From: Ascidia mentula
Taxonomy: Eukaryota > Chordata > Ascidiacea > Phlebobranchia > Ascidiidae
Assembly: GCA_947561715.1 (NCBI GenBank)
Contig: OX387202.1
Coordinates: forward strand, 1,922,001-1,986,000
Length of the DNA stretch: 64,000 bases
Reading direction: 5' to 3'
Below, piece after piece: positions 1 to 64,000 of the stretch (positions are counted from its first letter, which is position 1; the number at the start of each line of letters is the position of its first letter). The notes beneath the pieces were generated by a model. The model saw nothing but the letters and a program-made list of their open reading frames with translations. It did not search any database and had not been told where the DNA came from. The position numbers were made by a program, and so were the translations under genes.

Positions 1-1030
1 CTTCGGAGTGCAAGCAAACGTGATGTGGGTTCATTTGGTGAAATGAATTGCTCAGCAACAGCCAATGTTGAGCCATAAACCATCTCCGCTGAAGTTGTCT
101 GCAAATCAAGTTTTGAGGTAATTCGTATTCCCAACAACACCCAAGGTAGGCATGTGGGCTGTAATACGGAAACGGGATATCCAATGGTAGATGAAAGCGC
201 GTGCGCACGTAATCCTGCGTGGGAATTGCCTCTGGCCAGCGAGTAAAACGGTCTACCACCGTGAGTAAATACATCTTGCCTTGACATTATGGTAATGGCC
301 CAACTATGTAAATGTTGACATAAATGAAACGGTTTGACGGACGTGAATATTCCTTTAACGGCGCCTTGACGTGCTGTTGTACTTTGACTCGCTGACATAA
401 GAGACAATGCCACACTCATCGACCCACTTGCTTACGCAATCCAAGCCTATCAAATTTGGAGGTAATAAGCCGCTTCGTGATGCGGATAGACGGGTGAGAA
501 TGTCCATGAATAACCTCAAACACATCCATGCTTCTGGGACGACCGACAGTGGATTACCGAGTGACACCTCGCATAAAAGCTTAACACCTGGAATGGTAAC
601 GTCCTGAAGATGAAGCCCAAAGCTGTACGATGCGTCTGTACCTCGTAGGTTGGTTGCACTGTTGACAAAGCTTCAAACTCGAAATCCAAGGTTGGCGTTT
701 GCAAAGTAGACATGCTTGCATTCTAAAGGGCATCGGCTGCTTTGTTACTTTTCCTGTTGATTTGCTGCACATCAGTGATGAACTCCGATATCGCCGAAAG
801 ATGTCGCTGTTAGCGTGCAGACCAAGGCTCTGTGATTTTTTCCAAACCAAAAGTGAATGGTTTATGGTTTGTGTACGCAGTAAAATTTCGACCATCAATA
901 AAGTATTGTAAACATCAAATAGCTGAGTGAAGTACCAACAGTTCACGATCAAATGCGTTGTACTTGATTTCGGGCTTCCTCAGCTGAAGGCTGAAGAACG
1001 CAAGAGGCTGCCAGTTGCCGTCGATAAACT
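1..1030 (-). mobile_element. Ty3/gypsy pol fossil (RNase H tail to integrase)
   Basis: Minus-strand reading frames resemble the end of RNase H and parts of the integrase of a Ty3/gypsy element. The same stretch is present at 57.4-58.5 kb. It is broken in several places and old relative to the whole element at 32.4 kb, to whose family it is related. The left end lies outside the window. Confidence 0.8.
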
Positions 1031-1238
1031 TAGATGGTCAGAAATCGGAATATACAAACATTAACCATTAAGTTTTCAGTGTAACGAGACAGTTATTTAT
1101 ATCGGTAGAAAAAATATTTATGTCAAAGTTAAATAATTATTATTATTTTGTTTCGCGTTGCCAAACTGTAGTTTCAATACCACCCATTTGTATTGTTGTT
1201 ATTCATACCATGTTTTACTTGGATATTATTTCATTCAG

Positions 1239-1400
1239 CTGAAGATGCTCAACCTCTCGTGCAACAATATAGAAGACCATGGCGCGGTTTACGTAGCAGA
1301 CTGCATTCAAAACATTGAACAAGTGGATCTGCGTGGATGCGGCCTGACAAGCGTTGGAGTCAAGCATTTGTACGAGAAGATTAAACTGCTGAAGAAACCG
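1239..1400 (+). CDS. NLR leucine-rich-repeat exon L1
   Basis: A 162-nt exon (54 codons) between an AG acceptor (after TTTCATTCAG) and a GTGAGT donor, phase 0 at both ends. It encodes two ribonuclease-inhibitor-type LRRs: LKMLNLSCNNIEDHGAVYVA and then the IEQVDLRGCGLTSVG repeat. Such repeats form the ligand-sensing or autoinhibitory C-terminus of NLR proteins in the cytosol. The exon is open and correctly bordered. The residues after the LNL and VDL strands are SC and RG; these differ between all but the closest copies. It is followed by a NACHT-tail exon in the same phase. The parent NACHT exon would lie left of the window. I infer it belongs to a transcribed NLR gene running left to right. 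Confidence 0.85.
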
Positions 1401-1633
1401 GTGAGTGATTTTATGTCTGTCCAATGAACAATATTTATGTTTGTTTTTGCAATGAATGCGTCCAACATGCACGAAAATGTCAGCGTACTAGAGGTGTTGT
1501 GCGTTAGGTTCATTTGTTTTATAAGAGGAGCCGAGTGACGCAAAACCATACAACCAATTTAGCTGTGTCACATTTCAGGTAATTTTGGAAAATTAAGTTG
1601 ATTTTCAATTAAAAACGTTCTGTCACGATGCAG

Positions 1634-1900
1634 GATTCAAGCTCTACTAATTTGATTTTTCTGAAATATACCAAGGAAACTAAGAAGAAGCTGCTGATTA
1701 ATCTCGCATCGTCGTATATGGGGCAACCGACCAAACAATCGATACTTCGATGTTGCAGCTGGGCTCATGAAGTAAACGATGAGGAGATAACTTCATCCGT
1801 GGCCTCCTTACTCCCTGATAAGATCGACCTCAGTAACTCATCGCTGTTCCCGACCGACCTCGAGAATCTCACCTTCGTGATTCAAAGGAGTAGCAAACCG
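1634..1900 (+). CDS. NLR NACHT-tail (helical) exon H1
   Basis: A 267-nt exon (89 codons), bordered by a GATGCAG acceptor and a GTAAGA donor, phase 0 at both ends. It encodes DSSSTNLIFLKYTKETKKKL and continues into a helical stretch (LASSYMGQPTKQ, CSWAHEVNDEEITSS, LENLTFVIQRSSKP). The last 70 or so residues match the 3' end of the NACHT exon at 50.5-50.7 kb, so it is a duplicated copy of the winged-helix/HD2-like tail that normally joins NACHT to the LRRs. Here it follows an LRR exon instead. Whether it is spliced in is unknown; the frame is fully open. Confidence 0.75.
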
Positions 1901-2780
1901 GTAAGATGTTGTTTATGTATTTTTATACCAGTAAGATATTAGTCCAGTTGTGAGACTTCGTAACGTAAATGAAAATTTTTCATGAGTGACAAATTATAAA
2001 TACAAATTATACAATACTTGACTGCCAGGGATTTGGGCACAAATGCAAGTGTTTTCCAACTAATGGACCGTTACCCCCAAATGGGTCAAATGCTATTTAT
2101 TTTTGGTGGCGGAAATGTGTGGGTGTATTTGTTTTCTTTCATAATAACTTCGATTAAACCCAGTTGTTGCAAGGAAAGTACTTGAACAAAAAAAATTAAT
2201 CAATTGAAATTTGCAAGGGTTTGGTTGTTCGTGTTTGTGGCATAATATACTTTAAGTTGTTTTTGTCATTCAAGATTTCATAAATTTCTGCATGTTTTTG
2301 TCGGAATAATGAAGCATGCTGCAATTATTGAAAGGGGGGCGCTAATAAAAATGAATGGAATTATTGGAGCACACGACGAAAATGGTTAAGAAACCAAACT
2401 GCTTTAATGTTTGTTTTTGTTTTCGTTACAATACCCAGTTGGTAAACATGTATGTTTCCGGTCGTGACTGGTTCTTTAATTTCTCCATAATCTACCCCTT
2501 TAGTTGGCATTGTACTCTGTCAGCGACACCAATTCATTTTGATAATAAGTTAATGTTATCAGATGTTTCAAATTGAAGTCAACTGATTTATTAACAATGT
2601 TGAAAAATTGATTTCGATTGTACGGGCATTCTCAGTTTCTGCAAATACGAAATTACCAGTAAACACAGGAAGCTATACGGGAATTGGTAAAATAAGAAAA
2701 AAAATTAAATAATAAATATAATGGAATAAATAAATCAAAGTAAAAAGCAAAAAGTCCTGTACTACTGCCTTCCCTATGCA
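1901..2780. other. Intron-like sequence, no gene seen
   Basis: AT-rich sequence shared with 52.8-53.4 kb and 59.2-60.1 kb. The open frames in it are short and are not kept in all copies. I see no coding signal. Confidence 0.6.
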
Positions 2781-3990
2781 CTACACAGCAATGGAAGGCG
2801 TTGTGACTCCAGTGGCGCTAAGATAGAATTGAGCGAATGACGGGAACACGCAACACAACAACACCCCAGCACGAACGTACGACGTAAACACAACACAGAA
2901 CGTGATAAGAGCAATGATAAAACCAATGAACAGAATTACGTTGCAACCGAAGGACGCATCAATTAAACATCTAGATGTTATTCCCCGAATTCTGGGAGTG
3001 ATCATTTTTTGGACTTGCTTAGAGATTTTCCCATTTGGCTTCGCAAACATCCAGTCTGTTGACCATCGGTTGTTCCACAAATGTCACTGAAAAAGAGCTG
3101 TCAATGTGCTGGTGTTGACCTGACGAGGGGTGCGCACCTAAATAATGGTGGCGCAGGGCCGTCTTTTCGGTACTCCCCGCTTTGCCTGTTGTCATGTTCC
3201 AATCTGACCTATGTTGCGTCCATCGTTTTCAGAATTTATTTTTAGTCTGATCAGCGTACTGCTCATGACAGATTTGGCACGATGCAACGTAAATGCCATA
3301 ACTTGCACAGGTTAGGTGTTGTGTTAGTTTGTATTGTTTTTTTCATCGTTAAATTGGTCGTTTCAATAACCATAGATTTATGGTTACCATGGTGTCCGCA
3401 CATTGCGCACCGTCTGCAAGCGTAGCTCCCCACGGGGCTGCTGCAGTCTGTTTACAATGCCAGTTGCCGGTAATTGTTCAAAATATTTCCTAAAGGCATC
3501 GATCGTTTGTAAACAATTCTTTCTTGGCTTTTCAATTCTTTCTCTTTGTGCGTCAGTTTAAGCATTTGAGGAAAGGCGGTGCCCAAAGCAATCATCGAGA
3601 TTTGCCCTTTTCGATGGCATCACGCAAGCGCTGTGTCCAAGTTCGTGCCTCTGCAATATTTGCATTAATTGCCTTCTTCGAGAAGCCCGATTTGATACAC
3701 TTGTCCTGAAGTTGATCCAGGCTTTGTAGGTGGTTGTCTTGTCTTTCATTCAGGCAATGCAAACGACAGACTTCACATAGAGTAATGGACTTGTAATTGT
3801 GTCCGGGTGATAATATGTTCCATGAAGGAAACAGCGCTATTTTGCTGTCTCCTTAACAATGTTTTGGTGACAAACCCAAAGCTAGATTCGCAATCCGGCA
3901 CATACCACACATCCAGAAACACTACGGAAGTGTTGTCTTCCTTGATGCGAATTTGACGTAACACAATCCGCAGTTCTGCAGATGTAAATT
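2781..3990 (-). mobile_element. Penelope-like element 3' fragment (GIY-YIG)
   Basis: On the minus strand the sequence reads, in order, a segment with the FLDV motif that precedes the linker in Penelope-like reverse transcriptases, the motif KELKSQ followed by a cysteine pair (CRRCPMCGHHGN), and a GIY-YIG nuclease-like segment (YGIYVASCQICHEQYA, then KRWTQHRSDW), clearest in the sister copy at 60.1-61.3 kb. This order matches the C-terminal third of Penelope-like elements. The frame is interrupted, so it is a remnant. Sister fragments: 53374-53760 and 60121-61300. Confidence 0.7.
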
Positions 3991-5950
3991 CTTCCGATCG
4001 TTAGTCGAACATTCTCACGCATTTATTTGAAACGATTCGATGTCCATACGATTACACCTGTAGTTTTCTTTGCCCAGAATTGTTTTAAATCCAACTCACG
4101 CCCGTACTTTATGCATGATGTGAAAGCGTTGTTTCCATGGACATCAGGTTTGCTCGCAACTTGAATAATGCTGGAATGTTTCAGATCAAACGAAGATTAT
4201 GTAACTCCCGTATTAGAGTGAAGTACATTACCACGTTGTAATGGGAGGTCCCGGAAGTACTAATGTAAGCCATATTACAGGTGTGTCTTTTAGGCGTAAA
4301 CAAATGGGCGTCGGTAATTGCACGCGCCTCGTCAGTGCTTCACGTTGTTAAAGAGTTTGGTAAAAACTTCCTTTTACGCTCATATCGCGATGGACGGTTG
4401 CGATTGGCGATGCATGACGGTCGCGTATTCACACCTGCAGTGCGGTTGGCGCCAACGCGACAAATCATTTCAATATCTAAAATACCATGAGCGTCTTTGT
4501 GTCGTAAAAACTTTGGTACGAAACTTCATTTAGTTTTATTAAGCGACAAAACAAGTTGTTATTAACGATTAACATAATAATCAACAAATTAATCATGTAC
4601 AGAGCTTTACTTAGAATATATGTATTATTTAGTTCGCTATTGCTGTTGTAACAGAGAAATGACGATGTTAGTGGCACTGATCTAGAAGATTTTTTAAACC
4701 AAACGATTTTAATAAATGTAAAAATTAATCAACGCAAGGCAATTTAATCCATTGCGATTAATAACAATACATCAAATATTTTTTGATAACTTATCACCAC
4801 ACACTCAATTTTTAAATAAAATCTGGTAAAACCATCTTAACTTAATCACAACAAGTCGAAGGAAAACAAGTTTCCAATCACTGCAGCTGACGGAAAAGTT
4901 GAAATCAGATTTAACTCCGTCGTCAACCGCTTCAAGCGAGAAAATCACGCCGTCGTCAACCGCTGGTGTGAATGCTTTGACGCTTGCCGCGTTTAGAAAA
5001 CCGCGCCCACAGCCGCTAACCGTGACTGGTGTGAATTTCGTGATATTTTGAAATTATCATAACGAATATCGTATTACGCAAGCGAATTCGCACCTAAAAA
5101 TATAGTCAACGCTATCAAGATTTCTCAAAAGATCATGGTTGAATGAAGAAAAAAGGGGAAAAAATGGACCAACATCGTTGTATAATTTAACACAATAACA
5201 CGGCGCTAAACAAGGTCACAGTGTTTGAGCATTATTTGCGCTGAGTACTTTTTAACAGACAAAACCATCAACGGTAAATTGAAGGAAGAAAAAGAAAAGC
5301 AACATTTTTTTTGGCGAGAAATCGGCATCGAACACAAATCAGTTGGGTTAAGTCAAGCACGACCACTTTCCATTACAAAAACATTTAGTTCGTTTATACC
5401 ATCGATTTTCGATTCAATTGTTCTTGCCGATTTTAAAGTCAACACAAAGTCTTATATGTTTTTTTTTGTTTTTGTTGCTGCCAGGCATATTGTAACTTAA
5501 TAATCTGTTCTTCTGGCAAAGATAAAACGTGACTTTATTCACCGAAGTTTCGCCTGTTATTCAACAAGGCTTCCTCAAGGTAATGGTACAGCACACACTA
5601 ACGCCAAAAAACGTGCCAACACGAAAAAGGGGATAACGCTAACACCGCTTGCAAAATCATGTGATGTATAAAAAATAGGCGGGAAAACTACAGTTACAGT
5701 AAGTTGTTATACTGTGTTACAAATCGCTGTGTTAATGATAGGGAACAGTGCGTTTACTTTCCGGTGCTCTATAACAAATAGCAGTATAATTGAAGAATCG
5801 TTTGCACAACCTCTTGTGACATTTGTTCGGTCGTCGGGTTTCGGTCCAACTTGATTCCCAGTAACTCCTCATCGTCACGCATCGTTGGTATCACTGTCGC
5901 CAACCATAACACTTACCTGGGAGCAACCGGTCGTCTGTTCGTCCAAAGTT
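3991..5950. other. Intron-like sequence, no gene seen
   Basis: Mostly AT-rich, shared with 53.8-54.4 and 61.3-62.7 kb. It includes a GC-richer patch at about 4900-5040 with the direct repeat CGTCGTCAACCGC. The part at about 5400-5880 is absent from the right-hand copy and contains, in reverse orientation, a motif of the type CTTGAGGAAGCC...GGCGAAAC that is common near Penelope-like element ends. Confidence 0.5.
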
Positions 5951-5954
5951 TTAT

Positions 5955-6312
5955 CGCAGGTATCACGCGAACTCATCCAACATGTTCACATGATACGTCC
6001 GCTCATTCCCATTGACATCCCGAGCAAAGTCATTAAGTTTTATTGCAGGTTCACCGCGAACTCATCCAACATGTTCACATGATACGCACGTTCATTCCCA
6101 TTGACATCCCGAGCAAATTTATTAAGTTTTGTCGCAGGTTTCACGCGAACTCATTCAACATGTTCACATGATACGTCCGCTCATTCCCATTGACATCACG
6201 AGCAAAGTCATTAAGTTTTATCGCAGGTTTCACGCGAACTTATCCAACATGTTCACAAGATACGTCCGCTCATTCCCATTGACATCCCGAGCAAAGTCAT
6301 TAGGTTTTATCT
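5955..6312. repeat. 89-bp minisatellite, about 4 copies
   Basis: The unit contains GAACTCATCCAACATGTTCA and TCATTCCCATTGACATC, with a period of 88-89 bp. It is the same unit as at 55621-56583 (about 11 copies) and 62741-63256 (about 6 copies). On the minus strand each unit reads DVNGNERTYHVNML, resembling the end of a retroelement pol (GPY/F-like region). The 89-bp period does not keep a frame across units, so the array as a whole is not coding. Confidence 0.9.
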
Positions 6313-6825
6313 TGTAAACACAAACCGAGTCTTGTTGAAGTAGCTTACTGTAGTTAGTGACGTTGGTATTATCACATACACCATGTTCAGTACAAACCTT
6401 TTCAACTGTTGGACCTTCTATATAGCAAATTAAAGGGAGGAAACCCTGTCGATTCTTGCGAAACATAAGCAAAGTCCAAAATGCCTTTGGTTTCATCTTT
6501 TAACGTTATCACAATTGACAAATCGTCTGAGAAAGTTGTTCTCAAATTAGGTTTTCTCAGTCCTTACGAACCCAAGTGATTTTAGGGGGTAGCGAAGATT
6601 TCTTCTCACATCGTGCGAAATTACCTTGTCTTGAATTGTTAAAATCAATTATTTTTCTGCATTGTTAATTGCATCCTTTATATCAGACTGAAGGGGTTTA
6701 AATGCATGCGAACAGCGGTTTAACAAAAATAGATTCGAAAAATGCACACTGCACGCTTCGGTGCTCACAGTTTGTGGCACGTTCAATGACGTCGCGACAG
6801 GACCCCCTCCAGTAGCGGGCAGTCG

Positions 6826-7044
6826 TCACGCCTGGTAACGTTCTGGTGGGCGTACGTGACATCGAGGTCTTCCCGACGGCCTGGGGCGCGCTACCTGAAC
6901 TGGCACGGACAAGTCAACGTGCGCTGGCTTCAGCCGATTGATGGATACGTGTTGGTCGCGACCGCCAATATCAAGTTTAAATGGAGCCGGAAAACTGAGG
7001 CATGGATAAACGAGGAAAGACGCCAATAACTGAAACGTTGGCAA
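6826..7044 (-). mobile_element. Ty3/gypsy pol C-terminal scrap
   Basis: The minus strand reads a gypsy pol C-terminal tail (HVSINRLKPAHVDLSVPV, then RPSGRPRCHVRPPERYQA). It compares with the end of the whole element's pol ([19 protein letters not shown]). It is a fossil fragment, repeated in each cassette (15884, 20250, 57134, 63766). Confidence 0.8.
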
Positions 7045-8252
7045 CAGTCATCAGCTGTGGAGTCAAATAAAAGCCTTTCTTCTTGGGCAGCTTCTCTGCA
7101 AACGCGTATGTGCAAGGCGTTGTCTGTGTATATCTGCCAACATCATATTAGGGTTAAATTTTTTGGCCAGCTCGCTGCAAAACCTTGAAAGGATCGTAAG
7201 GAGTCATTTTTAATCAAGCGACTTGAAATTTTACAAACAAATACTAGAGTCAAGTAGAAAACGAGCAGTAAAAATCGACTTTGCGTATGTCCTTAACTTT
7301 TTTGTTCCTGTGCGAAAACGCATGTTTGAAACTAGGGTGGCTGAGGCGAAATTGACTAATTTTGACAGTTATTCGCGAGTCATTTGAACATTTTTAAATT
7401 AAGCGACTGTAATTTTACACACAAGCTCTGCAGAACATGAGCAGTGAAAATCGACTTTGCGTATGTCTTTTAGTTCTTCATTACTGCACGATAACACATG
7501 TTTGAAACTAGGGTGGCTAATATTCAGCGGAATTGACTAAATTTGGCAGTTAATCTCCTGGTCCTATTTCAGTTCTTTGATTTCGACTTGCATCGCCCGA
7601 CAGTGGCTGTTAGTTCTTCAGCTAATTCGTTTGCGTCTCAATTCTTTCTGAATTATTATTGTTCAGCTTTTATTCAAGGTTCATATGATTGCACCAAAAC
7701 CTCCAAAGCGGCTGGGCTATGCGAGTCCAAGCAGGATTAATCGGATGCAACAAAGCTTTGGCTGTAACTTGTTAAATGTCGGAAAGGTTTACACTTCACG
7801 AGAATCCTGTAACCCCCGTGTTAGTGCGAAAAACACATGGTTAAAATGCACACAGTTTGTGACACGTTAAATGCGATGCCTACAATACAATGGCCCTTTA
7901 TTTTATCACAAATTACAAGAAGGCGATTGTTGGCAAACAAAACTCCCTGGATTGTAATCTAAAAACTTGGATCGCCAAGTTTTATCAGCAAGCTACACTG
8001 GGTCGTAAGATGTTTTATTATCAGGAATCGATTAACCTCCATCATCTGATACAAACCTCACAATTACTTCGTCTGTCCCAGTTTCTATTCATTAAATCAA
8101 TCGGATTTATTTAAATAGGGATAAGAATTATTCGCGCTTGACTAAATATAATTATTACTTGTTTGATTCGTGTTTTCAACTTATTGTTTTTTGATATCAA
8201 TTATCTGTGTTGTTATTCACACTTTGTTTAACATTGATATTATTTTATTCAG
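7045..8252. repeat. Cassette B1 leader, no gene
   Basis: Noncoding sequence that recurs before each LRR exon of the B cassettes. It contains two diverged copies of a repeat of about 175 bp (about 7200-7345 and 7380-7530), both with TCGACTTTGCGTATGTC and ending near TAGGGTGGCT. Small open frames here are simply shared by recent copies. Confidence 0.7.
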
Positions 8253-8414
8253 CTGAAGATGCTCAACCTCTACAACAACAATATAGAAGATCGTGGTGCG
8301 GTTTACGTGGCCGACTGGATCCACAACATTGAACAAGTGGATCTGAGTAGATGCGGTCTGACAAGCGTTGGTGCCGAACATCTATCTGAGAAGATCAAAC
8401 TGTTGAAGTATCCG
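8253..8414 (+). CDS. NLR leucine-rich-repeat exon L2
   Basis: A 162-nt phase 0-0 exon with AG acceptor and GTGAGT donor, encoding two LRRs (LKMLNLYNNNIEDRGAVYVA, then IEQVDLSRCGLTSVGAEHL). The framework is the same as in the other copies, but the exposed residues after the LNL and VDL strands are YN and SR. It is open, and no NACHT-tail exon follows it, unlike the type A block. It lies inside cassette B1. Confidence 0.85.
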
Positions 8415-8689
8415 GTGAGTAATTTCATATCTTAGTCGGAATTCGTCCAACACACACGAATATTTCTGAGTGTCGCGAGCAAAAATCCAACGCACGAAGA
8501 GAAAGAAAGTTACAGGCTGAGTTATTTAAATGCCGACTGTCGTCATATCGCTATGTAATGCTTAACGGTTGTATTTCACACTATATACCCCAACTATAAT
8601 TTAGTGACATTATGAAGGTTATGCAATTTTAAGATCTATCCTATGCACTAAACCAGCTATAGACTGTTAACTCGTTTTTCACGCAGACC

Positions 8690-9060
8690 TCTGTCAGTTA
8701 ATTACGTCATGCTGATATTTCTTCAGTCGTGTTCATAATGCGCGGTCAGTTTCACCAATATTGACCACGTTGTAGTTGCCGCAGTGTGTTTAGTACACCA
8801 CACCTCACAGATCGGGCATATCTCCTGCGTAGTCCGAAGAAGGTAGTGTAACAGGCGGGCGTTCAAACACTTGAATGTAAAAATCTATATGAGGACGCAT
8901 CAAGTTGTCAGATAGCTCTCCAAAATAGGGCAACACAATCACATTCATGGTGAAGCCTGGTTGCTCAGCATAAAGGAAGGATGTCAACCGCTCCCTCGCC
9001 CTCTTCACGTCACCCACCTCCTGCTCCTCTGCTTCTTCCCCAGAAATCAGGGTCTCTACT
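8690..9060 (-). mobile_element. Penelope-like fragment, second family
   Basis: The minus strand reads VIVLPYFGELSDNLMRP followed downstream by an interrupted GIY-YIG-like stretch (VNIGET, ALRTRLKK, QHDVIN in the sister copies). The order PYxxxLS...GVVY...GET...TRLxxHQ is characteristic of the C-terminus of EN+ Penelope-like elements. It is a remnant, present once per B cassette. Confidence 0.6.
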
Positions 9061-9124
9061 CAGTGTACATTGTACGTACTACACCGGAAACCGAACTTCG
9101 ACATAAATTGGTGTCCAACCCCAA

Positions 9125-9560
9125 CTAGCTTCTAGTTTTGGTTAACCTGCAGTAACGAATCACCGCTAAAAGCAAGGCTAGAACCCACACGAAAAATACT
9201 CTCTTTGTATTGAAGACTCGTAAATGTCTGCAAATCATATTCTGGTGTAGTTCGTATTCCAAACAATACCCAAGGTAGCCATGTGGGCTGGAATACCGAC
9301 ACAGGATATCCAATGTCAGATGAAAGCGCGGGCGCACGTAATCCTGCATGGGAATTGCCTGAGATCGTAATGTCCTGAAGATGAAGGCCATTCAAAGTTT
9401 TACGATACGTCTGTACCTCGTGAATTTGTTGCACAGTTGACAAAGCTTCAAAGTCGAAATCCAAGATTGGCGTTTGCAAAGCAGACATGGTTGTATGCGA
9501 AAGGGCATCGGCGACTTTGTTACTTTTACCGTTGATTTGCTGCACATCAGTGGTGAACTT
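9125..9560 (-). mobile_element. Ty3/gypsy pol fossil, cassette B1
   Basis: Minus-strand scraps related to the region between RNase H and integrase of gypsy pol (INGKSNKVADALSH; compare [14 protein letters not shown] in the whole element) and to integrase. Broken and rearranged. The same fragment occurs in cassettes B2-B4. Confidence 0.75.
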
Positions 9561-9562
9561 GG

Positions 9563-9740
9563 CGCCGCGCTCTCAATCGACCCCGCAACAGCGCGCGTGT
9601 TTCGCGGTGTGTACGCATGAAACGAACTCGCATCGTTACGTCATCGACCCCCTGCGTTGTATATTGTGAACAGCGATCTATCCAGTCAACCTGGAATACA
9701 TTGGAACGCCGCACTTCCAGTTTAACGCTTTTTCAGAAGC
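9563..9740 (+). mobile_element. Adenain-like protease fossil fragment
   Basis: A plus-strand scrap reading VFRGVYARNELASL, a proline-rich turn, and IVNSDLSSQPGIHWNAV in the sister copies. This pattern (xVNTDPSxxPGxHW) is that of adenovirus-type C5 cysteine proteases, which occur in Polinton/Maverick and some other elements. It is a short broken fossil, repeated in B2-B4. The source family is uncertain. Confidence 0.5.
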
Positions 9741-9786
9741 CTCACGCGGCTTTAGCCAGCAGGAAATGTATTCAGTTGATTTGCAT

Positions 9787-9862
9787 GGGAATGATTTATT
9801 TGCGGAGCATTTTGTACGGGATTTGTAAGTACACGGGCATGATTTATTTGCGGACCTTTTGT
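9787..9862. repeat. 48-bp VNTR, short allele in B1
   Basis: Near-repeats of a 48-bp unit containing GGGCATGATTTATTTGCGGA. The copy number differs between cassettes: about 2 here and in B2, about 4 in B3, about 3 in B4. Confidence 0.75.
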
Positions 9863-9999
9863 GACTGACAAGGGCAGGTGAGTCCAAATATGTTTTTTTT
9901 CAACGCAGATAAAGGCGAGCTTACAAACCAACAGACACACACCTAAGCAATGCACAAAAATTCTGCGACAAGAATGATGTCCGTTCTACGCTGTAATGT

Positions 10000-10535
10000 C
10001 GGTTTCTAAGCGATTCCTTTTCCCCCTAAAAAAATAAAACCAATTAAACTATTTTAATCAAACAAAAATTAACCGAATTTAACCGCCTTCGGCGGGCCAA
10101 GGTAAAATCGGGCGAGGAGAAAAATGCGTAAAGAATATACGAAATTAATACATTTGGGAGTCAGGCGAATCCGGCATCTCGGACCAGCGTAATTTCGTGA
10201 CTGGAACACAATAACAACGATTGTAAGTTGTCTTGCTGTATTTTTTTAACAGCACATAAACACACAGAGAGAATTAACCGAAACTCTAATACGATTGTCA
10301 CACACCGAAAAGCGATTTACTTACACGTTTCCTTGCCCCGATCTTTGAGGCAACGCAATGTAGGTGTTTTAATATTTGAAACTATGCGTTATCTTCAATA
10401 TAAGACGCATTCCTAATGTAAACAAAACTTTGTTGTACCAGGATAACTTGTGTGACAACAAATTCGCTACAGCGAAAACGGTTTACGATTATTGGTCACC
10501 GCTACTTTAGCGCAGTTTTCTGCTTTATTAAGATG
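10000..10535. repeat. Dispersed repeat, left part (split by transposon)
   Basis: This sequence is found at the end of every B cassette and, more distantly, at 36600-36755 and 54480-54610. It continues at 15238, beyond the DNA transposon that interrupts it. It contains no convincing gene. Confidence 0.7.
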
Positions 10536-10553
10536 CCCAAACAAAAATTTATG
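10536..10553 (+). repeat. Left terminal inverted repeat
   Basis: CCCAAACAAAAATTTATG at the left edge pairs with the right edge of the element. It is preceded by the duplicated target TG. Confidence 0.75.
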
Positions 10554-10874
10554 TTGGGCCCTTGTACAGAATAAGTTCGTTTTTGTTTGTCAAAAGGTAT
10601 GGGCCATATGCCGAAGCCTAACACGACCCTGGTGTATATACCTGGCATATATGTCTCAAATGCAACAACGGCCTTTTTCGGCCCTTGTTTCAATTTTCAT
10701 ACAAGGGCCTAGCTTGTTCGTTGAAGTCCCTGTTCACCTCCACACTTGGCTTTTGCAAGATATAACAAAAACAAGCATAAACTTCAATTGTCCCAAACAA
10801 ATGCCATACAAAGGCAAACGTACGACATTTGTTGTTTATTTGAACAAGCGAACACACAACGAAATTTTGTCCCT

Positions 10875-12428
10875 CTATTGTCCTGCAGTCGATTTCAGGC
10901 GATGTTGCCTGCCGCCATCCCAATCAGGCACTCCGTTGAACACACGCTTGATTGCATTGGTTATTTCCTCGCGGCTGACGTCACGATGGCAAGTGTTTTG
11001 AAGAACATCTGAACGTAAATTTTTTTGTCCATTAACAACACACTTTATCGAGGTGTCCGCTACAACATCCACTTTTTTAGAAAAACGATTTATGTTATTT
11101 TACATTACTTAACCCAAATCTTAAATTAATAATAACTATGTATGTTATTGCTGGGGCAGATGTTAGAGAAAGTATACCATGTTAATGTTTCATAAGATAT
11201 GCACTTAAATATCCTTACCTGCATATAAATAACAAAAATGACAAAAGCACTTATATCAAAACATGTCACTACAATTTGTTGGAACTGTTACCACAATACT
11301 ATCTGCACCAGGAACAAAATTAGTCACTTCACACTGTCAAGAACAGCCTACATTGGTTATCTATCACAACTATTGCAAAAAAATGATTTAGAAAAGTGTT
11401 CAAATTGCACATGTCCATACATGTATTGACAGTTTTCCACACTTAAACAAAATAGGTATATACCTTGAAAGAGTGCATACAGTTGGTGGCTTTTGAAAGC
11501 TCTTTTCACTTGTTGACGTCCGCTTCCCATGCCAGACCATAAAAATTGCATGGCCAAATCCTTGACCATGAATACTTTCAGAAAGTTACGGAAAGTTGCT
11601 CGAACACATTTTACTTCAACTTGCTGAGCCAACAATTTTGCATTCTGTGTTTAAAAAAAGAAATCATTATCTGTATAAAAATGACTTTCAAGACAGTCAT
11701 ACCAGAGATTGTTTTAAATTAGATTCCAGCTCTTCCTCTGTACAAGCAGCTTCAATTTTCCATGGCTCAGTTGCCGAGCTTGAACAATCACTGTTCATTG
11801 AAAGATTTAAATCTGACTATTTATCAATTTTATCATTTAAAATATTAAACTGTTTCCGTATAAAAGAATATCCACTCCGAATCTCACACAGCAATTCTTC
11901 GTTTTGGTATTTTGGATGCTTTGTTTGAGGAAAAACCTTTTGGGGACTTTTTCTAACAACACATGGCAAACAATTTTTACTTGCAAACCATGTTAAGCCT
12001 TTGATAGTAACAAACCTCTTGTGCTTTCTCCTCAAATCACTATTTTGAGGTGCTGTTGCTCGTTTGTAAATACTTTAACTGTCTGTCCTTACAAGAGGAG
12101 GTGGAACAAATTCATCATCTGCTGATGTCTCACTCAACATTACTGTGCTATAACCTTTTTCCTCGCACTTGTGAAAGTCATCTTAAATAATGAACTGTTA
12201 GTAACATTGGAACAGAACTGTATCACATTACTACATACTAGATTAACAGAGGATCATACAACTGTATTGCTTCCATTCCTCATCAGGTTCAACTTCATTT
12301 TTTGCTAAAGCCCTAATATCTTCGTTTGACATTTGAGGCCACTTACACATGGAATATCCCACCATCCATGACCGTGGCACTATGTCAGTGGAGCCATTAT
12401 TAAATTTTACACATACAAACTTTTTCAT
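10875..12428 (-). pseudogene. DUF4806-type transposon gene
   Basis: A multi-exon minus-strand gene. The first exon starts at the ATG at 12428 (MKKFVCVKFNNGSTDIVP, SWMVG, CKWPQMSNEDI, DEEWKQYSCMIL), a domain I know as the usual N-terminus of DUF4806 proteins. Middle exons lie at about 12065-12180 (acidic, EFVPPPLVR) and 11697-12060. The DUF4806 core is at 11464-11644 (NAKLLAQQVEVKCVRATF, MVKDLAMQFLWSGMG) with a CACAG acceptor and a GTATAT donor. The last exon is at 10875-11008 (DVLQNTCHRDVSREEITNAI), joined in phase. An in-frame TAG at 11817-11819 interrupts the middle exon. It sits beside the transposase inside the same inverted repeats, so it probably is the transposon's accessory protein. 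Confidence 0.7.
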
Positions 12429-12464
12429 AGTGAGACCAATTTCCTGCAAGATACCAAACATGCA

Positions 12465-14588
12465 TTAGGTCATGTGAAGCAATATTAAAGCAACTAAATC
12501 CTCTCTATATGGTAAAACAAAACACTTTTTTATATTACTTGACATGCACAATAGTTTATAGTCACTGCATAGGTTGGAAATTCTTTGTATCCCTACAATT
12601 TTTGAATGAACCGGGTTTATAAAAAAGTTTAGCACTTTTGTATACTGACATACAACAAAATAAATGTGGCAATTTTCAACAACTATATCAACAACTCTGT
12701 AAAAACAATTATTGTGAAACAATGTGGAGTCAGATATAGTATTTCGCTTAATAACAACAGAATCAAACAAGAAAATTTTTTTTATGAATGACAAAGACTT
12801 TTCCCCAAAAAGCTCAACTAAAACATTCATACCAATGGCGGGTTTTGCATCACGTTTGTCATGTCTTAAAGGGCAATCAAACACAAGATTTTCATTGTTA
12901 TGATATGCAAACCAAGAGCATTGTTGCAGTGGTTTAAATCCAGATCTAACTTGGTCTTTTAAGCAAACCAGGTAGCTTTCAAATGGAAAACATGAAATGT
13001 TTTCCAAACAACCATACTTTTGACAGTCCTCAACCAAGTGAATTAGAGAATGTACATTATAGGTTACAAATTGTTTGCCATATAGTACAACAGATTCATG
13101 CACAAAGTTATGAAGCAGATCACTGGCAGTTTTCAAATTGAAAGTAGTACAATTCTTATCTAAAAAAAACCTCAAGGCACAGGAAAGTTTAAGAAAATGA
13201 ATGTATCTCTCATGTGTTAAAGCATTGCTGTTTTTAAGAACCACTGGTCCCACATATAACATGAATAGCCTAAACTCCATTGCTTTCCAATATAGTATAT
13301 CTTTTAGTGGTCGTAACTTCCGATTAAACTCATCTGGAACAAATGGTTGACAAGCCAAAATACTGGAAGTAATCTCATTTACAGCGTGTGAGGACAATTT
13401 TGCATGTAACTGATGTGGTGTTCCTTTCCACTATAGAAGTAACCGTCGCATCACTCCCAAGCAACCTAAGTGCATATAGTCTAAAATAAAACCAGACACC
13501 ATGTCAACATTTTTTGTAGACAGAACTGACACACCCATTTGATGCTGCTTGTCGATGTGCCTTTTGAAATCTGCATCAGTGCGTTGAGTCCAACTGTGTC
13601 CGAGAAAATATACACGACGCTCAATGTATTGGCCTTTAACAGTACACCTTTCACAACTGTAATATCCAGTATGTGATTTAATGCATTTAAGACTAGATCG
13701 CATTGGTGCATCACAAACGTAAATTCCATAGTTTCCTAGTCTGCACGTTACAGTATCAATTATAACTGGATTTTCAGTGAGATTGTCTAAATCTTTAAGA
13801 AATTCCTTCAGAAACAGGTCAGGAGCAGGGAGTTCTCTGTTGGTGGACTTGTTTGTGCAATAAATTCCAGCACATAGACATTTCATTTTAACAAGATACA
13901 CTTTTATTAGAATTGGATAAAGCTTGTAATCAGGAGAACCTTTAAAAAGTGGTAGTCCATCCACATTGATTATTAAGTAAAATGTAAATTGACAAGCGGA
14001 AAGTTTTAGTCGTAACACTTTATTTGTCAGAATCTTCTTCAAACTAGTTATCCAGTTACTGAAATGAACATATTCACCCCCATTATTCATACTACAATAT
14101 GAAAGTTTGGGTGTGGGTAGTAAGGTTGTAAACGTCATGGGCAAATGTTCATGATATTGCTTTAAAATTTTCAACAGATTGGTCACAGCAGACTTAGGTA
14201 CATTAGGCTCTGTGAGGGCCCATTGTTGCAAAGATTGCTTTAATGCAAAAGGATTAAACTGGTTACCACATGATTCAGGTAGATTTTGTTTAGTTGATCC
14301 AGGAACTGGACCACTAGAAACGACGGAATCATAATCAGAGTTAGACGAAACGTTGCAAAAAAAATCATGGTGGCCCACTTGTTGCATATTACTTGAACTT
14401 GGCCTGTCAGAATCCACGTCATCAGGGATAGTGTCAGTAGTTAAGTCAACTTGATAATCAGAGCCATTTGAAAAAAGAATTGTTTCTTTTCCATCGTTTG
14501 TTTTTTTACACTTTCGACTTGAGGTCTTGCGCCGCCACTTCTGCTGTCTAGATAGTTTGCGATATGGTTTATACTCAGTTTTAGGCAT
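12465..14588 (-). pseudogene. Transposase of the DNA transposon
   Basis: One long minus-strand frame of 708 codons from the ATG at 14588 (MPKTEYKPYRKLSRQQKWRR) to the stop at 12465, interrupted by a single in-frame TAG at 13431-13433. Recognisable family features are NVDGLPLFKGS, CDAPMRSSLKCIKSHTGYYS followed by CERCTVKG, LDYMHLGCLGVMRRLL (DxxH-type motif), YNVHSLIHLVEDCQKYG and FPFESYL. These are typical of a transposase family widespread in invertebrates, distantly like EnSpm/CMC enzymes that excise and reinsert the element. The N-terminus is basic. No intron is needed. The stop falls just after LGVMRRLLL, where relatives continue, so this copy probably makes no full enzyme. Confidence 0.8.
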
Positions 14589-15217
14589 TATAGCGCTGTC
14601 CAAAAATCCAAACCTCTTTCCCTTTCAAACTTCCATATCAACTAAAATATCAAATCTAAATAGGATTATTGCAGATTTAAACCGTTAAAAAAACACCACG
14701 CGCAAAATACGACGACTGCCGATTGCGTAATGCAACTATTAAAGTCGTAAATCCAGTGCGGCAGAATTAGTTCCAGAACAGTGACGCAATAAAAATTTGG
14801 GAGATGACAAGAATAAATTTGCAATTTCCAGGTTATATTGTTTTCAAGATCACAAAACATTTGCAATACATCTGGAAAACAAACTTATTCCAGAAAGTAA
14901 TTAATTTAAATACAAAAAAAATAACACAGATTCAAACGAATTACAACTTAATCAAATGTCAAATTAATTTAGTTTGTCACTTAAATGAGAAATGAGACGT
15001 ATCAAATTTCTTCGCAGTTATATTGCAAATGCAATTGAAAATTTAATTTTATGGTATGATTATCTGTTCATTAAGCATGGAATATCTACAGCTGGGTTAT
15101 GTCCGTTTTATCGTGCTTATATCGGACTAAACATATACGCCACATCCACGGCAATACTACGAAGGCCATATCAAAGATATGCCGCAAGTAACTTACACAA
15201 GATTCATATATAATCGC

Positions 15218-15235
15218 AGATAATTTTTGATTGGG
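15218..15235 (-). repeat. Right terminal inverted repeat
   Basis: Reverse strand reads CCCAATCAAAAATTATCT, matching the left end at most of the first 15 positions. It is followed by TG. Confidence 0.75.
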
Positions 15236-15883
15236 TGACGTACAAGCTTTTGAAATAGGTATGTTGTAGTTGTACATTTATTTGTGCGCAACGCTGCCAT
15301 AACCGTGTTGCATCCACTTGAAATTGATCGAATAGCAATTTGTTGTGAAGATGCATTCTATATTTTCTTCCACAAACATTGAATTCCTTTAGCATTTTCT
15401 CAGTAGCTTGTCTGTTGTCTCATCCTCTTTCTACGATCAACCAACACATAATATTTTGTGTTTACCGTCTTACAACATGAGGAGGTCAAATATTAGTGAA
15501 TTTAAATGGAGCCAGTGCCTATTCTTGCGAACAACCACGTATTCACGAGTGATTTTGTACTCAGAAACGTAATGGTGCGACATGGGTAAATGTAATGGTG
15601 AACGTAATAACGGTCGGGATTCTATCCCATTTGAACAATAAAACTGAATCAATGAGAATTTGCAAGGGTTTGGTTGTTCTTGTTTGTGACGTAATATACT
15701 TTGGATTGCAAAAAGCGATTCCTAGCTTTCATCTTGAGCATTTCAGAAACAGTCAGATAAAATGCATGCGAACGGCGATACAAAAAATAAGTGTGAAAAT
15801 AGGCACACTGCACGCTTCGGTGCACACAGTTTGTGGCACGTTCAATGACGTCCCACAGGACCCCCTCCAGTAGCGCGCAGTCG

Positions 15884-16102
15884 TCACGCCTGGTAACGTT
15901 CTGGTGGGCGTACGTGACGTCGAGGTCTTCCCGACGGCCTGGGGCGCGTTACCTGAACTGGCACGGACAAGTCAACGTGCGCTGGCTTCAGCCGATTGAC
16001 GGATACGTGTTGGTCGCGACCGCCAATATCAAGTTTAAATGGATCCGGAAAACTGAGGCGTGGATAAACGAGGAAAGACGCCAATAATTGAAACGTTGGC
16101 AA
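15884..16102 (-). mobile_element. Ty3/gypsy pol C-terminal scrap, B2
   Basis: The minus strand reads the same pol tail as at 6826-7044 (RPSGRPRRHVRPPERYQA). Fossil fragment. Confidence 0.8.
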
Positions 16103-17310
16103 CAGTCATCAGCTGTGGAGTCAAACAAAAGCCTTTCTTCTTGGGCAGCTTCTCTGCAAACGCGTATGTGCAAGGCGTTGTCTGTGTATATCTGCCAACA
16201 TCATATTAGGGTTAAATTTTTTGGCCAGCTCGCTGCAAAACCTTGAAAGGATCGTAAGGAGTCATTTTTGATCAAGCGACTTGAAATTTTACAAACAAAT
16301 ACTAGAGTCAAGTAGAAAACGAGCAGTGAAAATCGACTTTGCGTATGTCCTTTACTTTTTTGTTCCTGTGCGAAAACGCATGTTTGAAATTAGGGTGGCT
16401 GAGGCGAAATTGACTAATTTTGACAGTTATTCGCGAGTCATTTGAACATTTTTAAATTAAGCGACTGTAATTTTACACACAAGCTCTGCAGAACATGAGC
16501 AGTGAAAATCGACTTTGCGTATGTCTTTTAGTTCTTCATTACTGCACGATAACACATGTTTGAAACTAGGGTGGCTAATATTCAGCGGAATTGACTAAAT
16601 TTGGCAGTTAATCTCCTGGTCCTATTTCAGTTCTTTGATTTCGACTTGCATCGCCCGACAGTGGCTGTTAGTTCATCAGCTAATTCGTTTGCGTCTCAAT
16701 TCTTTCTGAATTATTATTGTTCAGCTTTTATTCAAGGTTCATATGATTGCACCAAAACCTCCAAAGCGGCTGGGCTATGCGAGTCCAAGCAGGATTAATC
16801 GGATGCAACAAAGCTTTGGCTGTAACTTGTTAAATGTCGGAAAGGTTTACACTTCACGAGAATCCTGTAATCCCCGTGTTAGTGCGAAAAACACATGGGT
16901 AAAATGCACACAGTTTGTGACACGTTAAATGCGATGCCTACAATACAATGGCCGTTTATTTTATCACAAATTACAAGAAGGCGATTGTTGGCAAACAAAA
17001 CTTCCTGGATTGTAATCTAAAAACTTGGATCGCCGAGTCTTATTAGCAAGCTACACTGGGTCGTAAGATGTTTTATTATCAGAAATCGATTAACCTCCAT
17101 CATCTGATACAAACCTCACAATTACTTCGTCTGTCCCAGTTTCTATTCATTAAATCAATCGGATTTATTTAAATAGGGAAAAGAGTTATTAGCGCTTGAC
17201 TAAATATAATTATTACTTGTTTGATTCGTGTTTTCAACTTATTGTTTTTTGATATCAATTATCTGTGTTGTTATTCACACTTTGTTTAACATTGATAATA
17301 TTTCATTCAG

Positions 17311-17472
17311 ATGAAGATGCTCAACCTCTGGGGCAACAATATAGGAGACCGTGGTGCGGCTTACGTGGCCGACTGCATCCACAACATTGAACAAGTGTAT
17401 CTGGTTAAATGCGGCCTGACAAGTGTTGGTGCCGAATATTTATCTGAGAAGATCAAACTGTTGAAGAAACCG
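17311..17472 (+). CDS. NLR leucine-rich-repeat exon L3
   Basis: A 162-nt phase 0-0 exon after TTTCATTCAG, with a GTGAGT donor. It encodes MKMLNLWGNNIGDRGAAYVA and IEQVYLVKCGLTSVGAEYL. The exposed residues are WG and VK. The first codon is ATG where most copies have CTG; this is a splice-bordered exon, so it need not be a translation start. The frame is open and the framework is conserved. Confidence 0.85.
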
Positions 17473-17749
17473 GTGAGTGATTTCATATCTTAGTCGGAAT
17501 TCGTCCAACACACACGAATATTTCTGAGTGTCGCGAGCAAAAATCCAACGCACGAAGAGAAAGAAAGTTACAGGCTGAGTTATTTAAATGCCGACTGTCG
17601 CCATATCGCTATGTAATGCTTAACAGTTGTATTTCACACTATATACCCCAACTATAATTTATTGACATTATGAAGGTTATGCAATTTTTAGATCTATCCT
17701 ATGCACTAAACCAGCTATAGACTTCTAACTCGTTGTTCCCCAAGACTTC

Positions 17750-18120
17750 TGTCAGTTAATTACGTCACGCTGATGTTTCTTCGGTCGTGTTCGTAATGCG
17801 CGGTCAGTCTCACCAAAATCGACCATGTCGTAGTTGCCACAGTGTGTTTAGTACACCACACCTCACACATCGGGCATATCTACTGCGTAGTCAGAAGAAC
17901 GTAGTGTAACTGGCGGGCGTTCAAACACTTGAATGTGAAAATCTATAAGAGGACGCATCAAGGTGTCAGATAGCTCTCCAAAATAGGGCAACACAATCAC
18001 ATTCATGGTGAAGCCTGGTTGCTCAGCATAAAGGAAGGATGTCAACCGCTCGCTCGTCCTCTTCACGTCACCCACCTCCTGCTCCTCTGCTTCTTCCCCA
18101 GAAATCAGGGTCTCTACTCA
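17750..18120 (-). mobile_element. Penelope-like fragment, B2
   Basis: Minus-strand VIVLPYFGELSDTLMRPLID and GIY-YIG-like remnants as at 8690-9060. Confidence 0.6.
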
Positions 18121-18189
18121 GTGTACATTGTACGTACTACACCGGAACCCGAACTTTGACATAAATTGGTGTCCAACCCCAACTTGCTT

Positions 18190-18607
18190 CTAGTTTTGGT
18201 TAACCTGCAGTAACGAATCACCGCTAAAAGCAAGGCTAGAACCCACACAAAAAATAGCGGCTCTCTTTGTATTGAAGACTCGTAAATGTCTGCAAATCAT
18301 ATTCTGGTGTAGTTCGTATTCCAAACAATACCCAAGGTAGACATGTGGGCTGGAATACCGACACAGGATATCCAATGTGAGATGAAAGCGCGGGCTCACG
18401 TAATCCTGCATGGGAATTGCCTGAGATCGTAATGTCCTGAAGATGAAGGCCATTCAAAGTTTTACGATACGTCTGTACCTCGTGAATTTGTTGCACAGTT
18501 GGCAATGCTTCAAAGTCGAAAACCAAGGTTGGCGTTTGCAAAGCAGACATGGTTGCATGCGAAAGGGCATCGGCTACTTTGTTACTTTTACCGTTGATTT
18601 GCTGCAC
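18190..18607 (-). mobile_element. Ty3/gypsy pol fossil, B2
   Basis: Minus-strand scraps of the RNase H-integrase link and integrase, the same arrangement as in B1. Broken. Confidence 0.75.
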
Positions 18608-18620
18608 ATCAGTGGTGAAC

Positions 18621-18798
18621 TTGGCGCCGCGCTCTCAATCGACCCCGCAACAGCGCGCGTGTTTCGCGGTGTGTACGCACGAAACGAACTCGCATCGTTA
18701 CGTCATCGCCCCCCTGCGTTGTATATTGTGAACAGCGATCTATCCAGTCAACCTGGAATACATTGGAACGCCGTACTTCCAGTTTCCGCTTTTTCAGA
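18621..18798 (+). mobile_element. Adenain-like protease fossil fragment, B2
   Basis: Plus-strand scrap with VFRGVYARNELASLRH and IVNSDLSSQPGIHWNAV. The pattern matches C5 cysteine proteases of Polinton-type and related elements. Broken fragment. Confidence 0.5.
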
Positions 18799-18845
18799 AG
18801 CCTCACGCGGCTTTAGCCTGCAGGAAATACATTCAGTTGATTTGC

Positions 18846-18921
18846 GTGGGAATGATTTATTTGCGGATCGTTTTGTATGGGATTTGTAAGTACACGGGCA
18901 TGATTTATTTGCGGAGCATTT
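18846..18921. repeat. 48-bp VNTR, B2
   Basis: About two near-copies of the 48-bp unit with CATGATTTATTTGCGGA. Confidence 0.7.
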
Positions 18922-20249
18922 GTGACTGACAAGGGCAGGGGAGTCCATATATGTTTTTTTTCAACGCAGATAAAGGCGAGCTTACAAACCAACAGACACA
19001 CACCAAAGCGAAAAACATTGCACAAAAATTCTGCGACAAGAATGATGTCCGTTCTACGCTGTAATGTCGGTTTCTAAGCGATTCCTTTTCCCCCTAAAAA
19101 AATAAAACCAATTAAACTATTTTGATCAAATAAAAATTAACCGAATTTAACCGCCTTCGGCGGGCCAAGGTAAAATCGGGCGGGGAGAAAAATGCGTAAA
19201 GAATATACGAAATTAATACATTTGGGAGTCAGGCGAATCCGGCATCTCGGAACAGCGTAATTTCGTGACTGGAACACAATAACAACGATTGTAAGTTGTC
19301 TTGCTGAATTTTTTTAACAGCACATAAACACACAGAGAGAATTAACCGAAACTCTAATACGATTGTCACACACCGAAAAGCGGTTTACTTGCACGTTTCC
19401 TTGCCCCGATCTTTGAGGCAACGCAATGTAGGTGTTTTAATATTTGAAACTATGTTGTATCTTCAATACAAGACGCATTCCTAATGAAACAAAACTTTGT
19501 TGTACCAGGATAACTTGTGTGACGACAAATTCGCTACAGCGAAAAAGGTTTACGATTATTGGTCGCTGCTACTTTAGTGCAGTTTTCTGCTTTATTAAGA
19601 TGACGTAGAAGCTTTTGAAATAGGTTTGTTGTAGTTGTACATTTATTTGTGCGCAACGCTGCCGCAACCGTGTTGCATCCACTTGAAATTGATCGAATAG
19701 CAATTTGTTGTGAAGATGTATTTTGTATTTTATTCCACAAACATTGAATTCCTTCAGCATTTTCTCAGTAGCTTGTCTGTTGTCTCATCCTCTTTCTACG
19801 TTTAACCAACACATAATATTTTGTGTTTACTGTCTTACAACATGAGGAGGTCAAACAAAAGTGAATTTAAATGGAGCCGGTGCCCATTCTTGCGAACAAC
19901 CACGTATTCACGAGTGATTTTATACTCAGAAACGTAATGGTGCGACATGGGTAAATGTTATGGTGAACGTAATAACGGTCGGGATTCTATCCCATTTGAA
20001 CAATAAAACTGAATCAATAAGAATTTGCAAGGGTTTGGTTGTTCTTATTTGTGATGTAATATACTTTGGATTGCAAAAAGCGATTCCTAGCTTTCATCTT
20101 GAGCATTTCAGAAAGAGTCAGATAAAATGCATGCGAACGGCGGTACAAAAAATAAGTGTGAAAATAGGCACACTGCATGCTTCGGTGCACACAGTTTGTG
20201 GCACGTTCAATGACGTCGCCACAGGACCCCCTCCAGTAGCGCGCAGTCG

Positions 20250-20468
20250 TCACGCCTGGTAACGTTCTGGTGGGAGTACGTGACGTCGAGGTCTTCCCGA
20301 CGGCCTGGGGCGCGCTACCTGAACTGGCACGGACAAGTCAACGTGCGCTGGCTTCAGCCGATTGATGGATACGTGTTGGTCGCGTCCGCCAATATCAAGT
20401 TTAAATGGAGCCGGAAAACTGAGGCGTGGATAAACGAGGAAAGACGCCAATAATTGAAACGTTGGCAA
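20250..20468 (-). mobile_element. Ty3/gypsy pol C-terminal scrap, B3
   Basis: The same pol tail as in the other cassettes. Fossil fragment. Confidence 0.8.
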
Positions 20469-21664
20469 CAGTAATCAGCTGTGGAGTCAAATAAAAGCAT
20501 TTCTTCTTGGGCAGCTTCTCTGCAAACGCGTATGTGCAAGGCGTTATCTGTGTATATCTGCCAACATCATATTAGGGTTAAATTTTTTGGCCAGCTCGCT
20601 GCAAAACCTTGAAAGGGTCGTAAGGAGTCATTTTTAATCAAGCGACTTGAAATTTTACAAACAAATACTAGAGTCAAGCAGAAAACAAGCAGTGAAAATC
20701 GACTTTGCGTATGTCCTTTACTTTTTGTTCCTGTGCGAAAACGCATGTTTGAAATTAGGGTGGCTGAGGCGAAATTGACTAATTTTGACAGTTATTCGCG
20801 AGTCATTTGAACATTTTTAAATTAAGCTACTGTAATTTTACACACAAGCTCTGCAGAACATGAGCAGTGAAAATCGACTTTGCGTATGTCTTTTAGTTTT
20901 TCATTACTGCACGATAACACATGTTTGAAACTAGGGTGGCTAATATTCAGCGGAATTGACTAAATTTGGCTGGATCTATTTCAGTTCGTTGATTTCGACC
21001 TGCATCGCCCGACAGTGGCTGTTAGTTCTTCAGCTAATTCGTTTGCGTCTCAATTCTTTCTGAATTATTATTGTTCAGCTTTTATTCAAGGTTCATATGA
21101 TTGCACCAAAACCTCCAAAGCGGCTGGGCTATGCGAGTCCAAGCAGGATTAGTCGGATGCAACAAAGCTTTGGCTGTAACTTGATAAATGTCGGAAAGGT
21201 TTAGACTTCACGAGAATCCTGTAATCCCCGTGTTAGTGCCAAAAACACATGGGTAAAATGCACACAGTTTGTGACACGTTAAATGCGATGCCTACAAAAC
21301 AATGGCCCTTTATTTTATCACAAATAACAAGAAGGCGATTGTTGGCAAACAAAACTCCCTGGATTGTAATCTTATAAGTTGGATCGTCGAGTTTTGTCAG
21401 CAAGCTACACTGGGTCGTAAGATGTTTTATTATCAGGAATCGGTTTACCTCCATCATCTGATACAAACCTCACAATTACTTCGTCTGTCCCAGTTTCTAT
21501 TCATTAAACCAATCGGATTTATTTAAATAGGGATAAGAATTATTCGCGCTTGACTAAATATAATTATTACTTGTTTGATTCGTGTTTTCAACTTATTGTT
21601 TTTTGACATCACTTATCTGTGTTGTTATTCACACTTTGTTTAACATTGATGTTATTTCATTCAG

Positions 21665-21826
21665 CTGAAACTGCTCAACCTCTTCGACAACAATATAGAA
21701 GACCGTGGTGCGGTTTACGTGGCCGACTGCATCCGAAACATTGAACACGTGGATCTGGGTGAATGCGGCCTGACAAGCGTTGGTGCCGAACATCTATCGT
21801 GGAAGATCAAACTGTTGAAGAAACCG
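21665..21826 (+). CDS. NLR leucine-rich-repeat exon L4
   Basis: A 162-nt phase 0-0 exon bordered by TTCAG and GTGAGT. It encodes LKLLNLFDNNIEDRGAVYVA and IEHVDLGECGLTSVGAEHL, ending in SWKIKLLKKP. The exposed residues are FD and GE. Open frame, same framework as its sisters. Confidence 0.85.
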
Positions 21827-22119
21827 GTGAGTGATTTCATATCTTAGTCGGAATTCGTCCAACACACACGAATATTTCTGAGTGTCGCGAGCAAAAATCC
21901 AACGCACGAAGAGAAGGAAAGTTACAGGCTGAGTTATTTAAATGCCGACTGTCGCCATATCGCTATGTAATGCTTAACGGTTGTATTTCACACTATATAC
22001 CCCAACTATAATTTAGTGACATTATGAAGGTTATGCAATTTTTAGATCTATCCTATGCACTAAACCAGCTATAGATTGCTAACTCGTTGTTCCCCAAGAC
22101 TTCTGTCAGTTAATTACGT

Positions 22120-22500
22120 CACTCTAATGTTTCTTCAGTCGTGTTCATAATGCGCGGTCAGTTTCACCAATATTGACCACGTTGTAGTTGCCACAGTGTG
22201 TTTAGTACACCACACCTCACACATCGGGCATATCTCCTGCGTAGTCCGAAGAAGGTAGTGTAACAGGCGGGCGTTCAAACACTTGAATGTGAAAATCTAT
22301 AAGAGGACGCATCAAGGTGTCAGATAGTTCTCCAAAATAGGGCAACACAATCTCACCCATAGGAGTCCCTTCGTCACATTTAGGCGGTGAAGCCTGGTTG
22401 CGCCGCACAAGGAAAAGGATGGCAACAGTTCGCTCACCCTCTTCACGTTACCCACCTCCTGCTCCTCTGCTTCTTCCCCAGAAATCAGGATCTCTACTCA
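22120..22500 (-). mobile_element. Penelope-like fragment, B3
   Basis: Same family as in B1, B2 and B4 (PYFGELSDTLMRPLIDFHI on the minus strand), with a locally different N-terminal part. Remnant. Confidence 0.55.
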
Positions 22501-22569
22501 GTGTACATTGTACGTACTACAGCGGAACCCGAACTTTGACATAAATTGGTGTCCAACCCCAACTAGCTT

Positions 22570-22987
22570 CTAGTTTTGGTTAACCTGCAGTAACGAATCA
22601 CCGCTAAAAGCAAGGCTAGAAGCCACACGAAAAATAGCGGCTCTCTTTGTATTGAAGACTCGTAAATGTCTGCAAATCATATTCTGGTGTAGTTCGTATT
22701 CCAAACAATACCCAAGGTAGACATGTGGGCTGGAATACCGACACAGGATATCCAATGTCAGATGAAAGCGCGGGCGCACGTAATCCTGCATGGGAATTGC
22801 CTGAGATCGTAATGTCCTGAAGATGAAGGCCATTCAAAGTTTTACGATACGTCTGTACCTCGTGAATTTGTTGCACAGTTGACAAAGCTTCAAAGTCGAA
22901 ATCCAAGGTTGGCGTTTGCAAAGCAGACATGGTTGCATGCGAAACGACATCGGCGACTTTGTTACTTTTACCGTTGATTTGCTGCAC
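22570..22987 (-). mobile_element. Ty3/gypsy pol fossil, B3
   Basis: Minus-strand RNase H-integrase link and integrase scraps as in B1 and B2. Broken. Confidence 0.75.
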
Positions 22988-23000
22988 ATCAGTGGTGAAC

Positions 23001-23178
23001 TTGGCGCCGCGCTCTCAATCGACCCCGCAACAGCGCGCGTGTTTCGCGGTGTGTACGCATGAAACGAACTCGCATCGTTACGTCATCGACCCCCTGCGTT
23101 GTATATTGTGAACAGCAATCTATCCAGTCAACCTGGAATACATTGGAACGCCGTACTTCCAGTTTAACGCTTTTTCGG
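23001..23178 (+). mobile_element. Adenain-like protease fossil fragment, B3
   Basis: Same short C5-protease-like scrap as in B2. Broken. Confidence 0.45.
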
Positions 23179-23225
23179 AAGCCTCACGCGGCTTTAGCCT
23201 GCAGGAAATGTATTCAGTTGACTTG

Positions 23226-23397
23226 CGTGGGAATGATTTATTTTCGGAGCATTTTGTATGGGATTTGTAAGTACACGGGCATGATTTATTTGCGGAGAGT
23301 TTTATATGGGATTTGTAAGTACACGGGCATGATTTATTTGCGGAGCATTTTTTGGGGATTTGTAAGTACACGGGCATGATTTATTTCCGGACCTTTT
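23226..23397. repeat. 48-bp VNTR, expanded in B3
   Basis: About four units of the 48-bp repeat (GATTTGTAAGTACACGGGCA core), the longest array of the four cassettes. Confidence 0.85.
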
Positions 23398-25587
23398 GTG
23401 ACTGACAAGGGCAGGGGAGTCCATATATGTTTTTTTTCAACGCAGATAAAGGCGAGCTTACAAACCAACAGTCACACACCAAAGCGAAAAACAATGCACA
23501 AAATTTCTGCGACGAGAATGATGTCCGTTCTACGCTGTAATGTCGGTTTCTAAGCGATTCCTTTTCCCCCTAAAAAAATAAAACCAATTAAACTATTTTA
23601 ATCAAATAAAAATTAACCGAATTTAACCGCCTTCGGCGTGCCAAGGTAAAATCGGGCGGGGAGAAAAATGCGTAAAGAATATACGAAATTAATACATTTG
23701 GGAGTCAGGCGAATCCGGCATCTCGGACAAGCGTAATTTCGTGACTGGAACACAATAACAACGATTGTAAGTTGTCTTTCTGTATTTTTTTAACGGCACA
23801 TAAACACACAGAGAAAGTTAACTGAAATTCTAATACGATTGTCACACACCGAAAAGCGGTTTACTTACACGTTTCCTTGCCCCGATCTTTGAGGCAACGC
23901 AATGTAGGTGTTTTGATATATTTGAAACTATGTTGTATTTTCAATACAAGACGCATTCCTAATGTAAACAAACTTTGTTGTACCAGAATAACTTGTGTGA
24001 CAACAAATTCGCTACAGCGAAAAATGTTTACGATTATTGGTCGCCGCTACTTTAGTGCAGTTTTCTGCTTTATTAAGATGACGTAGAAGCTTTTGAAATA
24101 GGTATGTTGTAGTTGTACATTTATTTGTGCGCAACGCTGCCGCAACCGTGTTGCATCCACTTGAAATTGATCGAATAGCAATTTTTTGTGAAAATGTATT
24201 TTATATTTTCTTCCACAAACATTGAACACCATTTTCTTAGTAGCTTTTCTGTTGTCTCATCCTCTTTCTACGAACAACCAACACATAATATTTTGTGTTT
24301 ACCGTCTTACAACATGAGGAGGTCAAACATAAGTGAATTTAAATGGAGCCAGTGCCCTTTCTTGCGAACAACCACGTATTCACGAGTGATTTTGTAATTC
24401 ATCGGCTGAAACGTAATGGTGCGACACGTGTAAATATTATGGTGAACGTAATAACGGTCGGGATTCTATCACATTTGAACAATAAAACTGAATCAATGAG
24501 AATTTGCAAGGATTTGGTTGTTCTTGTTTGTGACGTAATATACTTTGGATTGCGAAAAGCGATTCCTAGCTTTTATCTTGAGCATTTCAGAAAGAGTCAG
24601 ATAAAATGCATGCGAACGGCGGTACAAAAAATAAGTGTGAAAATAGGCACTCTGCACGCTTCGGTGCACACAGTTTGTGGCACGTTCAATGACGTCGCCA
24701 CAGGACCCCATCCAGTAGTGGGCAGTCGTCACGCCTGGTAACGTTCTGGTGGCTGAGGCGAAATTGACTAATTTTGACAGTTATTCGCGAGTCATTTGAA
24801 CATTTTTAAATTAAGCGACTGTAATTTTACACACAAGCTCTGCAGAACATGAGCAGTGAAAATCGACTTTGCGTATGTCTTTTTGTTTTTTATTACTGCA
24901 CGATAACACATGTTTGAAACTAGGTTGGCTAATATTCAGCGGAATTGACTAAGTTTGGCAGTTAATCTCCTGGTCCTATTTCAGTTCGTTGATTTCGACC
25001 TGCATCGCCCGACAGTGGCTGTTAGTTCTTCAGCTAATTCGTTTGCGTCTCAATTCTTTCTGAATTATTATTGTTCAGCTTTTATTCAAGGTTCATATGA
25101 TTGCACCAAAACCTCCAAAGCGGCTGGGCTATGCGAGTCCAAGCAGGATTAATCGGATGCAACAAAGCTTTGGCTGTAACTTGATAAATGTCGGAAAGGT
25201 TTAGACTTCCTGTAATCCCCGTGTTAGTGCGAAAAACACATGGGAAAAATGCACACAGTTTGTGACACGTTAAATGCGATGCCTACAAAACAATGGCCCT
25301 TTATTTTATCACAAATAACAAGAAGGCGATTGTTGGCAAACAAAACTCCCTATTATCAGGAATCGGTTTACCTCCATCATCTGATACAAACCTCACAATT
25401 ACTTCGTCTGTCCCAGTTTCTATTCATTAAATCAATCGGATTTATTTAAATAGGGATAAGAATTATTCGCGCTTGACTAAATATAATTATTACTTGTTTG
25501 ATTCGTGTTTTCAACTTATTGTTTTTTGATATCAATTATCTGTGTTGTTATTCACACTTTGTTTAACATCAATGTTATTTCATTCAG

Positions 25588-25749
25588 CTGAAGATACTCA
25601 ACCTCTTCCACAACAATGTAGGAGACCGTGGTGCGGTTTACGTGGCCGACTGCATCCACAACATTGAACAAGTGTATCTGAGTGAATGCGGCCTGACGAG
25701 CGTTGGTGCCGAACATCTATCGTGGAAGATCAAACTGTTGAAGTATCCG
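25588..25749 (+). CDS. NLR leucine-rich-repeat exon L5
   Basis: A 162-nt phase 0-0 exon with TTCAG acceptor and GTGAGT donor. It encodes LKILNLFHNNVGDRGAVYVA and IEQVYLSECGLTSVGAEHL. The exposed residues are FH and SE. Open frame. Confidence 0.85.
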
Positions 25750-26029
25750 GTGAGTGATTTCATATCATAGTCGGAATTCGTCCAACACACACGAATATTT
25801 CTGAGTGTCGCGAGCAAAAATCCAACGCACGAAGAGAAAGAAAGTTACAGGCTGAGTTATTTAAATGCCGACTGTCGCCATATTGCTATGTAATGCTTAA
25901 CGGTTGTACTTCCCACTATATACCCCAACTATAATTTAGTGTCATTATGAAGGTTATGCAATTTTTAGATCTATCCTATGCACCAAACCAGCTATAGACT
26001 GCTAACTCGTTGTCCACGCAGACTTCTGT

Positions 26030-26420
26030 CAGTTAATTACGTCATGCTGATATTTCTTCAATCGTGTTCGTAATGCGCGGTCAGTTTCACCAATATTGAC
26101 CACGTTGTAGTTGCCGCAGTGTGTTTAGTACACCACACCTCACACATCGGGCATATCTCCTGCGTAGTCCGAAGAAGGTAGTGTAACAGGCGGGCGTTTA
26201 AACACTTGAATGTGAAAATCTATAAGAGGACGCATCAAGGTGTCAGATAGCTCTCCAAAATAGGGCAACACAATCACATTCATGGTGAAGCCTGGTTGCT
26301 CAGCATAAAGGAAGGATGGCAACCGTTCGCTCGTCCTCTTCACGTCACCCACCTCCTGCTCCTCTGCCTCTTCCCCAGAAATCAGGATCTCCACTCTTGT
26401 GTACATTGTACGTACTACAC
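26030..26420 (-). mobile_element. Penelope-like fragment, B4
   Basis: The best-preserved copy of this scrap. The minus strand reads GFTMNVIVLPYFGELSDTLM and then an interrupted GVVY...HCGNYNVVNIGET...RTRLKK...QHDVIN stretch, the signature of a GIY-YIG nuclease of EN+ Penelope-like elements. Confidence 0.65.
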
Positions 26421-26467
26421 CGGAACCCGAACTTTGACATAAATTGGTGTCCAACCCCACCTAGCTT

Positions 26468-26830
26468 CTAGTTTTGGTTAACTTGCAGTAACGAATCACC
26501 GCTAAAAGCAAGGCTAGAAGCCACACGAAAAATAGCGGCTCTCTTTGTATTGAAGACTCGTAAATGTCTGCAAATCATATTCTGGTATAGTTCGTATTCA
26601 AAACAATACCCAAGGTAGACACGTGGGCTTGAATACGGACACAGGATATCCAATGTCAGATGAAAGCGCCGGCGCACGTAATCCTGCATGGGAATTGCCT
26701 GAGATCGTAATGTCCTGAAGATGAAGGCCATTCAAAGTTTTACGATACGTCTGTACCTCGTGAATTTGTTGCACAGTTGACAAAGCTTCAAAGTCGAAAT
26801 CCAAGGTTGGCGTTTGCAAAGCAGACATGG
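26468..26830 (-). mobile_element. Ty3/gypsy pol fossil, B4
   Basis: Same minus-strand pol scraps as in the other cassettes. Broken. Confidence 0.75.
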
Positions 26831-26900
26831 TTGCACGCTAACGGGCATCGGCTACTTTGTTACTTTTACCGTTGATTTGCTGCACATCAGTGGTGAACTT

Positions 26901-27078
26901 GGCGCCGCGCTCTCAATCGACCCCGCAACAGCGCGCGTGTTTCGCGGTGTGTACGCACGAAACGAACTCGCATCGTTACGTCATCGACCCCCTGCGTTGT
27001 ATATTGTGAACAGTGATCTATACAGCCAACCTGGAATACATTGGAACGCCGTACTTCCAGTTTCCGCTTTTTCAGAAG
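26901..27078 (+). mobile_element. Adenain-like protease fossil fragment, B4
   Basis: Same C5-protease-like scrap as in B2 (VFRGVYARNELASLRH). Broken. Confidence 0.45.
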
Positions 27079-27123
27079 CCTCACGCGGCTTTAGCCTGCA
27101 GGAAATGTATTTAGTTGATTTGC

Positions 27124-27246
27124 GTGGGAATGATTTATTTGCGGAGCATTTTGTAGGGGATTTGTCAGTACACGGGCATGATTTATTTTCGGAGCGTTTT
27201 GTATGGGATTTGTAAGTACACGGGCATGATTTATTTGCGGACCTTT
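27124..27246. repeat. 48-bp VNTR, B4
   Basis: About three units of the same 48-bp repeat. Confidence 0.75.
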
Positions 27247-27580
27247 TGTGACTGACAAGGGCAGGGGAGTCCATATATGTTTTTTTTCAACGCAGATAAA
27301 GGCGAGCTTACAAACCAACAGACACACACCTAAGCGAAAAACAATGCTCAAAATTTCTGCGACAAGAATGATGTCCGTTCTACGCTGTAATGTCGGTTTC
27401 TAAGCGATTCCTTTTCCCCCTAAAAAAATAAAACCAATTAAACTATTTTAATCAAATAAAAATTAACCGAATTTAACCGCCTTCGGCGTGCCAAGGTAAA
27501 ATCGGGCGGGGAGAAAAATGAGTAAAGAATATACGAAATTAATACATTTGGGAGTCAGGCGAATCCGGCATCTCGGACCA

Positions 27581-27962
27581 AGCTGAGAACATAATTGCTT
27601 GATGATATTCATAAACTTAACAGTCACACAGTCGGTGAGCACCCTAGAACCGAAACATTTATAATATTGGCAATCCAGAGCAATCGGAGCTAAATATTTC
27701 TCCGAAGAAAAAACGCTTTTGGCTCAAAGCACATCGTAACACCGGTGACTAGCATTTCAACCGATTTTTGACGAATGAGCGATGCAATAATGCATTCGGT
27801 ATCGTCAGGTGGTGTCACATAATAAATTAACAAAAACCGTTCAAATCCATCCTCGATATTCGGGAAAATCACCACCACCTGACTTTCGAACATAAGCGTC
27901 TATACCACGTTATAGAGATTCTGGAGTTTAAATCACTGCCCCTCGTATTTCATAATAAGGAA
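27581..27962. other. Extra 380-bp segment in cassette B4
   Basis: It interrupts the dispersed repeat between TCTCGGACCA and CAGCGTAATTTCG, which are adjacent in the other cassettes. It holds an unrecognised 67-codon minus-strand frame (27690-27893). I do not recognise its origin. Confidence 0.5.
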
Positions 27963-28189
27963 CAGCGTAATTTCGTGATTGGAACACAATAAGAACGATT
28001 GTAAGTTGTCTCGCTTTAACACGTAACGGCACCTAAACACATAGAGAGAGTTGACTGAAATTCTGATACGATTGTCACACACCGAAAAGCGGTTTACTTA
28101 CACGATTCCTTGCGCTCTCGGCAAATGGCAGCGACAACTTGTTCCGTGCTTTTAGCGAAGGGGTAGCCCTGCTCCCAGCCCAGCGCTTG

Positions 28190-28350
28190 AATCTTCTTGT
28201 TTGGCATTTTTGCAATTGTTGTAACAAATGTGATATCTGCTTGGTGATGCGGATAGATGGGTGAGAAGGTCCATGAATAACGTCAAACACACTTCTCGTC
28301 CATGTTGCTGGAACGACCAAAATAAATTTATAGGCCTGGCGAGAAAGGTC
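28190..28350 (-). mobile_element. Small Ty3/gypsy pol scrap
   Basis: The minus strand reads SVFDVIHGPSHPSIR, matching the integrase N-terminal zinc region of the whole gypsy element ([15 protein letters not shown]). Only a fragment. Confidence 0.65.
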
Positions 28351-28481
28351 AAAAGTGTCCATCAGCAACCGTGCCTTGATGGCTGCTGTAGTTAAGTGTG
28401 GTATTTTCACATAAGCATACGGAGATGATTGCTTCTTAATTCTTTTCTTGTATTTCACATTTTATGGAGCAACAGGATTAC

Positions 28482-28926
28482 CTTAACTCCACATTTGGTC
28501 GGGTTTTTAGATCCCATCTATTCCTCAACGTTTCTGTTACTTTAGTCATGAAAATTGTTAAGCAGTCACAAAACCTCTGCACCTCCAGTAAAGTAATATA
28601 TTTAACGACATCTGTACTGTTTTTCATTACATATTTTGGACCCCAACAAATTCGTTAGCTGCTCGTCATCCACAAAGGTTTCGTCCAACAATAAATGTTG
28701 TATCTCTGAGGACGACAACATCTTACTCACAATTTTACATAATTATTTGCTGCCCACAAAAGTAAAGAACATTTAAAATACCAAGTATGCGACAATAACG
28801 TGTAATTAACTCTGGTAATTTCACCCAATCCTGAGTCATTGAGTATTCTCGGGTAAATTCTGATGCCCACTGATTAACAATGCGACAAATATATGGAAAA
28901 TCCGCGTGGGGCAAGATTACTCTTCT
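28482..28926 (-). pseudogene. Unrecognised minus-strand exons (possible gene)
   Basis: Two pieces look like exons. One is at 28782-28926 with a polypyrimidine/CAG acceptor and a G|GTATTT donor (RRVILPHADFPYICRIVNQW, then ASEFTREYSMTQDWVKLPEL). The second is at 28482-28721: MLSSSEIQHLLLDETFVDDE continues as DVVKYITLLEVQRFCDCLTI and ends at a G|GTAATC donor. The two halves of the second exon are in different frames, with the change near a run of four G at about 28648-28655. That suggests either a one-base indel (pseudogene or assembly error) or wrong exon limits. The protein looks like a helical part of a large host protein, but I do not recognise it. Confidence 0.35.
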
Positions 28927-29348
28927 CTGAAACGACGCAGCGATGACGTATCGACATTTGTGAAATCCCACGCTGAGTTGACCCCAGTGCGTTATTTCCA
29001 GTGTTATGTTGAAACGTAACGCTTATAAACACGGCGTTAACATGCAGTCTACAAGATGTCCTACCTGGTAACGTCGACTTCCGTACTGAAACTACCAGTG
29101 TTACCCTGGCGTCCATGTTCCGTTCCGTATTCCAGCTTCGTAACATTGATTCAAATCATCGAGCAAACAGAACATATTTTATAGACAACTCCCTTGTTAC
29201 ATAAAATATTGGGTCCAAAGCTAACTTCAGTTTCTTAATAAAGTTTTTTGTTAAGTTTTCCCATTAGCTGGCTGGTGGTATCCGAAATTGCAATGTGAAA
29301 TTTTAAACGATAGGAACCAATAATATTTAGAGAATTACCCGAAGTTGA

Positions 29349-29610
29349 TCAGTGACCAAATTTTGTTGCTTTAAGTTTCGGTCGTCGAATACTTGTCCAA
29401 ACTTTGGTTGTGAAAATGTTGCCAGTTGCCACTGAATCGAGCTCCATGTTGAACCATTTCGAATCGAAAAGTGGAATTAATATTTTTGGCACGGCTTTGC
29501 ATACGAGAGTTGCCACTAATCTCACACATGAAATCTGTTTGCTTTCACGACCTACAACTGTCAGATATCCTCGCATGACAAAATTACACCTGTGAGTTTT
29601 TGAAGCAACA
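29349..29610 (-). CDS. Unrecognised minus-strand exon candidate
   Basis: An open frame on the minus strand after a possible acceptor (AAAACTCACAG). It begins CNFVMRGYLTVVGRESKQIS and runs through KAVPKILIPLFDSKWFNMEL to a stop. Its composition looks protein-like, but I cannot name a family and no second exon is certain. It may belong with the candidates at 28.5-28.9 kb. Confidence 0.3.
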
Positions 29611-30413
29611 GTTTGATGCAATATGCCTAGGTTTTGAAGCTATGGCATTTCAACGATACCCCGGAAACCTAGCCTGCAAACACAGGGTGCGAAATTAGCA
29701 ATACGTTGTCATCCACAACAACTTCCGCAGTGTTTTATATTTACCTGCTTTCTTGCGTCATGAGATACTTTCGGTTGGTAACCTGTTCAATCCTGGATTC
29801 TTACACTGAACTTTATTTTAAGCAAATTATACGCTTTAGAGTACAAAGAAAAGCTCGTGGCACCCCTGAAAGTTACAAATAGCATCCCGGTTGTAACCAC
29901 TGCTGTATTCGTTTGAAACAAACAAAAAATAACATCTGGAAACTGCAATGAAACAAACGAACCTGTCATAACCACATAAAAACTATGCAGTTAAATATCC
30001 CACCAGGAAACTGTAATAAATATATCAGAACACTAAAATCGCCTGACATAACCACCCCTTATCCAAGTATAAGCAGGACGACGTCACACCGATAACGCGA
30101 AAGAATTACTGCAAAATAACAAGTTTGACTCAAATATTAACAAACCATTGCTTATTTGCAAACAATGTCAGTTGTTTTGGAACAATGACCACTATTTCCA
30201 AATTCATTGTGATTTTCTTCATGACAAAATATTGTAAACAACGATGAGATTACTGACGTCATAATCTGATGAGAAGAAACTTGCTGTGTTTATTTTTGAC
30301 TTTTTAGTTTATGTTATTACAAATCCGCTCTGGTCATTTTACAACAACATAATTAGATATTTACGACCATAACATGATCCTAACCTCCAAGCTTAAGTTA
30401 TTTTGTTGTTTAG

Positions 30414-30578
30414 ATGGAGATTCTTGATCTGTCCTGGAATTATTTGACGGATGAAAGTGCTGTGTCATTGGCTGCATGTGTTCACAACATTGAGGAGTTG
30501 CGTGCTCCGTTTTGTGACTTCACACAAGCAGGGGAGAATCTCATCAGATCGAAGTCGGGAGGAATAGTTTACTTGTAA
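30414..30578 (+). CDS. Terminal NLR LRR exon L8
   Basis: After the acceptor TTGTTGTTTAG comes a 165-nt frame ending in TAA. It encodes MEILDLSWNYLTDESAVSLA and VHNIEELRAPFCDFTQAG. It keeps the LRR exon length (54 codons plus stop) and phase 0, but it is strongly diverged from L1-L7 and has no downstream donor use because of the stop. It most likely is the last coding exon of the left NLR gene whose LRR exons lie at 1239-25749. Flanking sequence is not cassette sequence. Confidence 0.65.
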   Translation: MEILDLSWNYLTDESAVSLAACVHNIEELRAPFCDFTQAGENLIRSKSGGIVYL

Positions 30579-31617
30579 CTTTCCATTTCAGCTAGCAGTT
30601 CCTAAAGTTATTTCCGATGAAACATTTGATGTAGATTCAACATAATATCACCACGCTACGCTAATTCAATGGCGTAACACGTGATGCAATGTAAACCAGT
30701 AATTATTGTTTGTTACTCATATAATTTGTAAATTTCTCATTTCGCAACATTAATTCTCATTTACATCTGATGTATACGACGTAAGCTCGCCAATGAACTG
30801 AAGTAACCCCGTTACACGTTGGGGTTTTCCCTTTATCGCCCGTCCGTGAGGTGGTTAAAGAATTTACCAATTCTCATTGACTCTGTTGCGCCACCACGCG
30901 TAAAACTGTTCTTCTATCAAATTTATTTTCCAAATTTCTTTCCGTATTCTTAACCTCATCATCTAATCTGGTCTTAATCTTGGCAAAATGAAATTATTCC
31001 CCTGGCAAGATGTGCGCTTGAACATCTGTGTGTCTCGACCACAATATAACGGCTGTGTTCAAGTAGATAGCAGGGCCTGGTTAACCCTGGGATCGTTCCA
31101 ACCTCACCGAGAGCTTGATTTTTCAGATCTGCAATGCCTGTGAACCTTATAACCTGCATAATATTTGTGGATATTTCGGTAAACTTGTTAATTCTTAACG
31201 TGTGCGCGATTGAAATTTAGATTTTTTTTTATTGGTTTGTGAATTATTTGTGGATTACTGACACTCTGTTCTTGATTTACAGTTTTTAAGTCGCGCTGCA
31301 AGTTAGTTGATTGTGACGTCATACTATGTTCTGCATGATTAACCACACGTGTTAAAATAAATCAAGATAAAAGACATACATGAATGAACAAGATATAAAG
31401 CAGCTACAGAAAGGCCGAGAATATTGTGTGTTGACGATTTTGAAAGTTCTAGTTCTGATTTTACCACGTTGGGTATAGTTAAGCGTTGTCACGTAAATAA
31501 AAACCGACTTCGACTCCGCAAATATTTTCCACTCCGTCTCATTTTGTTTGAACTTACCTTATAGCTGTGCGCTGTGAAAGCATTTGTGTTTGGCTTGGTG
31601 GGATTAAAATTCGGTTA
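30579..31617. other. No gene seen
   Basis: AT-rich sequence, probably the 3' UTR and downstream of the left NLR gene. AATAAA-like hexamers occur (near 31355) but none is clearly placed. Open frames are short and unconvincing. Confidence 0.5.
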
Positions 31618-31785
31618 AACTTGTTTGCTATCTCCGCGCAATCACGCCTTAATTACAGAAAATCACTTTCTTTCCTTGCGTTCGCACTGATTTTCAACTT
31701 TCTGCGATAAACTTCAGTGGCGGTCACAAGCAGTTTAAAAGCCTACAATGAATAAACTTCCACAGTTATCAAATTTAAAGTGTAT
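31618..31785 (+). repeat. Direct repeat, left copy
   Basis: About 165 bp (CCGCGCAATCAC, then AGAAAATCACTTTCTTTCC) matching 36756-36930 in direct orientation. The pair brackets the older dispersed repeat and the gypsy element inserted in it. Possibly old LTR-like ends. Confidence 0.6.
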
Positions 31786-31859
31786 GCGACACGTAAAAAT
31801 AAAACATGTTAATAATCAAACTAAGAGATGTTCACAACTTTAGAACATTTTTCGCGAAA

Positions 31860-32430
31860 AAAGAAGCTTGATACGGCGATTGGTTTCTGAGATACAGCTG
31901 ATCAAAGTCGCATTTTTACCGATGCGAACGAAATCGTGCGGAAGCGAGATATTGTTGCGTGACGTCATAGAAGGCGCTTCGGTCGTGCGTGTTGGCAGCA
32001 AGCCTTATGTGAGTGTTGGCAGCAAGCCTTATGCGTACGAATGGAAAAGATTGAATAACTGGTTTAAGCATAATATTGCATTAAACAGGGGACAAAAAGT
32101 GAACAAGTGCAACAAACGGATTTTGATGTTAATTTAAGCTGAAGACAGATGGCCGCTGTTCGACCTATTATGTCTTATTTAGTTGCGTAATAATAAAACA
32201 GTTACTGGCACAGGGTGTTCTTATTGTTAAAGCATTTATGATCGCCAACGTGATACATGAACTTTTGAAAACACGACAGAGACAAACCGTTAGTTTACCA
32301 TTGTCATTTTGTCCACTCACAGTTATTTCGTTTCTGCTACACCCTATGGTCTTCCGTTAATTAGGGACAAATAAGCCTTTGATTCGTGACGTCACAATGA
32401 CAAATTTTTATGTGATGCAAAACCCTGTCC
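31860..32430 (-). repeat. Dispersed repeat, first part (interrupted by gypsy)
   Basis: Reverse complement of parts of 54740-55620. Continues at 36463-36755 after the gypsy element. It lacks about 300 bp present in the plus-strand copy. Contains a short direct repeat (GTGTTGGCAGCAAGCCTTATG-like) at 31988-32030. Confidence 0.75.
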
Positions 32431-32575
32431 TGTGGCGGATGCCACCCTTGAATTCACTGAAGCGTGATAAGTTTTGCTTTTAGTGTTGCCTTTTTCTGCG
32501 CGTCTCGAAACAATTAATCGTTTTCTGGCAACGACGCGCATTCAGAAAAATACACGTTACGAAGCACCCGATTTA
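32431..32575 (+). repeat. 5' LTR of gypsy element
   Basis: 145 bp starting TGTGGCGGATGCC, near-identical to 36318-36462. Confidence 0.95.
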
Positions 32576-32601
32576 ATTGGTGACCCCGAACGTTTGAGGA
32601 T

Positions 32602-33270
32602 ATGGAAGAAACTCCTGCCATGCACGCAGTTGCTATGAAACTGCCAACGTTTTGGACACAGCAACCAAGAATATGGTTTCAGCAAGCAGAAGCCCAGTTT
32701 GCGCTACGAAGCATTTCTGCTGATGAAACGAAATATTTTTACGTTGTTTCGTCCCTGGATCAAGCAAGCGCCGGTAGACTATTGGATTTATTGGAAAACC
32801 CACCGGATCACGATAAGTACAATTACCTAAAGCAACGTTTGATAAACACTTACGACTGCTCAGATTATGAAAGAGCGCATAAACTGTTACATACATCTGA
32901 ACTTGGAGACCGATCTCCAGCAGAATTAATGGATGAGATGCTGTCATTGTTAGGCCGTCATAAGCCGTGTTTCCTTTTTCGATATATCTTTCTGCAAAGG
33001 ATGCCCGAAGAAATACGAATTATACTCGCAAAAGAAGATTTTGACGACCCACGTGTTTTTGCACGACGTGCTACCACTCTTTGGCAGGCAAGAAGCGAGG
33101 AGCGCCACGCGTTCACGGCTGTCGCAAAGGTAGACAAGCGCAACATGCTCGCGGCGTCTCCACGTGCATCGACACGCACTGCAGCAAATCAGAGACTTTG
33201 TTTTTACCATCAGCGCTTTGGTGAAAAGGCAAAGAAATGTCAACCTCCCTGCAGTTTCCAGGGAAACTAG
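32602..33270 (+). CDS. gag: gag of Ty3/gypsy element
   Basis: 222 codons. The start contains [20 protein letters not shown], the DUF7041-like gag motif known from short-gag gypsy elements. The C-terminus has the [14 protein letters not shown] motif usual in this group, in place of a standard zinc knuckle. Pol overlaps its end in another frame, as is usual in the family. Confidence 0.85.
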
Positions 33271-36200
33271 TCAGCCGGCCGTTGTTAGTTACTTCATCGG
33301 CCGGCAAAGCTCATAACCTCTTTCACATTTGGGATCAAACCACTCGTCGTTATTTCTTAGTTGATACAGGCGCCGAGGTAAGCGTTTTTCCGGCATCACG
33401 TCTTGCTCGTCAACAGCAAGCTAAAGGAATCAAGTTAATTGCAGCTAACGGCAGCAGGATTAATACTTTTGGGGAAAAGGTACTCAACTTGGAACTCGCC
33501 GCTGGCAAATTTCGTTGGAAATTCATACTTGCCGCTGTATCGCAACCTCTTCTGGGAGCCGACTTTCTGCGTGCACATTCCTTGCTGGTAGACCTACGCC
33601 ACAGTTGCCTTGTTCATTCAACATCATTCGCCAGCATTCCTATAAAGGCCACAAATGACAAATCGTCGCGCATTTGCAAATTGACCACATCCACTGAAGA
33701 TTTTACAAGACTTCTCTCACGATTTCCGTCTTTAACTGCACCGAAGTTTTCCAGCATTGTACCCAGACACAAGGTCCAGCATCACATTTGCACAACTGGA
33801 CCACCGGTTCATGCAAAGGCACGTCGTTTATCCCCCGAAAAGCTTGCAATCGCTAGAGCGGAGTTTGCCAAGATGCTTCAAATGGGTATCATTCGTCGTT
33901 CATCCAGTCCTTGGGCCGCACCACTACATATGGTTCCAAAGCCATCAGGTGAATGGCGCCCCTGCGGTGACTACCGCCGCCTAAATGTGTCCACCCAGCC
34001 AGATCGCTACAGCATTCCGCACATCCAAGACTTCACATCGCGGTTGTCCGGCTCCACGATATTTTCGAAGATCGACCTAGTTCGGGGCTACCACCAGGTC
34101 CCTGTTGCCGAGAAAGACATCCAAAAAACTGCTATCATAACTCCGTTTGGACTGTTTGAATTCTTAAGAATGCCTTTTGGTCTGAAAAATGCAGCCCAGA
34201 CTTTTCAACGGCTTATGGACCAGGTATGTCAATCTTTACCATTTGTTTTTGTTTACCTGGACGACATACTGGTGGCCAGCAGTTCCCCAAGTCAACATAA
34301 ATTACACCTAGAACAGCTTTTCCGCCGCCTGCAGGAATGCGGCCTTTTAATCAACTTAAACAAATGTGTTTTTGGAAAAAAACAAATCCAGTTTCTAGGT
34401 CATTTGGTTGATGCCGAAGGCGCAAAACCTTTGCCCAGTAAAGTGGAAGTCATAGAAAAATTTCCTCGGCCCACCACGGTTAAAGGTTTGCAGAGATTTG
34501 CTGGAATGATAAACTTTTATCACAGATTTATTCCTTCTGCCGCAAGTATCATGTTCCCCATTTATAATTCCATGTCAAAAAGGAATGCTCAGCTGCAGTG
34601 GTCTCGTGATTTGCAATGTGCTTTTGACGCAGCAAAACTTGCACTGGTAAATGCAACCAAACTTAACCACCCACATCCTGATGCCACAGTCGCCCTGACT
34701 GTTGATGCATCCGATAGGGCTGTAGGAGCGGTGCTTGAACAGCATATAAACGGGGTTTGGAAACCTCTTGCATTTTTTAGCCGTCATTTGCGTGCTAACG
34801 AGATGAAATACAGCGCTTTCGACCGAGAGTTGCTGGCGGCTCATCTGGCTATTCGTCATTTCCGATACTTCCTAGAGGGCCGCATATTTACCCTCTACAC
34901 CGACCACAAACCGTTGACTTTTGCGTTACAAAGGGCATCGGATCCATGGTCAGCAAGACAACAGCGCCACTTGTCCGCCATATCCGAATATACAACGGAC
35001 CTTCGCCATGTACAAGGTAAATACAATTGTGTTGCTGATACCTTATCCAGAGCAGTGATTGGCTCCATTGAAAATCCTGCAATCAATTTGGATCACATGG
35101 CTCTTGCCAAAGCGCAGCATGTTCCCGAAGTACAAGCTTACCGCACTGCCGTATCCAACTTACAAATTAAGGAAGTTGTGATGGACACCTCACAGGTGAG
35201 ACTTTTATGTGATGTGTCCACTGGTGTTTGCAGACCAATCATCCCGCAATCATGGCAAAGAAAGGTGTTCGACGCTATTCATGGTCTAGCCCATCCAGCA
35301 ATCAGAACAACACGCAAAATGATTTCGTCAAGGTTTGTGTGGCATGGTTTGAACAAGCAAGTTGCCGAGTGGGCTCGGCAATGCTTGCAATGCCAACGTG
35401 CAAAGATCCAAACACACGTACGTTCTCCTCTTCATCGTTATGGAATCCCCAAAGCGCGATTTTACCACGTTAATATTGATATTGTTGGCCCTCTGCCGCC
35501 ATCACAAGGAAGTAGATACTTGCTTACCATCGTCGACCGCTTTACACGATGGCCAGAAGCCATTCCAATGTCTGATGCGACAACCGTCACTTGCGCAAGA
35601 GCGTTTATATTTCATTGGATTGCCCGCTTCGGGATCCCTACGGAAATATCGTCTGACAGAGGCCCGCAGTTTACATCTGAATTGTGGAAGAACATTTGCC
35701 AGCTCATGGGAATTAAACACCACTGCACTACAGCGTTCCACCCACAGGCTAACGGATTGGTGGAGCGATTTCACCGTCAACTCAAAAGCAGCCTGATGGC
35801 TAGATCGGCTAATCCAAATTGGATTGACGAGCTGCCCTGGGTTCTGCTCGGCATACGTAACATGCCAAAAGAAGATCTCACCACGTCAAGCGCGGAACTC
35901 GTTTACGGCTCAACCATTTCCCAACCTGGGGATTTTCCTGCTGCTGCAGACACGTCTATCAAGTATTCCGAGTTTGTACAAACTCTTCGTCGCGCGATTC
36001 AAACATTATTACCGCAGCCCATGTCGCGCCATTGTCGAACTCGTGTATTTGTGCCACCTTCGTTACGCAATTGCACCTATGTTTTTGTGCGTAAAGATGG
36101 ATATCGCCCTCCACTTTCGCCACCGTATGATGGTCCTTTTAAAGTGTCTGCTCGTCACGAAAAGTATTTTGTGATAAACATTTCAGGTGTTGAACATACC

Positions 36201-36317
36201 ATTTCGATTGATCGCCTTAAACCTGCTATTGTTGACTGCTCCAAACCGGTACCTGTTGGGCAAGCTCGTAAAAGAGGGCGACCAAAAAAACAACATCCCG
36301 CTTCTGGGGGGGAGTAA
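33237..36317 (+). CDS. pol: pol of Ty3/gypsy element
   Basis: One open frame of 1026 codons with domains in the usual Ty3 order: aspartic protease near residue 43, reverse transcriptase ([11 protein letters not shown] at about 338), RNase H (from about 485), and integrase with its zinc region (about 680-720) and core (to about 840), then a basic tail without a chromodomain. No break seen. Confidence 0.92.
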
Positions 36318-36462
36318 TGTGGCGGATGCCACCCTTGAATTCACTGAAGCGTGATAAGTTTTGCTTTTAGTGTTGCCTTTTTCTGCGCGTCTCGAAACAA
36401 TTAATCGTTTTCTGGCAACGACGCGCATTCAGAAAAATACACGTTACGAAGCACCCGCTTTA
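36318..36462 (+). repeat. 3' LTR of gypsy element
   Basis: 145 bp, near-identical to the 5' LTR. Follows a polypurine tract. Confidence 0.95.
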
Positions 36463-36755
36463 GTCCTGACCTTTACGGTAACGTAATCTGTGGATTCTCC
36501 CATGTTTGAAACTATTCGAAATCTGCAAAAAAAGGCGCCTTCTTCTATCTACAATGCATTTTTTCGACGCGAGCGTCTTGTGTGATGTCCGTTTTTCCTC
36601 AGCGCAATAGGTTTACGATTTTTGGTCGTCGCTTCTTTCCGTGCAGTTTTCTACATTTTTTAGTTAACGTAGAACCGTGAAACCTTGGATATATGTTTGT
36701 TGTAGATGTACCTTAAGTATTACGCAAAGTTGTCATGGTCGTGTCATATGCACTT
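36463..36755 (-). repeat. Dispersed repeat, second part
   Basis: Continues the repeat from 32430. Reverse complement of 54480-54760. It also resembles the dispersed repeat at the ends of the B cassettes (GGTTTACGATT, then GCAGTTTTCT). Confidence 0.75.
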
Positions 36756-36930
36756 TAAGCTGGTTATACGTGTTTGTTATCGCCGCGCAATCACACGCCT
36801 TTATTACAGAAAATCACTTTCTTTCCTCGCGTTCGCACTTATTTTCACTTTTCTGTAATAAAATTCAGTGGCGATCACAGGCAGATTGAAAGCACGGAAT
36901 GATTAAACTTCTACAGTTACCAGAAATCAC
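36756..36930 (+). repeat. Direct repeat, right copy
   Basis: Matches 31618-31785 in direct orientation. Confidence 0.6.
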
Positions 36931-37307
36931 TGATTCCCGTTAAAGTTTAAGAAGTTCGAGAGTTATCTTGGCATTCATAAGCTGTTAAATCTTAGAACAA
37001 TCTCATATTCAACAGCTCTGCTTTGTATCAAGTTTGTGTAGAGCTTATTCGTTGCTTGGCATTGTTTGGGAGCGTTAACTTCCCTTTCCGCCTATTTTAC
37101 TCTCCTTGCTTCGTTATTAAAATCACATTCCATCCGTGGAGTTTAGCTGTTAGCAATTCTCCATGCGAAGTTATGTTGGCAATGAAACGAAATTCTGTGC
37201 GAGTAACAACAAACTAAAATATATTCGTTCCGAAATCGACCTTTTCTTTTACGCCACTTGTTGTGCGTGACAGAGTTTGCAAAATTACAATATAAAATAA
37301 CCTTGTG
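36931..37307. other. No gene seen
   Basis: Unique sequence between the repeat and the 3' limit of the HELLS-like gene. I looked here on the minus strand for further SNF2 exons and found none. Confidence 0.5.
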
Positions 37308-38538
37308 TCAAACGCAGTTTAATGCGTCAGAAAACCCTAATTTGACCAAGCGTGCAATGAGAGCAATACACTGGATAGTCTTTCCCAATCCCATTTCATC
37401 TGCTAAAATTCCATTTACTGCATTTTCAAATAGAATTTTAAGCCACTCATAGCCAGCGATCTGGTAATCTCTCAGGATTCCCCCAGTTAGTAGAATTGGT
37501 TGCGAATCATGGACAGCTTTTCCATTCAAGTAGCCTATTTCACTCCATCAACCACAAAAATATTATTTTCTCCAGACTTTCCTAGGTGGAGTTTGGATTC
37601 AAGCAAAGCTTCTTTGTCTATTTTAGAATTTGTTTTTTGTTGGCTGGAATGTTGACGATTAGAGATGTCTTCATCTTTAGTTATGTCCGATATAATCGAA
37701 GAAACATCAACCCATTTGTCTTTTGACTTTTTTGTTCCGATGTGGTGGACCAAATACTTCCACTTGTTGTTTGCGAAACAAGTGTCAACGACCTTTGCTG
37801 CAACCAGATCTTCTTCTTGTTCGTTCTTTTGCATCACCTGAACTTTTTCGCCGATTTCAAATTCTGCTTTTCCATGTGTTTTTTCATCAACAATATTTTT
37901 CTGTTTGCATTTTTGTTTCGCTGGAGTTCCAACTTCCATCTCCCCCGGACTCCGCACTCGTTCCCTGGTTTGTGGTTTTACTTCATTTCCTGCTTTAGGT
38001 TTCACCTCACTTTCCTTTGCTTTTTGGAGTTTTTGTTTTCTCCTCTTTGCCCTCTTTTCTTTCTTTTCCTTTGTTTTTTCAATAATTTCAAGAAGATAAT
38101 TTGCATAAACACCACTTTTTTCCAATAAATGATGAAGTTGGTTCATTCTCATATCTTCTGATATCTCCTTCTGATAGCTTGTTTTTTAATCTCTTCTTCC
38201 TCCTTCTTTCCTTCCTCTTTCAAATTTTCCTCTTCTTCAATCATGGAAGATGTAAAAATCTCCTGGTTGCAATTTTTTAACTTTGCATCAGATGTGGATG
38301 ACTCAAAATCTTCAGCTGCCACATCGTCTACCCCAGTTTCCCAATTTATTTCTTTATTTTCTGTTTTGTTTTCCTCCAATCCGCTCTGAACAGGAGCTGG
38401 GGAATTAACCCTCAAGCTTAGCTTCGATTCAAAATCATCATGTATTTGGTTTGAATCCAATTCACTAAATATTCGACGTGAATTTGAATCGTTGTCAACT
38501 TCACTTCCTGTGATGCTGTCAGGTTCTGACTTCACCAT
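37308..38538 (-). pseudogene. HELLS: HELLS/LSH-type SNF2 helicase, 5' part
   Basis: HELLS is a nuclear SNF2 ATPase for chromatin remodelling and DNA methylation. From the ATG at 38538 an acidic N-terminus leads to SSMIEEEENLKEEGKKEEEE, matching HELLS ITPAMLEEEEQLEAAG. Next is NQLHHLLEKSGVYANYLLE (human LQHLLEKSNIYSKFLL), a basic coiled coil, and a Tudor-knot-like stretch (37691-37861) absent from human HELLS. Last comes the start of the ATPase, [20 protein letters not shown] with [16 protein letters not shown] (motif I). Homology runs through three frames: one-base deficits lie in the A6 run at about 38182-38187 and near 37535-37545. Homology stops after LVKLG at about 37322, possibly at a GTTTTC donor. 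No later SNF2 motif is visible. It could be a truncated pseudogene, or a gene split or damaged in assembly. Confidence 0.8.
37691..37861 (-). other. Tudor-knot/chromo-barrel-like segment in HELLS
   Basis: The sequence FEIGEKVQVM, then DLVAAKVVDTCFANNKWKYL, VHHIGTKKSKDKWVDVSSI has the pattern of MYST/MRG-type chromo barrels (GxxVxx...DWxAKVxxxxxxxxxxYxVHYxGWNKxxDEWVxxxRL). The key aromatic/acidic end (KWVDVSSI versus EWVxxxRL) is kept. It sits between the coiled coil and the ATPase. Confidence 0.6.
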
Positions 38539-38970
38539 TGTTAACTTTCTATAACGTTTAGAACCTAATTTCGTCTAAAATAAAGTTTTCGTGAAAATGA
38601 CTTCACAAACAAAGCAAGCAACAATTTGTATGAGAATTCCGCGTGCAGTGAACAACATTTTTAATACCAGGTTGTAATAAAGAAATAAACTTTGCATGTT
38701 TGTGAAACTTTCACATATTAATTCCAAGAATATCCGACTTTTTACAATGAAGCACCAACAAACCCTGACTTATTCAGCGGTTTGCTCCCGCGTAACTGGT
38801 AAAGCGTGACAACTTCACTTCAATTTTAACAAATAACAAAAAAATCGGAAGGTTTGTTAAACTTTTAACTTGCAGTTTTTTTTTACAATTATTTTATTAA
38901 CCTGCAACAAGACATACGATGTCTATAGTTTTATGTGATTGGTTCCGGTTGAGTGATCACAGATAACAAC
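38539..38970. promoter_or_regulatory. Shared head-to-head promoter interval
   Basis: 432 bp separate the start codons of the HELLS-like gene (minus) and the C18orf21 homologue (plus). There is no gene in it. The position implies a bidirectional promoter; I see no specific core motif. A CAG at 38958-38963 lies just before the C18orf21 ATG and could be a spliced-leader acceptor, as in many tunicate genes. Confidence 0.45.
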
Positions 38971-40327
38971 ATGTGGAAACCTGAACACTCGTGTCTTGCT
39001 GAACAGAAATCTGTAGATTTAAATATTATGGAAACTTCAACCACCTCCTCTGATAAAATAACTTTGCAATTTCAATGGAGGGCGGCAAATTTAATTGCCG
39101 TCAAACACTGTCAAGTGTCTCGCAACATTATGTAAGTTAATTGAAGTAAAAGTATTTTGGTCAAATGATATTAATGTGAAATTTAATTGCAGTGGTATAC
39201 GTTTATGAATCATATTAAAAAACTTTTAAGAATATTTTTGTTTGTTTGCAGGTCTCAATTCATGCAAAGCAAATGTGTTTTGAAACTAAGTATGTTCTAC
39301 ATGTTTTTACACATGAAACTGTAAACATGGTCTTTTTGATGGTCTTTTTTAAGTAAAGTTTACTATTGGTGAAAAGTTTTACCCTTTTGATATTTTGTAG
39401 AAAATGTAAAAGCCTCTGCCCAGTTCTGCCAGAAGTGTGGAAGCATTTTTACCCTGAATAATTCCATGTTGACAATCAAACCAAAGATAAGGTTTGACAA
39501 AAAAGTTAAGCGGAGTCTAAACAAAATGAAAAGGAAAATTGAAGTGAGAGCAAATGCAAAGGAAAAACGTTTGGTGAAAAAATATCTTGAATCTCAAACA
39601 TGCATACGTTTGACGTGCAAAGTTTGTGGTTACTTTAACAAATTGTTTGGTTCAAGTCGAGAATACCTGAATGAAATCAATGGAGAATCACAACTTCACG
39701 GTAAAACCATTGTTTTAATATATGTTAAGGTAAACGTAGTGCATTGTTGTAAACTTACATGGCAATATATGGTTCCAAGCACTTGCTTAATGTGTTTTTC
39801 TGTGGTTCATATCTATGGATTGACATAGATTGCAAAGTCACCACAATGTGGAAAAACTGTCTGCAGCTCACAAGTGATTTATTTTGTACCAAACTTACCA
39901 CCATGTTTTTCTTATATTTGTTGTCAATCTGTGTAATTCTTTTAACCTGGGTTTTATTTGAGCTGCAGACAGATTACCATAGTAGTTTGCAATCTGACTA
40001 AAATGCTCGGGGGTGGGGGTGCGTTATCAATATTGCCGTCAGCAAAAAATCACAAAATGTCGTTTTCAATTTGTTTTTTCTGGAATTAAAAATGAGTTTT
40101 TGTATTAACTCCTGTCTTGTTATATGTTTTGTGCAGATGTGTCATCAGTTGCCATGGCAACCCCAAGCAAAACCTCAACTCCACTAAGGACAAATGTAAC
40201 TCCTAGTGGTAATCGGATGAACAAGAGAAAAATAAATTCAAACTCAAGATTATCGAATCTTTTACGGGAACAGGGAAACTTATCGATAAACAACAGTCTA
40301 CAGGATTTCCTTTCATCTCTTCCTTAA
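38971..40327 (+). CDS. C18orf21: C18orf21/RMP24 homologue (RNase MRP subunit)
   Basis: Four exons join in phase: 38971-39131, 39252-39289, 39401-39700 and 40137-40327, giving 229 residues (human protein 220). Donors are GTAAGT, GTATGT and GTAAAA; acceptors are TTTGCAG, TTTTGTAG and GTGCAG. A zinc ribbon is formed by FCQKCG (residues 75-80) and TCKVCG (138-143), separated by a basic helix (KKVKRSLNKMKRKIEVRANA). The C-terminus is low-complexity and ends NNSLQDFLSSLP, as human C18orf21 ends near DFRNFLSSLKG. The human protein has been described as a protein subunit specific to RNase MRP, which processes pre-rRNA in the nucleolus. A polyadenylation signal AATAAA lies at 40459. It looks intact and is the clearest host gene of the window. 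Confidence 0.88.
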
Positions 40328-40720
40328 AATTATTCAGCTGATAAAACGTTCAGCAAATCGACTGGAAAATGGGTGGAGTGACAATTCTGTGTACTTTTTA
40401 TATGCGCAAAAGAGCCATAATATGTATTTTTGTTTCTTAATTCATCTTTTTTGTCGGTAATAAACAATTGCCTTTAAATAATCCACAAGTTGTTTTTGAT
40501 TATTTATGTGTGAAGCGCAGAGGGAGTTGTATTTTGCCAGACAAATATGTTTTACTAACGATCGTCATTGTGTTAATTACCCTTTCGTATAAGAAACTAT
40601 TTTTGGTAAAGAAGCTTCTCTGTGTGGCGTTAACTGAACAACGTTTATCACCAAGTGACAACAAAGATATGAGATATGTCTGTTACAAACCCTCCAGTAT
40701 GCGTGTGTTTGAAACAACGC
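40328..40720. other. 3' UTR and spacer
   Basis: Follows the C18orf21 stop. Contains AATAAA at 40459-40464. No gene seen. Confidence 0.6.
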
Positions 40721-41333
40721 TAGATGTCGCTCATGAGTAGAAACTGTTCGCATCAGACGTCGGTGTTTGTCGCCAACCACATCGTCTCACTGGGCGGTCG
40801 GGGCACTTTTTGCTGGATCTCTGAATGTGAATGATCAGTTTAATATTACAGTGTAAATTGTAGAGGTATTTTGAACAAAATAAGGTTGTACTTTGAATAA
40901 AATGTCCCGCAGTCGCATTCTTGAACAACGTAATAAACAGTGATGACGAGTCTTGAATGTGAAACTAGTACAGGTCGATTGAGATATTACAGAGTTTGGT
41001 TTTATTCCGCGGTTGGATTATCGATGTCTGGTCTGGATGTTTGCGTTATAACAGTAAAGTTTTCGCTTCACATTCATCACCAGCTCAAGGAAGTAAATCA
41101 TACAACCTCAGCCACCGCTTGAAATCTCCCTACTCGGGAAGCAATCATGGTATTGAATAAATACAAAGTTTTCAGTCATAAGCCGACCCACATTAACCAA
41201 ATCTTATTATTTCTTTCTCCACACAAAATAAGAGGTAGCCGTTATATCTCCGCTTGGGAAGTTCAATATTAGGCCTCATATAATACTTTACAGCCTAATA
41301 TCTCGACCGGCTGAGACGACAGCGGCCAACACG

Positions 41334-41438
41334 ATGGTCGCTGTGCAATCAAGTTCGTGTAGTGAATATGATAGAGTTAGCGAGGAGGCGAGAAACCTTA
41401 AATATACCATCGACGTCATATCACGTCGAGAAATGCAA
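41334..41438 (+). CDS. Small exon in tandem repeat, copy 1
   Basis: The ATG at 41334 opens 35 codons (MVAVQSSSCSEYDRVSEEAR, then NLKYTIDVISRREMQ) ending at a GTAAGA donor. A phase-0 join to the CAG acceptor at about 41588 (HRLWSLALK, then stop) is possible. I do not recognise the protein. Compared with copy 2 there is a 9-nt in-frame length difference, a mild sign of coding constraint. Confidence 0.35.
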
Positions 41439-43185
41439 GTAAGACTAAGTTGGTGAGTTAATTGGTCGAACCTGGGTCGCCTCAGACGAGGTCGAGGTTC
41501 TATGGAAAGGGACGAATCACAACAAACGCTTACAGGCAACAATTTGTGTTTTTGTTGTTTTTTCAACTACTTCTTATATTTTGTCGCAGCACCGCCTTTG
41601 GTCCCTTGCATTGAAATGACGTCGCATTGGTTCGGGCGCCACAAGCTTCTACTTGAAGGATTAACGAATTTTATCCCATATCATATTCCTTCACCTTTTC
41701 GCTGCTGCAATGATAAAAGTTTTGATATACGTTGGTGAATTCATACCTAAAGAAGTTTAACAAAACCGTAGTTTCACTGCCTCTAAAAGTGGTCAACATT
41801 TTTTGTTGAATCTGCGTAACATTTTGTTAGCGGGAAATGCGTCACCGGGTTCACGAAAGTTGAGAGTCACTGATCCATTGTGTAAAGTTGAGCGGACCTG
41901 CGCGAGATACTTTCTGTTTCGTGTTTAGAGCTTTTATGGAAGTTTCCTCAATGGTTGAATTCATCACAGTACTTGAATATTGTTACAGACAGTGGAGGGC
42001 TAAACTAAACCCTCCTGTTGCTTACCACGAGTGAAGGAAATGTAATGGATTTACCCGTGGAATGAATAAGCACTGAAAATGAGAACTTGAACTTCTCAGT
42101 GTTTTGTTGTGAGTAAGGATGTGAGTTGACAGAGGTTTCAACGAATTGTGAAGTGTTGGGGTTTAAAGGCCAGGTGCATAATATGGATATGATTCCATTA
42201 AAAATAGAATGAAGATGAACAAATCAAATATTTGGCAGCTGAAGACTGGTGTAAACACTGTTTCTACCTGTGAGGTCTCATCAGTGCAGCTTTTGACTGA
42301 GACACTGGTCTCGCTTTTACATTAACAGACAGAGAGATTTGTTGTTTAAAGATTATTTCGTTTAAGTTTGAACAAAACTACTTCGTGAATGAAAAATAAA
42401 CACAAGAAATAAAGTGAAAAAAAGTTAAAACAGCGGCGACGTGACTTCAAATTTGTCACAGTGAATCACCCTCTGACGTAGGATCACAGAGAGTCACACT
42501 GGCGATGGGTTGCGACCCGCGCGTTAGATATTACAAACCAAGCAGTTTTAATAAGGAATTGTTTGACATAAGACGGTAGATGTCGCTCATGAGTAGAAAT
42601 GGTTCGCATCAGATTTCGGTGTTTGTCGCCAACCACATCGTCCCACTGTGCGGTCGGGGCACTTTTTGCTGGATCTCTGAAAGGAAATGATCAGTTTAAT
42701 ATTACAGTGTAAATTGTAGAGGAATTTTGAACAAAATAAAGTTGTACTTCAAATAAAATGTCCCGCAGTCGCATTCTCGAACAACGTAATAAACAGTGAT
42801 AAGTCTTGAATGTGAAACTAGTACAGGTCGATTGAGATATTACAGAGTTTGGTTTTATTCCGCGGTTGGATTATCGATGTCTGGTCTGGATGTTTGCGTT
42901 ATAACAGTAGAGGTTTCGCTTCACATTCATCACCAGCTCAAGGAAGTAATCAAGCAACCTCAGCCACCAATTGAAATCTCCCTACTCGGGAAGCAATCAT
43001 GGTATTGAATAAATACAAAGTTTTCAGTCATAAACCGACCCACATTAACCAAATCTTCTAATTTCTTTCTCTACACAGAATAAGAGGTAGCCGTTATATC
43101 TCCGCTTGGGAAGTTCAATATTAGGCCTCATATAATACTTTACAGCCTAATATCTCGGCCGGCTGAGACGACAGCGGCCAACACG

Positions 43186-43299
43186 ATGGCCGCTGTGCAA
43201 TCAAGTTCGTGTAGTGAACATGAAAGAGTTAGCAAGGAGACCAGGAAGGCGAGAAACCTTAAATATATCATCGACGTCATATCACGTCGAGAAATGCAA
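43186..43299 (+). CDS. Small exon in tandem repeat, copy 2
   Basis: 38 codons (MAAVQSSSCSEHERVSKETR, then KARNLKYIIDVISRREMQ) to a GTAAGA donor. Same exon as 41334-41438 with a 9-nt in-frame insertion and several replacements. Function unknown. Confidence 0.35.
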
Positions 43300-44999
43300 G
43301 TAAGACAAGGCTGGTGAGTTAATTGGTCGAACCTGGGTCGCCTCAGACGAGGTCGAGGTTCTATGGAAAGGGACGAATCACAACAAACGTTTACAGGCAA
43401 CAATTTGTGTTTTTGTTGTTTCTTTAACTACTTCTTATATTTTGTCGCAGCACCGCCTTTGGTCCCTTGCATTGAAAATACGTCGCATTGGTTCGGGCGC
43501 CACAAGCTTTTACTTGAAGGATTAACGAATTTTATCCCATATCATATTCATTCACCTTTTCGCTGCTGCAATGATCAACGTTTTGATATACGTTGGTGAA
43601 TTCATACCTAAAGAAGTTTAACAAAACCGTAGTTTCACTGCCTCTAAAAGTGGTCAACATTTTTTGTTGAATCTGTGTAACATTTTGTTAGCGGGAAATG
43701 CGTCACCGCGTTCATGAAAGTTAAGAGTCACTGATCCATTGTGTAAAGTTGAGCGGACCTGCGCGAGATACTTTCCGTTTCCTGTTTTGAGATTTTATGG
43801 AAGTTTCCTCAATGGTTGAAGTCACAAGAGTAGTTGAATATTGTTACAGACAGTGGATGGCTAAACTAAACCCTCCTGTTGCTTACCACAGGTGGAGGAA
43901 ATGTAATGGATTTATCCGTGGAATGAATAAGCACTGAAACTGATATCTTGAACTTATCAGTGTTGTGTTGTGAGTAAGGATATGAGTTGACAGAGGTTTC
44001 CACGAATTGTGAAGTGTTGGGGTTTTAAGGTTAGGCGGATAATATAGAAATGATTCCATTAAAAATAGAATGAAGATGAACAAATCAAATACTTGGCAGT
44101 TAAAGACTGGTGTAAACACTGTTTCTACCTGTGAGGTCTCATCAGTGCAGCTTTTGACTGATTATTTCATTTAAGTTTGAACAAAACTACTTCGTGAATG
44201 AAAAATAAACACAAGAAATAAAGTGAAAAAAAGTTAAAACAGCGGAGACGTGACTTCAAATTTGTCGCAGTGAATCACCCTCTGACGTAGAATCACAGAG
44301 AGTCACACTGGCGATGGGTTGCGACCCGCGCGTTAGATATTACAAACCAAGCAGTTCAATAAGGAATTGTTTGACATAAGACGGTAGATGTCGCTCATGA
44401 GTAGAAAATGTTCGCATCAGATTTTGGTGTTTGTCGCCAACCACATCGTCCCACTGTGCGGTCGGGGCACTTTTTGATGGATCTCTAGAAGGAAATAATC
44501 AGTTTAATATTACAGTGTAAATTGTAGATGTATTTTGAACAAAATAAAGTTGTACTTTAAATAAAATGTCCCGCAGTCGCATTATTGAACAACGTAATAA
44601 ACAGTGATGAGTCTTGAATGTGAAACTAGTACAGGTCGATTGAGATATTACAGAGTTTGGTTTTATTCCGCGGTTGGATTATCGATGTCTGGTCTGGATG
44701 TTTGCGTTATAACAGTAGAGGTTTCGCCTCACATTCATCACCAGCTCAAGGAAGTAATCAAGCAACCTCAGCGTTCGCTTTAAATCTCCCTACTCTGGAA
44801 GGAATCGTGATATTGAATAAACACAAAGTTTATAAACATGTATTGGTCAAGACAAAAGTACTCATGCATTGATCAAGCACACATTTTTCGATCACAAGCT
44901 CATCAACCAAAACTTCTTATTTCTTTCTCCACACAAAATAAGGGGGTAGCCGTTATATCTCCTCTTGGGAAGTTTAATATTAGGTCTCATATAATGCTT

Positions 45000-45710
45000 A
45001 TAAAATTCTAAAGACGATAAAAGATACAAAAACGCACGGTTAAAACAACATATATTATAATGTGAGTTCGTACAGGCTCCCATGTGATGTTGGTTTCCAT
45101 TGAATCGCCCATGGGTTGATAATTTTCAACAGGTTGCACAGGACGTGCTGTTTTGATTGTATTACAAATAACTTATCAATATCCCGAAGACTGAGAAATA
45201 GTAATGGAGAATTGTTTGTCAGTCTCTTGTATTGTGAAGGTGCTTTGTACCAAAGTGTTAACTAAACCTTTGCTCATTTTACATGTTTGTTGATTTAGGA
45301 AATACGTTTTCTTCTTGTGTAAAGAATGAGACTATATGTGATTTTGCCTAACATTGTGCAAATTAAACTTGCATCACGTGGTATTTGAAAACCAGATCAA
45401 CCGCAACTTTGAGGTAAGAGTTTCGACAAAAATCATAGCGACCAAATTTTATGAGGGTAAAATGGCTGATCCAGCTAGGCTGCAGTGCCTGGGCTGTGAA
45501 GCCTGTAGACCTAGTGTCTTTAGGTTTTATTTTTCACACCAATAATGAAAACATTAATTGACCTCAATGCAATGATATCAGCTTAAAATTTTCCTATTTA
45601 ATTAATATAAGCGTTACGAAAGTTTGTAATATATTGTTGTCTGTTGCTAAACTCGTAACAAGCATATTTCCTAGCGAACATCGAAGGAACGTTGAAACTT
45701 GCAGACAAAC
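45000..45710. other. Upstream region of the right NLR gene
   Basis: No gene seen. It ends in TTGAAACTTGCAG seven bases before the NLR ATG, a possible spliced-leader acceptor. The frame at 45354-45545 is short and unsupported. Confidence 0.4.
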
Positions 45711-48700
45711 ATGTCATCATCTGCTCCACAAGAACAAGGTGATGTTAAGTCAACTTATATAAATATATGAGCGCTCTAGAAATGAGTTGGTTCAGTAAAT
45801 ATAATCCCTTTGCTCTGTCCACATGAAATATAACTGCTATAACGTAAGCTTCAAACATGCTCACAAATCAGTTTAATGTAATTAAAATTAACATGTTTCA
45901 AACAACATTTGAACATTCATCTATCAATCAAGCTGGGAGTTCAAGAGATGTCGATGATCTTTCACAAATGTTGGATCTTCTACCAACGGCCAGCCAACAT
46001 GATGTAGTTGATGTTCCAGGGACATCTGGACAACGTGAAATTGTAAGTCGGTAACTCCCCTGTGTGGTAAATGTTGCTAGGCCTGCTGGTATTTTCAATC
46101 ACTGCATGACGAGGTTGAATTTTCCTTTTGAGGGCCAATCCATGTGTTGTTTATTTCTGATAAAAATCAGTTTATTTCTTCATTGTGTTTTTCATTTCTA
46201 ATGAACTAGAATAATTTGAAATTCCTGTTGCCGCCAGGCATATTGCAATTAACTACCTGATGAAGTCTCGCCGCATGGCAGACGAAACGTCGTAAAAATA
46301 CAGTACGTTTATGCTCAGTCAACTACACATCGAGAACACCTAACTGCCTATTTCAAACCTGAATTTTACATCACGTTCCATGCAGAATATCCAAGGAGAA
46401 GGCCCTGTCCTTGGCGACCAAAACATCCACACAACTGGACCAGTCTATACCGGACCAGTTACGATCAAACAACAGGTCAAGGTTGTTCAACATACAACAC
46501 CACAACACCCCAACTTACAATCACAAATAGAGGAAAAATGTGAGTAAACATTGGTAGAATAAAGTGTTGTCACACATGGGTAATTTGCCTCTCCAGAATG
46601 AACAAAGGCTGTACAGTTCGTCATAAATGTTACACGGGAGAGTGCCCGAAAGAAGTGACTTGTTTACATTCATGACAAATGCAATGAATAATAATAAGAT
46701 ACCAGGATAAATTCGTGGTGTGCTACTCTACATATAGGGGTGTGTTTGTTTGTATTATTATGTACTGTAACGCACAACACGATTATGCAGATGTCAAAGC
46801 GACCACGAATGCCTCCAAGAAACCTAAGGGCATATAAGCGCATTAAACACAACAATGTGTGACACAATTTTTGTAGTTATTTTTAATATTCTTCCTTCCT
46901 GTCTCTGTGTTTCTTCGTCCGACTGGGGTACAGTGAACTGAAGATATGTCCGGTTTCACACCCGTGCATTTTAAATCGCAAATCGTCCTGTGAGGATACA
47001 GTTACATTACACAAGTCAACAGTGCTTACCTTCTGTTTGAACTAAAGTTGTCAACGCTTCATTCAGAGTACGAACATAATATTGAGATTAGTGAAAACTC
47101 ACGCAAACACCGGTGGTGGAATGATTACTTGTGTGACCGAAGTTAGTTGGCGACCCAGAAATTCTTAGTGATCCACTCACGGTCATCCGCTAAAACCTGG
47201 AACCACGCGGTGATCATTACCGACATGTTAAACACTGTTGGTTAATCAAACATAATCATCACCGAACATAATATCGAGATTAGTAGTGTTGTGTTTCTTT
47301 TTATTTTGTTCGTATCGTTGCAAATCATAGAATGGAAAACAAAGCAAGCACACACGCATTTATAGGGAAGTAATTGCATTTTAAAGTAACACTCACACAA
47401 ATAATAATCACGCGGAAAGGACTGCGGCACGTTCCACGCATCACGCGACTGTGGCATGCAAGCGCATTGTTGCCGCCGTATATTGTGGCGTGACCTCAAC
47501 ACCTCCCCACCGAAGACAGAAAACCCTTCATCAGGTTAATAGTGAAACCGCTCTGGAGGTTTGCACGATCGCTTGCCACTTTGTGGATTGCTGGCACCGA
47601 ACGCAGAAGTGCTAGGATTGGTTGGAACGTCTATTGCTGGCACCGAACGCAGAAATCTTCCTTTTTCCACCGGTTCCAAATCTTGGTCAGAAACGTATCG
47701 AACGCGTAACTGGTCAATGTGACGTCGCCAGATTGGGCCTCGGGGAAACACTTTCACATGAAACATTCGACTGCCAAAACACTTAATAATAGTGGCAGGA
47801 ACCCAGCGACCTCCGGCCTATATATAAAGCATAACATGGATCTCCAGCTTTAAAATAAATTGCATCTTCGGATTTTCGTGTCGGCTTTACTTGATTACGT
47901 TGCATCACGTGTGCTGGTGAAGGTAACAGAGTATCAATTTTTGCTCGGATTGGTCTGCCGTTAAGGAGTGAACTTGGTGAAAATCCACTTGCGTTGGGAG
48001 TATGCCTGTACTGCAACAGAAACTCCTGCAATGCTTCTTTAGGGGGTTTGGAAGACTTCTTCATTGCCTTCTTATTCTGACACAAAACATTGCAATACTC
48101 TACCTACACAATTTAGCGACCAAGTTTCCGTCAAATCAACATCAACCTCTTTACGAGCCACCACAAGTAAACAACCGAGTTATGTCACTGATTATTTCGA
48201 CCGCCAACATGCCGACCAATCAATGTGTTACACATCTACCTTAAAAACAAAATTACCAGAGGTAAAAATAAAGATAGGTAAAATAGGTATGTGAAAAACG
48301 AAACCGAAAACAGGTCGTCTAAACTCGAACTAAAAACAACGTTCACTTGTACAAAACCAACATAATATATGTGCAAACAACATAATAATTGAGGGCTGCA
48401 GACAGGGTGTACACGCACTCTTACGATCTGTAAGATCTCATCACTGCAGCTGTTGCTTTAAGACTGGCGGGCACACAGATTTCCACTTTGTGGTACCTTT
48501 CGGTCAGCGTCAATCCGTTGGGTACCCTATGAGGCCTTACAGGTCAAAACAATGTGTAACCCCGTCTGCAACTCATATAACAACATAATAACTTTCCCAT
48601 TTCCTCCATGCTATTGAAACTACAGAACAATTTTACAAAGTATTGATTGGTTTTCGGACATTTCGTTCTTCGCGTTTTACTCGTTTTGACGAAAAATCGT

Positions 48701-50707
48701 TTACGAGCTTGGGTTTTGGCGAATCCCAACACCATGAAGCGACAAGTGGCGGAACTTTATCCGTTCTAGAAGGAACATATTATTACGTCATAATGCAATA
48801 TCAGCAATTACTGAGCATCAGTTATTGTTGAGTGAAACAGAATGAACATTTTCGCCATTGTTTTATCAACACATGCAAATTCGTTGTGTCATACTTTTTA
48901 TTTGGTTTCGTGGGATTAACTGTGCTTAATGTTTAAGAACATTAATTTAAGGGTTAATCTGCTTACTTTGTGACATCACAAACCAATGCGTAGGCATCCA
49001 TTTTTTGTTCTTCAAAACACCTCACACGTTCTACAAAAAAAACATATCATTGTAGGCGAAGAACTGAAGTCAACTTTAAAAGATAAAGTGGAATCCATCG
49101 CCAGGGAAGAATCATCACTTGCAGAAATTACCCAACGAAACATAACACCAGTTAACCTATCCATAGTCAGCAAACCACAACAGATTGATGACGAGTTTCA
49201 AGCAGAAGGACATTACCATCGTAGAGAGGAGTTGGCTAAAGTTTACGATCGACCATCCGGTGACATCAGCCCTGAAGAAATGTTTACTCGTGCAAAGCAA
49301 ACAGCACAAAGAGAAGCAGAATCGAAATTTAAACCAGAACAAGTGGAAGCAAAACTCGAGTACGTCGAAAAGCATGGAAATATTGTTGGTGTTGTTGGTC
49401 AAGCGGGCATCGCAAAAACAACTTCATGCAAAAAATGGGCTTTACAAGCTTTGCATAGAGAGTTGTTTGGGAAAATATCCTTCATCTTCTACATTGTAAT
49501 CCGAAATATAAATTTCAAAACAAGCATGACTTTCCTTCGGTTTCTCCTCCACGCCATGCTACTTAGCTGGGAATACAATCCAGAGGTAGCTCAGGGCATA
49601 ATGCAAGCAATCAATGGTGATCCAGATGTTCTCTTTGTTTTCGACGGAGTCGATGAAGCAGCTTTCAAATCATTCTCAAGTAAAGCTCCCACTCCCCTGT
49701 TGGATAAAGAGAACAAAGCAGAAGTTTATCTCAAGCATTTATTGAATGGAAATTTGCTTCCACGTTCCCGGAAGATATTCACGTCACGTCCAGCTCCATT
49801 CTACAAACTCCATCCTTCACATCGACCAAGGTTTATTACTCAGATACTCGGCTTAACTCCAAACTCACAGAGAGAACTTGGACAACAGATATGCGGTGCA
49901 AGATATGACTCTGTACAGAACAAACTTGAACAAAACATCAATATGTTCTCTTACTGTTACGTTCCGGTTAATTTCATACTGACTGTTAACTATCTGCTGA
50001 GTCATGATGATTACAGTCAGCTAGTTTCGTTTACCCGTGTTCTGGCATCTACTTGTGTTCAATACCCACAGACTGAACACCTGAAGAATGAAAATCCACA
50101 GTTGAACAAACTTTCAAAATTGGCCTGGGACGGATTTCGGAACAAGAAAGTTGTATTCAAAGTTCAGGATTTCAAAAATGCAAAAATAAAAGACTCAACA
50201 GTTCATGCTTTTCTGAATACCTCAATTACAAAGCAGGGAAACTTAAAGTTGACAATACTGGACGGACATAAACGTAGATATTTTTCACATCTCATTTGGC
50301 AAGAATTCTTCTCCGCGGTTTACCTGATGACGATCATGCCTTTAAAAGAATTCCAGAAACAATACACCCGACTTACCAAGGACAGATGGGAGGTTGTTGC
50401 CAAGTTCGCGTTCGGAATTTGCGATTCTTCAGTTTTCAACGATATTGAAGCCCTAGTTCCCGAATGTTCACGTGAAGATTGGAAAGCGAAGAAGAAGCTG
50501 CTGAAGAATCTCGCATCGTCGTGTATGGAGGAACCAACCAAGCAAGCGATACTTCGATGTTGCAGCTGGGCTCATGAAGCGAACGATGAGGAGATAACTT
50601 CATCCGTGTCCTCCTTACTCCCTGAAGAGATCAACCTCAGTAACTCATCACTCCTCCCGACCGACCTCGAGAATCTCACCTTCGTTATTCAAAGGAGAAG
50701 CAAACCG
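45711..50707 (+). CDS. NACHT-domain NLR receptor, exons 1-4
   Basis: Exons in consistent phase: 45711-45738 (MSSSAPQEQ), 45933-46042 (acidic linker; start less certain), 46386-46539 and 49056-50707. Together they encode 648 residues before the LRR exons. Exon 3 carries a glycine/threonine-rich segment (GPVLGDQNIHTTGPVYTGPV). Exon 4 starts with a coiled-coil-like stretch and then a NACHT ATPase: Walker A GQAGIAKTT near residue 212, Walker B VLFVFDGVDEA near 289-299, sensor-like IFTSRPAPF, then helical and winged-helix parts to LENLTFVIQRRSKP. NLRs are cytosolic sensors that oligomerise on activation. No CARD, DEATH, PYD or DED precedes the NACHT. The last donor (GTAAGA, phase 0) leads to LRR exons at 52129 and 58673. 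The 2.5-kb third intron holds a gypsy fossil. Confidence 0.85.
46257..46312 (+). ncRNA. Hammerhead-like motif (candidate)
   Basis: CTGATGA is followed by a stem (GTCT-GCC / GGC-AGAC) and then GAAA, matching the two conserved boxes of a hammerhead ribozyme around stem II. ACGT pairs with a later ACGT for stem III. Stem I pairs poorly. Such motifs occur at Penelope-like element ends; this may be a decayed one. It lies in intron 2 of the NLR gene. Confidence 0.3.
46386..46539 (+). CDS. NLR exon 3 with amyloid/RHIM-like segment
   Basis: A 154-nt exon after TGCAG, with a GTGAGT donor, entering in phase 0 and leaving in phase 1. It encodes NIQGEGPVLGDQNIHTTGPV, then YTGPVTIKQQVKVVQH and a Q/H/P-rich end. 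The pattern of G, D/N, Q/N and beta-branched residues with two TGPV units resembles RHIM and NLR-associated amyloid motifs, which sit at N-termini ahead of NACHT or NB-ARC domains. This is an inference from the pattern only. Confidence 0.55.
47240..48085 (-). mobile_element. Ty3/gypsy fossil in NLR intron 3
   Basis: The minus strand reads the end of the integrase (LQEFLLQYRHTPNASGFSPS, LLNGRPIRAKIDTLL) and the pol tail (FPRGPIWRRHIDQLRVRYV, then RSCKPPERFHY), then a purine-rich tract and LTR-like sequence. It belongs to a different gypsy lineage from the element at 32.4 kb. Only the 3' part is present and it is broken. Confidence 0.75.
48086..49055. other. Rest of NLR intron 3
   Basis: No gene seen. 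The sequence is unique within the window. It ends in the acceptor ATCATTGTAG at 49055. Confidence 0.5.
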
Positions 50708-52128
50708 GTAAGATGTTGTTTGTGTATTTCTGTACCCATGGCGGTAATCCTGGGGGAGGGGCGGCAAGGGACTTTCCCCAATATTTGGTTTGGTGGGGAC
50801 ATAATATGATTGGTCCGCCAAATAACTTACAGTATTTAATGTTTGGTGTTTTAAATCCCTCCAATATAAAGTCTTCTTCGTCGGATAAATGAATTGATTG
50901 AAAGAAGCGCGTCCATAACTGCATCGTTTCGGTCCAGGTCGTCATTTTGGTCGTAATATGACCCCACAGTTGTCAATTATTGTTGCACAAACAACCGAAT
51001 AATGTCATTGTTTGTGCGCTTAATTTTAGCGGGAGATCTGTGTTATTTCGATGTTTGGTCATTTCGTGATAACAGAAAGTACGGAATAAAAGATAAGAAA
51101 AGTTTAATTTTGTTTCAAATAAAATCTTCTGAATAACGTCCACGATAATAACACGCACAACCACGTCGGAGTAAAGTTATAAACTCGTGGTAGATTTAAC
51201 CAATTTGTTGCAAAGTCGGTTTTTATATATGTATTCTTTATCAAATATTAGGTTGTTTGTGTTTGTGACGTAACACACTTTCCCATATTTTTTTATATCA
51301 TAACAATTTTTCTAAATGTATTGTTGACCTAATAGTGGTGGCTGGATTATTTTTCCGAAGACAGTTTTTATATTTCTGGATGTTTTTGTCTGAAAAATGA
51401 AGCATGCTGCAATTTTTGAAAAGCCTGCCAGCTGTTTACACGTTGCTGACGCTACCAGACATGGTGATAACTTAACACAAAACAGATTTTCTGTCCTTTG
51501 TGTGCAATATATTTTTTCGACGATATTATTCGTCATCATATTATTGACGGTGATAAACGAACAGAGTTTAAGTGGTGTCAGATATAATCAACACATAATA
51601 TTTTGTGTTTACCTTCTCACAACATGAAGATGTCAATCATAAGTGACTGTAAATGGAGCCGGTGCCCATTCTTGTAAACAAACCCGTATTCACGAGTGAT
51701 TTTGTACTTAGAAACGTAATGGTGCGACACGGGTAAATGTTATGGTAAAATGTAATAACGGTCGGGATTCGTGGCCAGGATTTCCTGGGTTCAAATCGCG
51801 ATGAAGTCCCAAAAAATAAATTGTGCTAACGTTTGTTGGAAAGGCTTACACATCACTAAAATGGAGTTTTGTCCAAAATAATATTAGGAAAATCGATTTA
51901 TATTTTAAATAAAAGGGCGGGTGATACGTCCACGTGGGGAACCTTCCCGCTTCACTGATTGAAACTTAGGTTTGTTTAAACTTTGTATTTCAACCAAAAC
52001 AGGCAATTATATTTGTATGAAGCAAACTTTAAACAAAACGGAACGACATCCATATAAGCCATTATTTGTTTGATTCCTTGTGTTATTGTTGTTGACACCA
52101 TGTTTTACTTGGATATTATTTCGTTCAG
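50708..52128. other. NLR intron 4
   Basis: Contains pieces shared with the B cassettes (51588-51760 is like 15450-15600) and with type A introns (51240-51420 is like 2190-2330). No coding signal. Ends in the acceptor TTTCGTTCAG. Confidence 0.6.
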
Positions 52129-52290
52129 CTGAAACTGTTCAACGTCTCGGGCAACAATATAGAAGACCGTGGTGCGGTTTACGTGGCCGACTGCATTCAA
52201 AACATTGAAGAAGTGGATCTGGGTGGAAGCAGCCTGACAGTTGTTGGAGTCAAACATCTATACGAGAAGATTAAACTGCTAAAGAAACCG
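52129..52290 (+). CDS. NLR leucine-rich-repeat exon L6
   Basis: A 162-nt phase 0-0 exon encoding LKLFNVSGNNIEDRGAVYVA and IEEVDLGGSSLTVVGVKHL. It is the first LRR exon after the NACHT exon and joins it in phase (SKP to LKLFNV). The exposed residues are SG and GG. The usual cysteine of the second repeat is replaced by serine. Confidence 0.87.
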
Positions 52291-52516
52291 GTGAGTGATT
52301 TCATGTCTGTCCAAAGGAACAATATTTATGTTTGCTTTGCAAAGAATGCGTCGCACGCAAGTGTCATCGTACTAGACGTGTTGTCCGTTAGGTTCATTTG
52401 TTTCATAAGAGGAGCCGAGTGACGCAAAACAATACAACCAATAAAGCAGGGGCACATTTTAGTTAATTTTAGCAAATTAAGTTGTTTTTCATTGAAAAGA
52501 TTCTGTCACTATACAG

Positions 52517-52774
52517 GATTCAAGCTCTACTAATTTGATTTGTCTGAAATGTACCAAGGAAGCTGAGAAGAAGCTGCTGAAGAATCTCGCATCGTCGTAT
52601 AAGGGGGTGCAGCTGATACTTCGATGGTGCAGCTGGGCTCATGAAGCGAACGATGAGGAGATAACTTCTTCCGTGTCCTCCTTACTCCCTGATGAGATCG
52701 ATCTCAGTGACTCATCGCTCCTCCTGACCGACCTCGAGAATCTCACCTTCGTGATTGGAAGGAGAAGCAAACCG
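52517..52774 (+). CDS. NLR NACHT-tail exon H6
   Basis: A 258-nt phase 0-0 exon after TATACAG, with a GTAAGA donor. Encodes DSSSTNLICLKCTKEAEKKL, LASSYKGVQLILRWCSWAHE and LENLTFVIGRRSKP. Three codons shorter than H1 and H7, through an in-frame deletion around the KPTKQ region. Open frame. Confidence 0.75.
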
Positions 52775-53373
52775 GTAAGATGTTGTTAATGTATTTTTAT
52801 ACCAGTAAGATATTAGTCCAGTTGTGAGACTTCGAAACGCAAATGAAAATTTTTGATGAGTGACAAATCATACAATACTTGACTGCCAGGAATCTGGGCA
52901 CAAATGCGAGTGTTTTCCAACTAGTGGACCGTTACCCCCATATGGGTCGCATGCTAGTTATTTTTTGGTGGCGGAAATGTGTGGGTGTATTTGGTTTCAA
53001 ATTTTGTTTTCATTTATGATAACATTGATTAAACCCAGTTGTTGCAAGGAATGCACTTGAACAATAAAATTGAATCAATAGGAATTTGCAAGGGTTTGGC
53101 TGTTCGTGTTTGTGATATAATATACTTTGAATTGTTTTTGTCATACAAGTTTTCATAAATTTCTGCATGTATTTGTCGGAATAATGAAGCAGGCTGCAAT
53201 TTTTGAAAAGGGGGGTGCTACTGAAATTGAATGGAATTATTGGAGCACAGGACAAAAATAGTTAAGAAACTAAAGCCAACTGCTCAAATTTTGTTTTCGT
53301 TACAATACCCAGTTGGTAAACATCTATGTTTCCGGTCGTGACTGGTTCCATAATTTCTCCAGAATCTACCCCT

Positions 53374-53760
53374 TTAGTTGGCATTGTACTCTAGTTTGTA
53401 TTGTTTTTTCGTCGTTAAATTGGTCGTTTCAATAACCATATGGTTGCCATGGTGTCCGCACATTGGGCACCGTCTGCAAGCGTAACTCCCCGCAGTCCTG
53501 CTACAGTCTGTTTGCTGTTGCCGGTAATTGGTCAGAATATTTCCCAAAGATGGCGGTCGTTTGTAAACAATTCTTGCTTGGCTTTTCAATTCTTTCTCTT
53601 TATCCGTTAGTTTGAGCACTTGAGGAATGGCGGTGTCCCAAGCAATCATTGAGATTTTGCCCTTTTCGTTGGCATCACGAAAGCGTTGTGTCCAAGTTCG
53701 TGCCTCTGCAATATTTGCATTATTTGCCTCATAAATAGATTCAGAAACTCTACGGAAGTG
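53374..53760 (-). mobile_element. Penelope-like fragment, middle copy
   Basis: The minus strand reads IVYKRPPSLGNILTNYRQ and the cysteine pair in ACRRCPMCGHHGN. Shorter than its sisters at 2781 and 60121. Remnant. Confidence 0.65.
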
Positions 53761-54460
53761 TGATGCTCATTTGACGGAACACAACCCGCAGTACTGCTGA
53801 TGAAAATGCTTCCGGTCTTTAGTCGAAAATTCCTTACGCAATTATTTGAAACGATTCGATGTCCATACGAGGTCCCGAATTACTGATGTGAACCATGTTA
53901 CAGGTGTGTCTGTTAGGCGTAAACAAATCGGCGTCGGTAATTGCACGCGACTCGTCAGTGCTTCGCGTTTGGTGAAAACTTCCTGTTGCGCCCATATCGC
54001 GGTTGACGGTAGCGGCTGGCGATGTATGACGGTCGCGTATTCACACCTGCAGTGTGGTTGGCGTCAACGCGACAAATCATTTATACATCTAAAATACCAT
54101 GAGCGTCTTTGTGTCGTAGAAACGTTGGTAGGAAACTTCATTTAGTTTTATTAAGCGACAAAACAAGTTGTTATTAACGATTAACTTAATAATCAACAAA
54201 TTAATCATGTACGGAGCGTTTACTTAGAACATATGTATTATTCAATTCGCTATTATTGTTGTAACAGAAAAATGGCGATGTTAGTGGCACTGATCTAGAA
54301 GATTTTTTAAACCAAACGATTTTATTATCGCCAAAAATTAATTAACGCAAGGCAATTTAATCCATTGCGAACAATAATAATACATCAAATATTTTTTGAT
54401 AACTTATCACCAAACTCTCAATTTATAAATAAAAGTAGTTAAAACCACCTTAAATTAATC
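53761..54460. other. Type A intron sequence, no gene
   Basis: Shared with 4010-4830 and 61340-62180 but with internal deletions. No coding signal. Confidence 0.6.
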
Positions 54461-55620
54461 AAGTGCATATGACACGGCCATGGAAACTTTGCGTAAAACT
54501 AAAGGTACATCTACAACAGACATATATCCAAAGTTTTTCGGTTCTACGTCAACTAAAAAATGTATAGAAAACTACACGAAAAGTAGCGGCGACCAAAAAT
54601 CGTAAACCTTTTGCGCTGTGGCGAAAATGACATCACACAAGACGCTCGCGTCGAAAAAATGCATTGTTTACATAGGAGAAGGCCCCTTTTATTGCAGATA
54701 TCGAATAGTTTCAAACACAGGAGAATCCACAGATTACGTTACCTCAAAGGTCAGGACAAGGTTTTACATCACACAAAAATATGTCACTGTGACGTCACAA
54801 ACCAAAGGCTTATTTATCCCTGATTATCGGAAGACCAAAGGGTCTGGCAGCAACGACATTACTCTGTACTTCGATAAGACGGGGATGGTGTGTTTCTTTG
54901 CTCAGTGACATTACATGACGTCATTTTGGGTGTGATGTCATAACTTTAACCTCACCTTTGTGTGGATTTTAATTTGATGATTCCAACATTTCTAGTTACG
55001 AACTATATTGCGAAAAATACATTATGGTGGATTGTGGCGAATTAAATAAATCATTTAGGACGCGAACTCGTAGGCAACGCTACTGTCGGGCAAAAAGTGG
55101 TACTATGACAGAATAACAGTGTTGTGTTGCATAATCAGCAAATTTGTTCGGCCTTTCTCGGCGGTCTTTGCCAGCTTCAAAATTCAATTAACCTACTTCT
55201 ATCTTTAGCTGTGAGTGGACAAAACGACAATGGTAAACTGACGGTTTGTCTCTGTCGTGTTTTCATAAGTTCATGTATCACTTTAGCGATCATAAAAGCC
55301 GTAACAACAAGAACACCCTGTCCCAGTAACTGTTTTATTATCATACAACTAAATAAGACATAATAGGTCAAAACAGCGGCCATCTGTCTGCAGCTCAAAT
55401 TAACAACAAAATCCGTTTGTTGCACTTGTTTACTTGTTGTGCCCTGTTTAATGCAAAACTATACTAAACCAGTTTTACAATGTTTTCCATTCCTACGCAA
55501 AAGGCTTGCTGCCAGCACTCGCACGACCAAAGGGCCTTCTATGACGTCACGCAACAAAAATATTGCTTCCGCACGATTTCATTCGCAGCGGTAAAAATGC
55601 GACTTTGATCAGCTGTATCT
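54461..55620 (+). repeat. Dispersed repeat, fullest copy
   Basis: About 1.16 kb, inserted into the middle type A block. An interrupted inverted copy lies at 31860-32430 plus 36463-36755. It holds an open frame at about 54618-54908 (CRYRIVSNTGESTDYVTSKV, then FYITQKYVTVTSQTKGLFIP and NDITLYFDKTGMVCFFAQ) that I do not recognise. No clear terminal repeats. Confidence 0.7.
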
Positions 55621-56583
55621 CGAACTCATCCAACATGTTCACATGATACGTCTGCTCATTCCCATTAACATCCCGAGCAATGTCATTAGGTTTTATCGCA
55701 GGTTTCACGCGAACTCATCCAACATGTTCACATGATGCGTCCGCTCATTCCCATTGACATCCCGAGCAAAGTCATTAAGTTTATCGCTGGTTTCACGCGA
55801 ACTCATCCAACATGTTCACATGATGCGTCCGCTCATTCCCATTGACATCCCGAGCAAAGTCATTAAGTTTTATCGTAGGTTCACCGCGAACTCATCCAAC
55901 ATGTTCACATGATACGTCCGCTCATTCCCATTAACATCCCGAGCAATGTCATTAGGTTTTATCGCAGGTTTCACGCGAACTCATCCAACATGTTCACATG
56001 ATGCGTCCGCTCATTCCCATTGACATCCCGAGCAAAGTCATTAAGTTTATCGCAGGTTTCACGCGAACTCATCCAACATGTTCACATGATGCGTCCGCTC
56101 ATTCCCATTAACATCCCGAGCAATGTCATTAGGTTTTATCGCAGGTTTCACGCGAACTCATCCAACATGTTCACATGATACGTCTGCTCATTCCCATTAA
56201 CATCCCGAGCAATGTCATTAGGTTTTATCGCAGGTTTCACGCGAACTCATCCAACATGTTCACATGATGCGTCCGCTCATTCCCATTGACATCCCGAGCA
56301 AAGTCATTAAGTTTATCGCTGGTTTCACGCGAACTCATCCAACATGTTCACATGATACGCACGTTCATTCCCATTGACATCCCGAGCAAAGTCATTAAGT
56401 TTTATCGCTGGTTTCACGCGAACTCATCCAACATGTTCACATGATACGTCTGCTCATTCCCATTGACATCCCGAGCAAAGTCATTAAGTTTTATCGTAGG
56501 TTTCACGCGAACTCATCCAACATGTTCACATGATACGTCCGCTCATTCCCATTGACATCCCGAGCAAAGTCATTAAGTTTTAT
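55621..56583. repeat. 89-bp minisatellite, about 11 copies
   Basis: Head-to-tail units of 88-89 bp starting CGAACTCATCCAACATG. At least two unit subtypes alternate (ATTGACATCCCGAGCAAAG versus ATTAACATCCCGAGCAATG), showing higher-order duplication of unit pairs. Largest of three arrays. Confidence 0.95.
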
Positions 56584-56654
56584 CTTGTAACACAAACCGA
56601 GTCTTGTTGAAGTAGCTTACTATAGTTAGTGACTTTGGTATTTTCACATACGCT

Positions 56655-56858
56655 ATGTTCAGTACAAATCTGTTCAACTGTTGGCGCACAGATCTTCCAT
56701 TCAGCAAATTGAAGGGAGGAAACCCAGTCGATTCTTACGAAACAAAAGCAATGGTTGAAGTGTATTTGGATCCATCCTGGAACGTAATCACAATTGTCCA
56801 ATCGTCCGGACAAGTTTTTCTCAAATTAGGTTTTCTCGGTCCTAACGAACCCAAGTGA
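56655..56858 (+). CDS. Exon-like open frame, unknown
   Basis: Frame with MFSTNLFNCWRTDLPFSKLK, then YETKAMVEVYLDPSWNVITI and GQVFLKLGFLGPNEPK to a stop. The corresponding stretches in the two sister blocks (6380-6580 and 63330-63530) lack several bases and are closed by stops. It could be a host exon fragment carried in the block. No family recognised. Confidence 0.3.
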   Translation: MFSTNLFNCWRTDLPFSKLKGGNPVDSYETKAMVEVYLDPSWNVITIVQSSGQVFLKLGFLGPNEPK

Positions 56859-57089
56859 TTTTAGGGGGTAGCGAAGATTTCTTCTTACATCGTGCGAAAT
56901 TATCTTGTCTTGTTTTGGTAGCATCAATTCAAGTAAATTTTTAATTGCATCCTTTGACTTTTTATCAGACTAATGCGGCTTTACTTTCGAGCGCCTCTGA
57001 AAGAGTTTAAATTCATGCAAACAGCGGTTTAGCAAAAATAGATACGAAAAATGCACACTGCACGCTTCGGTGCACACAGTTTGTGGTAC

Positions 57090-58510
57090 GTTCAGTGAGG
57101 TCGCCACAGGATCCCTCCAGTGGCGGGCAGTCGTCACGCCTGGTAACGTTCTGGTGGGCGTACGTGACGTCGAGGTCTTCCCGGCGGCTTGGGTTGCGCT
57201 ACCTGAACTGGCACGGACAAGTCATCGTGCTCTGTTTCCAGCCGATTGATGGATACGTGTTGGTCGCGACCGCCAATATCAAGTGTAAACGTCTTGGCTG
57301 CTCGTTGCAACACCTTATAGGTACCGTAAGACGCAGTTGAAGAGGTCAGTGGGTGTCTCGTCGTGACGAATTTTGGAACGCTTACGCAAACCTTGTTATG
57401 TCTCGACATGGGCGTCGGAAGCAGCTGAGATCTTCGGAGTGCAAGCAAACGTGATGTGGGTTCATTTGGTGAAATGAATTGCTCAGCAACAGCCAATGTT
57501 GAGCCATAAACCATCTCCGCTGAAGTTGTCTGCAAATCAAGTTTTGAGGTAATTCGTATTCCCAACAACACCCAAGGTAGGCATGTGGGCTGTAATACGG
57601 AAACGGGATATCCAATGGTAGATGAAAGCGCGTGCGCACGTAATCCTGCGTGGGAATTGCCTCTGGCCAGCGAGTAAAACGGTCTACCACCGTGAGTAAA
57701 TACATCTTGCCTTGACATTGTGGTAATGGCCCAACTATGTAAATGTTGACATAAATGAAACGGTTTGACGGACGTGGATATTCCTTTCATGACGCTTTGA
57801 TGTGCAGTTGTACTTTGGCTCGCTGGCATAAGAGTCACTGCCTCACCCATAGACCCGCTTCCTTGCGCAATCCATGCCAAACAAACTTGGAGGTAATAAG
57901 CTGCTTATGATGATGCGGATAGACGGGTGAGAATGTCCATGAATAACGTCAATCACATCCATGCTTCTGGGACGACCGACAGTGGATTACCGAGTGACAC
58001 CTCGCATAAAAGCTTAACACCTGGAATGGTAACGTCCTGAAGATGAAGCCCAAAGCTGTACGATGCGTCTGTACCTCGTAGGTTGGTTGCACTGTTGACA
58101 AAGCTTCAAACTCGAAATCCAAGGTTGGCGTTTGCAAAGTAGACATGGTAGCATTCTAAAGGGCATCGGCTGCTTTGTTACTTTTCCTGTTGATTTGCTG
58201 CACATCAGTGTTGAACTCCGATATCGCCGAAAGATGTCGCTGTTAGCGTGAAGACCAAGGCTCTGTGATTTTTTCCAAACCAAAAGTGAGAGGTTTATGG
58301 TTTGTGTAGGCAGTAAAATGTCGACCATCAATAAAGTATTGTAAACATCAAATAGCTGAGTGAAGTACCAACAGTTCACGATCAAATACGCTGTAACTTG
58401 ATTTCGGGCTTCCTCAGCTGAAGGCTGAAGAACGCAAGTGGCTGCCAGTTGCCGTCGATAAACTTTGATGGTCAGAAATCGGAATATACAAACATCAACC
58501 ATTAAGCTTT
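57090..58510 (-). mobile_element. Ty3/gypsy pol fossil, long copy
   Basis: The longest gypsy fossil of the blocks. The minus strand covers the RNase H end, integrase pieces ([14 protein letters not shown], then WVLLGIRITSKLDL) and the pol tail (RPRRHVRPPERYQA). Related to the whole element at 32.4 kb. Broken in several places. The part from 57433 is duplicated at 1-1030. Confidence 0.85.
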
Positions 58511-58672
58511 CAGCGTAACGAGACAGTTATTTATATCGGTAGAAAAAATATTTATGTCAAAGTTAAATAATTATTATTATTTTGTTTCGCGTTGCCAAAC
58601 TGTAGTTTCAATACCATCCATTTGTATTGTTGTTATTCATACCATGTTTTACTTGGATATTATTTCATGCAG

Positions 58673-58834
58673 CTGAAGATGCTCAAACTCTCGGGCAACA
58701 ATATAGAAGACCATGGCGCGGTTTACGTAGCAGACTGCATTCAAAACATTGAACAAGTGGATCTGCGTGGATGCGGTCTGACAAGCGTTGGTGCCAAACA
58801 TCTATACGAGAAGATTAAACTGTTGAAGAAACAA
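58673..58834 (+). CDS. NLR leucine-rich-repeat exon L7
   Basis: A 162-nt phase 0-0 exon encoding LKMLKLSGNNIEDHGAVYVA and IEQVDLRGCGLTSVGAKHL. The last codon is CAA rather than CCG, giving CAA|GTGAGT. Exposed residues SG and RG. Very close to L1, as expected from the block duplication. Confidence 0.87.
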
Positions 58835-58973
58835 GTGAGTGATTTCATGTCTATCCAAAGCAACAATATTTATGTTTGTATTGCAATGCAAAAACATGCA
58901 CGAAAATGTCAGCGTACTAGAGGTGTCGTGCGTTAGGTTTATTTGTTTTATAAGAGGTTCTGTCACGATGCAG

Positions 58974-59240
58974 GATTCAAGCTCTACTAATTTGCTTTTT
59001 CTGAAATGTACCAAGGAAGCTAAGAAGAAGCTGCTGAAGAATCTCGCATCGTCGTACATGTGGAAACCAACTAAACAAGCGATACTTCGATGTTGCAGCT
59101 GGGCTCATGAAGCGAACGATGAGGAGATTACTTCATTCGTGTCCTCCTTACTCCCAGATGAGCTCAACCTCAGTAACTCAACACTCCCCCCGACCGACCT
59201 CGAGAATCTCACCTTCGTGATTCAAAGGAGAAGCGAACCG
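58974..59240 (+). CDS. NLR NACHT-tail exon H7
   Basis: A 267-nt phase 0-0 exon (GATGCAG acceptor, GTAAGA donor) encoding DSSSTNLLFLKCTKEAKKKL, SWAHEANDEEITSFVSSLLP and LENLTFVIQRRSEP. The intron before it is short (139 nt) because part of the sequence seen in the other blocks is missing. Confidence 0.75.
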
Positions 59241-60120
59241 GTAAGATGTTGTTTATGTATTTTTATACCAGTGAGATATTAGTCCAGTTGTGAGACTTCG
59301 TAACGTAAATGAAAATTTTTCATGAGTGACAAATTATAAATACAAATTATACAATACTTGACTGCCAGGGATTTGGGCACAAATGCAAGTGTTTTCCAAC
59401 TAATGGACCGTTACCCCCAAATGGGTCAAATACTATTTATTTTTGGTGGCGGAAATGTGTGGGTGTATTTGTTTTCTTTCATAATAACATCGATTATACC
59501 CAGTTGTTGCAAGGAATGTACTTGAACAAAAAAAATTAATCAATTGAAATTTGCAAGGGTTTGGTTGTTCGTGTTTGTGGCATAATATACTTTAAGTTGT
59601 TTTTGTCATTCAAGGTTTCATAAATTTCTGCATGTTTTTGTCGGAATAATGAAGCATGCTGCAATTATTGAAAGGGGGGCGCTAATGAAAATGAATGGAA
59701 TTATTGGAGCACAGGACGAAAATAGTTAAGAAACCAAACTGCTTTAATGTTTGTTTTTGTTTTCGTTACAATACCCAGTTGGTAAACATGTATGTTTCCG
59801 GTCGTGATTGGTTCTTTAATTTCTCCAGAATCTACCCCTTTAGTTGGCATTGTACTCTGTCAGCGACACCAATTCATTTTGATAATAAGTTAATGTTATT
59901 AAATGTTTCAAATTGAAGTCAACTGATTTGTTAGCAATATTGAACAATTGATTTCGAATGCACGGGCATCCTCAGTTTCTGCAAATACGAAATTACCAGT
60001 AAACACAGGTAGCTATACGGGAATTGGCAAAATAAGAAAAAAAATTAAATAATAAATATAATGGAATAAATAAATCTAAGTAAAAAGCAAAAAGTCCTGT
60101 ACTACTGCCTTCCCTATGCA
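59241..60120. other. Type A intron sequence, no gene
   Basis: Near-identical to 1901-2780. No coding signal. Confidence 0.6.
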
Positions 60121-61300
60121 CTACACAGCAATGGAAGGCGTTGTGACTCCAGTGGCGCTAAGATAGAATTGGGCGAATGACGGGAACACGCAACACAACA
60201 ACACCCCAGCACGAACGTACGACGTAAACACAACACAGAACGTGATAAGAGCAATGATAAAACCAATGAACAGATTTACGTTGCAACCGAAGGACGCATC
60301 AATTAAACATCTAGATGTTATTCCCCGAATTCTGGGAGTGATCATTTTTTGGACTTGCTTAGAGATTTTCCCATTTGGCTTCGCAAACATCCAGTCTGTT
60401 GACCATCGGTTGTTCCACAAATGTCACTGAAAAAGAGCTGTCAATGTGCTGGTGTTGACCTGACGAGGGGTGCGCACCTAAATAATGGTGGCGCAGGGCC
60501 GTCTTTTCGGTACTCCCCGCTTTGCCTGTTGTCATGTTCCAATCTGACCTATGTTGCGTCCATCGTTTTGAGAATTTATTTTTAGTCTGATCAGCGTACT
60601 GCTCATGACAGATTTGGCACGATGCAACGTAAATGCCATAACTTGCACAGGTTAGGTGTTGTGTTAGTTTGTATTGTTTTTTTCGTCGTTAAATTGGTCG
60701 TTTCAATAACCATAGATTTATGGTTGCCATGGTGTCCGCACATTGGGCACCGTCTGCAAGCGTAACTCCCCGCGGGGCTGCTGCAGTCTGTTTGCAATGC
60801 CAGTTGCCGGTAATTGTTCAAAATATTTCCTAAAGACATCGATCGTTTGTAAACAATTCTTTCTTGGCTTTTCAATTCTTTCTCTTTGTGCGTTAGTTTG
60901 AGCATTTGAGGAAAGGCGGTGCCCCAAGCAATCATCGAGATTTGCCCTTTTCGATGGCATCACGCAAGCGCTGTGTCCAAGTTCGTGCCTCTGCAATATT
61001 TGCATTAATTGCCTTCTTCGAGAAGCCCGATTTGATACACTTGTCCTGAAGTTGATCCGGGCTTTGTAGGTAGTTGTCTTGTCTTTCATTCAGGCGATGC
61101 AAACGACATGCTTCACATAGAGTAATGGACTTGTAATTGTGTGCGGGTGATAATATGTTCCATGAAGGACACAGCGCTATTTTGCTGTCTCCTTAACAAT
61201 GTTTTGGTGACAAACCCAAAGCTAGATTCGCAATCCGGGTCGTGCTACACATCCAGAAACACTACGGAAGTGTTGTCTTCCTTGATGCGAATTTGACGGA
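60121..61300 (-). mobile_element. Penelope-like fragment, right copy
   Basis: The best copy of the type A Penelope fragment. The minus strand shows KELKSQERIVYKRSMSLGNI, ACRRCPMCGHHGN and a GIY-YIG-like stretch (YGIYVASCQICHEQYA) with KRWTQHRSDW. Interrupted; a remnant. Confidence 0.7.
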
Positions 61301-62740
61301 ACACAATCCGCAGTTCTGCAGATGTAAATTCTTCCGATCGTTAGTCGAACATTCTTACGCATTTATTTGAAACGATTCGATGTCCATACCATTACACCTC
61401 TAGTTTTCTTTGCCCAGAATTGTTTTAAATCCAACTCACGCCCGTACTTTATGCATGATGTGAAAGCGTTGTTTCCATGGACATCAGGTTTGCTCGTAAC
61501 TTGAATAATGCTGGAATGTTTAAGATCAAACGACGATCATGTAACCCCAGTTTTAGAGTGATGCACATTACCTCGTTTTAATGGGAGGTCCCGGAAGTAC
61601 TAATGTAAGCCATATTACAGGTGTGTCTTTTAGGCGTAAACAAATCGGCGTCGGTAATTGCACACGCCTCGTCAGTGCTTCACGTTGTTAAAGAGTTTGG
61701 TGAAAACTTCCTTTTACGCCCACATCGCGGTTGACGGTTGCAGATGGCGATGCATGACGGTGGCGTATTCACACCTGCAGTGCGGTTGGCGCCAAAGCGA
61801 AAAATCATTTCAATATCTAAAACACCATGAGCGTCTTTGTGTCGTAAAAACTTTGGTACGAAACTTCATTTAGTTTTATTAAGCGACAAAACAAGTTGTT
61901 ATTAACGATTAACATAATAATCAACAAATTAATCATGTACAGAGCGTTACTTAGAACATATGTATTATTCAGTTCGCTATTACTGTTGTAACAGAGAAAT
62001 GACTATGTTAGTGGCACTGATCCAGAAGATTTTTTAAACCAAACGATTTTAACAAAGGTAAAAATTAATCAACGCAAGGCAATTTAATCCATTGCGATTA
62101 ATAACAATACATGAAATATTTTGTGATAACTTATCACCAAACACTCAATTTATAAATAAAATCTGGTAAAACCATCTTAACTTAATCATAACAAGTCGAA
62201 GGAAAACAAGTTTCCAATCACTGCAGCTGACGGAAAAGTTGAAATCAGATTTAACTCCGTCGTCAACCGCTACAAGCGAGAAAATCACGCCGTCGTCAAC
62301 CGCTGGTGTGAATGCTTTGACGCTTGCCGCGTTTAGAAAACCGCGCCCACAGCCGCTAACCGTGACTGGTGTGAATTTCGTGATATTTTGAAATGATTAT
62401 AACGAATATCGTATTACGCAAGCGAATTCGCACCTAAAAATATAGTCAACGCTATCAAGATTTCTCAAAAGATCATGGTTGAATAAAGGAAAAAGGGGAA
62501 AAAATGGATCAACATCGTTATATAATTTAACACAATAACACGGCGCTAAACGAGGTCACAGTGTTTGTGCATTATTTGCGCTGAGCACTTTTTAACAGAA
62601 AAAACCATCAACGGTAAATTGAAAGAAGAAAAAGAAAAGCAACATTTTTTTGGCCAGAAATCGGCATCGAACACAAATTACTTGGGTTAAGTCAAGCACG
62701 ACCACTTTCCATTACAAAAACATTTAGTTCGTTTAGTTCG
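61301..62740. other. Type A intron sequence, no gene
   Basis: Counterpart of 3991-5400. AT-rich with the same GC-richer patch. No coding signal. Confidence 0.6.
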
Positions 62741-63256
62741 AACTCATCCAACATGTTCACATGATACGTCCGCTCATTCCCATTGACATCCCGAGAAAAA
62801 TCATTAAGTTTTATCGCAGGTTCACCGCGAACTCATCCAACATGTTCACATGATACGCACGTTCATTCCCATTGACATCACGAGCAAAGTCATTAAGTTT
62901 TATCGCAGGTTTTACGCGAACTCATCCAACATGTTCACATGATACGTCCGCTCATTCCCATTGACTTCACGAGCAAAGTCATTAAGTTTTATCGCAGGTT
63001 TCACGCGAACTCATCCAACATGTTCACATGATACGTCCGCTCATTCCCATTGACTTCACGAGCAAAGTCATTAAGTTTTATCGCAGGTTTCACGCGAACT
63101 CATCCAACATGTTCACATGATACGTCCGCTCATTCCCATTGATTTCACGAGCAAAGTCATTAAGTTTTATCGCAGGTTTCACTCGAACTCATCCAACATG
63201 TTCACAAGATACGTCCGCTCATTCCCATTGACATCACGAGCAAGGCATTAGGTTTT
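62741..63256. repeat. 89-bp minisatellite, about 6 copies
   Basis: Same unit as 5955-6312 and 55621-56583, with a local variant (ATTGACTTCACGAGCAAAG) spread over neighbouring units. Confidence 0.9.
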
Positions 63257-63765
63257 ATCTTGTAAACACAAACCGAGTCTTGTTGAAGTAGCTTACTGTA
63301 GTTAGTGACGTTGGTATTTTCACATACGCCATGTTCAGTACAAATCTGTTCAACTGTTGGACCTTCTATATAGCAAATTAAAGGGAGGAAACCCTGTCGA
63401 TTCTTGCGAAACAGAAGCAAAGTCTAAAATGCCTTTGGTTTCATCTTTTAACGTTATCACAATTGACAAACCGACTTAAGAAGTTGTTCTCAAATTGGGT
63501 TTTATCAGTCCTTACGAACCCAAGTGATTTTAGGGGGTAGCGAATATTTCTTCTTACATCGTGCGAAATTACCTTGAATTGTTAAAATCAATTAATGTGC
63601 ATTGTTAATTGCATCCTTTATGTCAGACTGAAAGAGTTTAAATGCATGCGAACAGCGGTTTAACAAAAATAGATTCGAAAAATGCACACTGCACGCTTCG
63701 GTGCTCACAGTTTGTGGCACGTTCAATGACGTCGCGACAGGACCCCCTCCAGTAGCGGGCAGTCG

Positions 63766-63984
63766 TCACGCCTGGTAACGTTCTGGTGGGCGTACGTGAT
63801 CTCGAGGTCTTCCCGACGGCCTGGGGCGCGCTACCTGAACTGGCACGGACAAGTCAACGTGCGCTGGCTTCAGCCGATTGATGGATACGTGTTGGTCGCG
63901 ACCGCCAATATCAAGTTTAAATGGATCCGGAAAACTGAGGCGTGGATAAACGAGGAAAGACGCCAATAATTGAAACGTTGGCAA
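63766..63984 (-). mobile_element. Ty3/gypsy pol C-terminal scrap, right edge
   Basis: Same pol tail as at 6826-7044 (RPSGRPRDHVRPPERYQA). Fossil. Confidence 0.8.
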
Positions 63985-64000
63985 CAGTCATCAGCTGTGG

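Follow-up and report, generated by a model that had tools for sequence, protein, structure and literature searches.

The window, a 64,000-nucleotide stretch of the Ascidia mentula genome (OX387202.1, positions 1,922,001 to 1,986,000), contains two NLR-type genes that belong to a large family on chromosome 6. Gene 1 comprises the LRR exons L1 to L5; its NACHT exon sits just 5' of the window and its final exon ends at 30578. L1 (1239..1400, + strand, as are all features below; intron family 3) encodes 54 amino acids containing two RI-type LRRs, is of phase 0-0 and lies between cag and gtgag. It is followed by a T exon (1634..1900; 89 amino acids), which copies a NACHT-exon 3' end (the tail of HD2 and one LRR) and has a splice acceptor of its own, by four LRR exons of intron family 1, namely L2 or B1 (8253..8414), L3 or B2 (17311..17472), L4 or B3 (21665..21826) and L5 or B4 (25588..25749), and by a terminal LRR exon (30414..30578) of 54 codons and then TAA. 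Gene 2 comprises a NACHT exon (48974..50707) encoding NACHT, a NOD2-type winged helix, HD2 and the first LRR, followed by L6 (52129..52290; intron family 4), a T exon of 258 nt (52517..52774), L7 (58673..58834) and a second T exon (58974..59240). The 5' boundary of this NACHT exon is that of the open frame only, and its 3' boundary reads ccg followed by gtaaga.

All seven LRR exons have 162 nt and are free of stops, as a preliminary description of the locus had reported; they are of phase 0-0 and lie between ag and gtgag. Its readings of residues 7-8 (SC, YN, WG, FD, FH, SG and SG for L1 to L7), residues 32-33 (RG, SR, VK, GE, SE, GG and RG) and residue 30 (D, D, Y, D, Y, D and D) likewise hold. 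It had also described near-identical introns around separate cassettes. This likeness is real for B1-B4, which are 3.5-5.2% apart over 250 nt before and 400 nt after the exon and whose exons differ at 14-20 of 162 bases, but does not extend to L1, L6 and L7, which fall in other intron groups. The cassettes themselves are consecutive exons of one gene: their position between a NACHT exon and a stop-bearing terminal exon excludes stand-alone units.

The NACHT exon of gene 2 matched the Pfam domains NACHT (1.3e-15), NOD2_WH (3.5e-8) and NLRC4_HD2 (6e-5, below its cut-off), and gene 2, the gene examined in this respect, has the NACHT, winged-helix and helical domains of an NLR. RI-type LRRs appear to lie C-terminal to these in the same gene, with phase and splice sites suggesting that NACHT and LRR exons are spliced jointly; the LRRs match ribonuclease inhibitor (E = 2.5e-23), with NLR proteins matching lower. 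No N-terminal effector domain (CARD, PYD or Death) was found among the Pfam matches of gene 2's 611-aa open frame, and ascidian NLRC proteins are without CARD in the account given by one survey (PMC11508797). We found NACHT proteins 90-100% identical to that of gene 2. Outside the LRR exons, conservation at the DNA level was not strong, with pN/pS of 0.79 in the 3' ends of seven NACHT exons and 0.57 in 12 T exons, and stops were present in 5 of 45 T exons. None of the 150 best-scored LRR exon matches had a stop, in a similarity ranking that would place broken copies lower, and all 132 internal LRR exons read (of 152) had AG/GT ends and zero stops.

Between 0.17 and 6.05 Mb, chromosome 6 carries at least 152 LRR exons of the 162-nt type and 33 NACHT exons (one broken). 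The exons run NACHT - L - (T - L)n - L..., and 148 of the 152 LRR exons fall, with strand and order in common, in 33 blocks, each opened by a NACHT exon. The gene plan is a single conserved NACHT exon followed by a variable number of 162-nt LRR exons of phase 0-0, which can be added without a frame break. In gene 1, where the terminal exon was seen, the plan closes with a terminal LRR exon, and further exons similar to it were found elsewhere on chromosome 6.

For the comparison of exons we collected 135, of which six were excluded from the counts: 1117795, 1167873 and 1952414 as terminal exons, along with 333123 (168 nt), 3906901 (159 nt) and 1313769 (162 nt, read one codon off register). The last three all have AG/GT ends and no stop. 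Flanks were long enough in 128 of the remaining 129, among which L7 has no close intron relative, and a threshold of at least 420 aligned flank bases kept 2,216 of 8,128 pairs. All data come from one assembly, so that the comparisons are between paralogues and involve no alleles. Residues 3, 5, 7, 8, 28, 30, 32 and 33 were defined as exposed from the LRR pattern, although the choice was not blind, the window exons and an earlier list giving five of the eight having been seen beforehand. Residues 2 and 27, which are also x positions of LxxL, were omitted and are conserved.

In 34 independent intron-matched pairs, replacement divergence at the exposed positions (pN = 0.202; 95% CI, 0.146-0.261) was well above silent divergence (pS = 0.076; 0.057-0.097), other replacement sites (0.038) and introns (0.0275), and exposed pN was equal to or lower than pS in 0 of 5,000 bootstraps. 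Replacement and silent codon differences numbered 99 and 5 at exposed codons compared with 125 and 69 in the rest (Fisher P = 4e-10). For a set of 12 copies including B1-B4, divergence was 3.7% in introns and 14.2% at silent exon sites (jackknife SE, 0.6 and 1.0), with replacement divergence of 32.6% at the eight exposed codons and 6.8% elsewhere (4.0 and 0.6). In both sets exon divergence was higher than intron divergence, as the preliminary description required. Its claim that the exons vary mainly at exposed positions needs correcting: around half of the replacements that separate close pairs fall at residues other than the eight concave ones (135.8 versus 137.5), chiefly at 24, 45 and 53.

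A per-site test on 122 distinct exons gave LRT values of 16.7 for residue 24, 35.7 for residue 32 (uncorrected P = 2e-9) and 29.3 for residue 33 (6e-8). It used a single tree despite recombining data, and null simulations on the same tree, also without recombination, gave among 800 sites three above 9.5 in the positive direction, none above 15 and a maximum of 14.1. The statistics of ~10 at residues 8 (P = 0.0015) and 30 (P = 0.0014) are within reach of this top null site; residues 12, 28, 39 and 53 passed at uncorrected P < 0.05 only. Residue 7, which had 12 replacements versus 2 silent changes in the independent pairs, failed the test (alpha 3.0, beta 1.7). These results support diversifying selection firmly at residues 24, 32 and 33 and more weakly at 8 and 30, so that of the five residues originally put forward (7, 8, 30, 32 and 33) only residue 7 drops out. 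The sequences show selection favouring replacements at the concave-strand x positions of LxxLxLxxN, with most framework codons conserved. Not every family is diversifying now, because family 3, which includes L1, had an exposed-site divergence of 0.122 versus a pS of 0.151.

Silent exon sites were ~3-4 times as diverged as introns, and CpG decay was ruled out as the source of this excess, since 6.2% in exons versus 1.8% in introns remains when CG/TG/CA sites are left out. Introns of families 1 (n = 32) and 2 (n = 22), the two largest, are 26.6% apart with 88 fixed differences in 398 nt, compared to 0 fixed differences in 162 exon nt. For these two families, exon pS was 0.142 between and 0.158 and 0.123 within families, 24 of the 29 sites polymorphic in both have two alleles in common, and Fst was 0-0.1 across the exon versus 0.67-0.94 outside the module, with likeness extending ~100 nt before and ~50 nt after the exon. 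This is the only pair in which silent divergence is the same between families as within them. The other five pairs of the four largest families had exon Fst of 0.10-0.37, 0-1 fixed differences and silent divergence of 0.197-0.251 between versus 0.123-0.210 within, pointing to no more than partial exchange with families 3 and 4.

Linkage within the exon was weak in analyses of LD and mutual information. Family 2 exons had r2 of 0.10 at 11-40 nt and 0.085 at 41-100 nt; both values are roughly double the floor of 0.048, and LD in the introns of the same family is no higher. In addition, several codon pairs besides 7-8 reached a mutual information z of 4-5. Recurrent mutation at selected codons could account for part of the low LD, and mutual information alone cannot separate it from conversion, which is why the family comparison is needed. 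Exon pS was nearly flat from <10 kb to 6 Mb (0.19-0.23). In family-1 introns, LD decayed with distance. The sequence comparison shows that the same LRR exon variants occur in genes whose introns are unrelated: sharing is full between families 1 and 2 and partial for the others. The silent excess, combined with no fixed differences despite introns 27% apart, suggests that variants move by gene conversion confined to the exon, and raised silent divergence, cross-family sharing and weak linkage together make the exons look like a shared, converting pool.

We therefore regard it as very probable that these NLR genes draw on a shared pool of LRR exons, exchanging variants by conversion under selection at concave residues. 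Recent joint duplication of exons and introns, followed by strong selection on new point mutations alone, would explain why exposed pN far exceeds pS and would suit tandem neighbours such as C70:561843 and 564398 (introns 1.6% apart, 14 replacement changes, 1 silent). It is nonetheless very improbable: silent exon divergence is well above that of introns, with or without CpG-type sites, linkage within the exon is weak, and the silent-site sharing between families 1 and 2, whose exons have no fixed differences, already contradicts point mutation as the sole cause. The preliminary view of diversifying selection on duplicated modules accordingly stands as to selection but not as to new mutations being enough. 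Alternatively, exon variation might be old and held by balancing selection, with introns homogenised within families by concerted evolution and exon exchange between families rare. Such variants would raise linked silent diversity, and the decay of family-1 intron LD and the higher silent divergence of families 3 or 4 from the rest than within would fit. However, families 1 and 2 would have to inherit the same variants and fix no silent difference while their introns reached 27%, the linkage expected from few old haplotypes is missing, and exon pS is nearly the same regardless of distance, making this very improbable, although both processes may operate alongside exchange.

Local hypermutation of LRR exons would account for the raised silent exon sites and would suit the two-base changes common at exposed codons (33 of 99). 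We reject it as very improbable because the exposed codons seldom change silently, with only 5 silent-only differences in the 34 pairs, and third bases are near-constant (of 122 exons, 115 have T at the end of codon 32 and 118 have A at the end of codon 33). In addition, five pairs with introns <0.8% apart have identical exons, a small sample of 7 copies of which three form one local triplet, and hypermutation would not leave families with alleles in common and no fixed difference. A template mechanism resembling that of DGRs was considered and rejected: codon 8 is mostly NNC, but codon 33 retains A at its third position, which an adenine-directed process would alter too. The stops in some T exons (5 of 45) could suggest that LRR exons are also decaying leftovers whose exposed positions vary without constraint. 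This is hardly credible, given intact reading frames and AG/GT ends throughout the 132 exons read and a framework pN half of pS, and it is refuted by exposed pN above pS, which relaxation cannot produce.

Under the shared-pool explanation, exchange would proceed by ectopic gene conversion in tracts shorter than the exon, probably stopping at its edges because sequences of different families are too dissimilar beyond it (for families 1 and 2, beyond its near flanks). Useful variants would be retained by selection after moving between genes, and exon number would change by unequal exchange. The LRR exons of a gene would be spliced together in the transcript, the selected face would bind ligands that vary, most likely microbial or non-self ones, and the receptor would then act as an NLR, so that one common exon pool could furnish many different receptors. 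A bolder extension, which we consider rather unlikely, is a germline stock of 150 or more interchangeable LRR exons, reshuffled by conversion fast enough to give each animal, and perhaps each cell lineage, its own NLR binding repertoire, possibly for allorecognition as well as defence. If this is true, a chordate that belongs to the vertebrates' sister group and lacks vertebrate-type adaptive immunity would have an LRR-based combinatorial counterpart to the non-self receptors of fungi and plants. More directly, the analysis names candidate residues for ligand binding. The introns allow mutation, selection and exchange to be told apart, so a few more genomes should suffice to measure selection as well as the rate and tract length of conversion.

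Lamprey lymphocytes build VLR genes from donor cassettes. The Ascidia exons resemble these genes in using LRR modules as a combinatorial recognition repertoire and differ in lying in complete genes, as seen in one reference assembly. The het-d/het-e NWD genes of Podospora anserina encode NACHT-WD40 non-self receptors for which 69 repeats in 10 genes are described as exchanged within and between genes, with diversifying selection reported for four interaction-face codons in each repeat (PMC1805685). Repeats exchanged between family members of a NACHT receptor and positive selection at interaction-face codons are both found here; unlike the fungal WD40 repeats, those of Ascidia are LRRs with one exon per two LRRs, so that introns supply an external clock and show where exchange ends. 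Zebrafish NLR-B30.2 genes form a large, well-described family, mostly on one chromosome arm, in which conversion is reported to spread the recognition domain, itself under positive selection, across groups that are distinct elsewhere; LRR number varies and the last LRR is fixed (PMC4852459). The Ascidia family is similar in these respects. By contrast, B30.2 is the diversified part in zebrafish, whose LRRs are reportedly not particularly variable in that account (PMC4852459), whereas in Ascidia it is the LRR exons, and gene 1 closes with a stop-bearing terminal LRR exon. In plant hvNLRs, variable residues are described on the concave face of the LRRs, at the x positions of LxxLxLxx (PMC8226289), as in Ascidia, although the plant data are alleles of many individuals and ours are paralogues of one animal genome. 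The plant definition requires at least 10 positions with entropy of at least 1.5 bits in an alignment of alleles; in our paralogous exons, 8 of 54 positions reach that entropy.

The underlying logic is therefore already known from fungal NWD genes, plant NLRs and zebrafish B30.2, and we found no such LRR-exon-exchanging NLR family in tunicates in the literature searched. The locus bears on the question of whether NLRs of animals, like those of plants, use hypervariable LRRs for target recognition. Ascidia, from the sister group of vertebrates, offers an instance in which diversification falls on the concave face of the LRRs.

The seven LRR exons of the window (L1–L7) were each confirmed to be 162 nt long, in phase 0-0, bounded by AG/GT and without a stop, and on reading them the residues listed in the preliminary description were matched exactly. 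Each exon encodes two LRRs of the ribonuclease-inhibitor type. With L1-L5, the internal LRR exons of gene 1, joined to the last exon of that gene as the query, the best structure match was porcine ribonuclease inhibitor (1dfj, E = 2.5e-23); lower-ranked matches included 5irm (E = 1e-13), titled only 'Uncharacterized protein' and presumably NOD2, as well as NLRP1/NLRP7 chains. The LxLxxN and LxLxxCxL register was preserved in the alignment to the matched structures. A 611-aa open frame at 48974-50809 encodes NACHT and NOD2-type winged-helix domains, and a terminal LRR exon ending in TAA lies at 30414-30578.

The window is located at ~1.92-1.99 Mb of chromosome 6, where a whole-genome search (195.8 Mb) placed at least 152 LRR exons of the same type, a lower bound comprising 149 of the best 150 scored hits and three from the window and further search. 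Chromosome 6 also carries terminal LRR exons, 33 NACHT exons spread from 0.17 to 6.05 Mb (one of them broken, the other 32 intact and 90-100% identical over the 177-aa query) and 45 T exons, which are copies of the NACHT-exon 3' end, each with its own acceptor and five of them with stops. Along the strand, exons follow the order NACHT - L - (T - L)n - L..., where L is an internal LRR exon, and 148 of the 152 LRR exons fall inside 33 blocks that each open with a NACHT exon and contain 0-10 LRR exons, on average 4.5. T exons at 1634-1900, 52517-52774 and 58974-59240 alternate with LRR exons in the window; the most variable T-exon codon was 68, the counterpart of LRR residue 8. The NACHT exon of gene 1 was found at 1917-1919 kb of the chromosome 6 contig (C70). 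Based on this block order, what had been described as separate cassettes (B1-B4, that is, L2-L5) are, together with L1, exons of one gene, and L6-L7 are part of the gene that follows. The locus as such is genuine and has a strong pattern. At least 142 NACHT matches, fragments included, were found genome-wide, and further NACHT clusters were seen at C70 2.68-3.0 Mb, C2 16.1-16.85 Mb, C1 24.2-25.2 Mb and C52 1.1-5.4 Mb.

Counts were based on 129 of 135 collected exons. Mean entropy was 2.05 bits at eight concave positions (residues 3, 5, 7, 8, 28, 30, 32 and 33), which derive from the LRR pattern but were set after viewing the window exons and the earlier residue list, compared to 0.53 elsewhere. 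Across 34 independent pairs with introns no more than 6% apart, the expected excess of exon over intron divergence was borne out: divergence was 2.75% in introns, 7.6% at silent sites of the exon, 20.2% at replacement sites of the exposed codons and 3.8% at the remaining replacement sites. Replacement-to-silent codon differences were 99:5 at exposed positions compared to 125:69 elsewhere, with replacements most often at residues 32 and 33 (18 pairs each), 8 and 45 (16 each), 3 (15), 24 (13) and 7 (12). When 122 distinct exons were tested site by site in a fixed-effects style, uncorrected p was < 0.002 for residues 32, 33, 24, 30 and 8, and only < 0.05 for residues 12, 28, 39 and 53. When 800 sites were simulated without selection, three exceeded an LRT of 9.5 in the positive direction (highest, 14.1), placing residues 8 and 30 (LRT 10.1 and 10.2) within the null tail and residues 24, 32 and 33 beyond it. 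Of the residues originally proposed to be under diversifying selection, 32 and 33 are therefore upheld, 8 and 30 are positive but within the null tail, and 7 fails the per-site test in these 122 exons.

In the 12-copy B set, exon silent sites were 14.2% diverged compared to 3.7% for introns. Because exon silent sites are more diverged than the adjoining introns, selection on new mutations is not the whole story, and the original account resting on it is insufficient. Grouping by flanking introns yielded families of 32, 22, 11 and 9 exons plus many small ones. Introns of families 1 and 2 were 26.6% apart and showed a fixed difference at 88 of the 398 positions aligned; their exons had zero fixed differences, shared alleles at 24 of 29 doubly polymorphic sites, and silent divergence of 0.142 between families versus 0.158 and 0.123 within. 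Fst between them was 0-0.1 in the exon, remained low as far as roughly -100 and +50, and then rose abruptly to 0.67-0.94. Among the four largest families, the five remaining pairs had an exon Fst of 0.10-0.37 with 0-1 fixed differences, against mostly 0.5-0.9 in introns; families 3 and 4 share their downstream intron as well. In these five pairs, silent divergence between families (0.197-0.251) exceeded that within them (0.123-0.210), and exchange is thus partial here.

A mutator acting on the LRR exons could also be proposed, but it is countered by identical exons in all five pairs (seven copies, a small sample) with introns <0.8% apart, and by silent third bases that are nearly invariant at the hottest codons. 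The most variable codons, 8, 32 and 33, mostly hold their third base (NNC, NNT, NNA), and silent change is less frequent there than at the exon's other codons.

From these sequence patterns, we infer that the exchange process is ectopic gene conversion among LRR exons, in tracts that would be shorter than the exon and probably restricted to it by the extent of between-family homology. In family 1, exon r2 was 0.14 within 10 nt and 0.04-0.055 beyond (floor ~0.03), and intron r2 decayed from 0.34 to 0.06 over >100 nt. Family 2 exons gave 0.05-0.10 beyond 10 nt (floor ~0.05), not below their introns. Among 122 exons, linkage was clear between codons 7 and 8 (z = 9.3) and mild in several further pairs (z = 4-5); most pairs were not linked. 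Silent exon divergence depended little on chromosomal distance, at 0.19-0.22 up to 1.5 Mb and 0.22-0.23 beyond. Two NLR genes drawing on an exchanged and selected pool of LRR exons is very probably the best explanation, with confidence slightly tempered because silent divergence is equal between and within families only for families 1 and 2 and family 2 linkage lies above its floor.

Gene 1 has a near copy at C70:1571640-1595385 (~1.57 Mb) with identical L1 and B1 exons and introns 1.25% (L1) and 0.6% (B1) apart. The LRR exons that follow (1590403, 1595224) differ from those of gene 1, so that duplicated genes come to vary in how many exons they carry and in what those exons contain.

Between the two NLR genes lies a retroelement, presumably of Ty3/gypsy type, with two long open frames of 228 and 1030 aa (32584-36317; aspartyl-protease matches weak and below the cut-off), and the pieces on its flanks have inverted matches at 54.5-55.5 kb. 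On the minus strand, 12465-14624 holds a neighbouring pair of long open frames, one with a weak, below-cut-off match to DUF4218, which occurs in some DNA transposons. Arrays of an 89-nt tandem repeat were found at 5957-6434, 55610-56707 and 62728-63383. On the 19,461-base mitochondrial contig, COX1 carries AGA/AGG codons where other animals have glycine, in keeping with the ascidian mitochondrial code.

Among the matches listed from open-licence literature on ascidian, tunicate and animal NLRs, no such tunicate family was found, which is no proof of absence; a metazoan survey describes ascidian NLRC proteins as NACHT-LRR without CARD (PMC11508797). The locus presents an animal NLR family whose LRR exon is both exchanged and selected. 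The general logic is already known: fungal NWD genes likewise exchange a repeat pool between NACHT receptors, with a small number of interface codons under diversifying selection (PMC1805685), and in plant hvNLRs, too, the variable sites are these LxxLxLxx positions (PMC8226289). In zebrafish NLR-B30.2 genes, by contrast, the B30.2 domain is reported to convert and diversify and the LRRs to show no particular variability (PMC4852459), whereas in Ascidia mentula the LRR exon is itself the exchanged and selected unit.
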